DNA from: Lachnospiraceae bacterium
Lineage (GTDB): Bacteria; Bacillota; Clostridia; Lachnospirales; Lachnospiraceae
Direction: 5' to 3'
Assembly: GCA_030526195.1 (NCBI GenBank)
Contig: JAUNDG010000001.1
Location: 214,987-278,986 of the forward strand
DNA length: 64,000 nucleotides
In this document: piece by piece, positions 1 through 64,000 of the stretch
How positions within the stretch are numbered: position 1 is the first letter of the stretch
Layout of the letters: every line of letters starts with the position of its first letter
Program-made: the position numbers and the translations under genes
Notes under the pieces: model-generated
The model's database searches: none
Told to the model about the DNA's origin: nothing
The model's input: only the letters and a program-made list of their open reading frames with translations

Positions 1-612
1 ACAGCCTCTCTTCGTTTTGGGGCCGACAGGATGAAGGATGTCACCGTGCCGGGCAACACAGCTGAAGTGGCCACTTACGAGATTGACCTCACCAAAACAG
101 CGGCGCTGACGGATGCGGATCTGACACAGGCTGTCTTTGAACTCTATCGCGGCGATGATCTGGTTTCCTGCGTGCAGGATGAGGCCGGCCGTTATCACGT
201 GGCTGATCGCGAGGATTGGGAAGAAGGCAGTTCGTTGACCAGCAATTTTATGCCGGATGCGGATGGTCATCTCTATATCCGCGGTCTGGATGCCGCCACC
301 TACACACTGACGGAAATCAACGCACCCGTCGGTCACAGCCTGTTAAAGGCTCCGGTTGTCATCGATATGACAGCGCCGGATGAGGTCAACGGGTCTCTTG
401 ACAGCGCCCTTGTGGGTTTTGAGGGTGAAAATGGTGAGGCTGTGGCCGACACAACTGCTCTGGCCGATGGTATTGTGCCCCTGACCGTCGAAAATGCGGT
501 GGCCATCGACCTGCCCCATACCGGTGGTCGCGGTCTTGTGATGTACGGCACAGCCGCCGGCGGCGTGCTCCTTCTGGCTCTTGTGCTCATGAAGAAGCGT
601 CGTCATGTCTGA
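1..612 (+). CDS. LPXTG-anchored SpaA/Cna_B-type surface (pilin-like) protein, 5' end missing
   Basis: The frame is open from the first base of the window (TASLRFGADR precedes the first Met at 31), so this is the 3' part of a larger gene. Visible are a SpaA/Cna_B-like beta-sandwich (AVFELYRGD at its start, YTLTEINAPVGH near its end, where Glu usually catalyses an isopeptide bond in this family), then LPHTGG as a sortase signal, a hydrophobic segment and a KKRR tail. This is the classic cell-wall sorting region. The class C sortase starts inside its last codons (8-nt overlap), so the protein is probably a pilus subunit or substrate of that enzyme. Whether it is the major backbone or a minor pilin cannot be told without the N-terminus. 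Confidence 0.85.
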   Translation, partial: TASLRFGADRMKDVTVPGNTAEVATYEIDLTKTAALTDADLTQAVFELYRGDDLVSCVQDEAGRYHVADREDWEEGSSLTSNFMPDADGHLYIRGLDAATYTLTEINAPVGHSLLKAPVVIDMTAPDEVNGSLDSALVGFEGENGEAVADTTALADGIVPLTVENAVAIDLPHTGGRGLVMYGTAAGGVLLLALVLMKKRRHV

Positions 613-1597
613 TCACGACCGATCTGACAGCCGGGGCCGCAGGTTCGCAAGAGCCTGCGGCGGACAGCCGGGCGGTATGAGAGCCCTGTTAACAGCGGCT
701 TGCGTGGTAATCGGCTGTGCGATTCTTTTATATCCCTATACGATGGCCGCTACCACAGATACGGAAGGGTGTCTGCGGGCGGCCCGTTATGAGGAGGCCT
801 GTGGGAAAATGGCTGTCGATGAGACACGGCAGGTTCTCTCTTCAGCCCGGGAGTATAACAAAGCGCTGGCGGATCATCAGAAATCAGTGCCTTATCGCTA
901 TCAGGGGGAAATGGCCACCGATGAGGCCTATGAGGCAGAACTGGGCGGTCAGGATATTATGGCGGTGCTGGATATACCGGCCATCAACGTGCATGTGCCG
1001 GTGGTACATGGCACGGGCAGTCACGATCTGCTGACGGCAGCGGGCCATTTTTTCGGGACATCCTTGCCCATTGGAGGATTATCGAGCCATGCAGGGATTG
1101 CGGCCCATGCGGCTTTGTCCACCGCCCGTTTGTTCACAGACCTTGAGAAGCTGACGGAGGGGGATATGTTTTCCCTGACGGTAATGGGCGAATGCCTCAC
1201 TTATGAGGTGGTGTCCACCATCGTGGTGCTCCCGGAGGAGGCGGATGATTACCTGCAGATTGAAGAGGGAAAGGATCTGGTGACGCTATACACCTGCACA
1301 CCCTACGGCATCAACTCCCATCGCCTGCTGGTGAAGGGGGAACGACTGCCGGACCGGGAGGCGGACAAGACCGTTGCCACGGGCGCGGTGCGGGAAGTCC
1401 GAAAACGGCAGGGCCAGATGCTGGTGATCGCGGTGCTCATGGCGGCAGCAGCATTTTTGCCGGCGGTCTGTCTGTCATGGAGGCGAAGAGGGAATAACAT
1501 TACTTATGTAAACTGTGCAGACAATGGTGACAATTCGGGCTCAGGGGATAGAAGACGTGTGTGTAAGAGACAGAGGATAGGAAAGGGCACAACATGA
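605..1597 (+). CDS. Class C (pilin-type) sortase
   Basis: Sortases are membrane transpeptidases that cleave LPXTG-type signals; class C enzymes polymerise pilins. An N-terminal signal anchor (about residues 25-48) is followed by the catalytic beta-barrel. Key residues by eye are His in GIAAHAAL, Cys in LYTCTPYG and Arg in INSHRLLVKGER. The C-terminus has a second hydrophobic segment (LVIAVLMAAAAFLPAV) followed by WRRRG, as in class C enzymes. About 35 polar residues of unclear role follow it, ending in an ATGA overlap with the next gene. The start at 605 overlaps the upstream pilin; Met25 (677), directly before the signal anchor, is an alternative. Its substrates are probably the flanking SpaA proteins. 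Confidence 0.88.
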   Translation: MSDHDRSDSRGRRFARACGGQPGGMRALLTAACVVIGCAILLYPYTMAATTDTEGCLRAARYEEACGKMAVDETRQVLSSAREYNKALADHQKSVPYRYQGEMATDEAYEAELGGQDIMAVLDIPAINVHVPVVHGTGSHDLLTAAGHFFGTSLPIGGLSSHAGIAAHAALSTARLFTDLEKLTEGDMFSLTVMGECLTYEVVSTIVVLPEEADDYLQIEEGKDLVTLYTCTPYGINSHRLLVKGERLPDREADKTVATGAVREVRKRQGQMLVIAVLMAAAAFLPAVCLSWRRRGNNITYVNCADNGDNSGSGDRRRVCKRQRIGKGTT

Positions 1598-2190
1598 AAG
1601 AAAAGGTGAAAGCCGCAGGGCTTTTGGCAGCGGCATTGGCGCTGCTTTTTTTATACCTGGCCAGCAGCGTGTTGGCAGAGGAAACGCGCCTTGGCTCGGT
1701 GACGATCCATTACGCGGATGGGACAGACGGGACACAACCGCTGCCGGGTGCGTCATTTTCATTAACATTGACAGAGGCTATCGACAATGTGCTGACAGGC
1801 ACCACAGATGCCCGGGGCGAACTGTGTTTTGAGGGGCTGGTGCCCGGCATCTACGAGGGGCGGCAGCTTGAGGCGCCGGAGGGCTATCGGCTGTCGGAGC
1901 CGTTCACACTGACCATCCCCCAGCAGCTCACGGAAGCTCAGCGCCCGGCGGTTAATGGCCGGCGCGCCAAAGAGGAGGTCCTGTGGGCGGTGCATGTTTA
2001 CCCGAAGCCCGTGCCGAAGAAGGGCATCGGCGGGGACAATCAGACACCCGGTGGCGGGGCATCGGGTACCGGCAGCGCGATCGGTCCGGTGAAGACCGGC
2101 GATACAGCCGGGCTTTGGCTGTGGTTCAGCCTGATGGCGGCAGCGGGCATTCTGGTGCTGGTGGTTTTGTTTTTCCGGCGGGATGGATGA
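1594..2190 (+). CDS. Small SpaA-domain surface protein with variant sorting signal
   Basis: A 198-aa protein with an N-terminal signal peptide (LLAAALALLFLYLASSVLA). It has one SpaA/Cna_B-like domain (GASFSLTLTEA to LEAPEGYRLSEP), a Gly-rich linker, then PVKTGDT, a hydrophobic segment and FFRRDG. PVKTGD sits where LPXTG would be and resembles the xxKTGD-type signals common on clostridial SpaA proteins. It is translationally coupled to the sortase through an ATGA overlap, so it is likely a minor pilin or pilus-base protein anchored by that enzyme. It has only one SpaA domain, so it is shorter than typical backbone pilins. Confidence 0.8.
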   Translation: MKEKVKAAGLLAAALALLFLYLASSVLAEETRLGSVTIHYADGTDGTQPLPGASFSLTLTEAIDNVLTGTTDARGELCFEGLVPGIYEGRQLEAPEGYRLSEPFTLTIPQQLTEAQRPAVNGRRAKEEVLWAVHVYPKPVPKKGIGGDNQTPGGGASGTGSAIGPVKTGDTAGLWLWFSLMAAAGILVLVVLFFRRDG

Positions 2191-2217
2191 GCAGCGTAGG
2201 AAAGGATATGACAGAGG

Positions 2218-5200
2218 ATGAAAAAAAGAAGGAAGGGAAGACATGACAGCATGAAAAGCCGGCAAGGATGCTTTGAGCGGGGCTTCGCGGCGCTGGTGGT
2301 CGCCGGGATCGTCATTTTCCTGATGCTGGCGGGGCCGTTGACGGCCTATGCGGGCAGCGGGGTGGAAATGCGTGAGGCGGTGGCATTCGAAAATGATGAG
2401 AAGGTGTTTGCTAAAACGGAAAGTGGCATAGGTAACAGTAAATTGGAAAACGACGGAGCTGAAGCCGGCCGCAGAGAAATCGGCGGCACCGACAGTGTGA
2501 CATCGGAAACAGACGGCACAGAAAACGGCGGTGGCGGTCCGGAAACGGAAGATTTTGAATCCGGCGACGTGACAGAAGGTGGTGCAGGCGATGGCACAAT
2601 AGCCGATGACGCATCAGGTGATGACGCGGCAAATGATGGCACGCTGAACGATGGCGCAACAGATGACGATGACCCCGGCAAAGCCCCGGAAGCAGACACG
2701 GAAGCCAATCCGGAAGCTGATCCGGACACTGATGCGGCATCGGATCCGGCGGAAACGGAAGCGGACATGCTTCAAGACTCCTTTGGTGCGTTGGATGAGC
2801 CGACGGAGGTGCTGGCCGGCGATGATATTTTCTCATCTGCAGGATTTATCGGGGACCAGGGTATGTACCGGATCTCATGCGCCGGCAATCAGCAATATGT
2901 GGTGGCTCTGGCCAACGGACAGCCCACTTTGGGCAAATCCCCCATCATTGAAAAATGGTCCGGCAAGGACGCTCAGTGCTGGATCATCCGGCGGGCGCAG
3001 GGTAACTATGTTTACATAAAAAGTGCGCTGAATGATTATGCCTCCGGCAGCATCCGCCCCACCATTTCCAATGAAAGTGACAAGGTGCTGGTGTTGAAGG
3101 AGGGGTGGTATCGCACCACCACCTATGAACAGCAGCTCTTTTTGCCGGTCATCAATGATGACGGGAGCGTGACATTTTTGCATAAGAAGACGGGTTATGT
3201 GCTGGATGTGACCGGCGGGACCATCGCCAACGGCACGGTGCTGCAGCTTCATAAGTCAAACGGCACGGCGGCCCAGAAGTTCTTTCTGACAAGTCTGAAG
3301 CAGAGTGACATCAATGCCCGGGAGGCGGATCGGGTGTCGGCGGAGCCCCTCAATAAGAGCCGTCTGTCTATTCTCAATCTCAATTCTTCGGCTCTGGCAC
3401 AAAACACCATGGCCACGGCCCGGTCTCTGACTAATGTACGCACAGGAAGCGGCGTGACACTGACGGCGGAAATCGGTTTTGCCAATAAATCAAACTGGTC
3501 ATTGTCGGCCGAGGGGACGCTGTTGCCCGCCTATCGGGCGGTGATGTCCGCTGCGAGTCAGGGGTCTGAGGATGAATTTGTGGAGGTGACCTATCCTCTG
3601 GCGGGTACCTATCTTGACGGGTATCGGGTCCGTCGGGTGGGCGCCCGGGTGCGGTTTGACAATATCCGGCCGGCCAACAGCCTCACGCAGGCCTACGATC
3701 ACACGGCAGCGCCGGCGGCCGACGGGAAAAAGTACCTGGTCATTTCCACCAACATGTTCGGTGGCTACTGGTACAACAATATTGAAATGATGGACGTGAC
3801 AGTCTCATTTTTTTACGCGGACACGGGGGAAAACTTCGTGCCGCAGGAGGCGTATCTTACCTTCAATTCCCTCAACAACAACAAGAATCCCGAAAACACA
3901 GGCTATGGTGTGGACATCGCCATCCCGTCCCACGACGGCTACGGGGAATTTGCCGGCGTGAAGGACAAGGCGGTGACGGGCTATGTGTCAGGTGTCAGAG
4001 GCAATGCGGCCTCGTCGGATGATGAAGCGGTGACCAATATCGTGTCTCTGGACCTAAATGTGCGGGCACCCTATGCGCCGGACAGTGAGGATTACGGCTG
4101 GCAGCCGGTTTTCATCGGCCAGGCCCGGTATTATCCCGGCAGCTCCGAGCAGAAGCAGGCCACCTGGACGGATGCTCTGGGCGGCACCAACTTTACGCGC
4201 AACAGTGTGTCGTTGCCCCTTGAAAATGAGTCTCCCGCAACAACCTACGTCATCGGTTCACTGAAGGGCGAGGCCTGGAACTCATTTTCGTCGGTGCCCA
4301 TCTATGCGGCGGTGGAGCCACCGGTGAAATCCATCATCGGGGCCGGGGGGACGGATGCATCCTTTGACAGCAATACCGCACACATCGCACCGGATGACGG
4401 CACCGTGACATTTCAGATCGATCAGACCATCCCCCGCATCGGCGTGGAAACCGGGGAAATGCTGGAGTACCTGATCCTGGAGGACTATCTGCCGGAGGAA
4501 TTTGAGGTCGTATCCGCCCAGGTCTCGGAGCCCCGCCTCTGGGGGCTTGCCTGGTTTGAAAACTGGGTCAGGTGCCGGTACGACGGGGCTTATGATGACA
4601 GCGGCACCTCGGCGGACGGGACGATGCCGGAGGCCTATACTGTTCATCTCACCATCACCGCCCGATTGGTGTCGACGGAGGCAGCGGGGAAAACACTGAC
4701 CAATCAGGCCTCCGTCCGCTGGAAAATGCAGTCCCATGAGGAGGAAAAACTGCCCTCTAACGAGGTGGAGGTGGTCGTCGGTCCGCCTAAGGGCTGCATC
4801 AGTGTACGGAAGCTCACCTCCGATGAAAATGGGTCTGCAAAGCCCCTGTCCGGTACGGTTTTCACTCTGTCCACATCGGACGCGAATGGGCAGCTTTGGC
4901 CGGTGAAACGGTGCCGGCTGTCCAACGGAGCCTATCGGGTGGTGCGGGCCGATGCCGGCGGGCAATACGAGGCAGATCTTGAGGATCTTAACAAGGTCGG
5001 GATTTTGCCGGCGGAACCTTTGGCGGATTATGAGGTGATAACCGATGGCGCGGGCTATGCTGTCTTTTCGGATCTTCCGGACGGCACCTATCTGGTGACG
5101 GAGAAAAAAGCCCCCACAGCGGACGGGCAGGTCTATGAATTGTTGACCCAGCCGCTTTCGATCCGGGTCAGTGAGGGACGGACCCGGACGGTGACCGTGA

Positions 5201-5334
5201 GGGACAGCCGGGCTGTGGAAATCCTCAATACCGGCGGAAAGGGGCAGTTTTACTGGATTCCGGCCCTGTTTTGCCTTGGATTTGCTATACTTTTGCGGTA
5301 TCGCAGACGGCGTTCTCATGCTAAAATAAAATAA
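2218..5334 (+). CDS. Large ricin-lectin-like/SpaA surface adhesin
   Basis: A 1038-aa secreted protein. After a signal peptide (residues about 20-43) comes a long acidic Asp/Glu/Gly/Ala low-complexity stretch (about 60-190). A ricin B-type (RICIN/beta-trefoil-like) domain follows (about 205-365; GMYRISCAGNQQYVVAL, then W-rich repeats), which in this fold usually binds carbohydrate. Next are beta-rich stalk domains and a C-terminal SpaA domain (CISVRKLTSDENGSAKPLSG to YLVTEKKAP). It ends with ILNTGGKG, a hydrophobic segment and RYRRRR, a degenerate sorting signal. The layout suggests the tip adhesin of the sortase locus. Met11 (2248) is an alternative start; the acidic spacer resembles wall-spanning linkers. 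Confidence 0.8.
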   Translation: MKKRRKGRHDSMKSRQGCFERGFAALVVAGIVIFLMLAGPLTAYAGSGVEMREAVAFENDEKVFAKTESGIGNSKLENDGAEAGRREIGGTDSVTSETDGTENGGGGPETEDFESGDVTEGGAGDGTIADDASGDDAANDGTLNDGATDDDDPGKAPEADTEANPEADPDTDAASDPAETEADMLQDSFGALDEPTEVLAGDDIFSSAGFIGDQGMYRISCAGNQQYVVALANGQPTLGKSPIIEKWSGKDAQCWIIRRAQGNYVYIKSALNDYASGSIRPTISNESDKVLVLKEGWYRTTTYEQQLFLPVINDDGSVTFLHKKTGYVLDVTGGTIANGTVLQLHKSNGTAAQKFFLTSLKQSDINAREADRVSAEPLNKSRLSILNLNSSALAQNTMATARSLTNVRTGSGVTLTAEIGFANKSNWSLSAEGTLLPAYRAVMSAASQGSEDEFVEVTYPLAGTYLDGYRVRRVGARVRFDNIRPANSLTQAYDHTAAPAADGKKYLVISTNMFGGYWYNNIEMMDVTVSFFYADTGENFVPQEAYLTFNSLNNNKNPENTGYGVDIAIPSHDGYGEFAGVKDKAVTGYVSGVRGNAASSDDEAVTNIVSLDLNVRAPYAPDSEDYGWQPVFIGQARYYPGSSEQKQATWTDALGGTNFTRNSVSLPLENESPATTYVIGSLKGEAWNSFSSVPIYAAVEPPVKSIIGAGGTDASFDSNTAHIAPDDGTVTFQIDQTIPRIGVETGEMLEYLILEDYLPEEFEVVSAQVSEPRLWGLAWFENWVRCRYDGAYDDSGTSADGTMPEAYTVHLTITARLVSTEAAGKTLTNQASVRWKMQSHEEEKLPSNEVEVVVGPPKGCISVRKLTSDENGSAKPLSGTVFTLSTSDANGQLWPVKRCRLSNGAYRVVRADAGGQYEADLEDLNKVGILPAEPLADYEVITDGAGYAVFSDLPDGTYLVTEKKAPTADGQVYELLTQPLSIRVSEGRTRTVTVRDSRAVEILNTGGKGQFYWIPALFCLGFAILLRYRRRRSHAKIK

Positions 5335-5390
5335 TGTGCGCTCGACAACAGCAGCGCACGATATCCCCTGTAAGAAGAAAGGACGTGTCC

Positions 5391-6506
5391 ATGAATCCCT
5401 TTGCGTCATTATCAGCCTATCCCGCAACAGCGGATCGGCTCCTTCGTGAGCTGGCGGTGATCCCCGCACCCACCGGACAGGAGACACAGCGTATCGCCTT
5501 CTGTCAGCATTTTCTTGAAGAAAATGGGTTTTCCAAAGCTTTCACCGATGCGGTGGGGAATCTTATCCTGCCCTTCGGCGATATCGAAAATGGCCCGCTG
5601 GATGTGTTTGCGGCCCATGCGGATGTGGTCTTCCCGGATATGGAGGCCCTGCCCTGGTCGGAGGATGAGACATTCATCCGTTGCCCCGGCATCGGGGACA
5701 ACACGGCCCATGTGGCGGCGCTTCTCATGACGGCCCTTGCCCTGAAGGACCGGGAGCCTCAGGAGGGCGGTGTGCTCATCGTTATCAATGTGGCGGAGGA
5801 GGGCCTTGGCAATCTGAAGGGCTCCCGGCAGCTGATGGCGGATTACGGCGATCGGATGCGGTCCTTTGTGACCCTGGACAGCATCTTTCCTGAGGTGGTG
5901 ACAACAGCGGTGGGGTCCTGCCGCTACCGCATTTCCGTGAAAACGGAGGGCGGTCATTCCTTCCGGGATTATGGCAAGACCAATGCAGCGGAACGTCTGG
6001 CGGCTCTTATTGAGAAGTTGTACAGTGAGCCGCTGCCGTCAAGAGGTCGCACCACCCGCAACGTGGGAATCATCGAAGGCGGCACTTCTGTCAACACCAT
6101 TGCGGAGGATGCGGCGATGCTGTTTGAGTACCGGTCCGATGACCGGGAGGATCTTGCGGAGGCCTGCCGACAGCTTGAAAAGGCGGCGGAGGCGCTGCGG
6201 TCCGAGGACTGTGCGATCACCGTGACTCTCATCGGCGAGCGGCCCTGCGGTCGGGAAACCGATCCGGTGGTGTTTGATCGGATGAAGCAGCGGGCCATGG
6301 CGCTGGTTCGGCAGTATTATCACGAGGAGCCTTTTGAAAATGCCGGGTCCACGGATGCCAATGCGGCTTTGGCCGCCGGTGTGCCGGCCCTTTGTTTTGG
6401 TGCCTGCCGGGGCGGTGGTGTCCACACCCGGGAGGAGTGGATTCGAAAAGACAGCCTGCTGCCGGGGCTTTGCCTGGCCTACGATCTGGTGGCAGAATTG
6501 TTTTAG
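5391..6506 (+). CDS. M20-family metallopeptidase
   Basis: A 371-aa cytoplasmic zinc peptidase of the M20 (PepT/ArgE/DapE-like) type. Metal-site motifs by eye are AAHADVV (about residue 76), GIGDNTA (about 102), NVAEEGLGN (about 135, catalytic Glu-Glu) and a C-terminal GGVHTREEW. The dimerisation/lid region carries the typical EGGHSFRDYGKTNA. The start at 5391 was chosen because AAAGGA lies 7 nt upstream (5378-5383); the frame extends upstream to 5334 but that part lacks homology-like sequence. It follows the adhesin by about 55 nt and may be co-transcribed. The substrate is unknown: dipeptides, tripeptides or acyl-amino acids are all possible. Confidence 0.85.
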   Translation: MNPFASLSAYPATADRLLRELAVIPAPTGQETQRIAFCQHFLEENGFSKAFTDAVGNLILPFGDIENGPLDVFAAHADVVFPDMEALPWSEDETFIRCPGIGDNTAHVAALLMTALALKDREPQEGGVLIVINVAEEGLGNLKGSRQLMADYGDRMRSFVTLDSIFPEVVTTAVGSCRYRISVKTEGGHSFRDYGKTNAAERLAALIEKLYSEPLPSRGRTTRNVGIIEGGTSVNTIAEDAAMLFEYRSDDREDLAEACRQLEKAAEALRSEDCAITVTLIGERPCGRETDPVVFDRMKQRAMALVRQYYHEEPFENAGSTDANAALAAGVPALCFGACRGGGVHTREEWIRKDSLLPGLCLAYDLVAELF

Positions 6507-6662
6507 CCGGGGCCGGGATGACCGGTTCAGACATCGGCCTCAGCATAAATAATATGTATGAAAAAAGAAACAACAAGCCGATACAGAATAATATAATATA
6601 GAGTTAAAAAATAAGCAGAAAATAGAACAAACAGACAAAAAGAACGGAAACACAGAATTTAT
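6507..6662 (+). promoter_or_regulatory. AT-rich leader and likely promoter of the DEAD-box helicase
   Basis: This gap is sharply AT-richer than its neighbours and holds a TATAAT at 6592-6597. No good -35 hexamer stands at the right spacing. The start codon at 6663 lacks a clear Shine-Dalgarno, which is odd for this window. A cold- or growth-regulated leader, as known for some csdA/deaD genes, is possible but not shown. Confidence 0.35.
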
Positions 6663-8672
6663 ATGACAGAGAGAGAATACTACGAAAAGAAACTGGATGA
6701 TATGCTGAAGGATGTGTTGCCGGCGGAATCAAAGAAGCCGATGGAAGACGAAAAAGCCGATACGGAAGCAGAGACGATGACAGACGCGACATCTGAAACA
6801 GCTGCGGAAGAACCCATTGAAAATGTCGCTGTGCCGGCAGATCCGGAAGTGGCATCAGCAGTTGATTCAACAACGGATGAAGAATCGGAGAAAGCCGATG
6901 CTGAAAATACAGATACTCAGAATGTTGAGCCGACAGAGCATGCGGATTCCGCACAGGCTGAGGCCTCGGTTTACCCGGAGGGGAGCCTTGATGCTCTGGG
7001 CATCGACCACCGCATTTTAAAAGCGGTGCGTGACATGGGCTTTGACAGCGCCTCCTCCATTCAGGAGCAGGCCATTCCGGTTGAGCTGGCCGGTCACGAT
7101 ATGGTGGGCCAGGCTCAGACCGGTACCGGTAAAACAGCCGCTTTTGGTATTCCCATGCTGATGAAGGTGGATCCTCATCTTAAAAAACTGCAGGGCATTA
7201 TTCTGTGCCCCACCCGAGAACTGGCCATCCAGGTGTCGGAGGAACTGCATCGCTACGCCAAATATATGCACGGTGTTCGCATTCTGCCGGTTTACGGCGG
7301 TCAGGATATCGTGAAACAGATCCGCGGTCTCAAGGACGGCGTCCAGATCATGGTCGGGACACCGGGTCGCGTCATGGATCACATGCGTCGGGGCACCGTG
7401 AAGTTTGACCATGTGTCCATGATCGTCCTGGATGAGGCTGATGAAATGCTGGACATGGGCTTCATCGATGACATGCGCACCATCTTAAGCGACCTGCCGG
7501 AGGATCGTCAGACCGTGATGTTCTCAGCCACCATGCCGAAGGAAATCCGGAAAATGGTGGATGAATTCCAGACAGATCCGGTCATGGTGAAGGTGGCCCG
7601 GAAGGAACTGACGGTGCCGGAAATCACCCAGTATTATTACGATATCCGTCCCAGCATCAAGACAGAGGTTCTGTGTCGCCTCATTGATCTGTATGAACCG
7701 AAGCTGTCCGTTGTCTTCTGCAATATGAAGAAAAAGGTGGACGAGCTGACGGATGAACTGAAGGCCAGAGGCTATTATGCCGAAGGTCTGCACGGCGATC
7801 TCACCCAGTCCCAGCGTGACCGGGTCATGAAGAGCTTCCGCACCGGCCGGGTGGAAATCCTGGTGGCCACCGATGTGATGGCCCGCGGCATCGACGTGGA
7901 AGATATCGAAGCGGTCTTCAATTATGATATTCCGCAGGACAATGAATACTACGTGCACCGCATCGGCCGCACCGGTCGTGCCGGTCGAAAGGGCCGTGCC
8001 TTCTCACTGGTGGTGGGCCGCGACATTTACAAGCTGCGTGACATTCAGCGTTTCTGCAAGACCCACATTCAGCCCCAGCCGGTGCCGTCGCTCAATGACA
8101 TTTCCAATAACCGGACCAACCGGGTGCTGGATGAAGCTGTGGCCCTGATTGAAAATGAGCCGGATACTCTGAAGGATATGCAGGAGATCATCGACCAGTT
8201 CATTTTCGATAATGATTCTTCGTCCATGGAACTGGCAGCGGCGCTGTTAAAGCTCCGCCTGGGTTCAGAACCGGAGACGGAGGATGACCTTGACGATCTG
8301 TCAGCCCCGCGTCCGCTGGATAACCCGAATCAGGGCAAGAAGAAGGATGGCGACAAGAAGGGCCGTCGCAAACGCGACCGGGACGAGGAAAAGGGTTCCC
8401 GGGGCAAAAAGGGCAAAAAGAAAAAATATGAGGATGACGATATGGTCAGACTCTTTATCAACATCGGTAAGAATCAGCGTATCAAACCCGGAGATCTGGT
8501 GGGCGCCATCGCCGGTGAGGCGGATATTCCCGGCCGTATGGTGGGGGCCATCGATCTCTACGACAGCTATTCCTTTGTTGATGTGGATCGGCAGTATGCC
8601 GAGCAGGTCATGCATGCCATGAGAAATGTGAAGATCCGCGGATTGAAGGTCAGAATGGAAAAGGCTTTATAA
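6663..8672 (+). CDS. deaD: DEAD-box ATP-dependent RNA helicase (DeaD/CshA/DbpA type)
   Basis: A 669-aa helicase for RNA and ribosome remodelling. All core motifs are present: Q-motif region, AQTGTGKTAAFGIP (Walker A, about residues 147-160), PTRELAIQ, TPGR, VLDEADEMLDMG (DEAD), SAT, and in RecA domain 2 VATDVMARGIDVEDIEAVFN and HRIGRTGRAGRKGRA. A basic Lys/Arg linker (about 560-585) leads to a C-terminal DbpA-like RNA-binding domain (about 590-669; VRLFINIGKNQRIKPGDLVG), which targets 23S rRNA in the DbpA family. The first about 105 residues are an acidic, Glu/Asp/Thr-rich extension that is unusual for the family and may be intrinsically disordered. Confidence 0.92.
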   Translation: MTEREYYEKKLDDMLKDVLPAESKKPMEDEKADTEAETMTDATSETAAEEPIENVAVPADPEVASAVDSTTDEESEKADAENTDTQNVEPTEHADSAQAEASVYPEGSLDALGIDHRILKAVRDMGFDSASSIQEQAIPVELAGHDMVGQAQTGTGKTAAFGIPMLMKVDPHLKKLQGIILCPTRELAIQVSEELHRYAKYMHGVRILPVYGGQDIVKQIRGLKDGVQIMVGTPGRVMDHMRRGTVKFDHVSMIVLDEADEMLDMGFIDDMRTILSDLPEDRQTVMFSATMPKEIRKMVDEFQTDPVMVKVARKELTVPEITQYYYDIRPSIKTEVLCRLIDLYEPKLSVVFCNMKKKVDELTDELKARGYYAEGLHGDLTQSQRDRVMKSFRTGRVEILVATDVMARGIDVEDIEAVFNYDIPQDNEYYVHRIGRTGRAGRKGRAFSLVVGRDIYKLRDIQRFCKTHIQPQPVPSLNDISNNRTNRVLDEAVALIENEPDTLKDMQEIIDQFIFDNDSSSMELAAALLKLRLGSEPETEDDLDDLSAPRPLDNPNQGKKKDGDKKGRRKRDRDEEKGSRGKKGKKKKYEDDDMVRLFINIGKNQRIKPGDLVGAIAGEADIPGRMVGAIDLYDSYSFVDVDRQYAEQVMHAMRNVKIRGLKVRMEKAL

Positions 8673-8674
8673 TT

Positions 8675-10000
8675 ATGGTCAAAGCATTATTTAAAAACCT
8701 TTTAATCTCCCTGAAGGGGATCCTCAAGTGGTTGCTCATGTCCTTTATCGTGGGCATTCTGGTGGGCCTGGTGATGTCGGGCTTTGATGTGGCGGTGGAA
8801 TATGTCACCCACATCCGATCAGCTAATCAATATCTTATCTGGTTCCTGCCGCTGGCCGGTCTTTTCATTGTGTTTGTCTACCGGAAATGCGGCCTGGAGG
8901 ATGTCAGCACCAGTACGGTGATCGTGGCAATCCGGGAACAGAAAAAGAAGATCTCCCTGAAGCTGGCACCGCTTATTCTGGCGGCCACCGTGCTGACTCA
9001 TCTTTTCGGTGGTTCCACCGGTCGAGAAGGGGCGGCGCTTCAGTTCGGCGGCAGTGTGGGGAACCACTTTGCCCGTCGTTTGAAAATGAAGCCGTCAAAC
9101 AGCCTGATCCTCATGATGGCGGCCATGAGTGCCTCCTTCTCAGCGCTGTTTGGCACACCACTGGCGGCAGCCATTTTCCCCATGGAATTTGTCAGCATCG
9201 GTGTCATTTATTATGCGGCACTGGTGCCCTGCGTGCTGTCCTCCTTCGTGGCCAATTCCGTGGTTCACTATTTTGGCCTGAGAACGCTGGGGAATCCTTA
9301 TCTGATCACGGGTCTGCCCAGCATTTACTCCCCGATGTTCCTGAAGACGATTCTCATCGGTATTCTGTGTGCATTGGTGGGTATTCTCTTCTGTGAGGTT
9401 ATGTATTACGGCCACGAGTTTGCGAAAAAGGCATTTCCGAATTCCTATGTCCGTGTTTTGGTAGGCGGTGTGGCCATTGTGCTGCTGACCTTACTGATCG
9501 GCTCTCAGACCTACAATGGTCTCAGCTCCGAACTCATCACCCGGAGCTTCGAGGGCACGGCACCGGGACCGGCTTTCCTTTTGAAAATGCTTTTCACGGT
9601 TCTGACGTTGGGCTTTGGCTTTAAGGGCGGTGAAATCGTGCCGACATTCGTTATCGGCTCAACCTTCGGTTGCTTCATCGCCGGTGTGCTCGGTGTGCCG
9701 GCGGAACTGGGGGCGGCCTGCTGTATGTGCGGTGTGTTCTGTGCCGTCACCAATTGCCCCATCGCCTCTTTGATGATCGCCTTTGAGCTTTTCGGCTTCG
9801 AGGGCATGGCTTATTTTGCCATCGTGGTGGCCATCAGCTACATGCTGTCGGGCTACGGCGGTCTTTATAACACGCAGAAAATCGTGTATTCTAAATACGA
9901 ACCGCGTTTTGTTAACAAGACGGTGCGTGAATATTTTGCCCACGAATTCGTGGATAAAGCCCACTTGAAGGAAAAGAAGGGCGACAAGGAGAAGTCATGA
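8675..10000 (+). CDS. CLC-family anion channel/antiporter, CLC-F-like features
   Basis: A 441-aa polytopic membrane protein of the CLC family. The gating glutamate is in GGSTGREGAALQFGGS (about residue 118) and the anion-site helix in FKGGEIVPTFVIGS (about 318). The classical GSGIP chloride filter is not evident; the corresponding region reads EDVSTSTVIVAI. GREGA with GGE-x-x-P is closer, as I recall it, to the fluoride/proton antiporter branch (CLC-F) than to ClcA/EriC, so fluoride export is possible. No fluoride riboswitch was recognised upstream. It starts 2 nt after the helicase stop and overlaps the downstream methyltransferase by ATGA, so it is part of an operon. Confidence 0.85.
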   Translation: MVKALFKNLLISLKGILKWLLMSFIVGILVGLVMSGFDVAVEYVTHIRSANQYLIWFLPLAGLFIVFVYRKCGLEDVSTSTVIVAIREQKKKISLKLAPLILAATVLTHLFGGSTGREGAALQFGGSVGNHFARRLKMKPSNSLILMMAAMSASFSALFGTPLAAAIFPMEFVSIGVIYYAALVPCVLSSFVANSVVHYFGLRTLGNPYLITGLPSIYSPMFLKTILIGILCALVGILFCEVMYYGHEFAKKAFPNSYVRVLVGGVAIVLLTLLIGSQTYNGLSSELITRSFEGTAPGPAFLLKMLFTVLTLGFGFKGGEIVPTFVIGSTFGCFIAGVLGVPAELGAACCMCGVFCAVTNCPIASLMIAFELFGFEGMAYFAIVVAISYMLSGYGGLYNTQKIVYSKYEPRFVNKTVREYFAHEFVDKAHLKEKKGDKEKS

Positions 10001-11199
10001 CAGAAACTATTGTCACATTAAAAAAAGGTGAAGGCCGCCTGCTGAAAGGGGGCGGCGCCTGGGTTTTCAATAACGAAATCGCCACCATTTCCGGCCAGTT
10101 CAAAAATGGCGGGCTGGTCAAGGTGCAGGATTTTGACGGCTATCCCATGGGGATCGGCTATATCAATCAGAATTCCAAGATCCGTGTCCGGATGCTGAGC
10201 CGCAAAGCCGATACGGTGATCGATGACTCATTTTTTAAAGACCGCTTGACGCGAGCCTGGCAGTATCGGAAGGAAACCGTGGACACCTCCTCCTGCCGTC
10301 TGGTTTTCGGTGAAGCGGACTTTCTGCCGGGTCTTGTGATCGATAAATACGAAGACGTGCTGGTGGTGGAGTGCCTTACACTGGGCATGGAGGCTTTCAA
10401 GGTCCGGCTCGTGGAGCTCCTGAAGGAAATCCTTTTGGCTGACGGCATTAAGATTCGCGGTGTTTATGAGCGGAGTGATGCCCGGGAGCGCGAGAAGGAA
10501 GGCCTGCGCCGTGTGAAGGATTTCATCGGCGAGCCCTTTGACACTAACGTGGAGATCACGGAAAACGGCGTCAAATACCTGGTGGATGTGGTGAACGGTC
10601 AGAAGACCGGTTTCTTCCTGGATCAGAAGTACAATCGTCTGGCGATTCAGAAGCTTTGCCGCGGTAAGCGCGTGCTGGATTGCTTTACCCATATGGGCAC
10701 CTTTGCATTGAATGCGGGGATTGCCGGTGCGGCAGAGGTAACCGGCCTTGATATTTCCGAATTTGCGGTGGAACAGGCCACAGCCAATGCGGTGCGCAAC
10801 GGCCTTCAGGAAACCGTAAAGTTCCGCACGGCAGATGTGCTTGATGAACTGCCCCGTCTGGTGGCTGCCGGTGAAAAGTATGATGTGGTCATCCTGGACC
10901 CGCCGGCATTCACGAAGTCACGGGAAGCCACCAAGAATGCCATTAAGGGCTATCGTGAGATCAACATCCAGGGCCTCCGCCTGGTCAAAGACGGTGGTTA
11001 CCTGGCCACCTGCTCCTGCTCTCATTTCATGACCCAGGAACTGCTGGCCAAGACGGTGAAGGAAGCTGCCCGCACAGCCCATAAGCGCCTTCGTCAGGTG
11101 GAATTCCGCACCCAGTCACCGGATCACCCGATCCTGTGGGCGGCGGATGAGTCATATTATTTAAAGTTTTTCGTGTTCAATGTCGTTGATGAGAAATGA
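9997..11199 (+). CDS. rlmI: Class I rRNA methyltransferase, RlmI-like (23S rRNA m5C1962)
   Basis: A 400-aa SAM-dependent RNA methyltransferase. The N-terminal PUA-like domain (about 1-75) begins VTLKKGEGRLLKGGGAWVF. A central domain follows, then the Rossmann methyltransferase with GQKTGFFLDQKYNR, VLDCFTHMGTFAL (SAM-binding motif I), the substrate-base motif VVILDPPAFTKS, and a Cys-rich TCSCSHFM motif carrying the candidate catalytic cysteine. The order matches RlmI/YccW. The start overlaps the CLC stop (ATGA). A strong terminator at 11258-11283 closes the operon. The exact target nucleotide is inferred from the family. Confidence 0.88.
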   Translation: MTETIVTLKKGEGRLLKGGGAWVFNNEIATISGQFKNGGLVKVQDFDGYPMGIGYINQNSKIRVRMLSRKADTVIDDSFFKDRLTRAWQYRKETVDTSSCRLVFGEADFLPGLVIDKYEDVLVVECLTLGMEAFKVRLVELLKEILLADGIKIRGVYERSDAREREKEGLRRVKDFIGEPFDTNVEITENGVKYLVDVVNGQKTGFFLDQKYNRLAIQKLCRGKRVLDCFTHMGTFALNAGIAGAAEVTGLDISEFAVEQATANAVRNGLQETVKFRTADVLDELPRLVAAGEKYDVVILDPPAFTKSREATKNAIKGYREINIQGLRLVKDGGYLATCSCSHFMTQELLAKTVKEAARTAHKRLRQVEFRTQSPDHPILWAADESYYLKFFVFNVVDEK

Positions 11200-11257
11200 G
11201 GTCCGGGAGTAGCGAAAAGGCCTGGATTTCAATGCGATAAGATTGAAAAAGTGCATG

Positions 11258-11283
11258 CCACCCTCGAAAGAGGGTGGTTTTTT
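11258..11283 (+). terminator. Rho-independent terminator after rlmI-like gene
   Basis: A perfect 8-bp stem CCACCCTC/GAGGGTGG with a GAAA tetraloop, followed by six T. It ends the helicase-CLC-methyltransferase operon and insulates the next gene trio. Confidence 0.93.
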
Positions 11284-11375
11284 GTACAGGTAAGTGTGTA
11301 TGCTATTGCCATAGAGTTCCTGGAATTGGTTGTAGAGTAGGTTACGATAAGTCTGAAACATCAGGAGGCACAAAG

Positions 11376-12260
11376 ATGACGACCAGGGAAGCCAGAGAAA
11401 TTGTCAATAATTATTCTGATAACACAAGGAAACCCGATGACGAAGAGTTTTTCATGTTTACGGAAGCGATGGATTTTCTGATTCATGAAGAACACAAGCC
11501 GCAGGATATGATGTATCTTGGGGGTGTCTACTATGAAATGAAGCATTTCGATCTGGCCCTCAAATACTATGAGATGGCGGCAACCTATGATTATGATCCG
11601 GCATATGAATGTCTTGGCTATATCTGGTATTATGGCCGGACCGGGCAGCGTGATTACAAGAAAGCTTATATGTATTTTTCACGTTTGATGGAAAAAGGTG
11701 ACCTTGTCTCAACCTATAAAGTGGCCGATATGTACAGAAACGGTTACTATGTTGAAAAGGATATGGCGAAGTACGAGAGCATCATTGAAAAGCTCTATCT
11801 CAAGGTATTGAAATGTCGCAATGTGTTCGATCCGGTACCGGAGGTGTTCACCCGTCTGGCCCGCATCCGTACATCGCAGGAATGCTATGAAGAGGCTGTG
11901 GATTTGTACCTGCGGGCAAAGGATTTTCTGGCGCAACGCATTTACTATAATGCCTTTTTTGGCAATCTGAATATCATGAAATGGCTCATCGATGATCTCT
12001 ATGAACTGATTGAATTTGACGAAGAGTGTTTTGATTTCTTTGATCTCTATTATTTGCTGAAGACACCGCATGTCATCACTTTTGATTTCGATGACCGGAT
12101 TTACCGGCTGGAATCCGTCATGGAAGGTGATGAGTGTGTCGTGAATTTTGACGGTCAGTGGTATCACAGCCGGGATGATTTTTTCCGTGATGCCTGCATT
12201 GATGATGTCAAACTGACAAGCCTGTATAATGAGTTGTATGGCTTTGAACTCATGGCATGA
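11376..12260 (+). CDS. Sel1/TPR-like repeat protein (first gene of AT-rich trio)
   Basis: A 294-aa soluble protein with alpha-helical repeats of Sel1/TPR type: YYEMKHFDLALKYYEMAA (about residues 55-75), AYECLGYIWYYGRTGQRDY and AYMYFSRLMEKGDLVSTYKVADMYRNG. It ends in an unfamiliar region rich in Asp, Glu and aromatic residues (about 200-294). Such repeats bind partner proteins. The start at 11376 is fixed by AGGAGG at 11363-11368. No signal peptide or membrane segment is visible. The DNA is clearly AT-richer than the preceding operon (60-nt lines near 30-43% GC against about 58%), suggesting transfer. It lies directly upstream of J-domain-like and HIRAN genes in the same orientation. Function unknown. 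Confidence 0.8.
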   Translation: MTTREAREIVNNYSDNTRKPDDEEFFMFTEAMDFLIHEEHKPQDMMYLGGVYYEMKHFDLALKYYEMAATYDYDPAYECLGYIWYYGRTGQRDYKKAYMYFSRLMEKGDLVSTYKVADMYRNGYYVEKDMAKYESIIEKLYLKVLKCRNVFDPVPEVFTRLARIRTSQECYEEAVDLYLRAKDFLAQRIYYNAFFGNLNIMKWLIDDLYELIEFDEECFDFFDLYYLLKTPHVITFDFDDRIYRLESVMEGDECVVNFDGQWYHSRDDFFRDACIDDVKLTSLYNELYGFELMA

Positions 12261-12295
12261 CGAATGAAAACAGACAGATTTGAGGTGATGGTGTA

Positions 12296-13078
12296 ATGGA
12301 CGAAATCATTCAGATCAAAAATGCATCCTATGACCGCTACAAGGATCTCATCATGAGGCGGGATGCTTTGAAAAAAGAGGCCTTTCAGTACGAGCGGGAG
12401 TATGTCCGAGTATTCGGGGAACTGATCCTGGCGGTCTTTGAACTGAAGGTTGCCTGCATACGCAAAAAGAAAACCGTAGCCTATTATCAGACTGCGGCCA
12501 ATCATGGCCGGGCGGTTGATGCCGATGAACTGGCAGCTTATCTGGAGCGGGAAATGGCGGCTCTGAACCGCCAGCTTGATGATATGATCGCGGATACCGA
12601 AAATGCTAAAAAAGCAGAGACCATTACACAGGCAGATCTGCTCAAGATTAAAAGAATCTATCATAAACTGGTGAAGCGGATTCACCCGGATATCAACCCA
12701 TTAATGGCTCAATCAGAGGAACTTCAGGATTTGTGGCAAAGGGTCGTGACGGCTTATAATTGTAATGACCTGAAGTTGATGGAAGAATCTGAAATCCTCA
12801 TAATGAAGCTGTTAGGTGATGAAGAAGGCAATGCCCCCATGCCGGATATCCCGGATATTGAGGAGAAGATTCAGGAAGTGGAGAAAAGCATTTCAATTAT
12901 CCTTGATACAGATCCCTATCAGTACAAATACCTTTTGGAAGATCCGTCGGCTGTTGAGGAGAAAACAGAAGACCTGGAAAATGAAAAGCGAGCTTTTGAA
13001 GACTACAGCGGTCAGTTAGATGATATGCTCGTGGCGATAATGGAAAATGGAGTGGGCATGATATGGCACATGAACTGA
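12296..13078 (+). CDS. J-domain-like protein with long coiled-coil N-terminus
   Basis: A 260-aa soluble protein. Residues about 10-110 are helical and charged, probably coiled coil (LERQ/Lys/Glu-rich). Residues about 115-180 resemble a J domain: LLKIKRIYHKLVKRIHPDIN holds the HPD tripeptide that stimulates Hsp70 ATPase, preceded by the basic helix II and followed by a helix starting SEELQDLWQRVVTAYN. Canonical DnaJ Gly/Phe and zinc regions are absent, so this is a specialised co-chaperone-like protein. It starts 35 nt after the Sel1-like gene and its 3' end overlaps the HIRAN gene by 16 nt, indicating one operon. The C-terminal 60 residues are again coiled-coil-like. Confidence 0.8.
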   Translation: MDEIIQIKNASYDRYKDLIMRRDALKKEAFQYEREYVRVFGELILAVFELKVACIRKKKTVAYYQTAANHGRAVDADELAAYLEREMAALNRQLDDMIADTENAKKAETITQADLLKIKRIYHKLVKRIHPDINPLMAQSEELQDLWQRVVTAYNCNDLKLMEESEILIMKLLGDEEGNAPMPDIPDIEEKIQEVEKSISIILDTDPYQYKYLLEDPSAVEEKTEDLENEKRAFEDYSGQLDDMLVAIMENGVGMIWHMN

Positions 13079-13455
13079 CAACAAAAGAAGAAACCATGGT
13101 GACCCTGGTTCAGGGAAATGACCTGGGAGAGATTATCAAACCACTGATCAGAGAAATCCATCTCTTTGATTCATATATTGCCGGGACAACTCATCTGGAG
13201 GATGCGTTTGTTCTGGAAACTATCAAGGTCGGCGATTGGCTGGCTCTGCAAAGGGAGAATAATAAATTCGACAGCAACGCCATCCTGATCCTCAATGCAG
13301 AAAAGAAAAAACTCGGGTATGTGCCGGAAAAGGATAATGTGATCTTTGCCCGCCTCATGGATGCAGGGAAACTCTTGAAGGCCAGAATCACAAAGATTAC
13401 CCAGAAGGGGTCTTTTAAACAGATCGCGGTGGGCATCTATCTGGTTGATATCTGA
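13063..13455 (+). CDS. Stand-alone HIRAN-domain protein
   Basis: A 130-aa protein that is almost entirely a HIRAN domain (about residues 30-125). Marker segments are IAGTTHLEDAF, VGDWLALQRENNKFDSNAIL and KKLGYVPEKDNVIFARLMDA. HIRAN domains (from HIP116 and Rad5p) bind DNA 3' ends or aberrant DNA in eukaryotic fork-remodelling ATPases; stand-alone bacterial copies are poorly understood. It overlaps the J-domain-like gene by 16 nt, so translation is coupled. The first Met (13063) gives 11 extra residues; ATG at 13096 (TMVTLVQG) is an alternative. Its role in this trio is unknown. Confidence 0.85.
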   Translation: MAHELTTKEETMVTLVQGNDLGEIIKPLIREIHLFDSYIAGTTHLEDAFVLETIKVGDWLALQRENNKFDSNAILILNAEKKKLGYVPEKDNVIFARLMDAGKLLKARITKITQKGSFKQIAVGIYLVDI

Positions 13456-13461
13456 TTATAT

Positions 13462-13506
13462 TATCTTTACTTTTCAGGGCAGGTTTCGCCATCAAAAGTA
13501 AAGATA
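13462..13506. repeat. 13-bp perfect inverted repeat closing the HIRAN trio
   Basis: TATCTTTACTTTT at 13462-13474 is repeated inverted at 13494-13506 around a 19-nt loop that can pair further (GGC/GCC). It lies just after the HIRAN stop. It may be a terminator without a long U-tract or a protein-binding site. Confidence 0.65.
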
Positions 13507-13565
13507 TTGGGAGATATGTGGCTTATTTGATGAAATATGAATAATACGAAAGGCACTAAATTCCT

Positions 13566-14216
13566 ATGGACATGAAAGAGAGAAGAGATAAACAACTGGC
13601 ATATGTGTGCAACGAGTCGGTCCTGAAGGAAATGGAGAATTGCCGGAAGATCCTGCAACGGCTCAATTTTGCCGACCGCTCAGATTCAGAGACCATCGCG
13701 GCTATCGTGAAGGATTTACTGGGAAAATCGGAAGGGGCTATCATCAATCCGCCGTTTTTCTGCGACTATGGTTCTCATATCGAGGCAGGGAAAAATCTCT
13801 TTGTGAATTACAACTGTACGATTATCGATGTGGCCAAGGTGACCATTGGCGACAATTGTCTCCTGGCGCCGAATGTGGCCATCTATACAGCCGGCCACCC
13901 CATTTTTCCGGATACCCGTAATACAGGTCTTGAGTACGGGAAAGAAGTGACCATCGGTGATAATGTCTGGCTTGGCGGCAATGTGGTGGTATGTCCCGGC
14001 GTGCACATCGGCAGTAACGTGGTGATCGGGGCCGGCAGTGTGGTGACAAAAGACATCCCCGACTGGTCCCTGGCAGCCGGAAATCCCTGTCGTGTGATCC
14101 GCCCCATCACGGAGGATGACCGGCGAAAGCTTTTCCATGAGGAAATGATCGATGATGAAGCCTGGGAGATGATGGCCGACAAATCAGACAGCCAAGGGAC
14201 GGGAAACGAGACATGA
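13566..14216 (+). CDS. Maltose/galactoside-type sugar O-acetyltransferase (hexapeptide repeat)
   Basis: A 216-aa left-handed beta-helix acetyltransferase of the Maa/LacA/NodL group that moves acetyl from acetyl-CoA to a sugar hydroxyl. The N-terminal Mac domain is evident, then NPPFFCDYGSHIEAGKNLF, hexapeptide repeats, the catalytic His in IYTAGHPIFP, and VWLGGNVVVCPGVHIGSN with VIGAGSVVTKDIP. Length is near the family norm (about 185-200) with a short charged C-terminal extension. The first two Met codons (13566, 13572) are both possible. It is separated from the upstream trio by an inverted repeat and so is probably an independent unit. The natural sugar substrate is unknown. Confidence 0.88.
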   Translation: MDMKERRDKQLAYVCNESVLKEMENCRKILQRLNFADRSDSETIAAIVKDLLGKSEGAIINPPFFCDYGSHIEAGKNLFVNYNCTIIDVAKVTIGDNCLLAPNVAIYTAGHPIFPDTRNTGLEYGKEVTIGDNVWLGGNVVVCPGVHIGSNVVIGAGSVVTKDIPDWSLAAGNPCRVIRPITEDDRRKLFHEEMIDDEAWEMMADKSDSQGTGNET

Positions 14217-14400
14217 CAGCCGGCAAATAATCCGATGAGAGAAAACCGCCGGACGTGGCTGAAGGGGTAATGGTTTAGCGATGACAGGGCGATATCAGCG
14301 GCGATGTCAGCACTCGCCGGAACGAAAAATAACTCCCCATGATCAGAGGTTAGTGTTATCATTAACGCATACTGTTGTTACTTTGAAAGGAGATTTCATT

Positions 14401-14859
14401 ATGCTGGAAATCGGTACACAGGCACCTGACTTTGAACTTCAGGACCAGAACGGCACTGTTCATAAACTCTCAGACTATCGCGGCAAGAAGGTCATCCTTT
14501 ATTTCTATCCGAAGGATAATACCTCCGGCTGCACCAAGCAGGCTTGCGCCTATTCAGCAGCCAAAGCTGCATTTGAAGACAAAAATGTTGTGATCCTCGG
14601 CGTCAGCAAGGACAGCGTGGCTTCTCACAAGCGTTTCGAAGAGAAGCAGGAGCTGACTATCACGATCCTGTCTGATACAGAACGTCAGGTCATCGAAGCC
14701 TACGACGTCTGGAAGGAAAAGAAGATGTGCGGCAAAGTCTCCATGGGTGTTGTCCGCACCACTTATCTCATCGACGAAAATGGTGTGATTGCCATGGCCA
14801 ATGATAAAGTGAAAGCCGCCGATGATGCGGATAAAATGCTGAAGAGCCTTGAGGCCTGA
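14401..14859 (+). CDS. bcp: Thioredoxin-dependent thiol peroxidase (Bcp/PrxQ)
   Basis: A 152-aa cytoplasmic peroxiredoxin reducing H2O2 and organic peroxides with thioredoxin. The sequence shows IGTQAPDFELQDQNG, VILYFYPKDNTSGCTKQAC with the peroxidatic Cys (in SGCT) and a resolving Cys five residues later, as in PrxQ, then VSKDSVASHKRF and VVRTTYLIDENG. The start at 14401 is supported by AAAGGAGA about 8 nt upstream; the frame upstream to 14281 is not coding-like. It stands alone: about 180 nt upstream and a terminator at 14876. Oxidative defence fits an anaerobe. Confidence 0.93.
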   Translation: MLEIGTQAPDFELQDQNGTVHKLSDYRGKKVILYFYPKDNTSGCTKQACAYSAAKAAFEDKNVVILGVSKDSVASHKRFEEKQELTITILSDTERQVIEAYDVWKEKKMCGKVSMGVVRTTYLIDENGVIAMANDKVKAADDADKMLKSLEA

Positions 14860-14875
14860 AATGGCCCGGCAAGAG

Positions 14876-14909
14876 AGAAGCTTTCGAGACATCGGAGGCT
14901 TCTTTTTTT
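14876..14909 (+). terminator. Terminator after bcp
   Basis: A 12-bp stem (14876-14887 with 14892-14903, two or three G-U pairs) followed by seven T at 14903-14909. Confidence 0.85.
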
Positions 14910-15015
14910 GTTGAGCCCCAGGGTATACTGTCCGGGCATTTTTTGCTTTGACGGTGACGAGCCGGTTGAATCACTATGCGTACCGGGTAATATTTTCTTT
15001 TGAGGGGATTCGTGA

Positions 15016-15052
15016 TTGACAGTATACTGTATATGTAGTATATATACAGTAT
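15016..15052 (+). promoter_or_regulatory. Promoter with overlapping palindromic operator for the GntR/ABC operon
   Basis: TTGACA (15016-15021), a 17-bp spacer and TATATA (15039-15044) form a strong sigma-A-type promoter. A perfect 11-bp inverted repeat, ATACTGTATAT at 15024-15034 and its complement at 15042-15052, covers the spacer and -10. This is a convincing site for autorepression by the GntR protein encoded at 15135. The leader runs about 80 nt to the start codon. Confidence 0.85.
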
Positions 15053-15134
15053 AAACAAAATATACACAGATAAATCCCTGCCGATATCCATTTTCGGCAG
15101 GTGATGACCACACTGTAAAACTTCCGGAGGTTTT

Positions 15135-15512
15135 ATGGAGATCATTATCAGAAATTCAAGTGACGAGCCCATTTACGGGCAGATCACGCAGCAGATTAAA
15201 GAGCAGATCATATCAGGCAAGCTGCCGGCGGGGCAGATGCTGCCGTCGATTCGAGGGCTGGCCAAGGACCTGAAGATTTCCGTGATCACGACAAAGCGGG
15301 CTTATGACGAACTGGCGGCGGAGGGCTTCGTCGACAACGTGCCGGGCAAGGGGTTTTTCGTGGCAGAGAAGGATATGACCATGATGCGGGAGGCTCGTCT
15401 TAAGGAAATGGAGGAGCATCTGGCCGCTGTGGTATCGATTTGCAAGAGTTGCGCGATCGAAGTTGAGGAGGCTGTCGAACTTCTGCGGCAGTTTTTTGAG
15501 GAGGAAGGCTGA
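15135..15512 (+). CDS. GntR-family regulator, YtrA subfamily
   Basis: A 125-aa repressor. An N-terminal winged helix (residues about 5-75) reads PIYGQITQQIKEQIISGKLP and MLPSIRGLAKDLKISVITTKR, typical of GntR; a short helical C-terminal tail (about 80-125) is the YtrA-type dimerisation region. CGGAGG lies at the right distance upstream of the ATG. Its stop overlaps the ABC ATPase start (TGATG), so the three genes form one operon. YtrA members usually repress their own ABC-2 transporter operon and respond to cell-envelope antibiotics; the palindrome in the promoter supports autoregulation. Confidence 0.9.
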   Translation: MEIIIRNSSDEPIYGQITQQIKEQIISGKLPAGQMLPSIRGLAKDLKISVITTKRAYDELAAEGFVDNVPGKGFFVAEKDMTMMREARLKEMEEHLAAVVSICKSCAIEVEEAVELLRQFFEEEG

Positions 15513-16366
15513 TGAATGCCATTGAATTATCGCATGTGAGCAAATCATTTCGGGATTTTAGCCTGGAGGATTTGAACTTTATCCTGCCGGAGGGCTGCAT
15601 TTGCGGCCTTGTGGGCGAAAATGGTGCCGGGAAAACCACTATGATCCGATTGCTCACCGGAGCCCTGAGAGCTGACAGCGGTGATTTAAAGACTCTTGGT
15701 GCTGATGTTTCGGCGAAGGATTTTTATAAGACCAAGCAGGATATCGGTGTGGTGCTGGACGATGCCTGGTTCCCGGGCATGATGACGGCGCTGCAGGTGG
15801 AACGTGTGATGGAGAAGACTTATGTCAATTGGGACGGCGTTCTGTATCACCGTTTTCTGGAAAAATTCAGCCTGCCGGAGAAGAAGTATTTCAAAGATTA
15901 TTCCCGGGGGATGCGGATGAAGCTGGCCATCGCGGTGGCGCTGAGCCATGATCCGAAGCTTCTGGTGCTGGATGAGGCCACGGCCGGGCTGGATCCGTTG
16001 GTACGGGATGAGGTGCTGGATGTCTTCAACGAGTACACCCGGGAGGAGCATCACTCCATTTTGATGTCTTCTCATATTTTGAGTGACCTGGAAAAGATCA
16101 GCGACTATATCGCCTTTCTTCACAAGGGCCGGCTGCTGTTCTGCGAAGAAAAGGATCGGTTGCTGGAAGCCTACGGCATTTTCGAAGGTACGGTCGATCA
16201 GGCTGACAGTCTGATGGAAGGCGCCATCGTGCATCGGGAGGGCAACGGTTTCGGCGGGGTGCGGGCCCTGGTGAAACGGGATATGGTGCCGGAGGGCTTT
16301 TCGCTGACCCATGCCTCCATCGAGGACATTATTCTCAATCTGGTAAAGGAGGAAAACAGAAAATGA
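15512..16366 (+). CDS. ABC transporter ATP-binding protein (YtrB-like)
   Basis: A 284-aa ATPase of the ABC-2 exporter class. Walker A is GENGAGKTTMIRLLTG (about residues 35-50). The signature is the variant YSRGMRMKLAIAVAL instead of LSGGQ, which is usual for YtrB-type ATPases. Walker B is KLLVLDEATAGLDP, followed by a switch His in SSHIL. It is preceded by the GntR gene and followed by its permease with overlaps on both sides (15512; ATGA at 16363). It likely powers export of, or resistance to, an envelope-active compound; the substrate is unknown. Confidence 0.92.
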   Translation: MNAIELSHVSKSFRDFSLEDLNFILPEGCICGLVGENGAGKTTMIRLLTGALRADSGDLKTLGADVSAKDFYKTKQDIGVVLDDAWFPGMMTALQVERVMEKTYVNWDGVLYHRFLEKFSLPEKKYFKDYSRGMRMKLAIAVALSHDPKLLVLDEATAGLDPLVRDEVLDVFNEYTREEHHSILMSSHILSDLEKISDYIAFLHKGRLLFCEEKDRLLEAYGIFEGTVDQADSLMEGAIVHREGNGFGGVRALVKRDMVPEGFSLTHASIEDIILNLVKEENRK

Positions 16367-16956
16367 AAGCTCTTATGATCAAGGATACGTATTCTATCTG
16401 GAAACAGATGAAACTGATGGTGTTGATGGTGGTCATTTTCTCAGTGGTGCCCACACCGTTCCTCAACATTTTCGCAGTGACGTATGCGTCCATGATTCCC
16501 TACACGGCGGCGGCACTGGATGAGCAGAGCCGGTGGCCGGCCATGGCGGCCATGATGCCTTATCGCCCCATGGATATGGTGCTGTCAAAGTATGCGCTGG
16601 GGTGGATTTTCATCGGCGGCGCCATGATGATCAGTCTGGTGGCCGGTGCCGTGCGGGCGCTGGTTATGCAGACCGTCTTTACTTACAGCGTCATCTGTAT
16701 CGGTGCTATGGCCGCGCTCGTCGTCATGAGTATCACCATGCCGCTAATCTTCAAGTTCGGCGTTGAAAAGGGGCGTCTTGTGGTGATTTTCCTTATTGCG
16801 CTGATCTGCGGTTCGGCTGCGGCCGTATCCAAAGTCGATATTCAGAACATGCCTGTTAATGGCTTGTTTCTGATCGTCGGGGTGGTGGTGACCGTGGTGA
16901 TTTCCGGGGTGTCAGTATTTATCGCCTGTCGCATATACGAGCGATCCATGCGATAA
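16363..16956 (+). CDS. ABC-2 type permease (PF13346-like)
   Basis: A 197-aa membrane protein with about six predicted transmembrane segments, for example LMVLMVVIFSVVPTPFLNIF, IFIGGAMMISLVAGAVRALV and LVVIFLIALICGSAAAV. It contains the MPYRPMDMVLSKY stretch that resembles the LPVTRKDIVLSKY motif of this permease family. Its start overlaps the ATPase stop by ATGA. It forms the membrane half of the GntR-controlled exporter. It ends just before a hairpin at 17000-17044 that may terminate the operon. Confidence 0.88.
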   Translation: MKALMIKDTYSIWKQMKLMVLMVVIFSVVPTPFLNIFAVTYASMIPYTAAALDEQSRWPAMAAMMPYRPMDMVLSKYALGWIFIGGAMMISLVAGAVRALVMQTVFTYSVICIGAMAALVVMSITMPLIFKFGVEKGRLVVIFLIALICGSAAAVSKVDIQNMPVNGLFLIVGVVVTVVISGVSVFIACRIYERSMR

Positions 16957-16999
16957 TGGCACGCCTCAATGCAAGGGATTGTCATAACAAAGCAGATAG

Positions 17000-17044
17000 A
17001 AGCGGACAACGCGACCTCGGTTTAGGGGTTACGTTTGTCCGCTT
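17000..17044. repeat. Hairpin repeat related to the two repeats after the MATE gene (copy 1)
   Basis: AAGCGGACAACG (17000-17011) pairs with CGTTTGTCCGCTT (17032-17044) with one bulged T. The outer arms share AAGCGGACA and TGTCCGCTT with the elements at 18567 and 18824. Outside it, ATAACAAAGC and GCTTTGTTGTTAT can pair alternatively. It may act as a terminator for the ABC operon. Confidence 0.6.
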
Positions 17045-17047
17045 TGT

Positions 17048-17056
17048 TGTTATAAT
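17048..17056 (+). promoter_or_regulatory. Extended -10 promoter of the first MATE gene
   Basis: TGTTATAAT is an ideal extended -10 element. A weak -35 (TTACGT at 17029-17034) lies 16 bp upstream. The leader to the ATG at 17138 is about 75 nt. Confidence 0.5.
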
Positions 17057-17137
17057 GAAAATCCGGCCGGGTTGGAGGCTCAAAAAGGGAAGCGCATCCG
17101 GCAGAAGCATTAGTTTAGAAACAGGAGGAGCAGCCTG

Positions 17138-18487
17138 ATGGCACGTGAATACAATATGACAAAGGGCCCCATCACCGCGGGTTTGTGGCGGTTTGCCCTG
17201 CCCCTGATGATCGGCAATGTCATGCAGCAGTTTTACAATCTGACGGACACCTGGGTGGTGGGCCGCTTTATCGGGAGCGATGCCCTGGGTGCTGTCGGGG
17301 CATCCTACGCGCTGCTCACTTTTTTGTCCTCCGTCATCATCGGTCTTTGCCTGGGAAGCAGTGCCTATCTGGCCATGGCTTTTGGTCGGGGAGACAAAGG
17401 GGCCGTGCGCAACGGCATTTTCATGGCAGCGGTGATTACCGGCGCGGTGACGCTCACCATCATCGCCATTTTCTATATGGGCTTGCCTCGGATCATCACT
17501 TTGATGCAGGTGAGCGGCAGTAATGCGCATTTGATGGAAATGTATCTGTTTACCGTCTTTTTCGGGTTTTTCTTTCTTTACATCTACAACCTGGTGACGA
17601 ATATCCTGCGAGGTATCGGCAATTCGGTGGTGCCGCTGGTTTTTCTGGGGGTCTCCGTGGGCGCCAATGTTGTGCTGGATGTCATGTTTGTGGCGGTGCT
17701 GGCCTGGGGCATCCGGGGTGCGGCGCTGGCCACGGTGCTGGCGCAGATCGCCGCCGGGGTCGGGATTCTCATGTACTTCCTGGTGAAATACCCGCAGTAT
17801 CGGCTGACCCGCGAGGACATGCGCTGGCGAAAAGTCCCATTTTCGAAAATAATGAAGCTGTCGGGCTATACGTGTCTGCAGCAATCGGTCATGAATTTCG
17901 GCATTCTGGTGGTGCAGAGCATCGTCAACAGCTTCGGGCCCGTGGTCATGGCGGCCTTTGCGGTGGCGGTGAAGATCGACACGCTGGCCTATTCGCCGGT
18001 GCAGGATTTCGGCAATGCCTTTTCGGTGTTCACGGCGCAGAATTTCGGGGCCGGGCAGGGGCAGCGGATTCGGCAGGGCATCCGGAGCGCCGTTGTGAGT
18101 GTGACAATTTTCAGCCTGGCGGTCAGTGCGCTGGTTTGCGCCCTGGCACCGTGGCTCATGTCCTTGTTTGTTAAGGAAAATGCAGCGGCCATCCTGCCGG
18201 TGGGGGTGGAGTACCTCCGTATCGAAGGGGCCTGCTATCTGGGCATCGGTATACTGTTCCTGCTGTATGGCTACTATCGCGCCATCGATAAGCCCATGAT
18301 GTCGGTGGTCCTGACGGTGATCTCGCTTGGGACACGGATCGGGCTCGCGCTGGTGTTGTCCCGGATCGAGGCCATCGGCGTGACCGGCATCTGGGTGGCG
18401 ATTCCCATCGGCTGGTTCCTGGCGGATGCGGCCGGGATTTTTCTGGGGCGGCGGATGCGGCCTATGCAGGAGGGAGAACTGAGATAA
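17138..18487 (+). CDS. MATE-family multidrug/cation exporter (first copy)
   Basis: A 449-aa transporter with 12 predicted transmembrane segments that exports drugs or metabolites using Na+ or H+. Typical features are GLWRFALPLMIGNVMQQFYN in TM1, the DTWVVGRFIGSDALGAVGAS repeat, a matching second half (LSGYTCLQQSVMNFG; AFAVAVKIDTLAYSP) and QNFGAGQGQRIRQG between TM9 and TM10. An AGGAGGAG ribosome site sits close to the ATG. Flanked by hairpin repeats at 17000, 18567 and 18824, it appears to be a monocistronic unit. The substrate cannot be predicted. Confidence 0.92.
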   Translation: MAREYNMTKGPITAGLWRFALPLMIGNVMQQFYNLTDTWVVGRFIGSDALGAVGASYALLTFLSSVIIGLCLGSSAYLAMAFGRGDKGAVRNGIFMAAVITGAVTLTIIAIFYMGLPRIITLMQVSGSNAHLMEMYLFTVFFGFFFLYIYNLVTNILRGIGNSVVPLVFLGVSVGANVVLDVMFVAVLAWGIRGAALATVLAQIAAGVGILMYFLVKYPQYRLTREDMRWRKVPFSKIMKLSGYTCLQQSVMNFGILVVQSIVNSFGPVVMAAFAVAVKIDTLAYSPVQDFGNAFSVFTAQNFGAGQGQRIRQGIRSAVVSVTIFSLAVSALVCALAPWLMSLFVKENAAAILPVGVEYLRIEGACYLGIGILFLLYGYYRAIDKPMMSVVLTVISLGTRIGLALVLSRIEAIGVTGIWVAIPIGWFLADAAGIFLGRRMRPMQEGELR

Positions 18488-18566
18488 CATTGACGGCTGG
18501 AGGTCAGCGCGTGTCTCTCGGGGAGATAGGCGTATCCCGATCAAAACAATGCGGGGGGCTTTTGAA

Positions 18567-18622
18567 GAGCAAGTAGCAAAGCGGCCATCGTGCCTTGCGG
18601 GGATTGCGAGTGTCCGCTTTAC
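18567..18622. repeat. 56-nt hairpin-containing repeat, copy 2
   Basis: Matches 18824-18879 at about 50 of 56 positions by eye, from GAGCAAG to CCGCTTTAC. The outer AAGCGG/CCGCTT arms can pair. It is a REP-like element in the long non-coding stretch after the MATE gene. Confidence 0.75.
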
Positions 18623-18663
18623 CATATAGAGTTCATCGGGAGGGACAGTCTCACGATAAGATG

Positions 18664-18703
18664 AAGACGCAGTGTTCGCGCAAGCGACCTGCGTCTTTTT
18701 TCT
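18664..18703 (+). terminator. Rho-independent terminator between MATE and pstS
   Basis: A 9-bp stem AAGACGCAG/CTGCGTCTT (18664-18672, 18689-18697) with an inner TCGC-GCAA-GCGA hairpin, followed by a T-rich run. It lies 180 nt after the MATE stop and may end that transcript or an unseen small RNA. Confidence 0.8.
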
Positions 18704-18823
18704 TCTTTTTTACTGCAGCAGGCATTCCTTCGCTTCAAAGCCGCAGAGTTTGAACTGCAGCAAGCTTGCGTTAGCGGGGTAAGAGCCCCTGCTGATGGGC
18801 TACCGAAGGTAGCTGCGATTCAC

Positions 18824-18879
18824 GAGCAAGCGGCGAAGCGGACATCGTGCCCTGCGGGTATTGCGAGTGTCCGCTTTAC
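18824..18879. repeat. 56-nt hairpin-containing repeat, copy 3
   Basis: Holds perfect 9-bp arms AAGCGGACA/TGTCCGCTT around a GC-rich loop. See copies at 17000 and 18567. The surrounding 18488-18970 region has no gene I can support. Confidence 0.75.
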
Positions 18880-18885
18880 GCGGGG

Positions 18886-18921
18886 CCACATGACTGTTCA
18901 TGGAGGGCTTCTGTCATGTGG
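18886..18921. repeat. 9-bp inverted repeat upstream of pstS
   Basis: CCACATGAC (18886-18894) and GTCATGTGG (18913-18921) form a perfect stem with an 18-nt loop. There is no U-tract, so it is either a weak terminator or an operator. Confidence 0.55.
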
Positions 18922-18970
18922 GTTTCTCAACAGGTTTGTGCGGGATGGCGGTATTTTGGCTCATAAAACA

Positions 18971-19018
18971 TTTACGGACATTTTACGAAGGCAGGGTAAC
19001 GGCTTTTACAGAAGGCTT
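18971..19018 (+). promoter_or_regulatory. Candidate Pho-type direct repeats upstream of pstS
   Basis: TTTACG occurs at 18971 and 18982 (11-nt period), then GTAACG, then GGCTTTTA twice 13 nt apart (19000-19018). Direct repeats at about 11-nt spacing ahead of pstS are the usual arrangement for PhoB/PhoP binding. The sequence is not an exact match to either consensus. Confidence 0.4.
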
Positions 19019-19102
19019 TTATGATGAGCACTGTCAACGAAAAGTCGTTAAAAACATCCGCAACGAAGGCGGATGAGTCAAATTTTATCGGAGGAATAAA
19101 AC

Positions 19103-20035
19103 ATGAAAAGAAATATGCTGAAAACAAGAACTCAGAAGCTTATGGCTATCGGTTGTGCTGCGGCACTGATGATCACAGCACTGACAGGCTGTGGGGCTTC
19201 AAATGATACCGCCGCTCAGGCTGATACTTCTGCCGCGGCAACAGAAGAAAGTGCTGCACCGGCTGAAACACCGGCTGAAGCTCCGGCTGACGAAGATGTC
19301 AGTGGCACCCTGACACTGGCCGGTTCCACTTCCATGGAAAAACTGTGCGAGGCTATGTCTGAAAGCTTTATGGAAGCTTATCCGAATGTCACCGTTACGG
19401 TTGAATACACAGGTTCCGGTGCCGGTCTTGAATCTCTGGCTCAGGGCAGCGTTGATATCGGCAATGCCTCCCGTGGGCTGAAGGATGGTGAAAAGGAAAG
19501 CGGCGCTGTTGAAAATGTTGTGGCCATCGACGGTATCGCCGTGATCACTGACAAAGAAAATGCCGTGGCTGATCTTTCCACAGAAGATCTGGCCGCTATC
19601 TACACCGGCGAAGTGACAAACTGGTCCGCTCTGGGTGGCAGCGATGAAGCCATCGTGGTCATCGGTCGTGAAGCCGGTTCCGGTACAAGAGGTGCCTTTG
19701 AAGAACTGGTCGAGGTAGAAGATGCCTGCGCTTATGCTCAGGAACTTGACTCCACAGGCGCTGTTCTCGCAAAGGTTGCTTCCACACCGGGTGCCATCGG
19801 TTATGTGTCTCTCGATGTTGTGGATGATTCCGTCAAGGCCGTATCTCTTAACGGCGTTGAAGCCACAGAAAGCAACATCCTGGCCGGCAACTATCTGTTA
19901 TCAAGACCGTTTGTGATGGCGACCCTCGGCAGCATCGATGAGCAGTCAGCTCTCGTTCAGACCTGGTTCTCCTACATCTCCTCTGAAGCAGGTCAGAGCG
20001 TTATCTCAGGTCTTGGCCTCATCCTTCCGGAATAA
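19103..20035 (+). CDS. pstS: Phosphate ABC transporter substrate-binding lipoprotein
   Basis: A 310-aa lipoprotein that captures phosphate outside the membrane. The signal peptide ends with the lipobox ALTGC (Cys about residue 31) and is followed by an Ala/Glu/Pro-rich linker. The mature domain shows LTLAGSTSMEKLCEAMSE, VTVEYTGSGAGLESLAQGSV, VIGREAGSGTRGAFEEL (the phosphate-binding SGTRG loop) and PGAIGYVSL. GGAGG lies just before the ATG. It heads the pstSCAB-phoU operon, with pstC 9 nt downstream. Likely induced by phosphate limitation; see the candidate direct repeats upstream. Confidence 0.95.
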   Translation: MKRNMLKTRTQKLMAIGCAAALMITALTGCGASNDTAAQADTSAAATEESAAPAETPAEAPADEDVSGTLTLAGSTSMEKLCEAMSESFMEAYPNVTVTVEYTGSGAGLESLAQGSVDIGNASRGLKDGEKESGAVENVVAIDGIAVITDKENAVADLSTEDLAAIYTGEVTNWSALGGSDEAIVVIGREAGSGTRGAFEELVEVEDACAYAQELDSTGAVLAKVASTPGAIGYVSLDVVDDSVKAVSLNGVEATESNILAGNYLLSRPFVMATLGSIDEQSALVQTWFSYISSEAGQSVISGLGLILPE

Positions 20036-20044
20036 GGAGGCTTT

Positions 20045-20953
20045 ATGAACAGGAAAGCAAAGAAAAATGTCGCAGAGACGACAGCTCAGTCCATCATGAC
20101 GCTTTGCGGCGTGTTAGCTATCTTTGCCGTATGTTCGATAACCGTTTATATGATCGCTAAGGGCACGCCGGCATTTTCAGAGGTTGGCGTGCCCGAACTT
20201 TTAGGCGGCACGGTCTGGAAACCGACGGCGGCAGAACCTTCATACGGCATCTTACCGATTATCTTAACATCCATTGCCGGCACCGCCGCCAGCGTGCTCA
20301 TCGGTGTCCCCATTGCCCTTCTCACAGCGGTCTTTCTGACGGAAATCGCCGACAAAAAGCTGGCCGCCGTGGTTCAGCCGGCTGTGGAACTCCTGGCTGC
20401 GATCCCGTCGGTTATCTACGGCCTTCTGGGTCTCATGATCCTCAATCCGCTTATGTATAAGGTGGAGAAAATCATTTTCGCCGGGTCAGAGACTCACCAG
20501 TTCACCGGTGGTTCTAATATGCTCTCAGCTGTTATCGTGCTGGCCATCATGATCCTGCCCACTGTGGTCAACGTGAGTGTGTCCTCGATCCGGGCGGTAT
20601 CCCCGAGCCTGCGGGCATCATCACTGGCCCTGGGCGCCAGCCGCATTCAGACCATTTTCAAAGTGGTCATTCCGGCAGCCAAATCCGGTATCATGACCGG
20701 CGTTGTTCTGGGCATCGGCCGCGCCATCGGCGAAGCCATGGCCATCAACATGGTGGCAGGCGGTTCCGTCAATCTGCCGCTTCCCTTTAATTCCGTCAGG
20801 TTCCTGACCACACAGCTTGTCAGCGAGATGGGCTACGCGGAGGGCCTTCACCGTCAGGTGCTGTTTTCCGTCGGCCTGGTGCTCTTTGTCTTCATCATGG
20901 TCATCAACCTGGTTCTGCAGAAAATGAGAAAGAAGGCCATCGATCATGACTAA
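20045..20953 (+). CDS. pstC: Phosphate ABC transporter permease PstC
   Basis: A 302-aa inner-membrane permease with six predicted transmembrane segments. The BPD-type EAA loop reads LGASRIQTIFKVVIPAAKSG (about residues 195-215). Other markers are AELLAAIPSVIYGLLG-like PAVELLAAIPSVIYGL and GIGRAIGEAMAINMVAGG. An AAGGAGG site precedes the ATG, and its last 8 nt overlap pstA. It pairs with PstA to form the phosphate channel. Confidence 0.95.
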   Translation: MNRKAKKNVAETTAQSIMTLCGVLAIFAVCSITVYMIAKGTPAFSEVGVPELLGGTVWKPTAAEPSYGILPIILTSIAGTAASVLIGVPIALLTAVFLTEIADKKLAAVVQPAVELLAAIPSVIYGLLGLMILNPLMYKVEKIIFAGSETHQFTGGSNMLSAVIVLAIMILPTVVNVSVSSIRAVSPSLRASSLALGASRIQTIFKVVIPAAKSGIMTGVVLGIGRAIGEAMAINMVAGGSVNLPLPFNSVRFLTTQLVSEMGYAEGLHRQVLFSVGLVLFVFIMVINLVLQKMRKKAIDHD

Positions 20954-21875
20954 GGAAGGCACATTATCACTGACAACACATCGCAAAAGACGGAGCGATT
21001 CCGCTCTTTACGCGCTGATCTACCTGTGCGCGGGCTTCACCGTGCTGCTGTTGGCCGGGATCATCATTTACGTGGCTGTTAAAGGTATCGGCCAGGTCAA
21101 CTGGCAGTTTTTAACCACCGTTACCTCTGTGCTGAAGGGCACGGTGGGTATCGCCGGCAACATCGTCAACACCCTGATGATCATCGTGATCACCATGCTG
21201 GTGGCCACACCCCTCGGTGTCGGCGCCGCCATTTACCTCAATGAATACGCCAAGCCCGGGAAACTGGTGAACCTGATCGAATATGCTACCGAGACACTGT
21301 CCGGTATCCCCTCCATCATTTTCGGTCTCTTCGGCATGATGTTCTTCGGGCAGACGCTGGGGATGGGCTACTCCATCCTGACCGGTTCCCTCACTATGGT
21401 GCTCATGGTGCTGCCTCTTGTGACCCGCAACACCCAGGAGGCGCTGAAGACTGTTCCGGACAGTTATCGTCACGGGGCCGTGGGCCTTGGCGCAGGAAAA
21501 TGGTACACCATCCGCACGATTCTGTTGCCGTCCGCCATGCCCGGTATCATTACCGGTGTCATCCTGGCCATCGGCCGCATCATCGGCGAGTCCGCCGCTC
21601 TTCTCTTCACGGCGGGCAGTGCCAAGGCATTACCCAAAACATTTGAGCAGCTCTTCGGAAAAATCTTCCAGTCCGGCGGTACGCTGACAACCCAGCTGTA
21701 TCTCTCCGCCACCAGTGAGGGTGATTTTGAGACAGCCTTCGGCATCGCAGTGGTGCTGCTGATCCTGGTGTTCCTCATCAATCTGGGCACCAAACGACTG
21801 GCCGCTCGATTCGATAATACCCGGGAGCGGAAGACAAAGAAGGACAAGAAGTTGGCCGGTGCCTCAGAGGAATGA
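20946..21875 (+). CDS. pstA: Phosphate ABC transporter permease PstA
   Basis: A 309-aa permease with six predicted transmembrane segments. Markers are GVGAAIYLNEYAKPGK, ETLSGIPSIIFGLFGMMFF, the EAA loop LGAGKWYTIRTILLPSAMPG and AIGRIIGESAALLFTAG. Its start lies within the 3' end of pstC. It ends in a basic Lys-rich tail (RERKTKKDKK). About 97 nt with an inverted repeat separate it from pstB. Confidence 0.95.
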   Translation: MTKEGTLSLTTHRKRRSDSALYALIYLCAGFTVLLLAGIIIYVAVKGIGQVNWQFLTTVTSVLKGTVGIAGNIVNTLMIIVITMLVATPLGVGAAIYLNEYAKPGKLVNLIEYATETLSGIPSIIFGLFGMMFFGQTLGMGYSILTGSLTMVLMVLPLVTRNTQEALKTVPDSYRHGAVGLGAGKWYTIRTILLPSAMPGIITGVILAIGRIIGESAALLFTAGSAKALPKTFEQLFGKIFQSGGTLTTQLYLSATSEGDFETAFGIAVVLLILVFLINLGTKRLAARFDNTRERKTKKDKKLAGASEE

Positions 21876-21906
21876 CCGGTATCCGCGAAAGTTTACATAA
21901 TTTTTC

Positions 21907-21953
21907 TGCTAACCTGATGATTTTGGGACGATCGAAATGACGACTGGTTAGCA
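21907..21953. repeat. Inverted repeat between pstA and pstB
   Basis: TGCTAACC at 21907-21914 and GGTTAGCA at 21946-21953 form a perfect 8-bp stem, flanked by T- and A-rich ends, inside the pst operon. It could be an attenuator or an RNA-processing/stability hairpin setting pstB-phoU levels. Confidence 0.55.
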
Positions 21954-21972
21954 AAAGAAGTAGGGAGACGAT

Positions 21973-22731
21973 ATGACAGAAAGTAAGATCACGGTGCGGG
22001 ATTTGCACCTTTATTACGGAGAAAATCACGCTTTGAAGGGCGTGAATATGGATATCCGCCCCAATGCCATCACGGCCTTCATCGGGCCGTCCGGCTGCGG
22101 CAAATCCACTTTTTTAAAGACTTTAAACCGCATGAATGACCTGGTGGAAAATGTCCGGATCGAAGGGCAGGTGTGCCTGGACGGCGAGGATATTTATGCG
22201 CCGGATGTGGACACCACCGTTCTGCGGAAGCGGGTGGGCATGGTGTTCCAGCAACCCAATCCCTTCCCCATGAGCATTTACGATAACATTGCCTATGGCC
22301 CCCGGGTTCACGGCATCAAGGACAAAGCCACACTGGACCGGATCGTGGAGGAAAGCCTTCAGGGCGCTGCCATTTTTGATGAGGTGAAGGATCGTCTGAA
22401 AAAATCAGCCCTGGGTCTTTCCGGCGGTCAGCAGCAGAGACTCTGCATTGCCCGCGCGCTGGCTGTGCAGCCGGAGGTGCTGCTGATGGACGAACCCACA
22501 TCCGCCCTCGACCCCATTTCCACCTCAAAGATCGAGGACCTGATGGAGGAACTGAAGAAGAAATACACAGTGGTCATCGTGACCCACAACATGCAGCAGG
22601 CCGTCCGTGTGGCGGATGATACGGCATTTTTCCTTCTGGGGGATCTCATCGAGTTTGGCCAGACCCAGCAGCTGTTCTCTTATCCGCGGGATAAACGGAC
22701 AGAGGATTATATCACCGGCCGATTCGGCTAA
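21973..22731 (+). CDS. pstB: Phosphate ABC transporter ATP-binding protein
   Basis: A 252-aa ATPase. Walker A is [20 protein letters not shown]; the Q-loop is [20 protein letters not shown], a hallmark of PstB; the signature is [16 protein letters not shown]; Walker B is [13 protein letters not shown]; the H-loop is [13 protein letters not shown]. Length and motifs match PstB closely. A GGGAGA site precedes the ATG. It completes the transporter, with phoU 73 nt downstream. Confidence 0.97.
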
Positions 22732-22804
22732 GGCGCTCACAGAGCCATTTTCATAAAAAGACACCTTGATGGTTGCGAAGTTGACATAAGAAAAGGAACG
22801 AGAT

Positions 22805-23455
22805 ATGAGAAATAAATTTGACGAACAGCTGCGCCAGCTGAATCAGGAAATGATCATCATGGGCAACATGATCGAGAAGGCGATCAAGGAGGCCATCGCG
22901 GCGCTGTTTAACCGGGATGTGGAGAAGGCCCGGGAGATTATGAAGGCGGATGAGCTGGTGGACCAGGAGCAGAAAACCATTGAAAATATCTGCTTCCAGC
23001 TGCTGATCCAGCAGCAGCCGGTGGCCCGGGACCTGCGGACCATCACAGCAGCCATGAAAATGGTGACGGATATGGAGCGCATCGGCGACCAGGCGGCGGA
23101 TATTTCCGAGCTGACGGTTATGATGGCCAATTATCCGCAGACGCTGAAGGCCGAGCATATCCGCAAAATGGCCACAGAGACCATGGTGATGCTGATGCAG
23201 GCCGTGGAGGCTTATGTGGAGCGGGATATGAAGAAGGCGCAGGAGGTGATCGCGCATGATGACATCGTGGACAACCTGTTCATCAAGGTGAAGGCCGATC
23301 TGATCGAGGTCATGCAGACAAACGGCGAGTATGCCGAGCTGGCCGCGGACCTTCTGATGGTCAATAAGTATCTGGAACGTATCGGTGACCATGCCACCAA
23401 TATCGCGGAATGGGTCATTTTCTCGCTGGATGATCGTGTGCCGGACCGGCAGTAA
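22805..23455 (+). CDS. phoU: Phosphate signalling regulator PhoU
   Basis: A 216-aa all-helical protein with two PhoU three-helix repeats, each with an acidic metal-binding motif. The visible repeats are MERIGDQAADISE in the first half and LERIGDHATNIAEWVIF in the second. It links Pst transport to the PhoR-type sensor kinase, dampening the Pho response when phosphate is plentiful. As last gene of the pst operon it sits where it usually does in Bacillota. No phoPR genes are in the window. Confidence 0.95.
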   Translation: MRNKFDEQLRQLNQEMIIMGNMIEKAIKEAIAALFNRDVEKAREIMKADELVDQEQKTIENICFQLLIQQQPVARDLRTITAAMKMVTDMERIGDQAADISELTVMMANYPQTLKAEHIRKMATETMVMLMQAVEAYVERDMKKAQEVIAHDDIVDNLFIKVKADLIEVMQTNGEYAELAADLLMVNKYLERIGDHATNIAEWVIFSLDDRVPDRQ

Positions 23456-23618
23456 ACCGCTTGCCGGCAGAGTCCGGCGGAAGCGATTCCCCCACATTTT
23501 TCAAAGACAAACACGAAATAAGACAAAGACACTGAGTAATAGAAGATCATTTTCAAAGACAAAAAAGAAGACAGACAGTGTGCTATTGAGCATGCGCAAG
23601 AAGGAAAGGAGTGATGCG

Positions 23619-24398
23619 ATGAGAATCGATTTTACTGAAAAGAAAGGGTTCATCTGTGATATGGACGGTGTCATTTATCACGGAAACCGCCTTCTCCCGG
23701 GAGCTGCGGAGTTTATCAAGTGGCTCCAGGAGAATCAGAAGGATTATCTGTTTCTGACCAATAACAGCGGGATGACCCCGAAGGAACTGCAGCAGAAGCT
23801 GGAGCGACTGGGCGTTGATGTGCCGGAGGAGCGTTTTTACACCAGTGCTCTGGCAACAGCGGAATTTCTGCGCCATCAGGCACCGGGGTGCTCCGCCTTT
23901 GTGATCGGCGAGGCCGGCCTGCTGAATGCTTTGTATGATGCCGGTATCACCATGAATGATGTGAACCCGGATTATGTTGTGGTGGGTGAGGGCCGGAATT
24001 ATTCCATGGAAACACTGACAAAGGCCGTCAATCTGGTGCTGAGTGGCGCCAAGCTGATCGGGGCCAACTCCGATGTTTCCGGTAATATTGAAAATGGGAT
24101 TGCCCCGGCCTGTCGGGCGTTGATCGCCCCCATTGAAATGGCCACCGGCAAGCAGGCATACTTTTGCGGGAAACCGAATCCGCTGATGATGCGCACGGGC
24201 CTTCGACTTTTGGGCTGTCATTCCGAGGATGCTGTGATCATCGGAGACAATATGAACACAGACATCATTGCCGGCACGGAGAGTGGTGTCGATACGGTGC
24301 TGGTTCTGTCCGGTGTATCGGACCTTGAGACCGTGAAAACTTATGCTTATCAGCCGACTGTGATCCTGGACGGCGTCGGATCCATCGTCGCACAGTAA
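23619..24398 (+). CDS. HAD-IIA (NagD-like) sugar-phosphate phosphatase
   Basis: A 259-aa cytoplasmic phosphatase. HAD motif I is FICDMDGVIYHGN (nucleophile Asp), motif II FLTNNSGMTPKEL, and motifs III/IV are FCGKPNPLMM and VIIGDNMNTDIIAG. The C2-type cap lies between them, as in NagD/Pho13 enzymes. The start at 23619 is set by AAGGAAAGGA 8 nt upstream; the open frame to 23385 overlaps phoU and is not coding-like. It is followed by a terminator. The physiological substrate (phosphoglycolate, nucleotides or sugar phosphates) is not predictable. Confidence 0.9.
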   Translation: MRIDFTEKKGFICDMDGVIYHGNRLLPGAAEFIKWLQENQKDYLFLTNNSGMTPKELQQKLERLGVDVPEERFYTSALATAEFLRHQAPGCSAFVIGEAGLLNALYDAGITMNDVNPDYVVVGEGRNYSMETLTKAVNLVLSGAKLIGANSDVSGNIENGIAPACRALIAPIEMATGKQAYFCGKPNPLMMRTGLRLLGCHSEDAVIIGDNMNTDIIAGTESGVDTVLVLSGVSDLETVKTYAYQPTVILDGVGSIVAQ

Positions 24399-24400
24399 AG

Positions 24401-24435
24401 CATCCGCCTGGAGAAAATCCGGCGGGTGTTTTTTT
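24401..24435 (+). terminator. Terminator after the HAD phosphatase
   Basis: CATCCGCC pairs with GGCGGGTG (one G-U) around a 12-nt loop, followed by seven T. Confidence 0.9.
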
Positions 24436-24541
24436 ATGTCCGGAAGGCGTGGAAGTCCCGAGTGACAGATAATTGTGTGCGGCCGGCGGCCGCACATCTT
24501 GCTATAGTCTGTCCAATGGCCGAGGCAGTGAGAGTGTACAG

Positions 24542-24567
24542 AAAAAGAACGGCCGCAGCCGTTCTTT
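24542..24567 (-). terminator. Terminator of the - strand small membrane-protein gene
   Basis: A perfect 10-bp stem AAAGAACGGC/GCCGTTCTTT with a 4-nt loop. Read on the - strand it ends in TTTTTC, about 70 nt beyond the stop of the gene at 24638-24943. The remaining 24440-24640 sequence also holds a 9-bp GC palindrome (24476-24496) and no gene I can support. Confidence 0.75.
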
Positions 24568-24637
24568 ACAAGGGAGTATAGCTTATGAAAAAGAGAAAGG
24601 TGTTAATGTGATGAAAAATGCCAAATGAAAAACGATA

Positions 24638-24943
24638 TCAGATGAACTTCTGCCGGTAAACCGGAGTCGTTTCGCGATGGCGTTCAAGATTTCTGGCCTG
24701 ATAGGCACCGTCATGGAATTCATGATTGCCTTCATGAACCAGAGTGGCAAGCCCGGTGATGATAGCCGGATAACCGATGAAGCAGATCATCCAGTCAGTC
24801 GTGGCAAGGGCAAAAGGTCGAATCAAAAGCCAGGCAACAAAGCCGATCAAAGCGGCCCCCAGCATGGTGATCAAAGCGGTGCGTCTGATCTTGGCACCAA
24901 CGCTTAAGTTTTTTCTATCCATATAGGCAAATAATCTTGTCAT
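24638..24943 (-). CDS. Small two-helix membrane protein, unknown function
   Basis: A 101-aa protein on the - strand. A basic N-terminus (MDRKNLSVGAKIRR) precedes two hydrophobic segments (ALITMLGAALIGFVAWLLI and WMICFIGYPAIITGLATLV) and a polar C-terminus rich in His, Glu and Arg. The start is supported by GGAGGT 8 nt upstream on the - strand (plus-strand ACCTCC), and a - strand terminator follows. It is divergent from the Na+/H+ antiporter at 25125. I do not recognise a family. Confidence 0.7.
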   Translation of the reverse strand: MTRLFAYMDRKNLSVGAKIRRTALITMLGAALIGFVAWLLIRPFALATTDWMICFIGYPAIITGLATLVHEGNHEFHDGAYQARNLERHRETTPVYRQKFI

Positions 24944-25000
24944 GTCAATTACCTCCGATATGTGCAGTATAGAAAGTCAATGTAAAGACTGAAATCTGTG

Positions 25001-25124
25001 TTGCGTAAGGTTTGTGTAAAGGTTTATAGGGCGGGCTCACCTTGCTATCCCTCTTATCTTGTGATAAGGTAACCTATCAGCAGGGACGCTCATCCCTGCT
25101 GTCATTAAAAAAGAGGACATAAAC
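25001..25124 (+). promoter_or_regulatory. Promoter and structured leader of the antiporter gene
   Basis: A modest promoter (TTGCGT at 25001, 17-bp spacer, TTATAG at 25024) would give a leader of about 90 nt. The leader holds two stems: CTTATC/GATAAG (25053-25068) and CAGCAGGGA/TCCCTGCTG (25078-25101), the latter ending 24 nt before the ATG. It could be an ion- or pH-sensing element; I cannot assign it to a known riboswitch class. Confidence 0.45.
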
Positions 25125-26339
25125 ATGCTTCTGAGTATCGCGCTTATTCTTCTGGTCGGCATGGCCCTCGGCCGCCTGTGCCGCGGCCTCAAACTGCCGG
25201 CCCTTCTCGGCATGCTGATCACCGGCATCCTGCTTGGCCCCTATGGCTTTATCATCCTGGATGACAGCATCCTTGGCATTTCCGCGGAAATCCGAAAAAT
25301 CGCCCTGGTCATCATCCTGACCCGGGCAGGTCTTGGCCTCGATTTGTCCGGTCTTAAGAAAATAGGTCGGCCGGCGGCGCTCATGTGTTTTCTTCCCGCC
25401 ACCTGCGAATTGCTGGGCATGACGATCATCGGCCATTGTCTTCTGGGGTTATCCATTCTGGAGTCAGCTCTGCTCGGAGCCGTTGTGGCGGCCGTGTCAC
25501 CGGCGGTGGTGGTGCCCCGCATGGTGAAACTCATGGATGAGCAATACGGCACAAAGCAGGGCATCCCCCAGCTCATTTTAGCGGGAGCCTCCGTGGATGA
25601 TGTGTATGTCATTGTGCTGTTTTCAACCTTCACCGGCATGCTTCAGGGCAATGGTGTGTCGGCCCTCAGTTTCATCAACATCCCCGTCTCCATTGCGCTG
25701 GGCATCCTCATCGGTCTTGTCCTTGGTTGGGGGCTCGTGCTCTTTTTCCGGAAATCAGGCCTGCGGGATACGGCGAAAGTCCTGGTGATGCTGTGTCTGT
25801 CATTGCTGCTTGTGGTGGCAGAAGACAGTCTTACGACCGCCATTACATTTTCGGCTCTCATCGCCATCATGTTTTCCGGGATCGGTGTGCGTCAGAAAAA
25901 TGAAGCTCTGGCCGGTCGTTTATCAGCTAAATACGGCAAGCTTTGGGTGGCAGCGGAGGTCTTCCTGTTTGTTCTGGTGGGTGCCTCTGTCAACATCGGG
26001 TACCTCACCCATGTGGGGGTCAAGGCCGTCATCGCCATTTTCCTGGCGTTGGTCTTCCGGATGGTCGGCGTATGCCTGTGCCTGATGCGGACTCATTTCA
26101 CAAAGCTGGAACGGCTCTTCATCATGTTAGCCTACACGCCGAAAGCCACCGTACAGGCGGCCATCGGCGGCATCCCTCTGGCGCTGGGATTTGCCTGCGG
26201 GGACACGGTGCTCACCGTCGCAGTTCTGGCCATAGTGATCACCGCACCTCTGGGCGCCTTTGCTATTGACCTCACCTACAGAAAGTGGTTGTCCTGCGAC
26301 CGAACTGTTGCTGCATCGGAAGCGGGTGCCGTATCATAA
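25125..26339 (+). CDS. CPA1-type cation/proton antiporter
   Basis: A 404-aa polytopic membrane protein (about 12 segments) of the Na+/H+ exchanger superfamily (PF00999). Markers are GRLCRGLKLPALLGMLITGI, LLGPYGFIIL, the acidic/Asn exchange region around VVAAVSPAVVVPRM and GASVDDVYVIVLF (Asp-Asp), and YTPKATVQAAIGGIPLALG near the end. Such antiporters expel Na+, Li+ or K+ for pH and salt homeostasis. GAGGAC lies 8-10 nt before the ATG. It is transcribed away from the small membrane gene and preceded by a structured leader. Confidence 0.88.
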   Translation: MLLSIALILLVGMALGRLCRGLKLPALLGMLITGILLGPYGFIILDDSILGISAEIRKIALVIILTRAGLGLDLSGLKKIGRPAALMCFLPATCELLGMTIIGHCLLGLSILESALLGAVVAAVSPAVVVPRMVKLMDEQYGTKQGIPQLILAGASVDDVYVIVLFSTFTGMLQGNGVSALSFINIPVSIALGILIGLVLGWGLVLFFRKSGLRDTAKVLVMLCLSLLLVVAEDSLTTAITFSALIAIMFSGIGVRQKNEALAGRLSAKYGKLWVAAEVFLFVLVGASVNIGYLTHVGVKAVIAIFLALVFRMVGVCLCLMRTHFTKLERLFIMLAYTPKATVQAAIGGIPLALGFACGDTVLTVAVLAIVITAPLGAFAIDLTYRKWLSCDRTVAASEAGAVS

Positions 26340-26462
26340 TTCCGATGCCAAGCCTTAAAATGCTGCATCGGATTACATAGTGCCGGCAGAATATAGCGTG
26401 ATGAAAAGTGAATCGGATCGGCCGGAAATGAGTAGAATCGATGCCGGCGAAAGGAGATAGAT

Positions 26463-27527
26463 ATGCTGTCATTTGAAAGCGATTACATTGAGGGGGCTCA
26501 TCCCCTCATTTTACAGAAACTGGTGGAGACCAACATGGAGCAGATGTCCGGCTACGGTCTGGACCCCTATTGTGCCTCCGCAAAAGAAAAGATCAAGCGG
26601 GCGGCGGCCTGTCCGGAAGGGGATGTGTACTTCTTCTCCGGCGGGACTCAGACCAATGCCCTCATCATCGACACCATGCTGCGACCCTTTGAAGGGGTCG
26701 TGGCAGCGGCCACCGGTCATGTGGCCCTTCATGAAGGCGGCGCTATTGAAATGACCGGCCACAAAGTCCTCACCCTGCCGGGCTATGACGGCAAGCTGTC
26801 TGCGGAAGAGGTGCGCACCTATCTGGCCGGCTTCTATGCCGACGGCAATCACGAACATATGGTGTTCCCCGGGATGGTCTACATCTCCCATCCCACAGAA
26901 AATGGCACCATTTACAAAAAGCAGGAGCTGGCTGACCTCTACGCCGTCTGCCGTGCGTATGACATTCCGCTCTTCATCGACGGCGCCCGCCTGGGCTACG
27001 GCCTCATGAGCGATGAATCCGACATGACACTGGCCGATGTGGCCGCAAACTGCGACATTTTCTACATCGGCGGCACCAAAGTCGGCGCCCTCTGCGGCGA
27101 AGCCGTGGTTTTCACCAACCACAAAGATGAGGGCGGTCGCATCCATCATGGTGTGCCCCTGCACTTCACAACCCTCATCAAACAACACGGCGCCCTCATG
27201 GCCAAAGGCCGTCTTCTGGGTATCCAGTTTGACGTCCTCTTCACCGATGACCTCTACTTCAAGATCAGCCGCCATGCCATCGACATGGCCGGCAAACTCC
27301 GGGACCTCTTCCGGCGCAAGGGCTACCCTTTCCTCATGGAGTCCCCAACCAACCAGCAGTTCGTCATCTTAGAAAATGAGGAAATGGCTCGCCTCTCAGC
27401 CCACGTAGCCTTCTGCTTCTGGGAAAATGTCGATCCCACCCACACCGGCGTGCGCTTCGCCGCCAGCTGGGCCACCACCGAGGAGAATATCGCCAAACTT
27501 GAAACCCTCCTGGTAGATCATAATTAA
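26463..27527 (+). CDS. ltaE: Low-specificity L-threonine aldolase
   Basis: A 354-aa PLP enzyme of fold type I splitting L-threonine or allo-threonine into glycine and acetaldehyde. Visible are SFESDYIEGAHPLIL, GYGLDPYCASAKE, SGGTQTNALIID (PLP phosphate region), GHVALHEGGAIE, IDGARLGYGL (the PLP-pyridine Asp in DGAR) and FYIGGTKVGALCGEAVVF holding the Schiff-base Lys. Length fits the beta-eliminating lyase family. AAAGGAGA precedes the ATG by 6 nt. It appears monocistronic; the next 359 nt are non-coding and contain repeats. Confidence 0.93.
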   Translation: MLSFESDYIEGAHPLILQKLVETNMEQMSGYGLDPYCASAKEKIKRAAACPEGDVYFFSGGTQTNALIIDTMLRPFEGVVAAATGHVALHEGGAIEMTGHKVLTLPGYDGKLSAEEVRTYLAGFYADGNHEHMVFPGMVYISHPTENGTIYKKQELADLYAVCRAYDIPLFIDGARLGYGLMSDESDMTLADVAANCDIFYIGGTKVGALCGEAVVFTNHKDEGGRIHHGVPLHFTTLIKQHGALMAKGRLLGIQFDVLFTDDLYFKISRHAIDMAGKLRDLFRRKGYPFLMESPTNQQFVILENEEMARLSAHVAFCFWENVDPTHTGVRFAASWATTEENIAKLETLLVDHN

Positions 27528-27729
27528 GAAGGGCTTTTTGGCTATATAGCAATATATAACGTCCTGTGCTGATAGAATGTATACGCACAATTACATGGCA
27601 TTGATTGAATATGACGTGTTGTGGCATTCTTATACAGAACCCTTCCGGGCAGCAGACCCGCACTGTGTGTTGACGGGACCCTCGACGAGGCCGGTTGTTA
27701 ACGGTCGCGAAGCGAGCGTGTTACAACCG

Positions 27730-27855
27730 CTGCACGAGGAGCGGAGCGGAAGCGTGTCCCGGAAACACATGTGCTGGGGCGCTGCCGCAAAACCCTGCAC
27801 GAGGAGCGGAGCGGAAGCGTGTCCCGGAAACACATGTGCCGGGGCGCTGCCGCAA
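27730..27855. repeat. Tandem pair of 61-nt GC-rich repeats
   Basis: Unit 1 (27730-27790) and unit 2 (27795-27855) differ at one base by eye and are separated by 4 nt. They start CTGCACGAGGAGCGG and end GCGCTGCCGCAA. Immediately upstream, GGTTGTTAAC and GTGTTACAACC (about 27690-27728) form an imperfect hairpin. The whole 27528-27886 interval lacks a credible gene; the open frame through it is repeat-derived. Confidence 0.85.
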
Positions 27856-27871
27856 TCCCATTCCTATTATT

Positions 27872-27880
27872 TGATACAAT
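27872..27880 (+). promoter_or_regulatory. Extended -10 promoter immediately before the second MATE start
   Basis: TGATACAAT is an extended -10 element ending 6 nt before ATG 27887, so the predicted transcript start falls on or next to the start codon. No Shine-Dalgarno is visible, so this is a candidate leaderless mRNA. Confidence 0.5.
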
Positions 27881-27886
27881 GGATTT

Positions 27887-29227
27887 ATGATGAGAACAAA
27901 AGTACAGATCTCCGACCACTTCACCTACCGCCGCCTGCTGCGCTTCGTGCTGCCGCCGGCCGTCATGATGCTGTTCACCTCGATCTATACCGTGGTGGAC
28001 GGCTTCTTCGTGTCCAATTTTGTCGGCTCAACAGCCCTGGCCGGCGTCAACCTCATTTACCCCATCATCTGGATCCTGGGCTCCTTCGGCTTCATGGTGG
28101 GTTCAGGCGGCAACGCCCTGGTGGGGAAATACCTGGGCGAAGGCAAAGACGAAGAAGCCCGCCGCATCTTCTCATTCCTGATGCTGATGCTGGTGATCAT
28201 CGGAACCCTTCTGGCCGTAGGCGGCTTCATTTTCATAAGACCCCTGGGACAACTCATCGGCGCAGACGGTGAACTCCTTGACCTGTGCGTTATCTACGGC
28301 CGCATCAGCTTCATCGGTCTGCCCTTCCTCATGATGCAGGTGGCCTTCGGCAACTTCCTCATTACCGCGGAAAAAGGCGGAACCGGTCTTGTTGTCACCA
28401 TTTGCGCCGGCGCCACCAACATCATCATGGACGCGCTGCTGGTGGCGGTTCTGAAGCTGGGCATTGGCGGGGCCGCTCTGGCCACGATCCTGAGCCAGAT
28501 CTGTGCCTCCGTCATCTGCCTCGTGACATTCTTCCGGAGAGGGAAAAAACGTCTTTACTTTGTGCGCCCGGTGAAACGCTGGCGCGCCTTTTGCAAATCC
28601 CTGTACAACGGTGCATCGGAATTTCTCACCAACGTGTCGTCCTCCATCGTCTGCGTCATTTTCAACGTCCGCCTTATGGCCATGGCCGGCGAAAACGGGG
28701 TGGCGGCCTACGGCGTCATCATGTATGTGTGCTACGTATTCCTGGCCATTTTCTTCGGCTATGCCATGAGCTGCACATCCCTGATCAGCTATAACTACGG
28801 CGCGGATAACCGGCCGGAGCTGAAAAATCTGTTTAAAAAGAGTCTTGTGCTGATGCCGGTCACCGGGGTTATTATGGTGATACTGGCAGAGTTGATGGCC
28901 GTGCCCCTGTCCGAGATCTATGTGGGGTACGACCCGGCACTTCTGGAAATGACAGTGCGGGGCTTCCGATTATTCTCATTTTCCTATGCCCTGTCCGGCG
29001 TCAACTGCTTCGCCTCGGCATTTTTTACGGGCTTCAACAACGGCACGGTGTCCGGTGTGCTGTCCGTGCTGAGGTCTCTGGTTTTCCAGATCATCGCAGT
29101 CTTTGTGCTGCCCCTGTTGTGGGGCCTTGACGGGATCTGGCTGGCGGTGACGGCGGCGGAAGCTATGGCCCTGTGTGCCAGCATCCTCTGCTTTGTCCTG
29201 TTTCGAAAACGCTATCATTACGCCTGA
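27887..29227 (+). CDS. MATE-family exporter (second copy)
   Basis: A 446-aa exporter with 12 predicted membrane segments. Markers are FVLPPAVMMLFTSIYTVVDG, FVSNFVGSTALAGVNLIYP, VGSGGNALVGKYLGEGKDEE, and in the second half VAAYGVIMYVCYVFLAIF and SYNYGADNRPELKNLF. It is more like the NorM/DinF-type clostridial MATEs with a YNYGA motif than the first copy at 17138. Two start codons are adjacent (27887, 27890) and no ribosome site is visible. The TIM-barrel isomerase gene starts 15 nt downstream, so the two are co-transcribed. Confidence 0.9.
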   Translation: MMRTKVQISDHFTYRRLLRFVLPPAVMMLFTSIYTVVDGFFVSNFVGSTALAGVNLIYPIIWILGSFGFMVGSGGNALVGKYLGEGKDEEARRIFSFLMLMLVIIGTLLAVGGFIFIRPLGQLIGADGELLDLCVIYGRISFIGLPFLMMQVAFGNFLITAEKGGTGLVVTICAGATNIIMDALLVAVLKLGIGGAALATILSQICASVICLVTFFRRGKKRLYFVRPVKRWRAFCKSLYNGASEFLTNVSSSIVCVIFNVRLMAMAGENGVAAYGVIMYVCYVFLAIFFGYAMSCTSLISYNYGADNRPELKNLFKKSLVLMPVTGVIMVILAELMAVPLSEIYVGYDPALLEMTVRGFRLFSFSYALSGVNCFASAFFTGFNNGTVSGVLSVLRSLVFQIIAVFVLPLLWGLDGIWLAVTAAEAMALCASILCFVLFRKRYHYA

Positions 29228-29242
29228 TGGAAAGGAGCGACC

Positions 29243-30010
29243 ATGGGAAAGCTTTTCGTATCTGAACTGATTCCGCGGGAGGAACTGAAGAAGGTGATGA
29301 AGGAGACAGGGGCCGGTCTTGAAACGATTCGCTTCAGTATGAGCGACAGTCTCGACCACATCGAGCAGAACTACCGGGAGTTTGAGGAAGATCTGGATTA
29401 CTGGGATCATCCGGCCCTGTCATTTCACGGTCCCTTTGTGGATCTGGTGCCGGTGAGCTATGACAGCAAGATCCAGGCGGTGACCATGGAGCGCTTCAAC
29501 GAAGGCTATCGGGCGGCGGCCCATTTCGGGGCGGAAAATATTGTGTTCCACAGCGGTATGGTGCCGGATATTTATCTCACCATCGGCTGGGCGGAACGCA
29601 TCATCGATTTCTGGCACGCCTTCATGAAGGATAAAACCGGCGTGACGGTGCTGATGGAAAATATGCTGGACCGGGAAATCCATCCCTTTGAGGATGTGAT
29701 GAAAGATGAGATCCTCGGGAAAATGCCCAATTTCGGCATTTGTCTCGATATCGGCCATGTCCATTGCCGGTCACCCTATGCGGTGGCGGAGTGGATCGAC
29801 AAGCTGGGGCCGGCCATCAAGCATGTGCATCTCCACAACAATTTCGGTTCCCAGGATACCCACAATGCGCTGGATGACGGGACTTTGCCGGTGGAGACGG
29901 TCATGTCTCTTTTGCGAGACCTGCCGGGAGAGCGGACCTGGACCATCGAATGCGCCTCCTATGAGCGGATCATGCGCAGCTTCGATGTGTGGCAGCATTA
30001 CATCGGCTGA
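29243..30010 (+). CDS. Sugar phosphate isomerase/epimerase-like TIM-barrel protein
   Basis: A 255-aa protein of the xylose isomerase-like/AP endonuclease 2 superfamily. Metal- and substrate-binding segments by eye are LSFHGPFVDL, IVFHSGMVPD, VLMENMLDREIHPFEDV, GICLDIGHVHC and HVHLHNNFGSQDTHNAL, with a C-terminal TWTIECAS. These residues would hold a divalent metal. A GGAAAGGAG site lies before the ATG. It follows the MATE gene by 15 nt. The true substrate is unknown; nuclease activity (endonuclease IV) is less likely because the barrel is short and the zinc ligands differ. Confidence 0.85.
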   Translation: MGKLFVSELIPREELKKVMKETGAGLETIRFSMSDSLDHIEQNYREFEEDLDYWDHPALSFHGPFVDLVPVSYDSKIQAVTMERFNEGYRAAAHFGAENIVFHSGMVPDIYLTIGWAERIIDFWHAFMKDKTGVTVLMENMLDREIHPFEDVMKDEILGKMPNFGICLDIGHVHCRSPYAVAEWIDKLGPAIKHVHLHNNFGSQDTHNALDDGTLPVETVMSLLRDLPGERTWTIECASYERIMRSFDVWQHYIG

Positions 30011-30209
30011 GGTACCGGTTAATGGGAGACGGGCGGTGGTCAGGCATTTGTTGGCCTTGTGACGATTTGGAGGAAATGTCAGACTATTGGTAAGATTTGA
30101 CAAATTGTAATGGCTCAGTTGTCTGTTATAAACAAAATAGCCGACATGAGTGCATAAACGTTTGTATTATATTCAGTTTGTGTTAATATTTTCTTAATTA
30201 AGCATGTTA

Positions 30210-30410
30210 TCGCCTGTATATGTGAATCCAGATACGGGTAAAAGGAATCCGGTGTGAATCCGGAGCTCTACCGTGAGCTGTATGGACGGGATCTGTTGCG
30301 TCGGTGAAAGCCGGTCATTGCACGTCAGTGTGAGAAGGCAGCATCAGATTTTTCTTTTGAAGGAAAACCGTCTGAGCCAGAAGACTTGGTAATGTGAGGT
30401 CGTCTTTCGT
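30210..30410 (+). promoter_or_regulatory. Cobalamin-type riboswitch upstream of the surface B12 cluster
   Basis: Conserved elements of the cobalamin riboswitch are recognisable: AAAAGGAATCCGGTGTGAATCC (30240-30261) corresponds to the AAAGGGAA-x-GGTGxGAATCC core, and TGAGCCAGAAGACTTGG (30372-30388) is the B12 box. Between them lie further paired regions (for example CCGGT/GCCGG-type arms near 30300). Limits are approximate. A hairpin (30402-30428) and an intrinsic terminator follow, as expected for transcriptional control: high corrinoid favours termination. It controls a wall protein rather than a biosynthetic gene. The rest of 30011-30653 carries no gene. Confidence 0.87.
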
Positions 30411-30449
30411 CAGGGGATGTCGGAAGACAGTAAGAACACAGGAATAATG

Positions 30450-30488
30450 CGGCTGTGATCATTTTTGATATGATCACAGCTGTTTTTT
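30450..30488 (+). terminator. Expression-platform terminator of the cobalamin riboswitch
   Basis: A 10-bp perfect stem GCTGTGATCA/TGATCACAGC (30452-30461, 30471-30480), extendable by two more pairs, followed by six T at 30483-30488. It lies 165 nt before the start codon. Confidence 0.92.
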
Positions 30489-30653
30489 ATTGCCCGGAAG
30501 TTCCGGCAGAAGCCACTTCATTTCCTTAAGAAAATGAGGCAGTGCAAGCCAAACAATTATGGGCGGTGTCATCACAGACTATTCCTTTCTGACCTTTCAC
30601 TAAGCAGCGATGCAGCTAATTATAGTCTTGGGAAAATGAGAAAGGAGAAAGTG

Positions 30654-33600
30654 ATGAACAAACTCTCAAAGAGACTGATCAGTCTCATCCTGACAGTGTT
30701 CATGATCGTGGCTCTTTTGCCGACCACAGCCTTTGCTTATTACGGCACAGGCGATGCGGTGACCGATTATAAGACGGTTTACCGTGTGGGTCAGAAAGAC
30801 ATTTCCGATGATGACGTTGTCTACATTTCTATCAGTAATGACGACAAATATGTCGTGTCAAACGGGACCGATACCGGGACCGTCATGTCTTATGTGCCGG
30901 TGAAGATCAGCGATCTGGCACAGGTCGATCTGGCTAAGTTCGGCCTTCAGGATTATCTTGTCGAAGCTCCGGCTGAACAGGGTGGTGGTCATCTTGTCAC
31001 AGCCATGCATCTTTTCGTTTATACCCTTGAACAGTACTACCAGGATGGGTGGGAAGTCACGGTGACCGGTAATGCCGGTTCTGCTTATATGCAGAACGGT
31101 TTCTGGGGCCATGATGAAAACCTCACCTACAACGTCAACGGCGAATATCCGCTGGCCGCTGAAAAATGGGGGGCCACTTTCGATACCATCGTGCTTCAGA
31201 AGAATGATTACGTGGACATCACCATGTATTCCGATTGGGATTTCTTCAACGATGAGAATGCCGGTTACCATTATTTCCTGGATGCGTCAGGAGTCGTTAC
31301 TCATGAGTATACGACGGTTGCCGGAACCGGGGTCAACGTGGCCTATGGCCGCGCCAAGACAGATTTTGGCGGTGAATACACCACATCCATGCTTCCCTGT
31401 GCGGGTGAGATCTTTGTGACAACAGCCATGACCGAAGATCCGAGAAACAGCGAAGCGACGGTGATGAGTGTCAATACCGATGCGACCGGCAAAGCCGAGG
31501 TGATGCTTAATGAAGCCGGTACCTATTATCTCTACACTTATGGCGCCACCGGAAATGGTGAAGCCATCGTATCCGGTCCCGCTTATGCGAAGCTCGTTGT
31601 CACAGCTCCCCCCAGACCCGATGAGGTCTTTGCGGATGTGACAGTTCGGGCTCAGGTTGAAAATGCATATCTTTATCCCTTCACAGAGAAACTTCATGTC
31701 AGCAGCTACACTTCTGACATTTTTGGCTACAAAGACAGCAGCGCTGATGTCACAGCTCTGGATGCTCTGATCGCCTATCACAAGGTTCTCTTCGGTGACG
31801 ATTTTACAAAAGAGACAGCTGAGACCTATCTCGTTGTCAGCAGCTCCGGCTGGGTGACCAAGGTCTTTGGTGAAGAGACCTCCGGCATGTCCTTCCTGAT
31901 CAACGGCGGTGCGCCGAATGACGGCACAGAATCCTCCTATGGCGGTTATAACGGCCTGCTGATCAACCAGGCTACCCTTGCCAATGATGACATTGTGGAT
32001 ATTTTCCTGTATGCCGCAGAGGGCGGGTATGCCGATTACATGACCTACGTGTCTGTACCGGAAGATACCATCTATGTGGACAGCGATATCATCGTCAAGG
32101 TGGACGGTATCGGTGTCATGAACGGTTATCTGTATCAGACTCCGGCGGCTATGAAGGCCGCAGCCAATCCGCTGGTTGGTGCCGGTCTTGCCTGGCTCGA
32201 TATTGAAACAGGTACCGTGACACCGATCAAGGAGAGTAATCTGCCTGTTCGGACAGCTGCCAATGGTCAGGCTGTTGTCAAAGCACCGGATACCGCCGGC
32301 ACCTATTACCTGGTGGCTGTGAACGGTGCGGTGGAAGAAACAAATGTATTCACCGTGATGAATCCCACAGCCGTCACCGTGGCTCTGGCTCCGGAAGTTT
32401 TTGCCGATGTCACAGTGCGGACACAGGCTGAAAACGTTTATCTGATGCCCTTCGACAGCAAGCTGCATGTCAGCTCTCATGCTGCTGAAGAGAAAGGCTA
32501 CAAGGATGTTTCCGGTAGCGTCACAGCCGTTGACGTTCTGGTCGCCGCTCACAGCGAGATGTTCGGTGATGAGTTTGACACGAACCCGAAGAATTACCTG
32601 GATGTGTCAGCTTCAGGCTGGGTGACCAAGATTTTCGGTCAGTCAGCTGACATGGCCCTCTATAAAAATGGTTGGGCGCCCAATGACGGCACCGAATCTT
32701 CTTATGGCGGTTATAACGGTCTTCTGGTCACACAGATCACCGTGACTGACAATGATGTGCTGGATGTGATGTTCTATTCAAAGGACGCCACCTGGACTGA
32801 TTATTATACCTACATCACACCGGTGACAGAAAAGGTGATGGCCGGTGAAGATGTGACAGTGAAGGTAACCGGTTATATGGCCTGCTTCGAAGGCTCAAAT
32901 TATCTCACACCGGAAGCCGCAGCCGCCTGCAATAAGCCGGTGGTCGGTGCCGCACTGGCCTTTGTGGATCCCACATCCGGTGAAGTCGGGGCTCCCATCA
33001 AGGTCAATGACAAGGTTGTGCTCACAGATGCTAAGGGTGAGGCTACCTTCAAGATGCCGGCCGAAGTCGATGACTACTATCTGACAGCCATTTCCTACGT
33101 CAGTGAGGATGAGGATGTCGATGATATCGCTGTCTTCATGAATCCGGTCAAGCTGGAAGCCGGCGAAGTGACTGACGGCTTCAACACCATCACCATCAAT
33201 GCCGTTCCGTCAACTGTTGACGTGACCTTCTACAGCGATGCCGATGCTTCCGTTAAGGTGCAGAAGTCTCGTGTGAAGGATAACGGTGTCGTGGATGGGG
33301 CTCATCAGTATGTGCTGACAGTGCCGGATGGCACCTACAGCTACAGAGCCGAAGATGGTGACGTGGACCTGGGCGGTATGTCCTTCTCACTGCCGATTCC
33401 GGAAAATGTCACCACAACAGAAGATAACACGGTCATGAAGCTTGTCCGTGTGAACTGGTACACCGCTAATAAGAGTGTCGCCAATATCGGTGATTACGAA
33501 CTGACAGTAAATGCCGGTGCTGAAAAGGTTACAACCGGCGGCCAGTATAAAGACAGCAGCAACCGTATTGTCACACCGGGTATGGTATGGGCCTACGGCA

Positions 33601-36600
33601 ATGCCAAGCTTTACAACTGGTCATATAAACTGAACGGTGAGCTTGCCGCAAGCTATGGCGTGGTGCCGGCCGTCAATCAGACCTTTGCCACAACCCTGAC
33701 AGCAACACAGAATAAGACATTCTCTCTGTCAGCCTTAAAGACATTTACGGTCGTGGCTCCGGCCGATGCCGAAACCAAGATCTTCTATCAGCTCAACAAC
33801 TTTAACACCATCGAGCTGACAGATGTGGTGGCCACACCCAACGATGACGGCACTGTTTCCTACGTGGCCTCTTACCCGGCCTTCGCCAATGCCAGCTACC
33901 GTGTATCAAAGGCAGGCTGCCGCACAGAAGCCGGTTATGCCAAGGACAACGCCATTCAGGTTGTCACCTTCGATGAATCCGCATCACCCGCTGACAGCAC
34001 AAGCACTTTCACCTTCGGCGATGACAGATCCGTCTTCATGAATGTGGGTGACAGCATCTTTACCAACAATGAACTGGCCATGAGCGTCGGCGAAACCTTC
34101 CGTCTGAAAGCCTACAGAGGTTGGGAAATCGTCAACACCGTGACCTCCAATATCATGATCGAACCGGATTTCCACGTGAACGTCCTGAGCGGCGCTGATG
34201 TCATCGACATCAAACCGGTGGAAAATGCCGGCGGCAATGCCAGGAATAACTGGATGGATATCACAGCCCTGAAAGAAGGGACCGCTGTTGTATCCGTCAG
34301 CTATGACGCCATCAACATCGGTGGCAATACCACCATCGGTGCCGTCTTCGGTGCTTCCGATCCGGCCAGAAACGGTGTCTTCGTCGTCAATGTCGGCTCA
34401 GATGCCAAGGTTGAGGTCACACCGGTCTGCAGCGACGACAACTGGGATTCCGAATTTGATACTGTCTTCTTCACAGGCGACAGCACAACCTTCAGCTTTG
34501 CCGCTGATGCCACAGCCGTTTCCGTTATGAACGTTTACGGCAATGAGATGGGTGCCGCCCAGGCCGGCACACAGGCCGATGGTCTGTGGACAGTGCCGAT
34601 CACAGAAGGCGCCAACATCATCACACTGAATTCAGCCGCAGGTACCGATTATCTGGTGGTACGCGGCAAGAAGCTGGCCATCACGCTGACCAATAACACA
34701 ACCGAGCAGTCATCCACAAATCCGGCTGAGGTCGAGATCAATGTGGGCGACGAGATCAGCATCACCTTCAACAGCCTGGTCAACCCGATTCCGAAGATGT
34801 CCGGCATCTACAATCCGGGTTACATGAATACGGTCAAGACAACCTATACACTCAATGATGCCTTCAAGCTTCAGAGCAAGGGCGCTCAGTATAACTACAA
34901 GCTGGAGGCAAACAGCAGCCTGACCTTCAAGGCTCTGGTGCCGGGTGAAAACAAGCTGAGCAGCGGTTACATCGACGAAACCTCTATGGGTAATGCGATC
35001 GGTGACCACCGCAACATCAGCGATCTTGGCGTGGCAGCCAACTTCAATGCTTCCGCTGTTCCGTATAAGTCCTGTATCCTGCCGGATATCACCTTCACCG
35101 TTAAGGAAGGTGAGACCGAGGTCGATAAGTCTGAATGGACAAAGATCAATAAGGTCAGCCTGTATGCCGGCCCCAGCGCTTATATGACAGGCTTCAAGTT
35201 CAACCAGACGTCAGCAACAGCGGTTAAAGACAATAACGCCACAAACTGGACACAGCTGACGGATGCCATGGGCAACTATTATCTGGGCGCTACCGTGACA
35301 GCCGCTTCCTACTACAACACCATCGTGATGACCTACTGGTATGACGGCGGCGAAAAGGAAAATGTCGAGCTGACCAGCGGCGCAGAGGCCATTGTCAAAA
35401 AGCCGCTTTTCGCAGCTGATGGCGATAAGGTCCTCAACATTCAGATCACCATCACCGCCGGTGACGGTTCTGAAAGCCGGACGCTCAATTACGTGGTCTA
35501 TCCGGGTAAAGCCAACCTTCAGTATGTCCATCCGATCATCGGCAGCCTGACCGCCAGAAGCGAAGAGGATGCCGAAGCAGAAGTGGTCTGCGAAATGGGT
35601 CATGCCTGGAACTACACAGAAACTGATTACACCATGGATATCGGCACAGCACAGGATCTGACCTTCACAGCCGCCATGGTCCAGAAGTACACAAATGCCA
35701 CTAGTAAGACTCAGGATAATTCCGATGCTGTTACCCTTGTGGGCATCAAGAACGGTGAGCCGGTTGGCGAACCTGTCCTGGTACAGGCCGGTGCTGACTT
35801 CCCGACAGGCAGCTGGACTTATGAACTGAAGGATGCCGATCAGCTTGATGGCATTCAGCTGACAGTTGTTTCTTACGTCAGAGAAGATGCCGCAAGAACC
35901 TACAACGTGACCTTCACTGACTCCTGCGAGGCCGATCGTCATGATTGGGAAACAGAACTGTCTTATGATGCGCCGCCGTGTCTTGAAAACTGCACGAAGT
36001 CCATTCGCTGCAAGAACTGCGATATCGTCCGTCATACAGAACCGGTAGAAGAGCTTCTGCCGCATAAGGATGACAACAGCGATGATGTCTGCGATTACTG
36101 CGACGGCCTGCTGTATGCCAAGATCAAACTGGCCGGCAGCAGCCGCTGGGAAACAGCCGCTGCGATCGCCGAAGCCGCTTATCCGGACGGCGCTGACGAG
36201 ATCATCGTTGTGACCGGTCAGAAGTTCCCGGATGCTCTGGCAGCCAATGCTTATGCCGGTGCCAAGGATGCACCGATCATCCTGACAAAGGACAGCGGTC
36301 TGCCGGCAGCGATCAAGAAACTCCTCAAGACAACCTGGGGCGGCAAAGTGACAAAGGCCACCATCATCGGCGGCACCATCACCACAAACGTTCTGAAGGA
36401 TCTGGATGACTGCGGTGTTGAAAACATCAACATGAGTCTGACAAGAGGTACCGATCGTTATCAGACAGCAGAACTTATCTGCACAAAGGGTCTTAACACA
36501 GGTCTCTTCTCAACCGATACGGTTATCCTGACAACCGGTAAGAAGGCTGCTGACGCTCTGTCAGTCTCCTCCTGGAGTAATACATACCGTCTGCCGATCC

Positions 36601-37124
36601 TCCTGACAAAGGGTGACGGCTCCATGACAAAACGGACTCAGGAACTGGTTGGCAAGTTCGAGAATGTTATCGTTCTTGGCGGTTGCACAACTGAAAAGAA
36701 GATCACAGCCTGTGGTGTGAAAGCTTCCGCTATCACCATGCTGAAGGGTAGTGATCGTTATGAAACATCCCTGAAGATCGCCGAATTCTTCATGAACAAT
36801 GAAGCCTACGGCAACGGCACACTGTCTCTTGAAAATGCCTGCATTGCCAGAGGCGCTGATGCCAACTTCCCGGATGCTCTGGCCGGCGGTATGTTAGCCG
36901 GTCTTAGCCAGACACCGGTCATCCTGGTCAGCAACACATCTGACAAGGTCTACAAGAGTCTGGAAGAAGCCTGCAAGGACGGGAAGCCGACCGGCATCTG
37001 TCTCCTGGGTGCTGCTACCGATGACACCATCGTCAGCAAGGTGACAAAGGCCACCGGTATTAAGCCGACCGTTGATCTGAAAGAGTTCAATGAACGCTTC
37101 ATTTTCAGAGACCTTCAGGAGTAA
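30654..37124 (+). CDS. Giant CWB2-anchored surface protein with repeated transcobalamin-like (DUF4430) modules
   Basis: A 2156-aa secreted protein. The start at 30654 follows AAAGGAGA; a signal peptide ends TTAFA. At about residues 60-305, 325-580 and 583-845 lie three DUF4430-like modules. The latter two are clear internal duplicates (FADVTVR-x-Q-x-EN-x-YL-x-PF; SSGWVTK; NDGTESSYGGYNGLL). In human intrinsic factor this fold is the C-terminal B12-binding domain. Beta-rich Ig-like regions follow (about 850-1750), then a Cys-rich segment with CKNC and CDYC, and three PF04122 cell-wall-binding repeats (about 1822-2150; LAGSSRWETAAAIAEAAYP). It is under cobalamin riboswitch control. Role inferred: corrinoid capture at the wall. 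Confidence 0.83.
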   Translation: MNKLSKRLISLILTVFMIVALLPTTAFAYYGTGDAVTDYKTVYRVGQKDISDDDVVYISISNDDKYVVSNGTDTGTVMSYVPVKISDLAQVDLAKFGLQDYLVEAPAEQGGGHLVTAMHLFVYTLEQYYQDGWEVTVTGNAGSAYMQNGFWGHDENLTYNVNGEYPLAAEKWGATFDTIVLQKNDYVDITMYSDWDFFNDENAGYHYFLDASGVVTHEYTTVAGTGVNVAYGRAKTDFGGEYTTSMLPCAGEIFVTTAMTEDPRNSEATVMSVNTDATGKAEVMLNEAGTYYLYTYGATGNGEAIVSGPAYAKLVVTAPPRPDEVFADVTVRAQVENAYLYPFTEKLHVSSYTSDIFGYKDSSADVTALDALIAYHKVLFGDDFTKETAETYLVVSSSGWVTKVFGEETSGMSFLINGGAPNDGTESSYGGYNGLLINQATLANDDIVDIFLYAAEGGYADYMTYVSVPEDTIYVDSDIIVKVDGIGVMNGYLYQTPAAMKAAANPLVGAGLAWLDIETGTVTPIKESNLPVRTAANGQAVVKAPDTAGTYYLVAVNGAVEETNVFTVMNPTAVTVALAPEVFADVTVRTQAENVYLMPFDSKLHVSSHAAEEKGYKDVSGSVTAVDVLVAAHSEMFGDEFDTNPKNYLDVSASGWVTKIFGQSADMALYKNGWAPNDGTESSYGGYNGLLVTQITVTDNDVLDVMFYSKDATWTDYYTYITPVTEKVMAGEDVTVKVTGYMACFEGSNYLTPEAAAACNKPVVGAALAFVDPTSGEVGAPIKVNDKVVLTDAKGEATFKMPAEVDDYYLTAISYVSEDEDVDDIAVFMNPVKLEAGEVTDGFNTITINAVPSTVDVTFYSDADASVKVQKSRVKDNGVVDGAHQYVLTVPDGTYSYRAEDGDVDLGGMSFSLPIPENVTTTEDNTVMKLVRVNWYTANKSVANIGDYELTVNAGAEKVTTGGQYKDSSNRIVTPGMVWAYGNAKLYNWSYKLNGELAASYGVVPAVNQTFATTLTATQNKTFSLSALKTFTVVAPADAETKIFYQLNNFNTIELTDVVATPNDDGTVSYVASYPAFANASYRVSKAGCRTEAGYAKDNAIQVVTFDESASPADSTSTFTFGDDRSVFMNVGDSIFTNNELAMSVGETFRLKAYRGWEIVNTVTSNIMIEPDFHVNVLSGADVIDIKPVENAGGNARNNWMDITALKEGTAVVSVSYDAINIGGNTTIGAVFGASDPARNGVFVVNVGSDAKVEVTPVCSDDNWDSEFDTVFFTGDSTTFSFAADATAVSVMNVYGNEMGAAQAGTQADGLWTVPITEGANIITLNSAAGTDYLVVRGKKLAITLTNNTTEQSSTNPAEVEINVGDEISITFNSLVNPIPKMSGIYNPGYMNTVKTTYTLNDAFKLQSKGAQYNYKLEANSSLTFKALVPGENKLSSGYIDETSMGNAIGDHRNISDLGVAANFNASAVPYKSCILPDITFTVKEGETEVDKSEWTKINKVSLYAGPSAYMTGFKFNQTSATAVKDNNATNWTQLTDAMGNYYLGATVTAASYYNTIVMTYWYDGGEKENVELTSGAEAIVKKPLFAADGDKVLNIQITITAGDGSESRTLNYVVYPGKANLQYVHPIIGSLTARSEEDAEAEVVCEMGHAWNYTETDYTMDIGTAQDLTFTAAMVQKYTNATSKTQDNSDAVTLVGIKNGEPVGEPVLVQAGADFPTGSWTYELKDADQLDGIQLTVVSYVREDAARTYNVTFTDSCEADRHDWETELSYDAPPCLENCTKSIRCKNCDIVRHTEPVEELLPHKDDNSDDVCDYCDGLLYAKIKLAGSSRWETAAAIAEAAYPDGADEIIVVTGQKFPDALAANAYAGAKDAPIILTKDSGLPAAIKKLLKTTWGGKVTKATIIGGTITTNVLKDLDDCGVENINMSLTRGTDRYQTAELICTKGLNTGLFSTDTVILTTGKKAADALSVSSWSNTYRLPILLTKGDGSMTKRTQELVGKFENVIVLGGCTTEKKITACGVKASAITMLKGSDRYETSLKIAEFFMNNEAYGNGTLSLENACIARGADANFPDALAGGMLAGLSQTPVILVSNTSDKVYKSLEEACKDGKPTGICLLGAATDDTIVSKVTKATGIKPTVDLKEFNERFIFRDLQE

Positions 37125-37185
37125 CAGGGAAAATGGCCGCTTACGGGCGGCATGAGCTAAAAATCAATCACACGCTTATATGAAC

Positions 37186-37213
37186 GGGCAGGGCCTCTCG
37201 GAAGGCCCTGTCC
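37186..37213 (+). terminator. Strong hairpin 13 nt before the DUF4430 lipoprotein start
   Basis: GGGCAGGGCCT pairs with AGGCCCTGTCC (11 bp, one G-U) with a 6-nt loop, followed by ACCCTTTAATTTT. It could terminate part of the giant-protein transcript or act as an mRNA stabiliser. It leaves no room for a normal ribosome site before ATG 37227. Confidence 0.65.
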
Positions 37214-37226
37214 ACCCTTTAATTTT

Positions 37227-37796
37227 ATGAAAAGATTAAAATCAATCAGAAAAATCTCATATCTGTTATTAACGTTGACTGTTATCTGCGGTTTGCTGGC
37301 CGGCTGCGGCACCTCCATGGATGCCTCCGGCAGCGGCGAAGAGGCCAACCATTTTTATGTGGAAAATGAAAGCGGGGCTCATACCTGCACCATGGCCATT
37401 TCCTGCACCGCAGTTCTTGATAATATGGATCAGTTTGCCGCTAAGAAGAAAGCTTTTGTGCCTCAGGACGGCATTTTACTGGCGGAAACCACTGTGGCCT
37501 TCGAAGAGGGGGACACGGTTTATGATGTGCTGACAGCCACCTGTCAGAAGGCCGGCATTTTAATGGAAGCGGCTTACACCCCGCTGTACGGCTCCTATTA
37601 TGTGGAGGGTATCAACCAGCTGTACGAATTTGACGGCGGCGAGCTGTCCGGCTGGACCTATCGCGTGAACGGAGAGTATCTCAATTATGGGGCTTCCTCA
37701 GTGAAGGTGGCAGACGGCGATAAGATCGAATGGCTCTACACCTGCGACCTGGGCCGCGATGTGGGCAATACAGCTGTTGGAGAGACAACAAAATGA
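37227..37796 (+). CDS. Transcobalamin-like (DUF4430) lipoprotein
   Basis: A 189-aa lipoprotein: Lys/Arg-rich start, hydrophobic segment, lipobox LLAGC, then a short linker and one complete DUF4430 domain (about residues 85-185). Diagnostic segments are EGDTVYDVLTATCQKAGI, SGWTYRVNGEYLNYGASS and VADGDKIEWLYTCDLGRDVG, the usual end of this domain. It would be tethered to the outer face of the membrane next to the ECF transporter, whose EcfT gene overlaps its stop (ATGA). I infer a membrane-proximal corrinoid receptor. No Shine-Dalgarno is seen; a hairpin abuts the start. Confidence 0.85.
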   Translation: MKRLKSIRKISYLLLTLTVICGLLAGCGTSMDASGSGEEANHFYVENESGAHTCTMAISCTAVLDNMDQFAAKKKAFVPQDGILLAETTVAFEEGDTVYDVLTATCQKAGILMEAAYTPLYGSYYVEGINQLYEFDGGELSGWTYRVNGEYLNYGASSVKVADGDKIEWLYTCDLGRDVGNTAVGETTK

Positions 37797-38731
37797 AGCA
37801 TACCGATGCCTTCGGAGACTGCCATCCGGCAGTCTCGTTCCTGTTTTTTATGACGGTGATCCTGATCACCATGTTTTTGAACCATCCGGCGGTCATTTTC
37901 CTGTCCTTTGGCGGTGGCATCTGTTATGCCGCCCACGTGAGGGGATGGCGGACGGTTCTGAAGCGCCATTTGCTGCTGAGCCTGCCGCTGATGCTGGTGT
38001 TTGCCCTGATCAATCCCCTGTTTAACCACTACGGGGTGACGGTGCTTTTTTACCTCAACGGGATGGCCATCACCCTGGAGGCTGTCATTTACGGCCTGGT
38101 GCTGACGGCAAAGCTTTTCACCTCCATCATCTGGTTTGACGGCATGAATGCCGTGATGACCACGGACAAATTTGTGTATCTCTTTGGCCGCGTGGTGCCG
38201 TCGCTGGCGCTGGTGCTGTCCATGGCCTTCCGCTTTGTGCCCCGGTTCACCCGGCAGATGGGGATCATCCGCAACACCCAGAAGTGCCTCGGCCGGGACA
38301 TTTCCACAGGAAAATGGTACGAGCGGCTGCGGGCCGGTGTGCGGGTCCTGTCGATCCTCATCACCTGGGCTCTCGAAAATGCGGTGGATACTTCGGATTC
38401 CATGAAGGCCCGGGGTCACGGTCTGCCGGGCCGGTCAGCCTTTTCCATCTTTAAGTTTTCAAAGCGGGATGCCCTGATGCTGATCATTTTCCCGGTGCTT
38501 CTGGTGCTGGTGCTGATCGGTGGTCTCCGGGGAGCCCTGTACGCCTCCTTCAATCCGAAGATCATGATCGGCGGTGCCTGCCCCTTGCCGGTGGCCGTCG
38601 GCGCCTTCATTTGCTGGGGCCTTTTCTGTTTCGTGCCAATCCTGCTGGGTCTAAAGGAAGATATGACCTTCCGGTATCTGCAGACCCACAGAGGCCGGGA
38701 TGGTGCCGCCATCTGGTATATGAATAAATAA
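37793..38731 (+). CDS. ecfT: ECF transporter transmembrane component EcfT
   Basis: A 312-aa membrane coupling protein (PF02361). Hydrophobic segments lie at both ends; the cytoplasmic coupling helices carry the signature SMKARGHG (A-R-G motif contacting the ATPases), and the first motif appears around RFVPRFTRQMGIIRNTQ. The start at 37793 overlaps the lipoprotein stop; 21 upstream in-frame codons are dropped because they lie in the preceding gene. With the ATPase and S component next to it, this is a dedicated (group I) ECF transporter. Confidence 0.92.
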   Translation: MKHTDAFGDCHPAVSFLFFMTVILITMFLNHPAVIFLSFGGGICYAAHVRGWRTVLKRHLLLSLPLMLVFALINPLFNHYGVTVLFYLNGMAITLEAVIYGLVLTAKLFTSIIWFDGMNAVMTTDKFVYLFGRVVPSLALVLSMAFRFVPRFTRQMGIIRNTQKCLGRDISTGKWYERLRAGVRVLSILITWALENAVDTSDSMKARGHGLPGRSAFSIFKFSKRDALMLIIFPVLLVLVLIGGLRGALYASFNPKIMIGGACPLPVAVGAFICWGLFCFVPILLGLKEDMTFRYLQTHRGRDGAAIWYMNK

Positions 38732-38749
38732 AAAAGGAGCGATCAACGC

Positions 38750-40705
38750 ATGCAGATATTGGCAGTGGAACATTTCAGTTTTGCTTATCCCGACGTGGCC
38801 AAAGCCTCCCTCAAGGACGTGAGCTTTGAGGTGGAGGCGGGGAGCTTCAATGTGCTCTGCGGGAAAAGCGGCTGCGGCAAAAGCACACTGCTGCGCCATT
38901 TAAAACGGGAACTGGCACCCTTCGGTCATCGGGAGGGCACGATTCGTTACCGGGGTACCCCCATCGGCGAGCTGCCGGACCGGGATGCCGCTGAAAAAAT
39001 CGGCTATGTGCTGCAAAATCCCGATAATCAGATCGTGACGGACAAGGTCTGGCACGAGCTGGCCTTCGGTCTTGAAAGTCTGGGGTACGACACCCCCACC
39101 ATCCGTCTCCGTGTGGCGGAAATGGCCTCATATTTCGGGATTCAGGACTGGTTTCTAAAAAATGTCTCGGAGCTTTCCGGCGGTCAGAAACAGCTGCTTA
39201 ATCTGGCGGCGGTCATGGCCATGCATCCGGAACTCCTGATCCTCGATGAGCCCACCTCTCAGCTGGACCCCATCGCGGCCTCGGATTTCCTGGAGACCGT
39301 GCGGAAGCTGAACCGGGACGTGGGCACCACCATCATCATCACCGAGCATCGTCTGGAGGACATCATTCCCTGGGCCGATCAGGTGCTGGTGATGGACAAG
39401 GGCACCCTCATCGCCAGGGGAAAACCCTCGGATATCGGCGTTTTTCTCCAGGAAACCCGCCATGATATGTTCGAGGCCATGCCCACCCCCATGCGCATTT
39501 ACGCCGGCACGGACAGCAAGGCCCCCTGCCCGCTGACCGTCCGGGAGGGTCGTGCCTGGCTCCGCAATACTTTAGAGGAAATGGGTCTCCCGGCAGACCG
39601 GCCGATTCATTTTAATAAGAAGATTGCCGATGACGAAAATGCTGCGGCCTCAGCCTCAACGGACCAGTCAGATCATCGGATAGCTGCCGGCAGTCAGGCA
39701 GTTTTATGGCCGACCGACAGCGAGAGGACAGATGTCAGCGGCCGAGCGGCTGATAAAGAAATCCCGGCCATCGCCCTCAAGGATGTCTGGTTCCGGTACG
39801 ACCGGGATCTGCCGGATGTGGTGAAGGGCCTCAACATGACGGTGAACAAGGGTGAGTTTTTTGCCCTGGTGGGCGGCAACGGCACCGGCAAATCCACCAC
39901 CTTAAGTTTGTTATCCGGTCTGCGCCGGCCCTATCGGGGGAAAATCCTGCTGAACGGTCGGGATATTGTCAAATATACGGATGAGGAACTGTATTACGGG
40001 TTCCTCGGGGTGCTGCCCCAGAATCCCCAGACTCTCTTCACATCCTGCACGGTGCGGGAGGACCTTTATGCCATGATCGACGGCATGAAGGAAAAGAAGA
40101 GCCGGTTTTATCCCATTGATATGAAAAAAAGTGAAGCCATCGCGGGCATTTCCGAGCTCACCATGCTGGATGAACTGATGGACCGCCACCCCTACGATCT
40201 GTCCGGGGGTGAACAGCAAAGGCTGGCTCTGGCCAAGATCCTGTTGCTGCGACCGCAGATCCTGCTGATGGATGAGCCCACAAAGGGGCTTGATAACCAT
40301 TACAAGAATCAGCTGGGGCGGATCTTAAAAACACTGACGACCCACGGTGTCACCATTTTCATGATTTCCCATGATGTGGAATTCTGTGCCGCCTTTGCGG
40401 ATCGCACCGGGCTCTTTTTCCAGGGTGATCTGGTGGCATCCGATGCTTCCCGGCGGTTTTTCTCGGGGAACAGCTATTACACCACGGCGGCGAACCGGTT
40501 GGCCCGGACCCATTTTCCCGATGCGGTATCTGCAGAGGATGTGATCGCAGCCATTCACGCTTGTCAGGCTGAGGTGACAGCGCCGGAAAACGGTGCGACT
40601 GAAGGCAGCGGCAAACGAGAAGTGGCAACAGTAGCGAACGCACCTGACGGGGATGGCGTTACCGCTGTGGCCGGCAAAACCGTTGGTCATGAGGATAAGG
40701 TATGA
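38750..40705 (+). CDS. Fused double ECF ATPase (EcfA-EcfA')
   Basis: A 651-aa protein with two ABC ATPase domains. The first has CGKSGCGKSTLLRHLKRE (about residues 36-53), LSGGQKQLLNLAAVMA and LLILDEPTSQLDP. The second has VGGNGTGKSTTLSLLSGL (about 375-392), LSGGEQQRLALAKILLL and ILLMDEPTKGLD. A roughly 110-residue linker separates them and a low-complexity tail closes the protein. Fusion of the two ATPases in one chain is known for some ECF systems. AAAAGGAG lies before the ATG. It overlaps the S-component start by ATGA and energises uptake. Confidence 0.93.
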   Translation: MQILAVEHFSFAYPDVAKASLKDVSFEVEAGSFNVLCGKSGCGKSTLLRHLKRELAPFGHREGTIRYRGTPIGELPDRDAAEKIGYVLQNPDNQIVTDKVWHELAFGLESLGYDTPTIRLRVAEMASYFGIQDWFLKNVSELSGGQKQLLNLAAVMAMHPELLILDEPTSQLDPIAASDFLETVRKLNRDVGTTIIITEHRLEDIIPWADQVLVMDKGTLIARGKPSDIGVFLQETRHDMFEAMPTPMRIYAGTDSKAPCPLTVREGRAWLRNTLEEMGLPADRPIHFNKKIADDENAAASASTDQSDHRIAAGSQAVLWPTDSERTDVSGRAADKEIPAIALKDVWFRYDRDLPDVVKGLNMTVNKGEFFALVGGNGTGKSTTLSLLSGLRRPYRGKILLNGRDIVKYTDEELYYGFLGVLPQNPQTLFTSCTVREDLYAMIDGMKEKKSRFYPIDMKKSEAIAGISELTMLDELMDRHPYDLSGGEQQRLALAKILLLRPQILLMDEPTKGLDNHYKNQLGRILKTLTTHGVTIFMISHDVEFCAAFADRTGLFFQGDLVASDASRRFFSGNSYYTTAANRLARTHFPDAVSAEDVIAAIHACQAEVTAPENGATEGSGKREVATVANAPDGDGVTAVAGKTVGHEDKV

Positions 40706-41631
40706 ACGAGGACACGGTAAAACTGACAACAGACTCGTCGCCGGCGGTTCAGCCGAAGGACCGGCTGGATGATTTTCTTGACCGCTTTCTGGACAACAAG
40801 CCCGGCAGCGGTGAAAGAACAGAAGAAGAGGACAACCGGATCCGCATTTTCGAAAACACAGGCATCATCGGCGCCGGCTCGGCGGACGCGGCCTACATCT
40901 TAAATGTGCCCCATCCTTCGAAGCAGAGTCTCACCAAACGGACACTGACGGCCTTTCTCCCCACCTTGATCGGGGTGCCACTCATCATTTTCATCGGCAT
41001 CCGTTTTCTGGGGGACCGGCAGTACCTGGCCATCTCCCTGGGGGTCATTTTGTTATCGATCCTGCCCTTTTTCCTGAGGTTTGAAGGGCGGCGGCCTATG
41101 ACCCGGGAGCTGGTGATTCTGGCGGTGCTCACGGCCATCGCGGTGATGGCCCGGGCGGTGTTCTTCATGTTCCCCAGCTTTAAATGCATGGCGGCCATCG
41201 CCATTGTGGCGGGGATCAGCTTCGGAGCAGAATCGGGCTTTTTAGTGGGGGCGTTGTCCATGCTGGTGTCCAACATGCTGTTCGGGCAGGGTCCCTGGAC
41301 ACCCTGGCAGATGCTGGCCATGGGGATGATCGGCTTTCTGGCCGGCATCATTTTCAACATCGGTCTTTTGAAGGTGCGCATCCCGGTGATGTGTGTGTTC
41401 GGCTTTATTGTGACGGTGGTGGTCTACGGAGGGATTTTGAACCCGGCCTCCCTGTTCATGCAGTCGGCCGCCATCACAAAAGAATCCCTGGCAGCCATTT
41501 ATCTGTCCGGTCTGCCGGTGGACCTGGTGCACGCCACCTCCACCACCCTGTTTCTGGCGGTGGGTGCGGAGCCGATGCTGGAGAAACTGGGACGGATCAA
41601 ACGAAAATACGGCATGATGCATGCCGAGTGA
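40702..41631 (+). CDS. ECF S component, probable cobalamin type (CbrT-like)
   Basis: A 309-aa protein. The first about 75 residues are polar and probably cytoplasmic, an unusual extension; then about six transmembrane segments. Marker segments are RELVILAVLTAIAVMARAVF, ISFGAESGFLVGALSMLVSN and FGQGPWTPWQMLAMGMIGFL. This S-component pattern resembles cobalamin-linked S components such as CbrT. The riboswitch and DUF4430 context supports B12 or another corrinoid as substrate, but substrate assignment from sequence alone is not certain. It is coupled to the ATPase gene by an ATGA overlap. Confidence 0.82.
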   Translation: MNEDTVKLTTDSSPAVQPKDRLDDFLDRFLDNKPGSGERTEEEDNRIRIFENTGIIGAGSADAAYILNVPHPSKQSLTKRTLTAFLPTLIGVPLIIFIGIRFLGDRQYLAISLGVILLSILPFFLRFEGRRPMTRELVILAVLTAIAVMARAVFFMFPSFKCMAAIAIVAGISFGAESGFLVGALSMLVSNMLFGQGPWTPWQMLAMGMIGFLAGIIFNIGLLKVRIPVMCVFGFIVTVVVYGGILNPASLFMQSAAITKESLAAIYLSGLPVDLVHATSTTLFLAVGAEPMLEKLGRIKRKYGMMHAE

Positions 41632-41647
41632 ACGGAGAGAGATCAAC

Positions 41648-43552
41648 GTGAACAGAAAGAAACTAACAGGCATAGCGATCGCGGTGCTGCTCACCGTAGC
41701 GCTCTTGCTCAACATCATTTTCGCCATACGGTCAGCGGAACGGCCGGAGCCGCCGGGCTTCGAAACGGCGGAGACGGTGGTACTGAAGGCGGAAATGGCG
41801 GCTGTGGATTCTGAGGAGATCGGCGATAACGAAACCGAGCAGGAGGAACCCGAGGAGCCGGAAGAGGAAGACGAAGAAGAGGAACCCTCGGAAGAGCCCA
41901 AAATGGTATCGGAGGTGTATACCACTCCGGATACACCGGCCGGCCCCGGCACAGCGGAGGGTGAAGGCACCGGCGGCGAGGGCGAAGGGGGTAACGAGCC
42001 CGCACCGGGCCCGGAGGATGATGCCGAGCCGGTGATCGTGACGGACCTGTCCAACCGGACAGTGACCTACAGCGAACTGACGGATGACATACTGCCCTTC
42101 TATGCTTATATCAAAAACGGCACCACCAATATGCAGCTGCGGGTGAAGCTCCGCAATTCGCAAACATCCATGAACGGCAGCTACTTAACAGCCGACGGGC
42201 AGAATTACGAGGCGAAGCTGGCCCGAAATGAGGCCAACGTGTTCACCCTTTATCTGCGGGAGAATAACAAGACGCTGCACGAAGTCAGCTACACCATCCG
42301 CTATGTGGCCCAGAAGGCCAACGAGGATCAGCCGGAGGTGGGTGAACATCCGCCCACGGTGGTGACCAACCTTGACAGCGGCAATACCACCATCACCAAC
42401 CGGAATTTTACCTTCCTGGTACAGGCTACCACCTGGCAGGGCAAGGTGATCTACGCCGACAGCCTGGAGGTCCGTCTTGACGGTGTGATCCAGCGCAATC
42501 CCACCGGCGGTCCCCAGTATGAATATCAGTTCTATTTCAAGGATCCCGAGGTGGGAGACACCGAAACCCATACGGTGACGGTGCTGGCCTGGGACAATGA
42601 AGGCAATTCCGTCTTCAAGACCTACACCATCACGTATCATTTCATTGATGACGGCGATGTGATCGGTACCGCCTGGATCGTGGTGGATGCTACCACCGTA
42701 GGCCTGGGCATTATGGAAGAACCCTATGCCTGTGAGATCCGGCAGAATCAGCCCGCCTCCTATGCGGTGGATGAAGCCCTGAAGGCCATGGGCTACGACA
42801 TTCAGACCGGCGGGTCTCTGGACAGCGGCTATTATGTCCGGCGCATCACCCGGGGGGGACTCATGGACTTCTCCCATATCCCGGATCTTCTGTGGCGGCT
42901 CATTCAGCTTGACGGTCTTAACCTGACCGGTCAGCAGTACGCCGACAGTCTGGGCGAATATGACTTCACCCAGGGGTCCGGCTGGATGTATGCCGTTAAC
43001 GGCGCGCTCTATGCGGGCAAGGGACTGTCCGGCTATTACCTGTCAGACGGTGACACCCTGTATCTGCGCTTCTCCCTTTGCTACGGCAAGGATATCGGCG
43101 GCTATGTGGCAGCCGGTGGCAGCTACGGGATCCTGTCCTCTTATTGCGGCACCTGGATCGGCGGTCAGGAAATCGTCTCTCATCAGCCGGGTCAGGAAAC
43201 CGTGATCAAAGAGGCCACCTGCACAGAGGCGGGTATCAAGAAGAGTGTCTGCACCGTCTGTGAGGAAGAGCTGAGCAATCAGCCCATCGAACCCTACGGC
43301 CATCAGTACGAGGTCACAAGCCACGTGGATCCCACGGAATCCACGGATGGTTATACCGCTTATAAATGCTCACGCTGCGGTAATACATATGAAGAAACCC
43401 ATCCGGCCACAGGCGGCGGGGAACCGCCGGTTCCGCCGGAACCCACACCGGAACCACCGCCCGAACCGGCCCCCGAGCCGGTGCCGGAAGGCGGTGAGCA
43501 GGCGGTTAACGGCAAGGGCGGCGCCCGCCGAAAGGAAGGGGAAAACCCTTGA
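41648..43552 (+). CDS. Membrane-anchored DUF4430 protein with Ig-like and Cys-pair modules
   Basis: A 634-aa protein starting at GTG 41648 (GGAGA at 41634-41638); an in-frame ATG at 41621 lacks a ribosome site. An N-terminal signal anchor (about 5-25) precedes a Glu-rich acidic spacer (about 45-80), Ig-like beta domains (about 130-340), and a DUF4430 domain (about 345-485; YAVDEALKAMGYDIQTGG, GSGWMYAVNGALYAGKGLS, SDGDTLYLRFSLCYGKDIGG). Two CxxC pairs follow (CTVCEEE, CSRCGNTYEE) in a short repeat common on clostridial surface proteins, then a Pro/Glu tail. It follows the S component directly. Inferred role: extracellular corrinoid relay. Confidence 0.82.
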   Translation: MNRKKLTGIAIAVLLTVALLLNIIFAIRSAERPEPPGFETAETVVLKAEMAAVDSEEIGDNETEQEEPEEPEEEDEEEEPSEEPKMVSEVYTTPDTPAGPGTAEGEGTGGEGEGGNEPAPGPEDDAEPVIVTDLSNRTVTYSELTDDILPFYAYIKNGTTNMQLRVKLRNSQTSMNGSYLTADGQNYEAKLARNEANVFTLYLRENNKTLHEVSYTIRYVAQKANEDQPEVGEHPPTVVTNLDSGNTTITNRNFTFLVQATTWQGKVIYADSLEVRLDGVIQRNPTGGPQYEYQFYFKDPEVGDTETHTVTVLAWDNEGNSVFKTYTITYHFIDDGDVIGTAWIVVDATTVGLGIMEEPYACEIRQNQPASYAVDEALKAMGYDIQTGGSLDSGYYVRRITRGGLMDFSHIPDLLWRLIQLDGLNLTGQQYADSLGEYDFTQGSGWMYAVNGALYAGKGLSGYYLSDGDTLYLRFSLCYGKDIGGYVAAGGSYGILSSYCGTWIGGQEIVSHQPGQETVIKEATCTEAGIKKSVCTVCEEELSNQPIEPYGHQYEVTSHVDPTESTDGYTAYKCSRCGNTYEETHPATGGGEPPVPPEPTPEPPPEPAPEPVPEGGEQAVNGKGGARRKEGENP

Positions 43553-43602
43553 TCGGTGCAACTGCTGACAATCCATGAAACCATGAAAGCATGAGGTTAT
43601 GC

Positions 43603-44979
43603 ATGATAAGACAAATCGTAAAACGAGGCCGTCGGCATTCCGGGCTCTTGGCCCTTATGCTGGCCGGACTGCTCCTTCTGATGACCGGCCTGCCGGTGCT
43701 GGCGGAGCCGGTAACAGAGGATGAGCCGGCCGTCGGGGATGTGGCTGTCACATCCCTCGAAGAAGAGCCGACTGCCGACGGTGAGGCCGCAGCGGCCATG
43801 GCGCCGCCTGATGTTGAGTTTCCCACGGCGGATGACACCTTCCGGGCACTGGCGAAGGCTCTTGACACAGAGCCGGAGCAGCTGCTCTCATCGGAACTGC
43901 TGATGCCCGGGGATTCCACCTCCGACTGGATCGCCTTTCTGGCCGGTCGTCTGGGATATGACGAAAATGACACCTACGGCAGCCGTTTAGCCCGTTATAT
44001 CCTCAACACCTATGAGGAAAATGGTGTTCTGGACCGCAACAAATCCACGGAGTGGACCCGGCCGGCGCTCACCCTGATGGCCCTTGGCTATGATCCCACA
44101 GCAGTGGGGGAGGGCGAGCAGACCGTCGATCTTATTGCAGATGGTGTCTGCAACTGGACCGTGACGGATGACCTGGGGAGTCAGGGCCAGAACGCTTATG
44201 CTTATGCCCTGAAGGCTTTGGATGCCGGCGATTTTGAGGTGCCGGCGGATGCCCTCTATACACGGGAGCGGATCATCACCGCCATTCTGGAGAATCAGAC
44301 TGAGGGGGCCTTTGGTCTGTCAAAGGGCTCGGCGGATGTGGATATCACCGCCATGACATTGCAGGCTCTGGCGCCGTATGCTTTCGAAAATGAGGTGTAC
44401 GAGCTGTCGGATGGCCGTGCGGTCTCGGTGGGGGAAGCCATCGAGGAGGCTCTGACCTGGCTGTCTGAGCAGCAGCTGCCGGATGGCACCTTTGCCACCT
44501 ACGGAGTCGCCACTTCCGAAAGCTGCGCCCAGGTGCTCATCGCTCTGGCGGCTTTAGGCATCGACCCGGCCCGGGATGAGCGTTTTGTCAAACCGGAGGG
44601 CTCAGCCCTTGAAGGCTTCTTATCTTTCCGCACCGGCAACGGGATGTTTATTCACATGAAAGGCGATAAGGGTGATCTTCTGGCAACGGAGCAGGCCGTG
44701 CTGGCTCTGGCGGCTCTGGAAAGAGCTGAACGGGGAGAAGGCTCCATTTTCGATATGAAAGACAAAGTGGGCACCAGAACCCTGACGGTTGCCGACGGAG
44801 AAAATGCCGGAGACACAAACGGCGAAACAGAGCCGACGCAGGGAGGCAACACGCAGGAGCCCGACATGAGAGGCGAGCATTCCGTGCTCTTCATCGTGCT
44901 GGTGGTGCTCATCGTCATCGCCTTTGCCGCTGCCGCCGTTATCCTGATCAAGAGAGGAGAAAAATACAAACATGTCTGA
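43603..44979 (+). CDS. Surface alpha/alpha-toroid protein resembling the transcobalamin/intrinsic-factor N-domain
   Basis: A 458-aa protein with a signal peptide (LLALMLAGLLLLMTGLPVLA), a helical-repeat domain (about residues 100-385) and a C-terminal transmembrane anchor with Lys/Arg tail (about 426-458). The repeats carry the prenyltransferase/terpene-cyclase-like toroid signature: TRPALTLMALGYDPTAV, QNAYAYALKALDAGDF, DITAMTLQALAPYAFEN, SCAQVLIALAALGIDP and ATEQAVLALAALERAE. Human transcobalamin and intrinsic factor pair exactly this toroid with a DUF4430 domain; here they are separate, adjacent genes. ATG 43603 has GAGG 6 nt upstream; ATG 43591 is the alternative. B12 contact is inferred. 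Confidence 0.8.
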   Translation: MIRQIVKRGRRHSGLLALMLAGLLLLMTGLPVLAEPVTEDEPAVGDVAVTSLEEEPTADGEAAAAMAPPDVEFPTADDTFRALAKALDTEPEQLLSSELLMPGDSTSDWIAFLAGRLGYDENDTYGSRLARYILNTYEENGVLDRNKSTEWTRPALTLMALGYDPTAVGEGEQTVDLIADGVCNWTVTDDLGSQGQNAYAYALKALDAGDFEVPADALYTRERIITAILENQTEGAFGLSKGSADVDITAMTLQALAPYAFENEVYELSDGRAVSVGEAIEEALTWLSEQQLPDGTFATYGVATSESCAQVLIALAALGIDPARDERFVKPEGSALEGFLSFRTGNGMFIHMKGDKGDLLATEQAVLALAALERAERGEGSIFDMKDKVGTRTLTVADGENAGDTNGETEPTQGGNTQEPDMRGEHSVLFIVLVVLIVIAFAAAAVILIKRGEKYKHV

Positions 44980-45910
44980 TATGACACAGCAGGTTATCAG
45001 TGAAGTTAAAAAAGTTATCATCGGTAAGGACGAGGTCCTGACCAAAATCTGGATGGCGATCCTGTCCCAGGGCCATGTACTCCTGGAGGACGTCCCCGGG
45101 GTGGGCAAGACCACCATGGCCTTATCATTTTCGAAGGTTCTGGGCCTTGAGGTGCGCCGTATTCAGTTCACACCGGATACCATGCCCTCCGATATCACCG
45201 GTTTCTCCGTCTTTGACCAAGGGCGTCTCACCTATCAGCCCGGTGCGGTCATGACCAATATCCTTCTGGCGGACGAGATCAACCGAACCTCCGCCAAGAC
45301 ACAGTCCGCTCTTCTGGAAGCCATGGAAGAGGGGCAGGTGACCATTGACGGTGAAACCCATGCCCTGCCGGATCCCTTCGTGGTGCTGGCCACCCAGAAC
45401 CCCATCGGCTCAGCCGGTACCCAGCTGCTGCCCAATTCCCAGCTGGACCGTTTCCTTATGAAGCTGTCCATCGGTTATCCGGATCATCAGAGCCAGATCA
45501 GCCTGATGCGGGATCGCCAGGAGGGGAACCCGCTGGACAACTTAAAGCCCCTGATGACACTGGAGGCGCTGACCGCCCTCATCGATCAGGTGGCCGGGAT
45601 CTTCATTTCCGATAATGTCTTTGATTATATCGCTTCCCTGTGCGAAGCCACCCGTGAGCACCCCATGGTGCAGCTGGGTGTGAGCCCCCGTGCCTCTCTG
45701 GCCCTTTGCCGTGTGTCCCGGGCCCGTGCCTTTGTGGAGGGCCGCGACTATGTGCTGCCGGAGGATGTGATGGCGGTGGTGAAGGACGTGTTCTGCCATC
45801 GACTGGCCCTGTCCTCCAAGGCCAGACTTAACGATTACACGCCGGAGCTGGTGATGGATGAGATCCTCGCCTCTGTGCCGGCTCCCGATATGACGGAGAA
45901 GACCTTATGA
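44972..45910 (+). CDS. MoxR-family AAA+ ATPase
   Basis: A 312-aa cytoplasmic chaperone-like ATPase. Walker A is [19 protein letters not shown]; Walker B is [20 protein letters not shown]; sensor I region is [18 protein letters not shown]; sensor II lies near [18 protein letters not shown]. MoxR proteins act with a DUF58/VWA partner to mature or insert cofactors or assemble envelope complexes. Its start overlaps the toroid gene by 8 nt and its stop overlaps the DUF58 gene by ATGA, so it belongs to this operon. Confidence 0.95.
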
Positions 45911-47010
45911 CAGGTATTGTGCTCTACAGCATCCTGATACTGCTGTTGCTCATCGGGTGTCTCCTCACCGCCTCCGGCCTGCTTTTAGCCGCGGCCTGTG
46001 TGGCTCTGGTGACGCCCCTTGTGAGTTTCCTTCTGGTGCGAAGCCGGGCCCGGTGGGTGACATTGACCTTTGAAGCGGCCAACATCACGGAAAAGAACCG
46101 GGAGCTGCCGGTGGTGCTCAAAGCTACATCGGCGGGGCCGATTCCCCGGGGGAAGCTGCGGGTGGTGCTGGAAATTGCCAATCAGCTGACGGGGGAGACC
46201 ACAGAGCTTGTCCGGGATATGCGGGACAGCCTGACCTTTAATGTGGCCAGTGCGTATGCCGGCGAGATCCGGATCACGGTGAAGGAAGCCCGTCTTTATG
46301 ACTGGTTCGGTTTCTTTTCAAAGAAGCTCACAACTCTGCCCCGGAAGAAGATCCTGGTGATGCCCGCCACCTTCCCCATGCAGGTGGCCGACCGCCGGAC
46401 CCTGACCAATCAGGATGATGTGAAAGAATACGCCCCGGATCGGAAGGGGCAGGATGTGTCCGAGACCTTCCAGGTGCGGGAATATGTGCCCGGCGACAGC
46501 ATTCGCAGCATTCACTGGAAGCTGTCCGGGAAAATGCAGAAGCTCTATGTCCGGGATGCCTCTTATCCCGTTGACCATTCGCTTCTTGTTGTCTGTGACA
46601 GAGCTGAGGCCTGCAGTTCACCCGCCTGTGCCGATGCCCTGCTGGAGGCGGTGACCTCCGCGGCCCGGGCTTTGGCGGATGAGGGCCTTGCCTTTACACT
46701 GGTCTGGCAGGATGAGACGATCCACACCCTGGAAGTGACGGACGGGTCTCAGCTGCCGGAAGCCGCCGGTCTTTTGCTGAAGGCGGCGCGTCCCGGCGAG
46801 GGCAGCAGTCTCTGGCAGGCGTATACCGCCGCCTACGGTCAGGCCAATGCCGGCCGCGTGCTGTATTTTGCCGAAAATATGCCCGTCGATGTGCCGGAGG
46901 GCCCGCTTTTCAGGGTTTTTGTGGCCGGTACAACGGACGAGGACACCGGCGACGGGCCGGTGATTTTCTCCCCGGAAGGTATGGGAGAGACATTACGATC
47001 GATCGAATAG
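45907..47010 (+). CDS. DUF58 (VWA-like) membrane protein
   Basis: A 367-aa protein with two N-terminal transmembrane segments (LYSILILLLLIGCLLTAS; LLAAACVALVTPLVSFLLV). The DUF58 signature FQVREYVPGDSIRSIHWK lies at about residues 190-207, followed by a VWA-like domain (LLVVCDRAEAC). DUF58 proteins typically partner MoxR ATPases and transglutaminase-fold membrane proteins. The next gene starts 10 nt downstream. The triad is common, but its position inside a B12-type uptake cluster is unusual. Confidence 0.92.
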   Translation: MTGIVLYSILILLLLIGCLLTASGLLLAAACVALVTPLVSFLLVRSRARWVTLTFEAANITEKNRELPVVLKATSAGPIPRGKLRVVLEIANQLTGETTELVRDMRDSLTFNVASAYAGEIRITVKEARLYDWFGFFSKKLTTLPRKKILVMPATFPMQVADRRTLTNQDDVKEYAPDRKGQDVSETFQVREYVPGDSIRSIHWKLSGKMQKLYVRDASYPVDHSLLVVCDRAEACSSPACADALLEAVTSAARALADEGLAFTLVWQDETIHTLEVTDGSQLPEAAGLLLKAARPGEGSSLWQAYTAAYGQANAGRVLYFAENMPVDVPEGPLFRVFVAGTTDEDTGDGPVIFSPEGMGETLRSIE

Positions 47011-47020
47011 GAGTGTTTGC

Positions 47021-49258
47021 ATGAAAATGGGACAGATTTCTCTGACCATAACGAGCGTCAGGGCGGAGAGACGCGATCTTAAAGAGCGCCTCCTGTCCTG
47101 TGGCCTGTGTCTTTTGATGGCCGTGGCCCTGACGGAGATTCCGGCTGCAGCCTGGCATCTGACAGACATGACACCGCTGCGCTTCATCGCTTATGTCGCC
47201 GCGGCGGCGGTCATAGCGGCCATTTTGCTGCCGGATCTTTCCGATAAAAAGACACGCCTTATGCTCACAGCCACAGCGGTGGGACTGGTCATCCTTTTCA
47301 TCATCCTCACCGCCACGGGCACCTTGTCCCTGTCCATGGGACGGCTGATGAATCAGATCCTGGAGAGTCGGTATCTGCGCACCGGCTATTATGCGGTGCC
47401 TTATGCCGCCGCCGGCAGCGGCCTTCTGGCCCTGTCTCTCATGGAAATGATCATCGGCGGCCTCTGCGCCCTTCTGATGAAAATGAAGCTGCGGGGCGCC
47501 GTTCTGGTGCTGCCGGCCCTCATGGTGATCCTGGGCGGCATCGATATCCTGCCGGTGAACGGCTGGTATGTGGTGTTTGGCGCTGCCTGTCTTCTGATGA
47601 TGGCCGCCATGACCGGCATTTCACCCAAAGCGGTGGGCATGGCCGCGGCCGGTCTCATCATCGTGTCATTGGTGCTGGGTCTTGTGATGGCCCCCGTGAG
47701 CGGTCTGGCCAAAGCGCGGCAGTCACTGGACAAGCAGGTGCATAAGCTCACAAAAGAAAATAGCGTCATGGCCATGCCGGAGGGTAACCTGAAGGATCTT
47801 AAGGCCTTTGAGCCTACCGATGCCCCGGCGCTGCTGGTGGATATGGACACCTGGACCGGGACCTACATCCGCGGGTTTGTGGGGGGCACTTACAAAGACA
47901 GCACCTGGCAGAGCTTGTCCCCGGAAGATCTCCGGGAGGAAGCGGCCACGCTCTACGTGTTGCAAAGAGATGCCTTCTTTGGCAGTACCCAGTACGGCAA
48001 CCTGTGGAACAGTTCAGATCTTGAGGCTACCGATTTAGTATATGAAGATAACCGCATCACGGTGCGGCCGGACGGAGCCTGTCGGGCCTTCACGTATCTG
48101 CCCTACGGCATTTCCGATGAGGCGGCGCCGGACCTTGATCCCCATGCCATCACCACGGAAGGCGACGCCGGCCGGATGAGCGGGGTGACGGGAAATCTGG
48201 CCCCAATAGAGGCGGCGTACCTGTTGCTCGGTACCCTGGCTGACGGCTCAGTGCAGGCGGACGAGGCGTACCTTACGGCGGAAGAGCATTACCGCGATTA
48301 TGTGTACACCCATTTCCTGGACGTGCCGGAGGAGGTTCTGACAGCCCTGTCTGAAGCCGGTCTTACCGGTTCGACAGGCATCTCCACCACTCAGGCCCGG
48401 AAGGAGATCCGGGAGGCTTTGAAGCTTTTCATGACCTATGATGAAAGTGCGGTGACCTTAAACGGCAGCCGCGATTTCCTGGCGTATCTGTGTGATGTGA
48501 ACCCGCGGGGGTATTCCGTTCATTATGCCTCACTGGCCACCATGATGCTCCGCACCTACGGCATTCCCGCCCGCTATGTGGAGGGCTATGTGGTGACGCA
48601 GGATCGGGCCGGGCGTCAGGCTGAGGGGGAAGCTATGGTGCTGACCCAGAAAAACAGCCGGGCCTTCGTGGAATTCTATCTCGACGGCATCGGCTGGCTG
48701 CCCTTTGATCCCACACCGGGCTACGAAGCGGAGATCTACTATGAACTGCCCCAGGGGCAGGGCATGGCGGATAACACGCCGGGCAACACCAGCCTTGAAG
48801 AACTTCAGGAGGAAAATGAGCCTGAAAATGAACAGAAGACGGTGAATGTGCAGGAGGAGGATGACGGATCCCGCCGACCGGTGGGCCTTAATCTTCACGA
48901 GGTGCTGATCTTAAGTCTTCTGATCCTGCTGGGGTGTCTTGTGCTTTACGGCATTTACATTTACCAGAAACGGCAGTATCTCAGGAGACGCCGCCTTTTC
49001 ATGAAAGAAGGGGAGGTGCGTCGGGCCACCGGCTATATCCTGGCGGATACCTGTCGCCTGCAGGAGGCCGCGGGTCAGGAGATCCCGGCGGAGCAGGACC
49101 GCTTCATGAAGGAGCTGTGGTTCAGCCGCCATGCTGTCAGTGAAGAGCAGCGGCAAAACGCCCTTCAGGGTCTGGAAAAGGCTGAAGCGGATTGGCGGAC
49201 ACAGTTACCGCTTTGGAAACGGATTGTCCATCGCTTTATCAAAGGCGATGTGTATTAA
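47021..49258 (+). CDS. TgpA-like transglutaminase-fold membrane protein, catalytic residues lost
   Basis: A 745-aa membrane protein: about six hydrophobic segments (residues about 25-240), an extracellular transglutaminase-like domain (about 430-570), a C-terminal transmembrane segment (about 625-646) and a charged cytoplasmic tail. In active family members the core reads GYCxHFAS and HAWVE...DPTP. Here it reads GYSVHYASLATMMLRTYGIP and NSRAFVEFYLDGIGWLPFDP, so the nucleophile Cys is Ser and the His is Arg, while the Asp is kept. It is probably a pseudo-enzyme used for binding or assembly. Third member of the MoxR-DUF58-Tgase triad; the next gene follows within 15 nt. Confidence 0.87.
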   Translation: MKMGQISLTITSVRAERRDLKERLLSCGLCLLMAVALTEIPAAAWHLTDMTPLRFIAYVAAAAVIAAILLPDLSDKKTRLMLTATAVGLVILFIILTATGTLSLSMGRLMNQILESRYLRTGYYAVPYAAAGSGLLALSLMEMIIGGLCALLMKMKLRGAVLVLPALMVILGGIDILPVNGWYVVFGAACLLMMAAMTGISPKAVGMAAAGLIIVSLVLGLVMAPVSGLAKARQSLDKQVHKLTKENSVMAMPEGNLKDLKAFEPTDAPALLVDMDTWTGTYIRGFVGGTYKDSTWQSLSPEDLREEAATLYVLQRDAFFGSTQYGNLWNSSDLEATDLVYEDNRITVRPDGACRAFTYLPYGISDEAAPDLDPHAITTEGDAGRMSGVTGNLAPIEAAYLLLGTLADGSVQADEAYLTAEEHYRDYVYTHFLDVPEEVLTALSEAGLTGSTGISTTQARKEIREALKLFMTYDESAVTLNGSRDFLAYLCDVNPRGYSVHYASLATMMLRTYGIPARYVEGYVVTQDRAGRQAEGEAMVLTQKNSRAFVEFYLDGIGWLPFDPTPGYEAEIYYELPQGQGMADNTPGNTSLEELQEENEPENEQKTVNVQEEDDGSRRPVGLNLHEVLILSLLILLGCLVLYGIYIYQKRQYLRRRRLFMKEGEVRRATGYILADTCRLQEAAGQEIPAEQDRFMKELWFSRHAVSEEQRQNALQGLEKAEADWRTQLPLWKRIVHRFIKGDVY

Positions 49259-49272
49259 AAGGAGGCGAAGCT

Positions 49273-52200
49273 ATGAAAAAGAAGAGCCTGATCAAGCAGA
49301 CGGCCGGTCGTGTGGCCGCCGGTATCCTGACAGCAGCGATGGTTCTGACTCAGGTGCCGACGGGGCTTATGACCGTGCTGGCGGATGAAGAACCGGTCAA
49401 CACTGCTGTGACAGCACCCGCCGATCTGTCAAACGAAGATGATGACGCGACTGCTGGCGGTGCCACCGAAACGGATCGTGACGGCGCTCCGGCTGATGAG
49501 ACCGATCCGACTGTCGCAGCGGGTAACACAGAACCAGGAACTGATGACACTCAGCTCAGGACACCGGAGGAACAGCCGGCGTCTGACGACTCGGTATCAG
49601 CTGACAGCCTGAATGAGACATCAGCGTCTGATACCGATGAGACCACCGGGGACGAGGCCGATGACACCAACGGCGAGGCTGAGGAACTGAAGCTCCTGTG
49701 GTCACCCATGGATGATTCGGCGCTGGAAAATCAGTTTGCCCTGGCGGTGGTGACCGACGAGACAGTGGTGATCGCCCCAACACTCATTTCCTTCGAAAAT
49801 GAGATGACGGCGGCCCAGGCACTCCTGGCGACAGACCATACCTTTACCGGCCTTGCCAACGGTGAGTTTATTACCGCCGTTGATGATGTGGCAGGGAGCT
49901 ACGTGCTTGCTTACACCGAGGGCGGTTATGACCTTGAAGCCTCAGCCGCCGGCGTGAAGGGCCTTTTCATGACCACCGATACCGCCTTTGTGTATGACGA
50001 TATGGTCCGGGATCTGGTGATCGAGATGGCGCTTTTCAACAGCCGGACCGACGGCCGGATTGAGGATGCCCTCTGCCGGAGCGCCTATGAGGCCGCCCTT
50101 GATGGGCTTTACGGCATTGATAAAACAAAGGCCGGTGAAAAACTGCTGGCTCTTCAGACAGCCGAAAAGGATTATGAAGATTATATGAGCGGTAACAGCT
50201 TTGCCGTTGATTTTGCCCTGACACTGAACGACAGCCCGGTGACACCGGCCTATATCGAGGCCACGGACAGCCGGGGTGGTGTCACTCGGGGTGACAATGT
50301 GAACACGCTGAATCTGAAAAAGGGCAGCTACACCTATGTCACAACAGACGGCAACGGCCGCTTTATCCGCGGCAGCTTTACCGTGGAGGCGGCCACCCGC
50401 GTGAGCGCTGCCTTCCAGGAACAGCTGTGGATCGACAAGGTGTCCCTGGGCACCGCTTCTCAGTGGGCGGCGGGGGATGCCGTGGCCAGCCGGGCGCTGC
50501 CTGAAGGCAGTACGGATAAAGGCGCCATCTATGTGGTGCCGGATCATGCGGGCCCGAATCTCTATCCCTACATTGAACCCACAGCCGGGACTCCCACAAC
50601 CGGCACCGGCGCTGTCAGTGTGTTCTTCGGGAACAGCACCGCCAGAGCCTGGAAGAGCCGCAGCACGTCTTTGGTGAGCGCCATCGTTCAGGACAATCTG
50701 GCTGACCGGGATGTGGTGCTGGAAGCCCGCTATAAGACCAATCCCCATGAGGCTGAGCAGTATGAACAGTACGAAGAGTGGCATTTGCAGATCCATCGTG
50801 CGCCGACACTGACGAATCTTGAAATCTCAGATGCCATCAATCCGCTGATCATGGTGCGGGATGATGAGAGCCTTGGCTTTGACAGAACAGCCCGTCGCTA
50901 TCGGGTCACCACCACCGAACGCCTTGTCAATCTGAACATTGCCATGCCCACCGGCGCTCAGGCCAAGATCGGCAAGACTGTGATCCGGAACAACCTGGCA
51001 GAAGTGCCCCTGGTGGGCTTTATGAAAAATGACAACGAGGCGGAAATTCCGCTGGATGTGTATCTGCCGGATGGTGAAACCACCACTTACACCATTTGCG
51101 TGACAGTGCTGGAACCGGCTTACGTGTGTATCACGGGTGTCGATACGCTGACCTGGGAAGTCCGGGACGCCGCCGGTCAGGTCATGCAGCCCACAGATCA
51201 GGAAATGGGCATCTACACCCTCCATGCGGGCGAATCCTACACACTGGATTGTCTGGCGGAGACCTATTTCCACTGCCGTCAGACCTTTACGGCGGAAAAT
51301 AATCTGGCTCTGACAGCGGCCTATCCGGAGACGGTGAGCCACTTAAAGGAACTGAGTGCCCGTCAGTCCTCCGGTGTGGCGGCTTCAGCCTATGCCATGA
51401 TGCCGACATTTAAGAAAGACGTTCATGAATATGACATCAAGGTGGGCTCCACCGTGGCCGTCTTCTATCTGAAGGCGCTGGCCGACAGCGGTTATAAGGT
51501 GGAGGCCATCTGGAAAAACCTGGGCACCGGGAAAATGACTACCCTGAAGCTCAATACCGGCTATGCTAACCTGGCCAACGTGGTGCGCCAGAGCGGTCTC
51601 ACCTCCCCCATTACGCTGCGGGTGACAAAGGAAGCCGTCGAAAATGGTCTGGAGCAGTATCAGGAATATCTCCTGACCGCCAGCCGTCTCATGCAGCTGA
51701 GCACCCTGAAGGTGAAGAATGGTGAGAAGGAGATCCAGATGGCGGCCCGGGATGAAGCCGGGACAGCCGGTTTTGTGAAAACCACGCTGGATTATGAGGT
51801 GAAGGTGTCCGATAAGACAACAGCCCTGGCCCTTGATGTGACCCCCTTAACCAGCATCAACGGCAATGATAATGCCATGACCGTCACCTGTGAGAACACC
51901 GGTGAGGTCCTCACCTACGACGAAACCCATCTGCCGCATCAGGTGCGCACCCTTGAGGTAGCCCTGGATCCGACGAAGTCAGAGGAAACGCTGATCCTGA
52001 CCGTGGGTCACAGCGATCCCCTGGCCACAACGCAGCGCTACACCGTTCTGGTGAAAAAACTGCCGGCGGTGAAGACTACCGTCTCCGTTTCACCGGCGGA
52101 GGCCGATGCGGTGGTCTTTATGGAATCCGATGATGAAAAGCTGCACATCCTGCCGGGTGAAGACGGATTCTATGAACTGGATGCTTCCCGGTCCTACACC

Positions 52201-54981
52201 TGCACGGTGACAGCCCCGGGCTATATTGCCGCCACGCAGACATTTGTGGCTTCCGATAAGACAACAGCCATCACCTTTACACTCGAAAAAGCAGCGGAAA
52301 GCAGCTTCAAAGACATTTCCGGTGAAAAGGACTGGCCCTCCTTCCGGGGTGGCGGTGACAACAACACCGTTATCGATGCCCCGTCCATGACAGAGGCTGA
52401 CAAGACCATGCTGCTCTGGGCCAACCAGATCGGCGAAGGCTACAGCTCCGGTGCTGTGGGCTGCCCCATCATTGTGGGGGATTATCTTTACACCTATGCG
52501 GGCAAATCCATCGTGAAGGTGGATAAGCGCACCGGCGAGGTGGTGGCCAGCGGCCTTATGGCGGCCAGCTCCTCATTTGCCATCAACGCCCCGACCTATG
52601 CGGCGGGCATGATCTTTGTGGGTCTGTCAAACGGCCGTCTTCAGGCCTTTAACGCCGAGACCCTGACACCGCTGTGGCTTTACACCGATGCCAGAGGCGG
52701 CCAGCCCAACTGCGAGCTGACCTATCGGAACGGCTATCTCTACACCGGCTTCTGGAATTCCGAGTCCGGTAAACCGGCTCATTACGTGGCCATTGATGTT
52801 ACCGATGAATATCCGGATCGACCGGATGAAGAGAAGAAGGCCACCTGGACCTACACCGACAACGGGTTCTACTGGGCCGGGGCCTATGCCACCGATCGTT
52901 TCCTGCTGGTGACAACAGATGACGGTGAGGCCGGTTATACCACCGGTCATGGTTCCGTCGTTTCTCTTGATCCCAAGACCGGGGCCGTGATCGACAAGGT
53001 CACTGCCACAGGCGTGGGGGATCTGCGCAGCAGTGTCTGCTATGACAAGGTGACCAATGCCTATTACTTCACCAGCAAGGGCGGTCATTTCTATCAGATC
53101 CGTGTGAATGAAGACGGCACCTTCGTGCCGGATTCCATGAGATCCATTACACTCAGTAACGGGTCGGGCAATCCCCAGACACCGGCCATGAGTACCTCAA
53201 CACCGGTCATTCACAATGGCCGGGCCTATGTGGGTGTGTCCGGCACCAGCCAGTTCACCCCCTACACCGGTCATAACATCACCGTCATCGATCTGGCCTC
53301 CTGGCAGATCGCCTACAGCGTGCCGACCCAGGGTTATCCCCAGACCAGCGGTGTTGTGACCACAGCCTACGAGGCCGCCACGGAATATGTCTATGTGTAC
53401 TTCTTTGACAACTACACACCGGGCAAACTCCGTGTCATCCGGGATAAGGCCGGTCAGACGGAAATGGACCACACCTACAGCACCATGGAAACCTATACCT
53501 CCGGCGGTGTGACCAAGACCTATGAAACCGGCTATGTGCTCTTCACACCTCACGGGGCACAGGCTCAGTACGCCATCTGCAGTCCGATTATGGACAGCGA
53601 GGGCAACATTTACTTCAAAAATGATTCCGGCTACATGATGTGTCTTACCAATACCATCGACAAGCTGCAGCTGGATGAAAAGCCGACCCGCACCAACTAC
53701 TGCATCGGCACGCAGTTTGATCCGAAGGGCATGACGCTCTCAGCCATCACCGGCACCGGCATCAAGACCGATATCACAGCCTATGCGGGTTACACCACGG
53801 AACCGCTGACCGCTGACGATACGGAGATCACCCTGACCTACGATCTTGCGAAGCTTCAGACAGGCGAAAAGGGCTTCTGGGCGCTTTACCAGAATAAAGA
53901 CGGCGAAGCCGGCGTGCCGGTGGATCTGCCCACCGTGTCTTTGGACATCACCCTGCAGGAGCATGCGGATAAAAACCGGGACGGCAAGTGCGACAATTGC
54001 GGTACCCCCATGGAAGTGAAGGAGAAGCTTTTCTCACTGGCGGGTGATTCCCGTTACACCACCGCCGCCAAGGTGGCGGCCACCGCCTTCCCGGCGGGCA
54101 GCGAACCCTCCTGCGCGGTGCTGGTCACCGGGGCTAATTTCCCGGATGCCCTCTCAGCCAATGCGCTGGCCGGCTCTCTTGACTGTCCGCTCATTATGAC
54201 GAATCTGACGAAGCTGGCGGATGCCACAGCCGACCTCCTCAAAAATACCTGGGGCGGCAGCGTCAAGACCGTCTATGTGGTGGGCGGCGGCTTCAGCGAT
54301 GCCGTTTTCAACAGCCTGAAGGCCTGCGGTGTCACGAAGGTTGACAGCAACACCTATAAAGGCAAGGATCGTTACGACACAGCCGAAAAGGTCTGCAAGG
54401 GCTATCTGGCCATGGGCGGCAGCAAAGACAGCGTGATCGTGGCCACCGGTCTTACACCGGCGGATGCTCTGTCCATCAGCTCCTGGAGCTACCGGTATCA
54501 GATCCCGATCCTGCTGGCCAATAAATACGGCGATCTGCGGGATTCCTCCAAGGCGCTTCTTAAGCAGTTTGGTCACGTGTACATCGTGGGTGCCGAAAGC
54601 TGCTGTCGGATGGAGGCTCTGACAGGTGCCGGTATTGTGCCGGATAAGATCACACGTCTGGCCGGCAGTAACCGATACGAAACATCCGCGGCCATCGCCA
54701 CCTATTTCCTGGATAAATATCCGGGTCGCACCGGCAATGTGAGCCGTGTGGTCATGGCCAAGGGCGCCAATGCCAACTATCCGGATGCTCTGGTGGGCGG
54801 CATGCTGGCCGGCCGGGGCGACGGGGCTCCCGTCATTCTGGTGGGCGCCGGCACAAGCTCCGATGTGACCTATAAGCTGATGCGGGAACGCATCAAGAAT
54901 AGCGAAGGCCCCGGCTATATCCTCGGGGCAGCGGCTCAGGACACCGCGATCGTGAATAAGATCAGGGCCTCCGCCGACTGA
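49273..54981 (+). CDS. Giant CWB2-anchored surface protein with PQQ-like propeller region
   Basis: A 1902-aa secreted protein; AAAAGGAGG precedes ATG 49273. A signal peptide ends MTVLA. An acidic Asp/Thr/Ala stretch (about 38-140) leads to beta-rich modules, a cadherin-like sandwich region (about 690-930) and a PEGA-like domain (about 933-1005). A PQQ/WD-type beta-propeller-like region follows (about 1060-1455; SIVKVDKRTGEVVASGL, GRLQAFNAETLTPLWLY), then an Ig-like domain (about 1470-1560) and DKNRDGKCDNC. Three PF04122 cell-wall-binding repeats (about 1584-1902) close the protein. It is the last gene of the cluster and the second wall-bound giant. Ligand unknown; by context possibly corrinoid or a partner protein. 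Confidence 0.8.
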   Translation: MKKKSLIKQTAGRVAAGILTAAMVLTQVPTGLMTVLADEEPVNTAVTAPADLSNEDDDATAGGATETDRDGAPADETDPTVAAGNTEPGTDDTQLRTPEEQPASDDSVSADSLNETSASDTDETTGDEADDTNGEAEELKLLWSPMDDSALENQFALAVVTDETVVIAPTLISFENEMTAAQALLATDHTFTGLANGEFITAVDDVAGSYVLAYTEGGYDLEASAAGVKGLFMTTDTAFVYDDMVRDLVIEMALFNSRTDGRIEDALCRSAYEAALDGLYGIDKTKAGEKLLALQTAEKDYEDYMSGNSFAVDFALTLNDSPVTPAYIEATDSRGGVTRGDNVNTLNLKKGSYTYVTTDGNGRFIRGSFTVEAATRVSAAFQEQLWIDKVSLGTASQWAAGDAVASRALPEGSTDKGAIYVVPDHAGPNLYPYIEPTAGTPTTGTGAVSVFFGNSTARAWKSRSTSLVSAIVQDNLADRDVVLEARYKTNPHEAEQYEQYEEWHLQIHRAPTLTNLEISDAINPLIMVRDDESLGFDRTARRYRVTTTERLVNLNIAMPTGAQAKIGKTVIRNNLAEVPLVGFMKNDNEAEIPLDVYLPDGETTTYTICVTVLEPAYVCITGVDTLTWEVRDAAGQVMQPTDQEMGIYTLHAGESYTLDCLAETYFHCRQTFTAENNLALTAAYPETVSHLKELSARQSSGVAASAYAMMPTFKKDVHEYDIKVGSTVAVFYLKALADSGYKVEAIWKNLGTGKMTTLKLNTGYANLANVVRQSGLTSPITLRVTKEAVENGLEQYQEYLLTASRLMQLSTLKVKNGEKEIQMAARDEAGTAGFVKTTLDYEVKVSDKTTALALDVTPLTSINGNDNAMTVTCENTGEVLTYDETHLPHQVRTLEVALDPTKSEETLILTVGHSDPLATTQRYTVLVKKLPAVKTTVSVSPAEADAVVFMESDDEKLHILPGEDGFYELDASRSYTCTVTAPGYIAATQTFVASDKTTAITFTLEKAAESSFKDISGEKDWPSFRGGGDNNTVIDAPSMTEADKTMLLWANQIGEGYSSGAVGCPIIVGDYLYTYAGKSIVKVDKRTGEVVASGLMAASSSFAINAPTYAAGMIFVGLSNGRLQAFNAETLTPLWLYTDARGGQPNCELTYRNGYLYTGFWNSESGKPAHYVAIDVTDEYPDRPDEEKKATWTYTDNGFYWAGAYATDRFLLVTTDDGEAGYTTGHGSVVSLDPKTGAVIDKVTATGVGDLRSSVCYDKVTNAYYFTSKGGHFYQIRVNEDGTFVPDSMRSITLSNGSGNPQTPAMSTSTPVIHNGRAYVGVSGTSQFTPYTGHNITVIDLASWQIAYSVPTQGYPQTSGVVTTAYEAATEYVYVYFFDNYTPGKLRVIRDKAGQTEMDHTYSTMETYTSGGVTKTYETGYVLFTPHGAQAQYAICSPIMDSEGNIYFKNDSGYMMCLTNTIDKLQLDEKPTRTNYCIGTQFDPKGMTLSAITGTGIKTDITAYAGYTTEPLTADDTEITLTYDLAKLQTGEKGFWALYQNKDGEAGVPVDLPTVSLDITLQEHADKNRDGKCDNCGTPMEVKEKLFSLAGDSRYTTAAKVAATAFPAGSEPSCAVLVTGANFPDALSANALAGSLDCPLIMTNLTKLADATADLLKNTWGGSVKTVYVVGGGFSDAVFNSLKACGVTKVDSNTYKGKDRYDTAEKVCKGYLAMGGSKDSVIVATGLTPADALSISSWSYRYQIPILLANKYGDLRDSSKALLKQFGHVYIVGAESCCRMEALTGAGIVPDKITRLAGSNRYETSAAIATYFLDKYPGRTGNVSRVVMAKGANANYPDALVGGMLAGRGDGAPVILVGAGTSSDVTYKLMRERIKNSEGPGYILGAAAQDTAIVNKIRASAD

Positions 54982-55103
54982 ATGTGGATAACGGCCCGCA
55001 GGCTGCAGAAGCCTATGCGGGGCGTTGCATAAAATACTTAAAAAAATAAACGCCCGGGCTTTTATGGCCCGGACGACAGTCGACTGACAGGGTATGGAAA
55101 GGA

Positions 55104-55145
55104 AAGAACCGCCGGGCATGAGCTCGGCGGTTCGCTTGTTTTACA
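55104..55145 (-). terminator. Terminator of the - strand DUF3784-like gene (possibly bidirectional)
   Basis: A perfect 9-bp stem GAACCGCCG/CGGCGGTTC (55106-55114, 55125-55133). Read on the - strand it is followed by a TTTCC-rich run; read on + it is followed by GCTTGTTTT. Two further GC-rich hairpins between 54990 and 55080 probably end the large + strand operon. Confidence 0.72.
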
Positions 55146-55173
55146 GATTAAGTTTTCAGGTGAGCCCGGTCAT

Positions 55174-55488
55174 TTACCGGGACGCAAATTTCTTCAGATA
55201 CCAGATGTAGACCGCCAAAGCGATCACCAGGACACCCATGGCGATGAGTGTGGCCGGGGTCCAGCGGGGTGCGATGAAGATGTAGCTCAGCTCGCACAGC
55301 AGCAGGACAATGAGGAGCAGGAAGGTGGCCTTCTTTTCCTTCTCCGGATCGTAGGGGGACGGCCCTGATTTATTGCTCTTGAAAAGGGTCATGAAATAAT
55401 CGCCCTTGCCCACCAGAAAACTGACGATGCCGGCAAGTAGCACCACGACAATGACGACGTCGATGACCATCATGAATGAATCGCCCAT
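55174..55488 (-). CDS. Small three-helix membrane protein (DUF3784-like)
   Basis: A 104-aa - strand protein. Three hydrophobic segments (VVIVVVLLAGIVSFLVG, ATFLLLIVLLLCELSYIF, LIAMGVLVIALAVYIWYL) are separated by a polar loop with KSGPSPYDPEKEKK. This arrangement resembles DUF3784-type small membrane proteins of Bacillota; the assignment is by eye. The start has GAGAGG 8 nt upstream on the - strand, and a terminator lies just beyond the stop. Function unknown. Confidence 0.75.
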   Translation of the reverse strand: MGDSFMMVIDVVIVVVLLAGIVSFLVGKGDYFMTLFKSNKSGPSPYDPEKEKKATFLLLIVLLLCELSYIFIAPRWTPATLIAMGVLVIALAVYIWYLKKFASR

Positions 55489-55567
55489 GTGAAAAACCTC
55501 TCTTTTTGAAAATGATGCTGCGGCGGTCGGGGAGCTGCCGCATATTTCCTTTACTATAACATGGAAT

Positions 55568-55591
55568 GCCGGCCTTCGGCAGGCTTTTTTT
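55568..55591 (+). terminator. Candidate terminator upstream of the dehydrogenase gene
   Basis: GCCGGCC and GGCAGGC pair over 7 bp with one mismatch around a TTC loop, followed by seven T. It may insulate the downstream operon. A possible -10 for that operon (TACAAT) follows at 55624. Confidence 0.45.
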
Positions 55592-55704
55592 CGGGCGCGG
55601 TGCCTTAAAAGTCATATTTGTGGTACAATAAAACAGATTGTAAAAATGTAAAGAATAGCCTGTCATTTTCGACAGTGTGTGGTATTGAGAAGGAGAGTTT
55701 TATT

Positions 55705-56676
55705 ATGAAAGCAGTTTTACTGGAAGGCAATGCCCTGAACCCCGGTGACATTTCCTGGAGCCCCATCGAAGAGGTGGCCGAGACCGTCATTTACGGAAGC
55801 ACAACAGAAGAGGAGATGTGGGATCGTCTCGGAGATGCGGACATCGTTTACGTGAATAAGCTGCCCATCACCGAAGCTGTGCTGGAGCGTTTCCCGAACA
55901 TCCGTTACATCGGCGAATGTGCCACCGGTTATAACAACATCGATATCGAAGCTGCGGCCAAGCGCGGCATTCCGGTAACCAACGTGCCGGCCTACAGCAC
56001 CGCCTCCGTGGTACAGCACACCATGGCCTTTATTCTGGACATGGCATCCCGTATCACCGAGCATGTTAATTCCGTGGCCGCCGGTGACTGGTGCCGCAGC
56101 TCCCAGTTCTGCTACTGGCTGAACGCCCCCATGGAACTGGAAGGCAAGACTTTAGGCATTTACGGCTTCGGCAACATCGGTCGCGGCGTGGCTAAGGCCG
56201 CTGAAGTATTCGGCATGAAGGTGCTGGTCTACACCGCCCATCCGGACAAATATCGTGAGTATGAAAGTGAGAATCTGCGTCTGGTCTCCGAGGATGAGCT
56301 GTACCGCGAAGCCGACATCATCACCTATCACTGCCCGCTGACACCGGCCACCACCGGTATCGTCAACAACGAGACCATGGCGAAAATGAAGGACGGTGTG
56401 TTCATCGTCAATGCAGCCCGCGGCGGCGTGGTGAATGAAGCCGAACTGGCGGCAGCCTTAAAGAGCGGTAAGGTAGCCGGTTACGCTTCCGATGCCGCCA
56501 TCAAAGAGCCGATCAATGCAGACTGCCCGCTGCTCGATGCCCCGAACGTTTATTTCACACCTCATATCGCCTGGGCCTCAACAGAAGCCCGCAAGCGTCT
56601 CTTAAGCGTCATGGGTTCTAATGCCGCTGCCTGGATCGCCGGCAACCCGGTGAACGTGGTGAACGGTGTCAAATAA
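55705..56676 (+). CDS. D-isomer-specific 2-hydroxyacid dehydrogenase
   Basis: A 323-aa NAD(P)-dependent dehydrogenase interconverting 2-keto and D-2-hydroxy acids. The Rossmann motif is GIYGFGNIGRGVAKAAEVFG (about residues 150-170). Catalytic residues appear in VNAARGGVVNEAEL (Arg), KEPINADCPLL (Glu) and FTPHIAWAS (His). AAGGAGAG lies before ATG 55705; the frame upstream to 55618 is not coding-like. Hydroxypyruvate/glycerate reductase is the closest guess. It precedes an aminotransferase gene by about 96 nt, a pairing that could route a 2-keto acid either way. Confidence 0.9.
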   Translation: MKAVLLEGNALNPGDISWSPIEEVAETVIYGSTTEEEMWDRLGDADIVYVNKLPITEAVLERFPNIRYIGECATGYNNIDIEAAAKRGIPVTNVPAYSTASVVQHTMAFILDMASRITEHVNSVAAGDWCRSSQFCYWLNAPMELEGKTLGIYGFGNIGRGVAKAAEVFGMKVLVYTAHPDKYREYESENLRLVSEDELYREADIITYHCPLTPATTGIVNNETMAKMKDGVFIVNAARGGVVNEAELAAALKSGKVAGYASDAAIKEPINADCPLLDAPNVYFTPHIAWASTEARKRLLSVMGSNAAAWIAGNPVNVVNGVK

Positions 56677-56772
56677 ACGGTGCCCAATAAACTGTTAAGC
56701 AACACAAACAGGCGTCGGTCTGATCAGCATCAGGCATGACGCCGAATACTAAAAAACAGGAAAGTCAGTCTT

Positions 56773-57960
56773 ATGTTTTCAAAATGTATCACAACCATGG
56801 CCGGCTCCAATTCCATCATCCGTCGTCTTTTTGAGGACGGCATGAAGATGGCCAGGGAGCGCGGCGCCGAAAATGTCTTTGATTTCAGTATCGGCAATCC
56901 CTCTGTCCCTGCTCCGGCAAAGGTGGAGACTGCCATTAAACAGATCCTTCAGGATCGGGAATCCGTCTTTGTTCACGGCTACATGAAAAATGCCGGTTAC
57001 GACGAGGTCCGGGAGAAGGTGGCCGATTATATGAATCGCCACTTCGATGCCGGGATGACACAGGACAACATTATGATGATCGCGGGTGCCGCTGCCGGCA
57101 TGAACATCATTTTCCACTGTCTGTTAGATCCGGAGGACGAGGTGATCTGCTTCGCCCCCTTCTTCAGCGAATACCGCAATTATGCGCTCAATTACGGGGC
57201 CCGCGTCACAGCGGTGCCGCCGATACCCCATTTCCGTCTGAATGTGGAAGGCTTTAAAGCCGCTGTGACGGAAAAGACAAAGGCCGTGGTCATCAATTCA
57301 CCCAACAACCCCACCGGGGTCATTTACACAGAAGAGGAGCTGCGGGCTTTTGACGCGGCGCTCCGGGAGGCGGAGGCCAAGGTGGGGCATCCCATCGTGG
57401 TCATCAGCGACGAGCCCTACCGGGAACTGGCTTATGACGGGGCCAGGGTGCCCTATCTGCCGGCGCTGGTGCACAACGCCGTGATCTGCTATTCCTGGTC
57501 AAAGTCCCTGTCCCTGCCGGGGGAACGCATCGGTTACATCGCCGTGCCCTCCGCCATGACAGAATTTGAAGACTTCATGAACGCTCTCAACATGGCCGGC
57601 CGGGCCCTGGGCTACGTCAACGCCCCGTCCCTTTTCCAGCTGGTGGTAGCGGAATGCCTGGAGGAGCTGTGTGACGTGGAAGCCTATGATGCCAACCGTC
57701 ATCTGCTTTATGAGGCGCTGACGGCCAACGGCTTTGAGTGCGTGAAGCCGGAGGGGGCCTTCTACCTCTTTGTGAAGTCTCCGGTGCCGGATGAAAATGA
57801 GTTTGTGGAAGCCGGTCGTGAGCTGGGCATCCTGATGGTGCCCATGGGGACCTGGGGGGCCCCGGGATATGTGCGGTTAGCCTACTGCACCGATCCGGCC
57901 ATGATCCGCCGGTCACTGCCGGCCTTTGAAAAGCTGGCGGCGCGCTATCATAAGCGTTGA
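56773..57960 (+). CDS. PLP-dependent aminotransferase, class I/II
   Basis: A 395-aa fold-type I aminotransferase. Markers are FDFSIGNPSVPAPAKVE, IAGAAAGMNIIFHCLLDPED, VVINSPNNPTGVIYTEEEL (PLP pyridine and substrate loop), VVISDEPYRELAYDG (Asp contacting pyridine nitrogen), and CYSWSKSLSLPGERIGYIAV holding the Schiff-base Lys. It resembles AspC/alanine-type enzymes. The amino-acid specificity cannot be told. It lies between the hydroxyacid dehydrogenase and the NYN-NRPS pair. Confidence 0.92.
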   Translation: MFSKCITTMAGSNSIIRRLFEDGMKMARERGAENVFDFSIGNPSVPAPAKVETAIKQILQDRESVFVHGYMKNAGYDEVREKVADYMNRHFDAGMTQDNIMMIAGAAAGMNIIFHCLLDPEDEVICFAPFFSEYRNYALNYGARVTAVPPIPHFRLNVEGFKAAVTEKTKAVVINSPNNPTGVIYTEEELRAFDAALREAEAKVGHPIVVISDEPYRELAYDGARVPYLPALVHNAVICYSWSKSLSLPGERIGYIAVPSAMTEFEDFMNALNMAGRALGYVNAPSLFQLVVAECLEELCDVEAYDANRHLLYEALTANGFECVKPEGAFYLFVKSPVPDENEFVEAGRELGILMVPMGTWGAPGYVRLAYCTDPAMIRRSLPAFEKLAARYHKR

Positions 57961-58071
57961 CAACGGCGGAAGCGCTGCGTGTCTGAAAAACAGGCACCTG
58001 ACAGCCACCGCGCAACCTGTTGACAGGAAATGCCGGGGCGGCATACCGTCCCGGAAACAGAAATAATAATT

Positions 58072-58983
58072 ATGGAAGAAAAAAAGATTGCCCTGCTGAT
58101 CGATTCGGATAACATTTCCTATAAATATCTGAACGGGATCCTGGAGGAACTGACCCAGTACGGGGTCACCACCTACCGCCGGATCTACGGGGATTTCACC
58201 TCCCCCTCCCACGGGCGCTGGAACGAACAGCTGCTGCGTCATTCCATCATTCCGATCCAGCAGTTCTCCAACACCTCCGGCAAAAATGCCACGGACTCGG
58301 CCCTCATCATCGATGCCATGGACCTTCTGTATAACGGCAACGTGGACATTTTCTGCATCGTCTCCTCCGACAGCGATTTTACCCGTCTGGCGGTGCGCCT
58401 GCGCGAATCGGGCCGCATGATCATCGGCATGGGCGAGAAGAAGACGCCGGAATCCTTCAGGGCCGCCTGTACCATTTTCACAGAGCTTGAAAACCTTCTT
58501 GAAAATGAGGCTGCCGGCCGCGGGATGACGAAGGAGGCCATCGAAAGTACCATCATCAACATCATCACCCAGAATGATAACAAGGGAAAGACCACCGGTA
58601 CCGGAGAGATCGGCAGCAAGCTGCAGAATAAGTACCCCGATTTCGATATCCGGACCTTCGGCTACAGCCAGCTGTCCAAATTCCTGGGGGATATGGCCGG
58701 CATTGAGCTGGTGAAGGAGGGCAACGCCATGAGCGTGCGCCTGAAGACAGAAAAGAGTGAGACCTCCTCCATCGAGCAGGAGATCACCGAGATGGTCCGC
58801 AGCTGCGGCCGCAGCATCGGCCTGGCCACCCTGGGTCAGATGATCCGAAAGCGCCACAAGAATTTCAACGTGAAGCTTTACGGCTATTCACAGCTTTACA
58901 AGTTTATCGATACCATTCCGGCCCTCATGGTGGAGGGGGATAAGACTGACCGCCGTGTCAGCTTAAGACCGGAGAAGAAATAG
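58072..58983 (+). CDS. NYN-domain ribonuclease-like protein with two LOTUS/OST-HTH domains
   Basis: A 303-aa protein. Its N-terminal NYN (PIN-like) nuclease domain (about 1-140) keeps the acidic residues in ALLIDSDNISYKY, NATDSALIIDAMDLLYNG and IVSSDSDFTRLAVRLRESG. Two OST-HTH/LOTUS domains follow (about 160-225 and 235-303), each with the family pattern: FGYSQLSKFLGDM and YGYSQLYKFIDTI. LOTUS domains bind RNA, in some cases G-quadruplex RNA. The start at 58072 was chosen because the domain begins right there; upstream 14 codons add nothing. Its stop is 8 nt before the NRPS start, so the two are likely co-translated. Confidence 0.9.
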   Translation: MEEKKIALLIDSDNISYKYLNGILEELTQYGVTTYRRIYGDFTSPSHGRWNEQLLRHSIIPIQQFSNTSGKNATDSALIIDAMDLLYNGNVDIFCIVSSDSDFTRLAVRLRESGRMIIGMGEKKTPESFRAACTIFTELENLLENEAAGRGMTKEAIESTIINIITQNDNKGKTTGTGEIGSKLQNKYPDFDIRTFGYSQLSKFLGDMAGIELVKEGNAMSVRLKTEKSETSSIEQEITEMVRSCGRSIGLATLGQMIRKRHKNFNVKLYGYSQLYKFIDTIPALMVEGDKTDRRVSLRPEKK

Positions 58984-58991
58984 GAACTGTC

Positions 58992-61985
58992 ATGAAAAAT
59001 ATCCTGGAATTAATGGAAGAAAATGCCGTCACCTACGCCGACCGGTATGTCCTGGCTGACGAAAATGTACCCAAGGGCATGACCTACAGGCAGGTGTATA
59101 CCCTGGCCGGCCGTGTGTATGCCTATCTGAAGGCCGCCGGCATCGGCAAGGAAGACTTTGTCATGCTGTGCCTGCCCCGCGGCGTTCAGTTTGTGGTGGC
59201 TGTGGCCGGTGTGCTGAGAGCCGGTGCCGCTTATGTCATTGTGGAGGATACCTACGCACCGGAGCGCATCGCCTACATCAAGGCGGACTGCGGCTGCAAG
59301 CTGGTCATCGATGAAGCCGTCTGGAGTGAGATCCAGACCTGTCAGCCCCTGGAAGGCTATGAACCCTATGACGAGCATGCCGCCTGCTTTGCGGTCTACA
59401 CCTCCGGCTCCACCGGCAATCCCAAGGGCGTGCTGCATGAATACGGCAATGTGGGCCGGATCCTGGCCTCCATAGAGGCAAATGACGGAGAAAAACCGAT
59501 CCTCACAGAAGATATGCGTTTCGGCCTGGCGGCCCCGCTTAACTTTGTGGCCAGCTCCGTTATCATGTTGGCCTGTCTGGCCAACGGGCTTTATCTCAAT
59601 GTGGTGTCCTATGCGGTGGTGAAGAATCCCATGCTGCTGGTGATGCTGCTGATGAAAAATAAGATCAACACCGTGTTCCTGACGCCTTCTTATGTGCGGA
59701 AAATGACCAAGAAGCCGCCCATGCTCAGATCCTGCATCGTCGGTTCCGAGCCGGCGGACGGCATCTTCCTGGAGGGTCTGGATATCCACAACGCCTACAC
59801 CATGAGTGAGGCCGGCTTCCTGGTGGCTCATTTTTATCTGGATAAACGCTACGACGCCACCCCCGCCGGCAAGCCCTCCTTTGACCTTAAACTGCAGCTG
59901 CTGGATGAAGAAGGCCGTGAGGTGCCGCCGGGAGAAGAGGGCGAGATCTGCTTTGACAATCCCTTTGTCCGGGGTTACATCAATCTGCCGGAGCAGACCG
60001 CCGAGGTCTTCAAGGATGGCCTGTATCACACCGGCGATCTGGGGCGTTTTGACGAAAATGGGCGTCTTGTCGTCTGCGGGCGTCTTAATGACATGGTCAA
60101 GATCAACGGCAACCGGGTGGAGCCCGGTGAGATCGAAGGCGTCGCCCGCAAGGTGCTGGGCGTTGACTGGGCCGCTGCCCGGATCTTCGATGACGGCCGA
60201 AAGACCTTCATCTGTGTGTATTATCTCGACAACATCAAGGTGGATGAGGACAAGGTCCGTAAGGAAATGGAGCAGTATCTGCCCTATTACATGATTCCGT
60301 CCTTCTTCATGCACATCGATAAGATCCCGGTGAAGCAGACCGGGAAAATGGATCGGCGGGCTCTGCCGGCGCCGTCCTTCGACGATTATCTGCTGGATTA
60401 CGAAGCCCCCACCAACGAGGTGGAAGAGGCGCTGTGCCACGGTTTTGAAAAGGTGCTGGAGATCGAGAAGATCGGCATCAACGATGATTTCTATCAGCTG
60501 GGCGGCGATTCCATGGCTACCATTGAGCTGATCACCTGCGCCGAGCTGCCGGGGCTCACCGCGACAGACATTTTCAAAGGCCGCACACCGAAGGTCATCG
60601 CCGCGCTTTACACCGAGCACGGGGCTGATACGGAGGATGCGGATGCCATCAACGAGGAAGCGCTGAAGACAGCCCATCCGCTGACGACCGAGCAGATCTA
60701 TATGGTGGACTATCAGTTCTACACACCGGATTCCACCATGTACAACCTCTACAACATGCTCAAGATCGACAAATCGATCATCGATATGAGCCGTCTGACA
60801 GAGGCGGCCAACAAGGCCCTCCGCCAGCATCCGGCCCTGTCCACAGTGTTCTATTTTGACGAAAATGGGGATATTCGGCAGCGCTATGTGCCGGAGTGTT
60901 TTGAAGAGGTGACCCTGGAAAAGGTATCCGAGGCCGAGCTTGAGGAGATCAAGAAGACCCTGGTGAAGCCCTTCCGGATCTTCAAGTCACGGCTCTATCG
61001 CCTGCGCATTTTCGAAACGGAGACAGCGGGCTATCTCTTTATGGATGTGCATCATACCGTCTTTGACGGCACCTCCTCCAAGGTCTTCTTCGGCAATCTG
61101 CTGAAAGCCTATGCTGAGGCGGATATGGACAAGGACTACTATTATTACATGCTGGATAAGCGCGAGCGCCAGCAGAACTCCGATTTCTATCAGGAGTGCC
61201 ATGACTATTTCACCGGCCGCTACGATAACGTGGACTGGGTGCGTCACCTGACGGTGGACCACGAGGTGCGGGAGAATACCATTGATAATATCGTGGTGCA
61301 GCTCCCCATTTCCGGTGAGGAACTGGATCGGTTTGAGGACCGCTATAAGATCACCCGGAACGGTTTCTTTATCACGGCGGCAGCTATTGCCACGGCGATC
61401 ATGGAACAGAAGAGCAACATCATGATGTCCTGGATCCACAATGGCCGCGACAGCATGGCGGAGCTTTCCTCTGTCGGGCTTCTCTACCGTGATCTTCCGG
61501 TGGGCATTCAGCTGACACAGAAGACCACCATGGCCGATCTTTTCGCCGATGTGGCGGAACAGATCAACGGCGGTATTCTCCACAGCTGTTATCCCTATGT
61601 TGAAAATGGGTCCAGCGTCGTGCTGGGGGATGTGGCCTGCGTCCTCTATCAGGATGACCTGCGGAGCCTCGACGACATGCCGGGCCTTCTGGGTGAGGTG
61701 GAACTGCCGGATGAAAAGGCGGCATCTCAGGCCGTTATGGATGTTGAGATCCTGAACACCGAGGATGGCCTCATGATGGCCGCGCACTATGCCGCCAGCC
61801 GCTATAATCCGGAGACTATGGAACGGTATCGCCGGACCTTCTGCGCCACCATTGATGCTTTGCTTGAGCATCTGGAGGATGATGATGTTATCATCCGGGA
61901 ACTGGCCAGAGACATTTCCCACAATGCCGGTGAAGGCGGGTTCCTGAGTCGGAACTGGTGGCTCACCTGGATGCGGAAGAAGTAA
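58992..61985 (+). CDS. Single-module NRPS: adenylation-PCP-condensation
   Basis: A 997-aa protein in the order A-PCP-C. The adenylation domain (about 1-465) has FAVYTSGSTGNPKGVLHE (A3), YTMSEAG (A5 region), YHTGDLGRF (A7), GRLNDMVKINGNRVEPGEIE (A8) and KQTGKMDRRALP (A10 Lys). The carrier domain has YQLGGDSMATIEL with the phosphopantetheine Ser (about 507). The C-terminal condensation-like domain (about 550-960) has MDVHHTVFDGTSS (HHxxxDG). The A4 stretch reads LNFVASSV where amino-acid-activating domains usually have Asp (FDAS), so an alpha-amino acid substrate is doubtful. No thioesterase or phosphopantetheinyl transferase is nearby. Product unknown. Confidence 0.9.
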   Translation: MKNILELMEENAVTYADRYVLADENVPKGMTYRQVYTLAGRVYAYLKAAGIGKEDFVMLCLPRGVQFVVAVAGVLRAGAAYVIVEDTYAPERIAYIKADCGCKLVIDEAVWSEIQTCQPLEGYEPYDEHAACFAVYTSGSTGNPKGVLHEYGNVGRILASIEANDGEKPILTEDMRFGLAAPLNFVASSVIMLACLANGLYLNVVSYAVVKNPMLLVMLLMKNKINTVFLTPSYVRKMTKKPPMLRSCIVGSEPADGIFLEGLDIHNAYTMSEAGFLVAHFYLDKRYDATPAGKPSFDLKLQLLDEEGREVPPGEEGEICFDNPFVRGYINLPEQTAEVFKDGLYHTGDLGRFDENGRLVVCGRLNDMVKINGNRVEPGEIEGVARKVLGVDWAAARIFDDGRKTFICVYYLDNIKVDEDKVRKEMEQYLPYYMIPSFFMHIDKIPVKQTGKMDRRALPAPSFDDYLLDYEAPTNEVEEALCHGFEKVLEIEKIGINDDFYQLGGDSMATIELITCAELPGLTATDIFKGRTPKVIAALYTEHGADTEDADAINEEALKTAHPLTTEQIYMVDYQFYTPDSTMYNLYNMLKIDKSIIDMSRLTEAANKALRQHPALSTVFYFDENGDIRQRYVPECFEEVTLEKVSEAELEEIKKTLVKPFRIFKSRLYRLRIFETETAGYLFMDVHHTVFDGTSSKVFFGNLLKAYAEADMDKDYYYYMLDKRERQQNSDFYQECHDYFTGRYDNVDWVRHLTVDHEVRENTIDNIVVQLPISGEELDRFEDRYKITRNGFFITAAAIATAIMEQKSNIMMSWIHNGRDSMAELSSVGLLYRDLPVGIQLTQKTTMADLFADVAEQINGGILHSCYPYVENGSSVVLGDVACVLYQDDLRSLDDMPGLLGEVELPDEKAASQAVMDVEILNTEDGLMMAAHYAASRYNPETMERYRRTFCATIDALLEHLEDDDVIIRELARDISHNAGEGGFLSRNWWLTWMRKK

Positions 61986-62000
61986 TAAGAAAAAGAATGA

Positions 62001-62037
62001 AAAAAGGACCCCCGCACAGTGTGCAGAGGTCCTTTTG
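62001..62037. terminator. Bidirectional terminator between NRPS (+) and xpt (-)
   Basis: AAAAGGACC (62002-62010) and GGTCCTTTT (62028-62036) pair perfectly, with an inner GCAC/GTGC stem. A-rich and T-rich flanks let it work in both directions for the converging genes. Confidence 0.9.
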
Positions 62038-62067
62038 TATTGCCTGTGAAAATCGGCGGAATGGAAA

Positions 62068-62649
62068 TCAATAATCCAGTTCGCGGAATGTGAGGCTGTC
62101 GTCAGTCATTTCCTCAATGATGGCCAGAGACTTTAAGTCGATGCCCATATCGCGGATCTTCTGACCGCCATCCTGGAAGCCCTTTTCGATAACGATGCCC
62201 ACACCTTCCAGTGTAGCGCCGGACTTCTGAATGATATCGATGAGGCCCAGAGCGGCACAGCCGTTGGCCATGAAGTCATCGATGACAAGCACGTGATCAT
62301 CCGGGCCCAGGAAACGTTTGGACAGGATGACATCGTATGTCTTTTTATGTGTATAGGAAACAATCTTTGTTGAAAGCATTTCGCCGTCAATATTCAGTGA
62401 CTGAGACTTTTTGGCGAAAACAACGGGGACGTTGAAATACTGGGCGGCCAGACAGGCAACGCCGATACCTGAAGCTTCGATTGTCAGGATCTTATTGACC
62501 GGCTTGTGACCGAACAGACGATGGAATTCCTTGCCGATTTCATTGATAAACGGAATGTCCATCTGGTGATTCAGGAAGCTGTCCACCTTAAGGATATGAC
62601 CGGGTCTTACCTGGCCATCTTTCAAAATGCGCTCTTCAAGTGCTTTCAT
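62068..62649 (-). CDS. xpt: Xanthine phosphoribosyltransferase
   Basis: A 193-aa purine-salvage enzyme making XMP from xanthine and PRPP. The PRPP motif is VLVIDDFMANGCAALGL (about residues 125-141). Other markers are VDSFLNHQMDIPFINEIGKE, ILTIEASGIGVACLAAQ and VPVVFAKKSQSLN, all typical of Xpt. The start at 62649 was chosen because GGAGGG lies 5-6 nt upstream; the frame also has ATG 62661. A - strand promoter sits at 62692-62720. No guanine riboswitch is seen, although xpt genes in Bacillota often have one. Confidence 0.95.
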   Translation of the reverse strand: MKALEERILKDGQVRPGHILKVDSFLNHQMDIPFINEIGKEFHRLFGHKPVNKILTIEASGIGVACLAAQYFNVPVVFAKKSQSLNIDGEMLSTKIVSYTHKKTYDVILSKRFLGPDDHVLVIDDFMANGCAALGLIDIIQKSGATLEGVGIVIEKGFQDGGQKIRDMGIDLKSLAIIEEMTDDSLTFRELDY

Positions 62650-62691
62650 GATTCCCTCCAAGTATAGTAAACGAAATTCAAAGACGCCTTT

Positions 62692-62720
62692 ATGATAACG
62701 TAAAATAGTTAAATTGACAA
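62692..62720 (-). promoter_or_regulatory. Promoter of xpt
   Basis: On the - strand: -35 TTGTCA (62720-62715), 17-bp spacer, -10 TATCAT (62697-62692). The leader is only about 36 nt, too short for a purine riboswitch. Confidence 0.75.
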
Positions 62721-62869
62721 CAATACAAAGACTGAAAAAATGTGTTTTCTCGCATGCAGTTTTTTGGCTTTTTCATACATCGATTTTACAAAGAATGAGG
62801 AAAATCACACGAAATTTTGACAAAAACAGCCTCTGTTTGGGCAATGTCGCCGAAAATGGGATTGTTTTA

Positions 62870-62898
62870 TTGACATATTTATCAATCGCTCCTAATAT
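62870..62898 (+). promoter_or_regulatory. Promoter of the HPr-like gene
   Basis: Perfect TTGACA (62870-62875), 17-bp spacer and TAATAT (62893-62898). The transcript would start near 62905, giving a leader of about 178 nt before the ATG at 63083. Confidence 0.85.
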
Positions 62899-62904
62899 AG
62901 GTGC

Positions 62905-63082
62905 AATCAATCGGTTGCGGTCTGTGATACCACGATGCAGACCGATACGGCGCCTGTGAATTGAGTCATGTCAATGGCTGAAGCCTATGGTCTGTGAATG
63001 ACAGCCTTACGCTGTCGGGTGCTTTTGGCCATCTGTGAGGTGATGGCGAGAATGCGATCGATTGGGTTCGCAAGGAGGTATT
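62905..63082 (+). promoter_or_regulatory. Long structured 5' leader of the HPr-like gene
   Basis: The leader contains CGGTCTG/CAGACCG (7 bp, about 62918-62945) and GACAGC/GCTGTC (6 bp, about 63000-63018) stems and ends in an AAGGAGG ribosome site at 63071-63077. I cannot match it to a named RNA class. It may be a riboswitch or protein-bound leader. Confidence 0.45.
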
Positions 63083-63304
63083 ATGAGCGAATATAAGATC
63101 AAGTTGACAAAGGAATCTGTTTTCCAGTTTGTCAGAGAAGCAGAAAAGTGCGACTGTGATGTGGACCTGTGTTACGATCGTCTGGTTATCGATGCTAAAT
63201 CTATTCTCGGTGTCTTAAGCATGGACCTTACCAGAGTGATGACCGTCAGATTCGCCGATGATGCTGACCATTCCAAGCACATCGCCGCCTACGCCGTCAA
63301 CTGA
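63083..63304 (+). CDS. HPr-like protein lacking the phospho-acceptor His15
   Basis: A 73-aa protein with the HPr fold pattern. The region around HPr-Ser46 is kept (VIDAKSILGVLSMDLTR), but the N-terminal active loop GLHARPA is absent; instead it reads TKESVFQFVREAEK. It therefore cannot carry PEP-derived phosphate in a PTS, yet could still be a target or partner of HPr kinase or of a catabolite regulator. Such His-less HPr proteins are widespread in Lachnospiraceae-like genomes. The start has AAGGAGG 5-6 nt upstream; a terminator follows. Confidence 0.82.
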   Translation: MSEYKIKLTKESVFQFVREAEKCDCDVDLCYDRLVIDAKSILGVLSMDLTRVMTVRFADDADHSKHIAAYAVN

Positions 63305-63339
63305 AACAAAACACATAACTGAATACGATAAGCATGCCA

Positions 63340-63385
63340 CGCGTGATGAGAAGCTTAAAAGCCGCTTCTTATCACGCGCTTTTTT
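63340..63385 (+). terminator. Strong terminator after the HPr-like gene
   Basis: A 15-bp stem (63340-63354 with 63364-63378, one T-G pair) capped by a 9-nt loop and followed by CTTTTTT. Confidence 0.93.
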
Positions 63386-63494
63386 GTCTATCCCGCCGGC
63401 CGGCCCGGTTTGTCGAGGGCTTTGTCGGCGTGGGCGACGAGCCGGCCGCAAGGGGGAATTGAGGTTTCCGGCATCTCCGTGTAATATAGAAGAC

Positions 63495-64000
63495 ATGGAA
63501 AAACCGATCGTCAGGATTTCGGTCAGAAATCTGGTGGAATTTATTTTAAGAAGCGGCGATCTCGATTCCCGGTCAGGGGGGCTTCCGGATGCGGAGCTGA
63601 TGCTGGCGGGGACCCGGGTGCATCGCAAAATACAGGGGAGCCGTCCCGCCGGTTACGAGGCGGAGGTGCCCCTTGTTTGCGATACCGTTTTTGAGGATAT
63701 GACCATCCGCGTTGAAGGGCGGGCTGACGGTCTTTATCGGGAAAATGAAGCGTTCGTCGTGGAGGAGATCAAGGGTGTTCTCCGGGATGTGGATGCCATG
63801 GAAAATGCGGTGCCGGTGCACGAGGCCCAGGCCAAATGCTACGCCGCCATGCTGTACCGGACCGAGAAGCTGCCGGAAGCCTTTCTGTCATATGTGACAG
63901 AGGATCGCTTAAAGTTGACGGCAGGAGCAAGTGCATCGGCAGAAGCGGCGGCGTCGACATCTTCAGGCAATGCGACAACAGCAGACACAGAAGACACAGA
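63495..64000 (+). CDS. N-terminal PD-(D/E)XK nuclease domain of a DinG/XPD-like helicase (3' end beyond window)
   Basis: An open frame from ATG 63495 runs off the window. It begins MEKPIVRISVRNLVEFIL, then shows AGTRVHRKIQG, AEVPLVCDTVFED, and the nuclease core VEGRADGLY (Asp), VVEEIKGVLRD (E-x-K) and VHEAQAKCYAAMLY (Q-x-x-x-Y of RecB/Cas4-like nucleases). This N-terminal module typically precedes a DEAD_2/DinG-type helicase in Clostridia; that part is outside the window and so inferred. It ends in an Ala/Ser/Thr-rich insertion (about residues 140-168) that is not usual for the family. Confidence 0.78.
   Translation, partial: MEKPIVRISVRNLVEFILRSGDLDSRSGGLPDAELMLAGTRVHRKIQGSRPAGYEAEVPLVCDTVFEDMTIRVEGRADGLYRENEAFVVEEIKGVLRDVDAMENAVPVHEAQAKCYAAMLYRTEKLPEAFLSYVTEDRLKLTAGASASAEAAASTSSGNATTADTEDT

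What the first reader, a model, noticed from the sequence alone, without database searches (positions are those of the whole stretch)
30210..54981. Candidate surface corrinoid (B12) capture-and-relay system under a cobalamin riboswitch
Seen: a cobalamin-type riboswitch and terminator are followed by eleven + strand genes. They encode a wall-bound giant with repeated DUF4430-like modules, a DUF4430 lipoprotein, EcfT, fused EcfA-A', an S component, an anchored DUF4430 protein, a toroid protein, MoxR, DUF58, a transglutaminase-fold protein and a second wall-bound giant. Known: DUF4430 is the C-terminal fold of human intrinsic factor/transcobalamin, and ECF transporters import vitamins including cobalamin. 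Inferred: corrinoid is captured at the wall, passed to membrane-tethered receptors and then to the ECF transporter, a Gram-positive counterpart of BtuB/BtuF-type uptake. The breadth of the cluster, with wall, lipid-anchored, membrane and assembly parts, is not something I recognise as described.
Basis: partly seen in the sequence, partly recalled or inferred. Interest (0 to 1): 0.88.

Follow-up and report, generated by a model that had tools for sequence, protein, structure and literature searches.

The report
Bacterial surface vitamin-B12 capture and import operon
This eleven-gene bacterial operon sits behind a vitamin-B12-sensing RNA switch and most likely catches B12-type molecules at the cell surface and pumps them in; the core idea was predicted in 2007, but the attached ATPase module with an apparently enzyme-dead transglutaminase looks new.

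Summary
A Cobalamin riboswitch (30194-30404, 56.2 bits) and a terminator precede eleven + strand genes. The S component's best solved relative is CbrT, the ECF vitamin-B12 S component (profile E 3.8e-17; next RibU 7.5e-4). In 40 related genomes picked for strong DUF4430 hits, 35 loci carry DUF4430, EcfT, EcfA and S together, and 24 genomes have a cobalamin riboswitch within 12 kb upstream (0.25 expected). Corrinoid import with surface capture is well supported. Its core (transcobalamin-like domains, toroid, CbiO/CbiQ, B12 scavenging) was proposed in 2007 (PMC1796856).

What looks new is the MoxR-DUF58-transglutaminase module: it recurs beside this cassette in Lachnospiraceae, Bacillaceae and a Coriobacteriaceae MAG. 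All 15 distinct cluster transglutaminases lack the catalytic cysteine and lie on one side of a supported branch; 12 related domains outside clusters keep it. They are predicted pseudo-enzymes, perhaps scaffolds for surface receptors. The module is rare overall (2 of 40 loci).

Against a simple scavenger story: this genome carries corrin-ring genes and BtuFCD-like genes.

The parts
30194..30404 (+). Cobalamin riboswitch aptamer (RF00174)
   Evidence: 56.2 bits, E 2.9e-11
30449..30483 (+). intrinsic terminator after the riboswitch, likely the expression platform
   Evidence: 14-pair stem then T tail
30654..37124 (+). g1: wall-bound giant, signal peptide, DUF4430-like modules, C-terminal CWB2 triplet (ORF open from 30534)
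   Evidence: CWB2 127.9 bits; start read from sequence
30789..31268 (+). g1 DUF4430-like module 0
   Evidence: HHalign against DUF4430 E 5.5e-7; controls 0.16 or worse
31635..33140 (+). g1 tandem modules 1 and 2 (31635-32369, 32406-33140), suggestively DUF4430-like
   Evidence: 45% identical to each other; HHalign against DUF4430 E 1.2e-4
37227..37796 (+). g2: DUF4430 lipoprotein (lipobox LAGC)
   Evidence: PF14478 71.8 bits; lipobox pattern
37793..38731 (+). g3: EcfT (ORF open from 37730)
   Evidence: CbiQ 24.7 bits, just under cut-off 25; TIGR02454 E 8.9e-8, under its cut-off
38750..40705 (+). g4: fused EcfA-EcfA' ATPase
   Evidence: two ABC_tran stretches; TIGR04520 329.4 bits, over cut-off 315
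40702..41631 (+). g5: S component, CbrT-like, with N-terminal extension of about 130 aa
   Evidence: 6fnp_A E 2.1e-7; profile 3.8e-17 against RibU 7.5e-4
41621..43552 (+). g6: protein with N-terminal hydrophobic anchor and C-terminal DUF4430
   Evidence: DUF4430 profile 44.5 bits at aa 440-492; HHalign E 2.7e-11; hydropathy
43591..44979 (+). g7: secreted alpha/alpha toroid with C-terminal hydrophobic anchor
   Evidence: alignment profile hits squalene-cyclase-like chains E 7.3e-15; PF00432 in 11 of 12 aligned members at E up to 1, the window one 0.0097; hydropathy
44972..45910 (+). g8: MoxR AAA+ ATPase, Walker A and B present by eye
   Evidence: AAA_3 E 2e-55; sequence printed
45907..47010 (+). 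g9: DUF58 protein
   Evidence: 31.7 bits, cut-off 23.4
47021..49258 (+). g10: polytopic membrane pseudo-transglutaminase (Ser499 in the Cys column, Arg547 in the His column, Asp563 in the acidic column)
   Evidence: Transglut_core 62.2 bits; columns
49273..54981 (+). g11: second wall-bound giant with propeller-like region and CWB2 triplet (ORF open from 49192)
   Evidence: CWB2 137.4 bits, PQQ_2 33.1 bits
52330..53652 (+). g11 conserved propeller-like region
   Evidence: PQQ_2; 36-57% identity to 10 relatives
55106..55133 (+). likely operon-end terminator
   Evidence: 12-pair stem

Best explanation
It is a riboswitch-controlled corrinoid (B12-family) capture and import operon. When corrinoid is scarce, the riboswitch lets transcription pass the terminator. 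The cell then makes two wall-bound giants (one with DUF4430-like modules, one with a propeller-like region), a DUF4430 lipoprotein, an anchored DUF4430 protein and an anchored alpha/alpha toroid. Toroid and DUF4430 together resemble the two halves of animal transcobalamin and probably hold the corrinoid between them (inferred). The CbrT-like S component with EcfT and fused EcfA-A' pumps it inward using ATP (inferred by homology). MoxR and DUF58, with a transglutaminase that seems catalytically dead, probably assemble, anchor or remodel the surface receptors rather than cross-link anything (inferred from linkage, Walker motifs and the missing cysteine). Shown here: the gene set, the riboswitch, the homologies and their recurrent linkage. 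Inferred: ligand binding, the relay order and the role of the MoxR module.
For: Riboswitch and terminator. S component: CbrT 6fnp_A is the only confident PDB match (6FNP is the ECF-CbrT entry, PMC5997447 passages) and leads the profile search, E 3.8e-17 against RibU 7.5e-4. DUF4430 occurs in 123 of 294 genomes of the order. Of 40 DUF4430-selected loci, 35 carry D, EcfT, EcfA and S together and 31 the toroid; in 15 comparison loci EcfT 0, S 1, EcfA 4. 24 of 40 genomes have a cobalamin riboswitch at most 12 kb upstream on the same strand, expected 0.25. CbiD is rarer with DUF4430: 44 of 123 DUF4430 genomes against 94 of 171 others, odds ratio 0.46, p 0.0014. MoxR-DUF58-TG genes lie in the same stretch as DUF4430 in 12 of 17 named relatives (MoxR itself seen in 11 of the 12); 2 of those 12 (L109, L116) hold proteins identical to query rows. 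Of 13 named loci scanned, 5 have a gathering-level cobalamin riboswitch.
Against: The genome carries corrin-ring genes (CbiD, CobB and a CbiJ/E/T fusion over cut-off; CbiK and CbiG below it) and BtuF-, BtuC- and BtuD-like genes, so scavenging is not obviously needed. The DUF4430 profile finds no transcobalamin chain in the PDB, so that kinship rests on PMC1796856 and recalled Pfam/InterPro naming. The toroid resembles squalene cyclases more than cobalamin binders; PF01122 was hit by 1 of 12 members, E 0.022. 16 of 40 survey genomes show no nearby riboswitch. 8 of 13 named loci scanned lack a gathering-level one; six of these rescanned gave weak ones in three and none in three. MoxR is in only 2 of 40 DUF4430-selected loci. 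The operon is patchy in its own genus: the toroid was found in 4 of 37 same-genus genomes. No binding or expression data.
Confidence: 0.8

Rival explanations
1. The system imports a corrinoid precursor or remnant (cobinamide, cobyrinate) or a special cobamide instead of B12 itself, feeding the cell's own late synthesis steps.
For: The genome has corrin-ring genes and BtuF-, BtuC- and BtuD-like genes, so a second uptake system may have another specificity; CbrT carries cobinamide as well (PMC5997447 passages); 44 of 123 DUF4430 genomes have CbiD.
Against: Nothing in the sequence separates this from B12 uptake; DUF4430 is commoner where CbiD is absent.
Confidence: 0.3
2. It imports a non-corrinoid cofactor or metal and is merely repressed by corrinoid.
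For: Pfam and NCBIfam label the S component loosely as riboflavin or folate type; EcfT resembles CbiQ of cobalt systems.
Against: CbrT leads RibU by about 13 orders of magnitude in the profile search; the riboswitch linkage recurs across genomes.
Confidence: 0.08
3. The MoxR-DUF58-TG genes and giant 2 are a separate surface-protein operon that happens to be read through.
For: The trio occurs without DUF4430 or toroid in 14 of 14 loci L159-L172; it also lies with a surface FN3 protein in bifidobacteria (PMC6803598 passages); only 2 of 40 DUF4430-selected loci have it; two Cys-less transglutaminases (L161, L172) lie among the Cys-bearing ones in the tree, so Cys loss is not special to clusters.
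Against: The 15 cluster transglutaminases lie on one side of a supported branch across two phyla (97/89), 15 of 15 without Cys, and gene order around them varies while the linkage stays.
Confidence: 0.25

Closest known systems
Transcobalamin-like SLBB proteins with toroid and CbiO/CbiQ operons (Burroughs et al. 2007, PMC1796856)
   Same: DUF4430/SLBB domain, alpha/alpha toroid, secreted and anchored forms, propeller fusion, paralogous SLBB proteins in one operon, CbiO/CbiQ partners, predicted B12 scavenging
   Different: The part read (section 7 part 1) mentions no cobalamin riboswitch, CbrT-type S component, CWB2 giant or MoxR-DUF58-transglutaminase; toroid and DUF4430 are separate proteins in the window (in one protein in several relatives)
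ECF-CbrT of Lactobacillus delbrueckii (6FNP, PMC5997447)
   Same: S component kinship, EcfT, two ATPase domains
   Different: Here the ATPases are fused, the S component has an N-terminal extension of about 130 aa, and the ECF genes sit with surface capture proteins
BtuG/BtuH/BtuB systems of Bacteroidetes (PMC6977713, PMC8941943, passages)
   Same: Works like: surface capture proteins including a beta-propeller, riboswitch-linked, feeding a B12 importer
   Different: No TonB-type outer-membrane receptor seen in the operon; a sequence search with the propeller region found only weak BamB matches, no BtuG
PFNA operon of bifidobacteria (PMC6803598, passages)
   Same: MoxR, DUF58 and a polytopic transglutaminase-type protein beside a surface protein
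   Different: Has a kinase and FN3 protein; no DUF4430, ECF or riboswitch in the passages seen

Membership tests
ECF transporter | EcfT, two ATPase domains and S component in one operon | tested here: met
   EcfT only just below Pfam cut-off (24.7 against 25), TIGR02454 E 8.9e-8
CbrT cobalamin S components | closest to CbrT among solved S components | tested here: met
   6fnp_A E 3.8e-17, next 3p5n_A 7.5e-4
CbrT cobalamin S components | binds and transports cobalamin or cobinamide | not testable with these tools
   needs binding or uptake assay
Cobalamin riboswitch RF00174 | covariance score above gathering threshold | tested here: met
   56.2 against 31.5 bits
Transcobalamin-like SLBB (DUF4430) | PF14478 above curated cut-off | tested here: met
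   g2 71.8 bits; g6 below cut-off in Pfam (19.2) but supported; giant 1 modules only by HHalign
Transcobalamin-like SLBB (DUF4430) | B12 bound between toroid and SLBB domain | not testable with these tools
Animal transcobalamin / intrinsic factor | sequence match to solved transcobalamin or to PF01122 | tested here: not met
   no such PDB chain listed; PF01122 in 1 of 12 toroids at E 0.022
Transglutaminase enzymes | catalytic Cys and His (triad as recalled) | tested here: not met
   Ser and Arg in g10; Cys absent in 15 of 15 distinct cluster members
MoxR AAA+ ATPases | AAA_3 domain with Walker A and B motifs | tested here: met
   motifs read by eye in the sequence printed
BtuG | sequence kinship to BtuG propellers | tested here: not met
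   one search lists only BamB-type matches, best E 0.045

The most novel reading that the evidence does not exclude
Gram-positive and actinobacterial corrinoid importers have recruited a dedicated ATP-driven receptor-assembly or hand-over machine: a MoxR AAA+ ATPase, a DUF58 protein and a branch of catalytically dead transglutaminases that build, anchor or reset transcobalamin-like surface receptors, a kind of energised surface vitamin capture not described before.
Probability: 0.25. Interest if true: 0.75.

Novelty: new variant of a known kind. Interest (0 to 1): 0.58.

Why it matters
[quoted passage not shown] The linkage found here gives a concrete parts list: capture proteins, a CbrT-like importer and a MoxR module under a cobalamin riboswitch. 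It also makes the 2007 idea that animal B12 binders came from Gram-positive bacteria testable with defined proteins, and gives a specific pseudo-enzyme branch for the little-understood MoxR-DUF58-transglutaminase trio.

Tried and rejected
Sequence links from the toroid and DUF4430 profiles to solved transcobalamin were sought and not found. A link from the propeller to BtuG was sought and not found. A PDB search with one giant-1 module gave nothing convincing. HMM searches did not find DUF4430 in giant 1, and HHalign with one or two module sequences was not convincing; with relatives added it was for the first module. 'Pure scavenging by an auxotroph' was rejected for this genome because of its cbi genes and BtuFCD-like genes. 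'Active transglutaminase cross-links the receptors' was rejected on the missing Cys.

Limits of the counts. The 40 survey genomes were chosen by me from the strongest listed DUF4430 hits (40 of 123), not at random. The gene profiles were seeded with window proteins and trained on the surveyed loci. The 15 comparison loci (L158-L172) are transglutaminase loci without DUF4430 or toroid, so only EcfT, S and EcfA are a real control there. For the Cys count three rows identical to others were removed (L066, L153, L154), L095 (identical to L116) was never entered, and two fragments were set aside (L121, L157). 8 of 20 non-cluster domains also lack Cys (L106, L114, L120, L158, L159, L160, L161, L172). 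The search that found these proteins was seeded with three cluster members, which favours their kin. The tree has long branches and uneven composition; the window protein sits on a long branch with L106, which may be false; 8 of 35 rows carried no label. assumes that, run with the same settings, drew the same 294 genomes, and is not corrected for phylogeny.
Full report
What is there. The window is G000:C39:214987-278986 of a 2.54 Mb genome in 43 contigs. It holds a Cobalamin riboswitch at 30194-30404, a terminator at 30449-30483 and eleven + strand ORFs ending near a terminator at 55106-55133. Family scans identify g1 and g11 (CWB2 triplets), g2 and g6 (DUF4430), g3-g5 (EcfT, fused EcfA-A', S component), g8 (MoxR), g9 (DUF58) and g10 (transglutaminase fold). 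g7 is an alpha/alpha toroid by profile: squalene-cyclase-like PDB chains at E 7.3e-15 and PF00432 in 11 of 12 aligned members at E up to 1. Better starts are 30654 for g1, 37793 for g3 and 49273 for g11, read from the sequence.

Which organism. Two genomes of its family have contigs of the same length as named records (G237:C8 = 135556 bases, Faecalimonas MAG, L116; G370 contigs of 182655 and 91127 bases, Blautia glucerasea, L112 and L111), and their transglutaminases are identical (L095/L116, L153/L112, L154/L111). So the family is most likely Lachnospiraceae (inference). Within its genus the operon is patchy: the toroid was found in 4 of 37 genomes, the window's own included.

Is the ligand a corrinoid? 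The S component matches CbrT (6fnp_A) at E 2.1e-7 alone and 3.8e-17 as a profile of seven; RibU is next at 7.5e-4. 6FNP is the ECF-CbrT entry (PMC5997447, passages). The DUF4430 profile (31 sequences) does not reach any transcobalamin chain, so that kinship rests on PMC1796856 and on naming that I recall. A stretch with consensus LYEFDCGxLSGWMYxVNG is strikingly conserved in this set.

Is the set conserved? DUF4430 is found in 123 of 294 genomes of the order. I took 40 of these with strong hits. 35 of 40 loci have DUF4430, EcfT, EcfA and S together; 31 of 40 have the toroid; 2 of 40 have MoxR, DUF58 and the transglutaminase. Ten more loci were picked by the toroid: 9 of 10 have DUF4430, 5 of 10 EcfT. 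In 15 comparison loci EcfT is 0, S 1, EcfA 4. Cobalamin riboswitches lie at most 12 kb upstream of a DUF4430 gene on the same strand in 24 of 40 genomes, 0.25 expected; 32 of 40 have any in the typed list. In the toroid-picked genomes G002, G026, G040, G044 and G052 a riboswitch also lies roughly 1 to 8 kb upstream of a toroid gene on the same strand (read by eye). Several relatives carry DUF4430 and toroid in one protein, as transcobalamin does.

The MoxR module. A genome-contig scan with the transglutaminase alignment gave 17 named loci. 12 of 17 have DUF4430 genes in the fetched stretch (L107-L113, L115-L119), among them Blautia, Siminovitchia thermophila, Lysinibacillus alkalisoli and a Coriobacteriaceae MAG. 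Of these 12, 12 have DUF58, 11 MoxR, 11 the toroid, 8 EcfT, 7 EcfA, 6 S and 9 the propeller protein; several stretches are cut short. Two of the 12 (L109, L116) carry the query proteins themselves, which leaves 10 of 15. Gathering-level cobalamin riboswitches: L108, L110, L112, L116, L118, that is 5 of 13 scanned (the 12 and L106). A lower threshold on six of the other eight gave sub-threshold AdoCbl or Cobalamin matches upstream in L107, L109 and L119 and none in L111, L113, L117; L106 and L115 were not rescanned. In the Cys column 15 of 15 distinct cluster proteins, window included, have another residue (nine Ser, four Asp, two Ala); 12 of 20 non-cluster domains have Cys (Fisher p 1.8e-4). 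In a maximum-likelihood tree of 35 rows the 15 cluster proteins lie on one side of a branch with support 97/89 and the 12 Cys-bearing domains on the other. Four Cys-less proteins without a cluster in view (L106, L114, L120, L158) lie on the cluster side; L161 and L172, also Cys-less, lie among the Cys-bearing ones. So the branch is strongly, not exclusively, tied to corrinoid clusters, and Cys loss happened elsewhere too. The window protein also lacks the His that the other complete ones keep. Which columns are catalytic I take from recalled transglutaminase motifs.

The propeller. g11 aa 1047-1487 has relatives in 11 of 17 named loci and aligns at 36-57% identity with ten of them. In some relatives one protein carries this region and DUF4430 (L067, L100, L102; L156), as in a clostridial protein noted in PMC1796856. 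BtuG2 of Bacteroides is a surface propeller with femtomolar B12 affinity (PMC6977713, passages); sequence kinship was not found, so this is only 'works like'.

Genome background. The genome has five cobalamin riboswitches. One heads BtuF-, BtuC- and BtuD-like genes and cbi genes (CbiD, CobB and the CbiJ/E/T fusion are over curated cut-offs, BtuC, the ATPase, CbiG and CbiK are below them), one a corrinoid protein and an MtmB-like methyltransferase, one an SBP_bac_5-type ABC transporter; one runs towards a contig end. I did not check the whole cobalamin pathway. Across 294 genomes DUF4430 and CbiD avoid each other mildly (odds ratio 0.46, p 0.0014), which fits scavenging as a trend; this genome has both. 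High demand from corrinoid methyltransferases, or need of a particular cobamide, would explain that (inference).

What is known. PMC1796856 (abstract, passages and section 7 part 1 seen) already proposes B12 scavenging by SLBB-toroid surface proteins with CbiO/CbiQ operons. PMC6593275 (passages) counts CbrT among gut transporters. I found no paper tying MoxR, DUF58 or a transglutaminase to cobalamin uptake: searches. The one hit for MoxR plus cobalamin plus transglutaminase is an iron-response study of Caulobacter (search listing only). The library lacks most subscription journals.

Verdict. Ordinary in its core, new in its accessory module. I hold corrinoid import at 0.8 and the dedicated assembly machine at 0.25. 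The relay order is untested.

Noticed in passing
L023:2800-12863 (G000:C23): A strong cobalamin riboswitch (120.3 bits) directly precedes a corrinoid protein and an MtmB-like monomethylamine methyltransferase; a second such pair follows. Both MtmB-like ORFs are open without an internal stop, so they seem not to use an amber codon.
   Followed up: partly
L026 (G000:C4:18000-32000): Cobalamin riboswitch ahead of a long BtuF-like protein (562 aa), BtuC- and BtuD-like genes and cbi genes, including a CbiJ/CbiE/CbiT fusion.
   Followed up: partly
L024 (G000:C2:1-9000): Cobalamin riboswitch ahead of an SBP_bac_5/oligo_HPY ABC transporter, perhaps for nickel, cobalt or peptides.
   Followed up: no
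G000, whole genome: 84 CWB2 domain matches, so wall anchoring by CWB2 domains is a general habit of this organism.
   Followed up: no
L108:5800-5964: A TwoAYGGAY RNA (RF01731, 86.8 bits) lies between a cobalamin riboswitch and a DUF4430 gene.
   Followed up: no
L111:6508-6654: A sub-threshold Clostridiales-1 RNA match (35.7 bits, cut-off 48) ahead of the MoxR gene of the cluster.
   Followed up: no
L160:1-11020 and L159:2916-11332: Cys-less transglutaminases with MoxR-DUF58 beside other large ORFs (2183 and 1324 aa) without DUF4430 or toroid hits.
   Followed up: no
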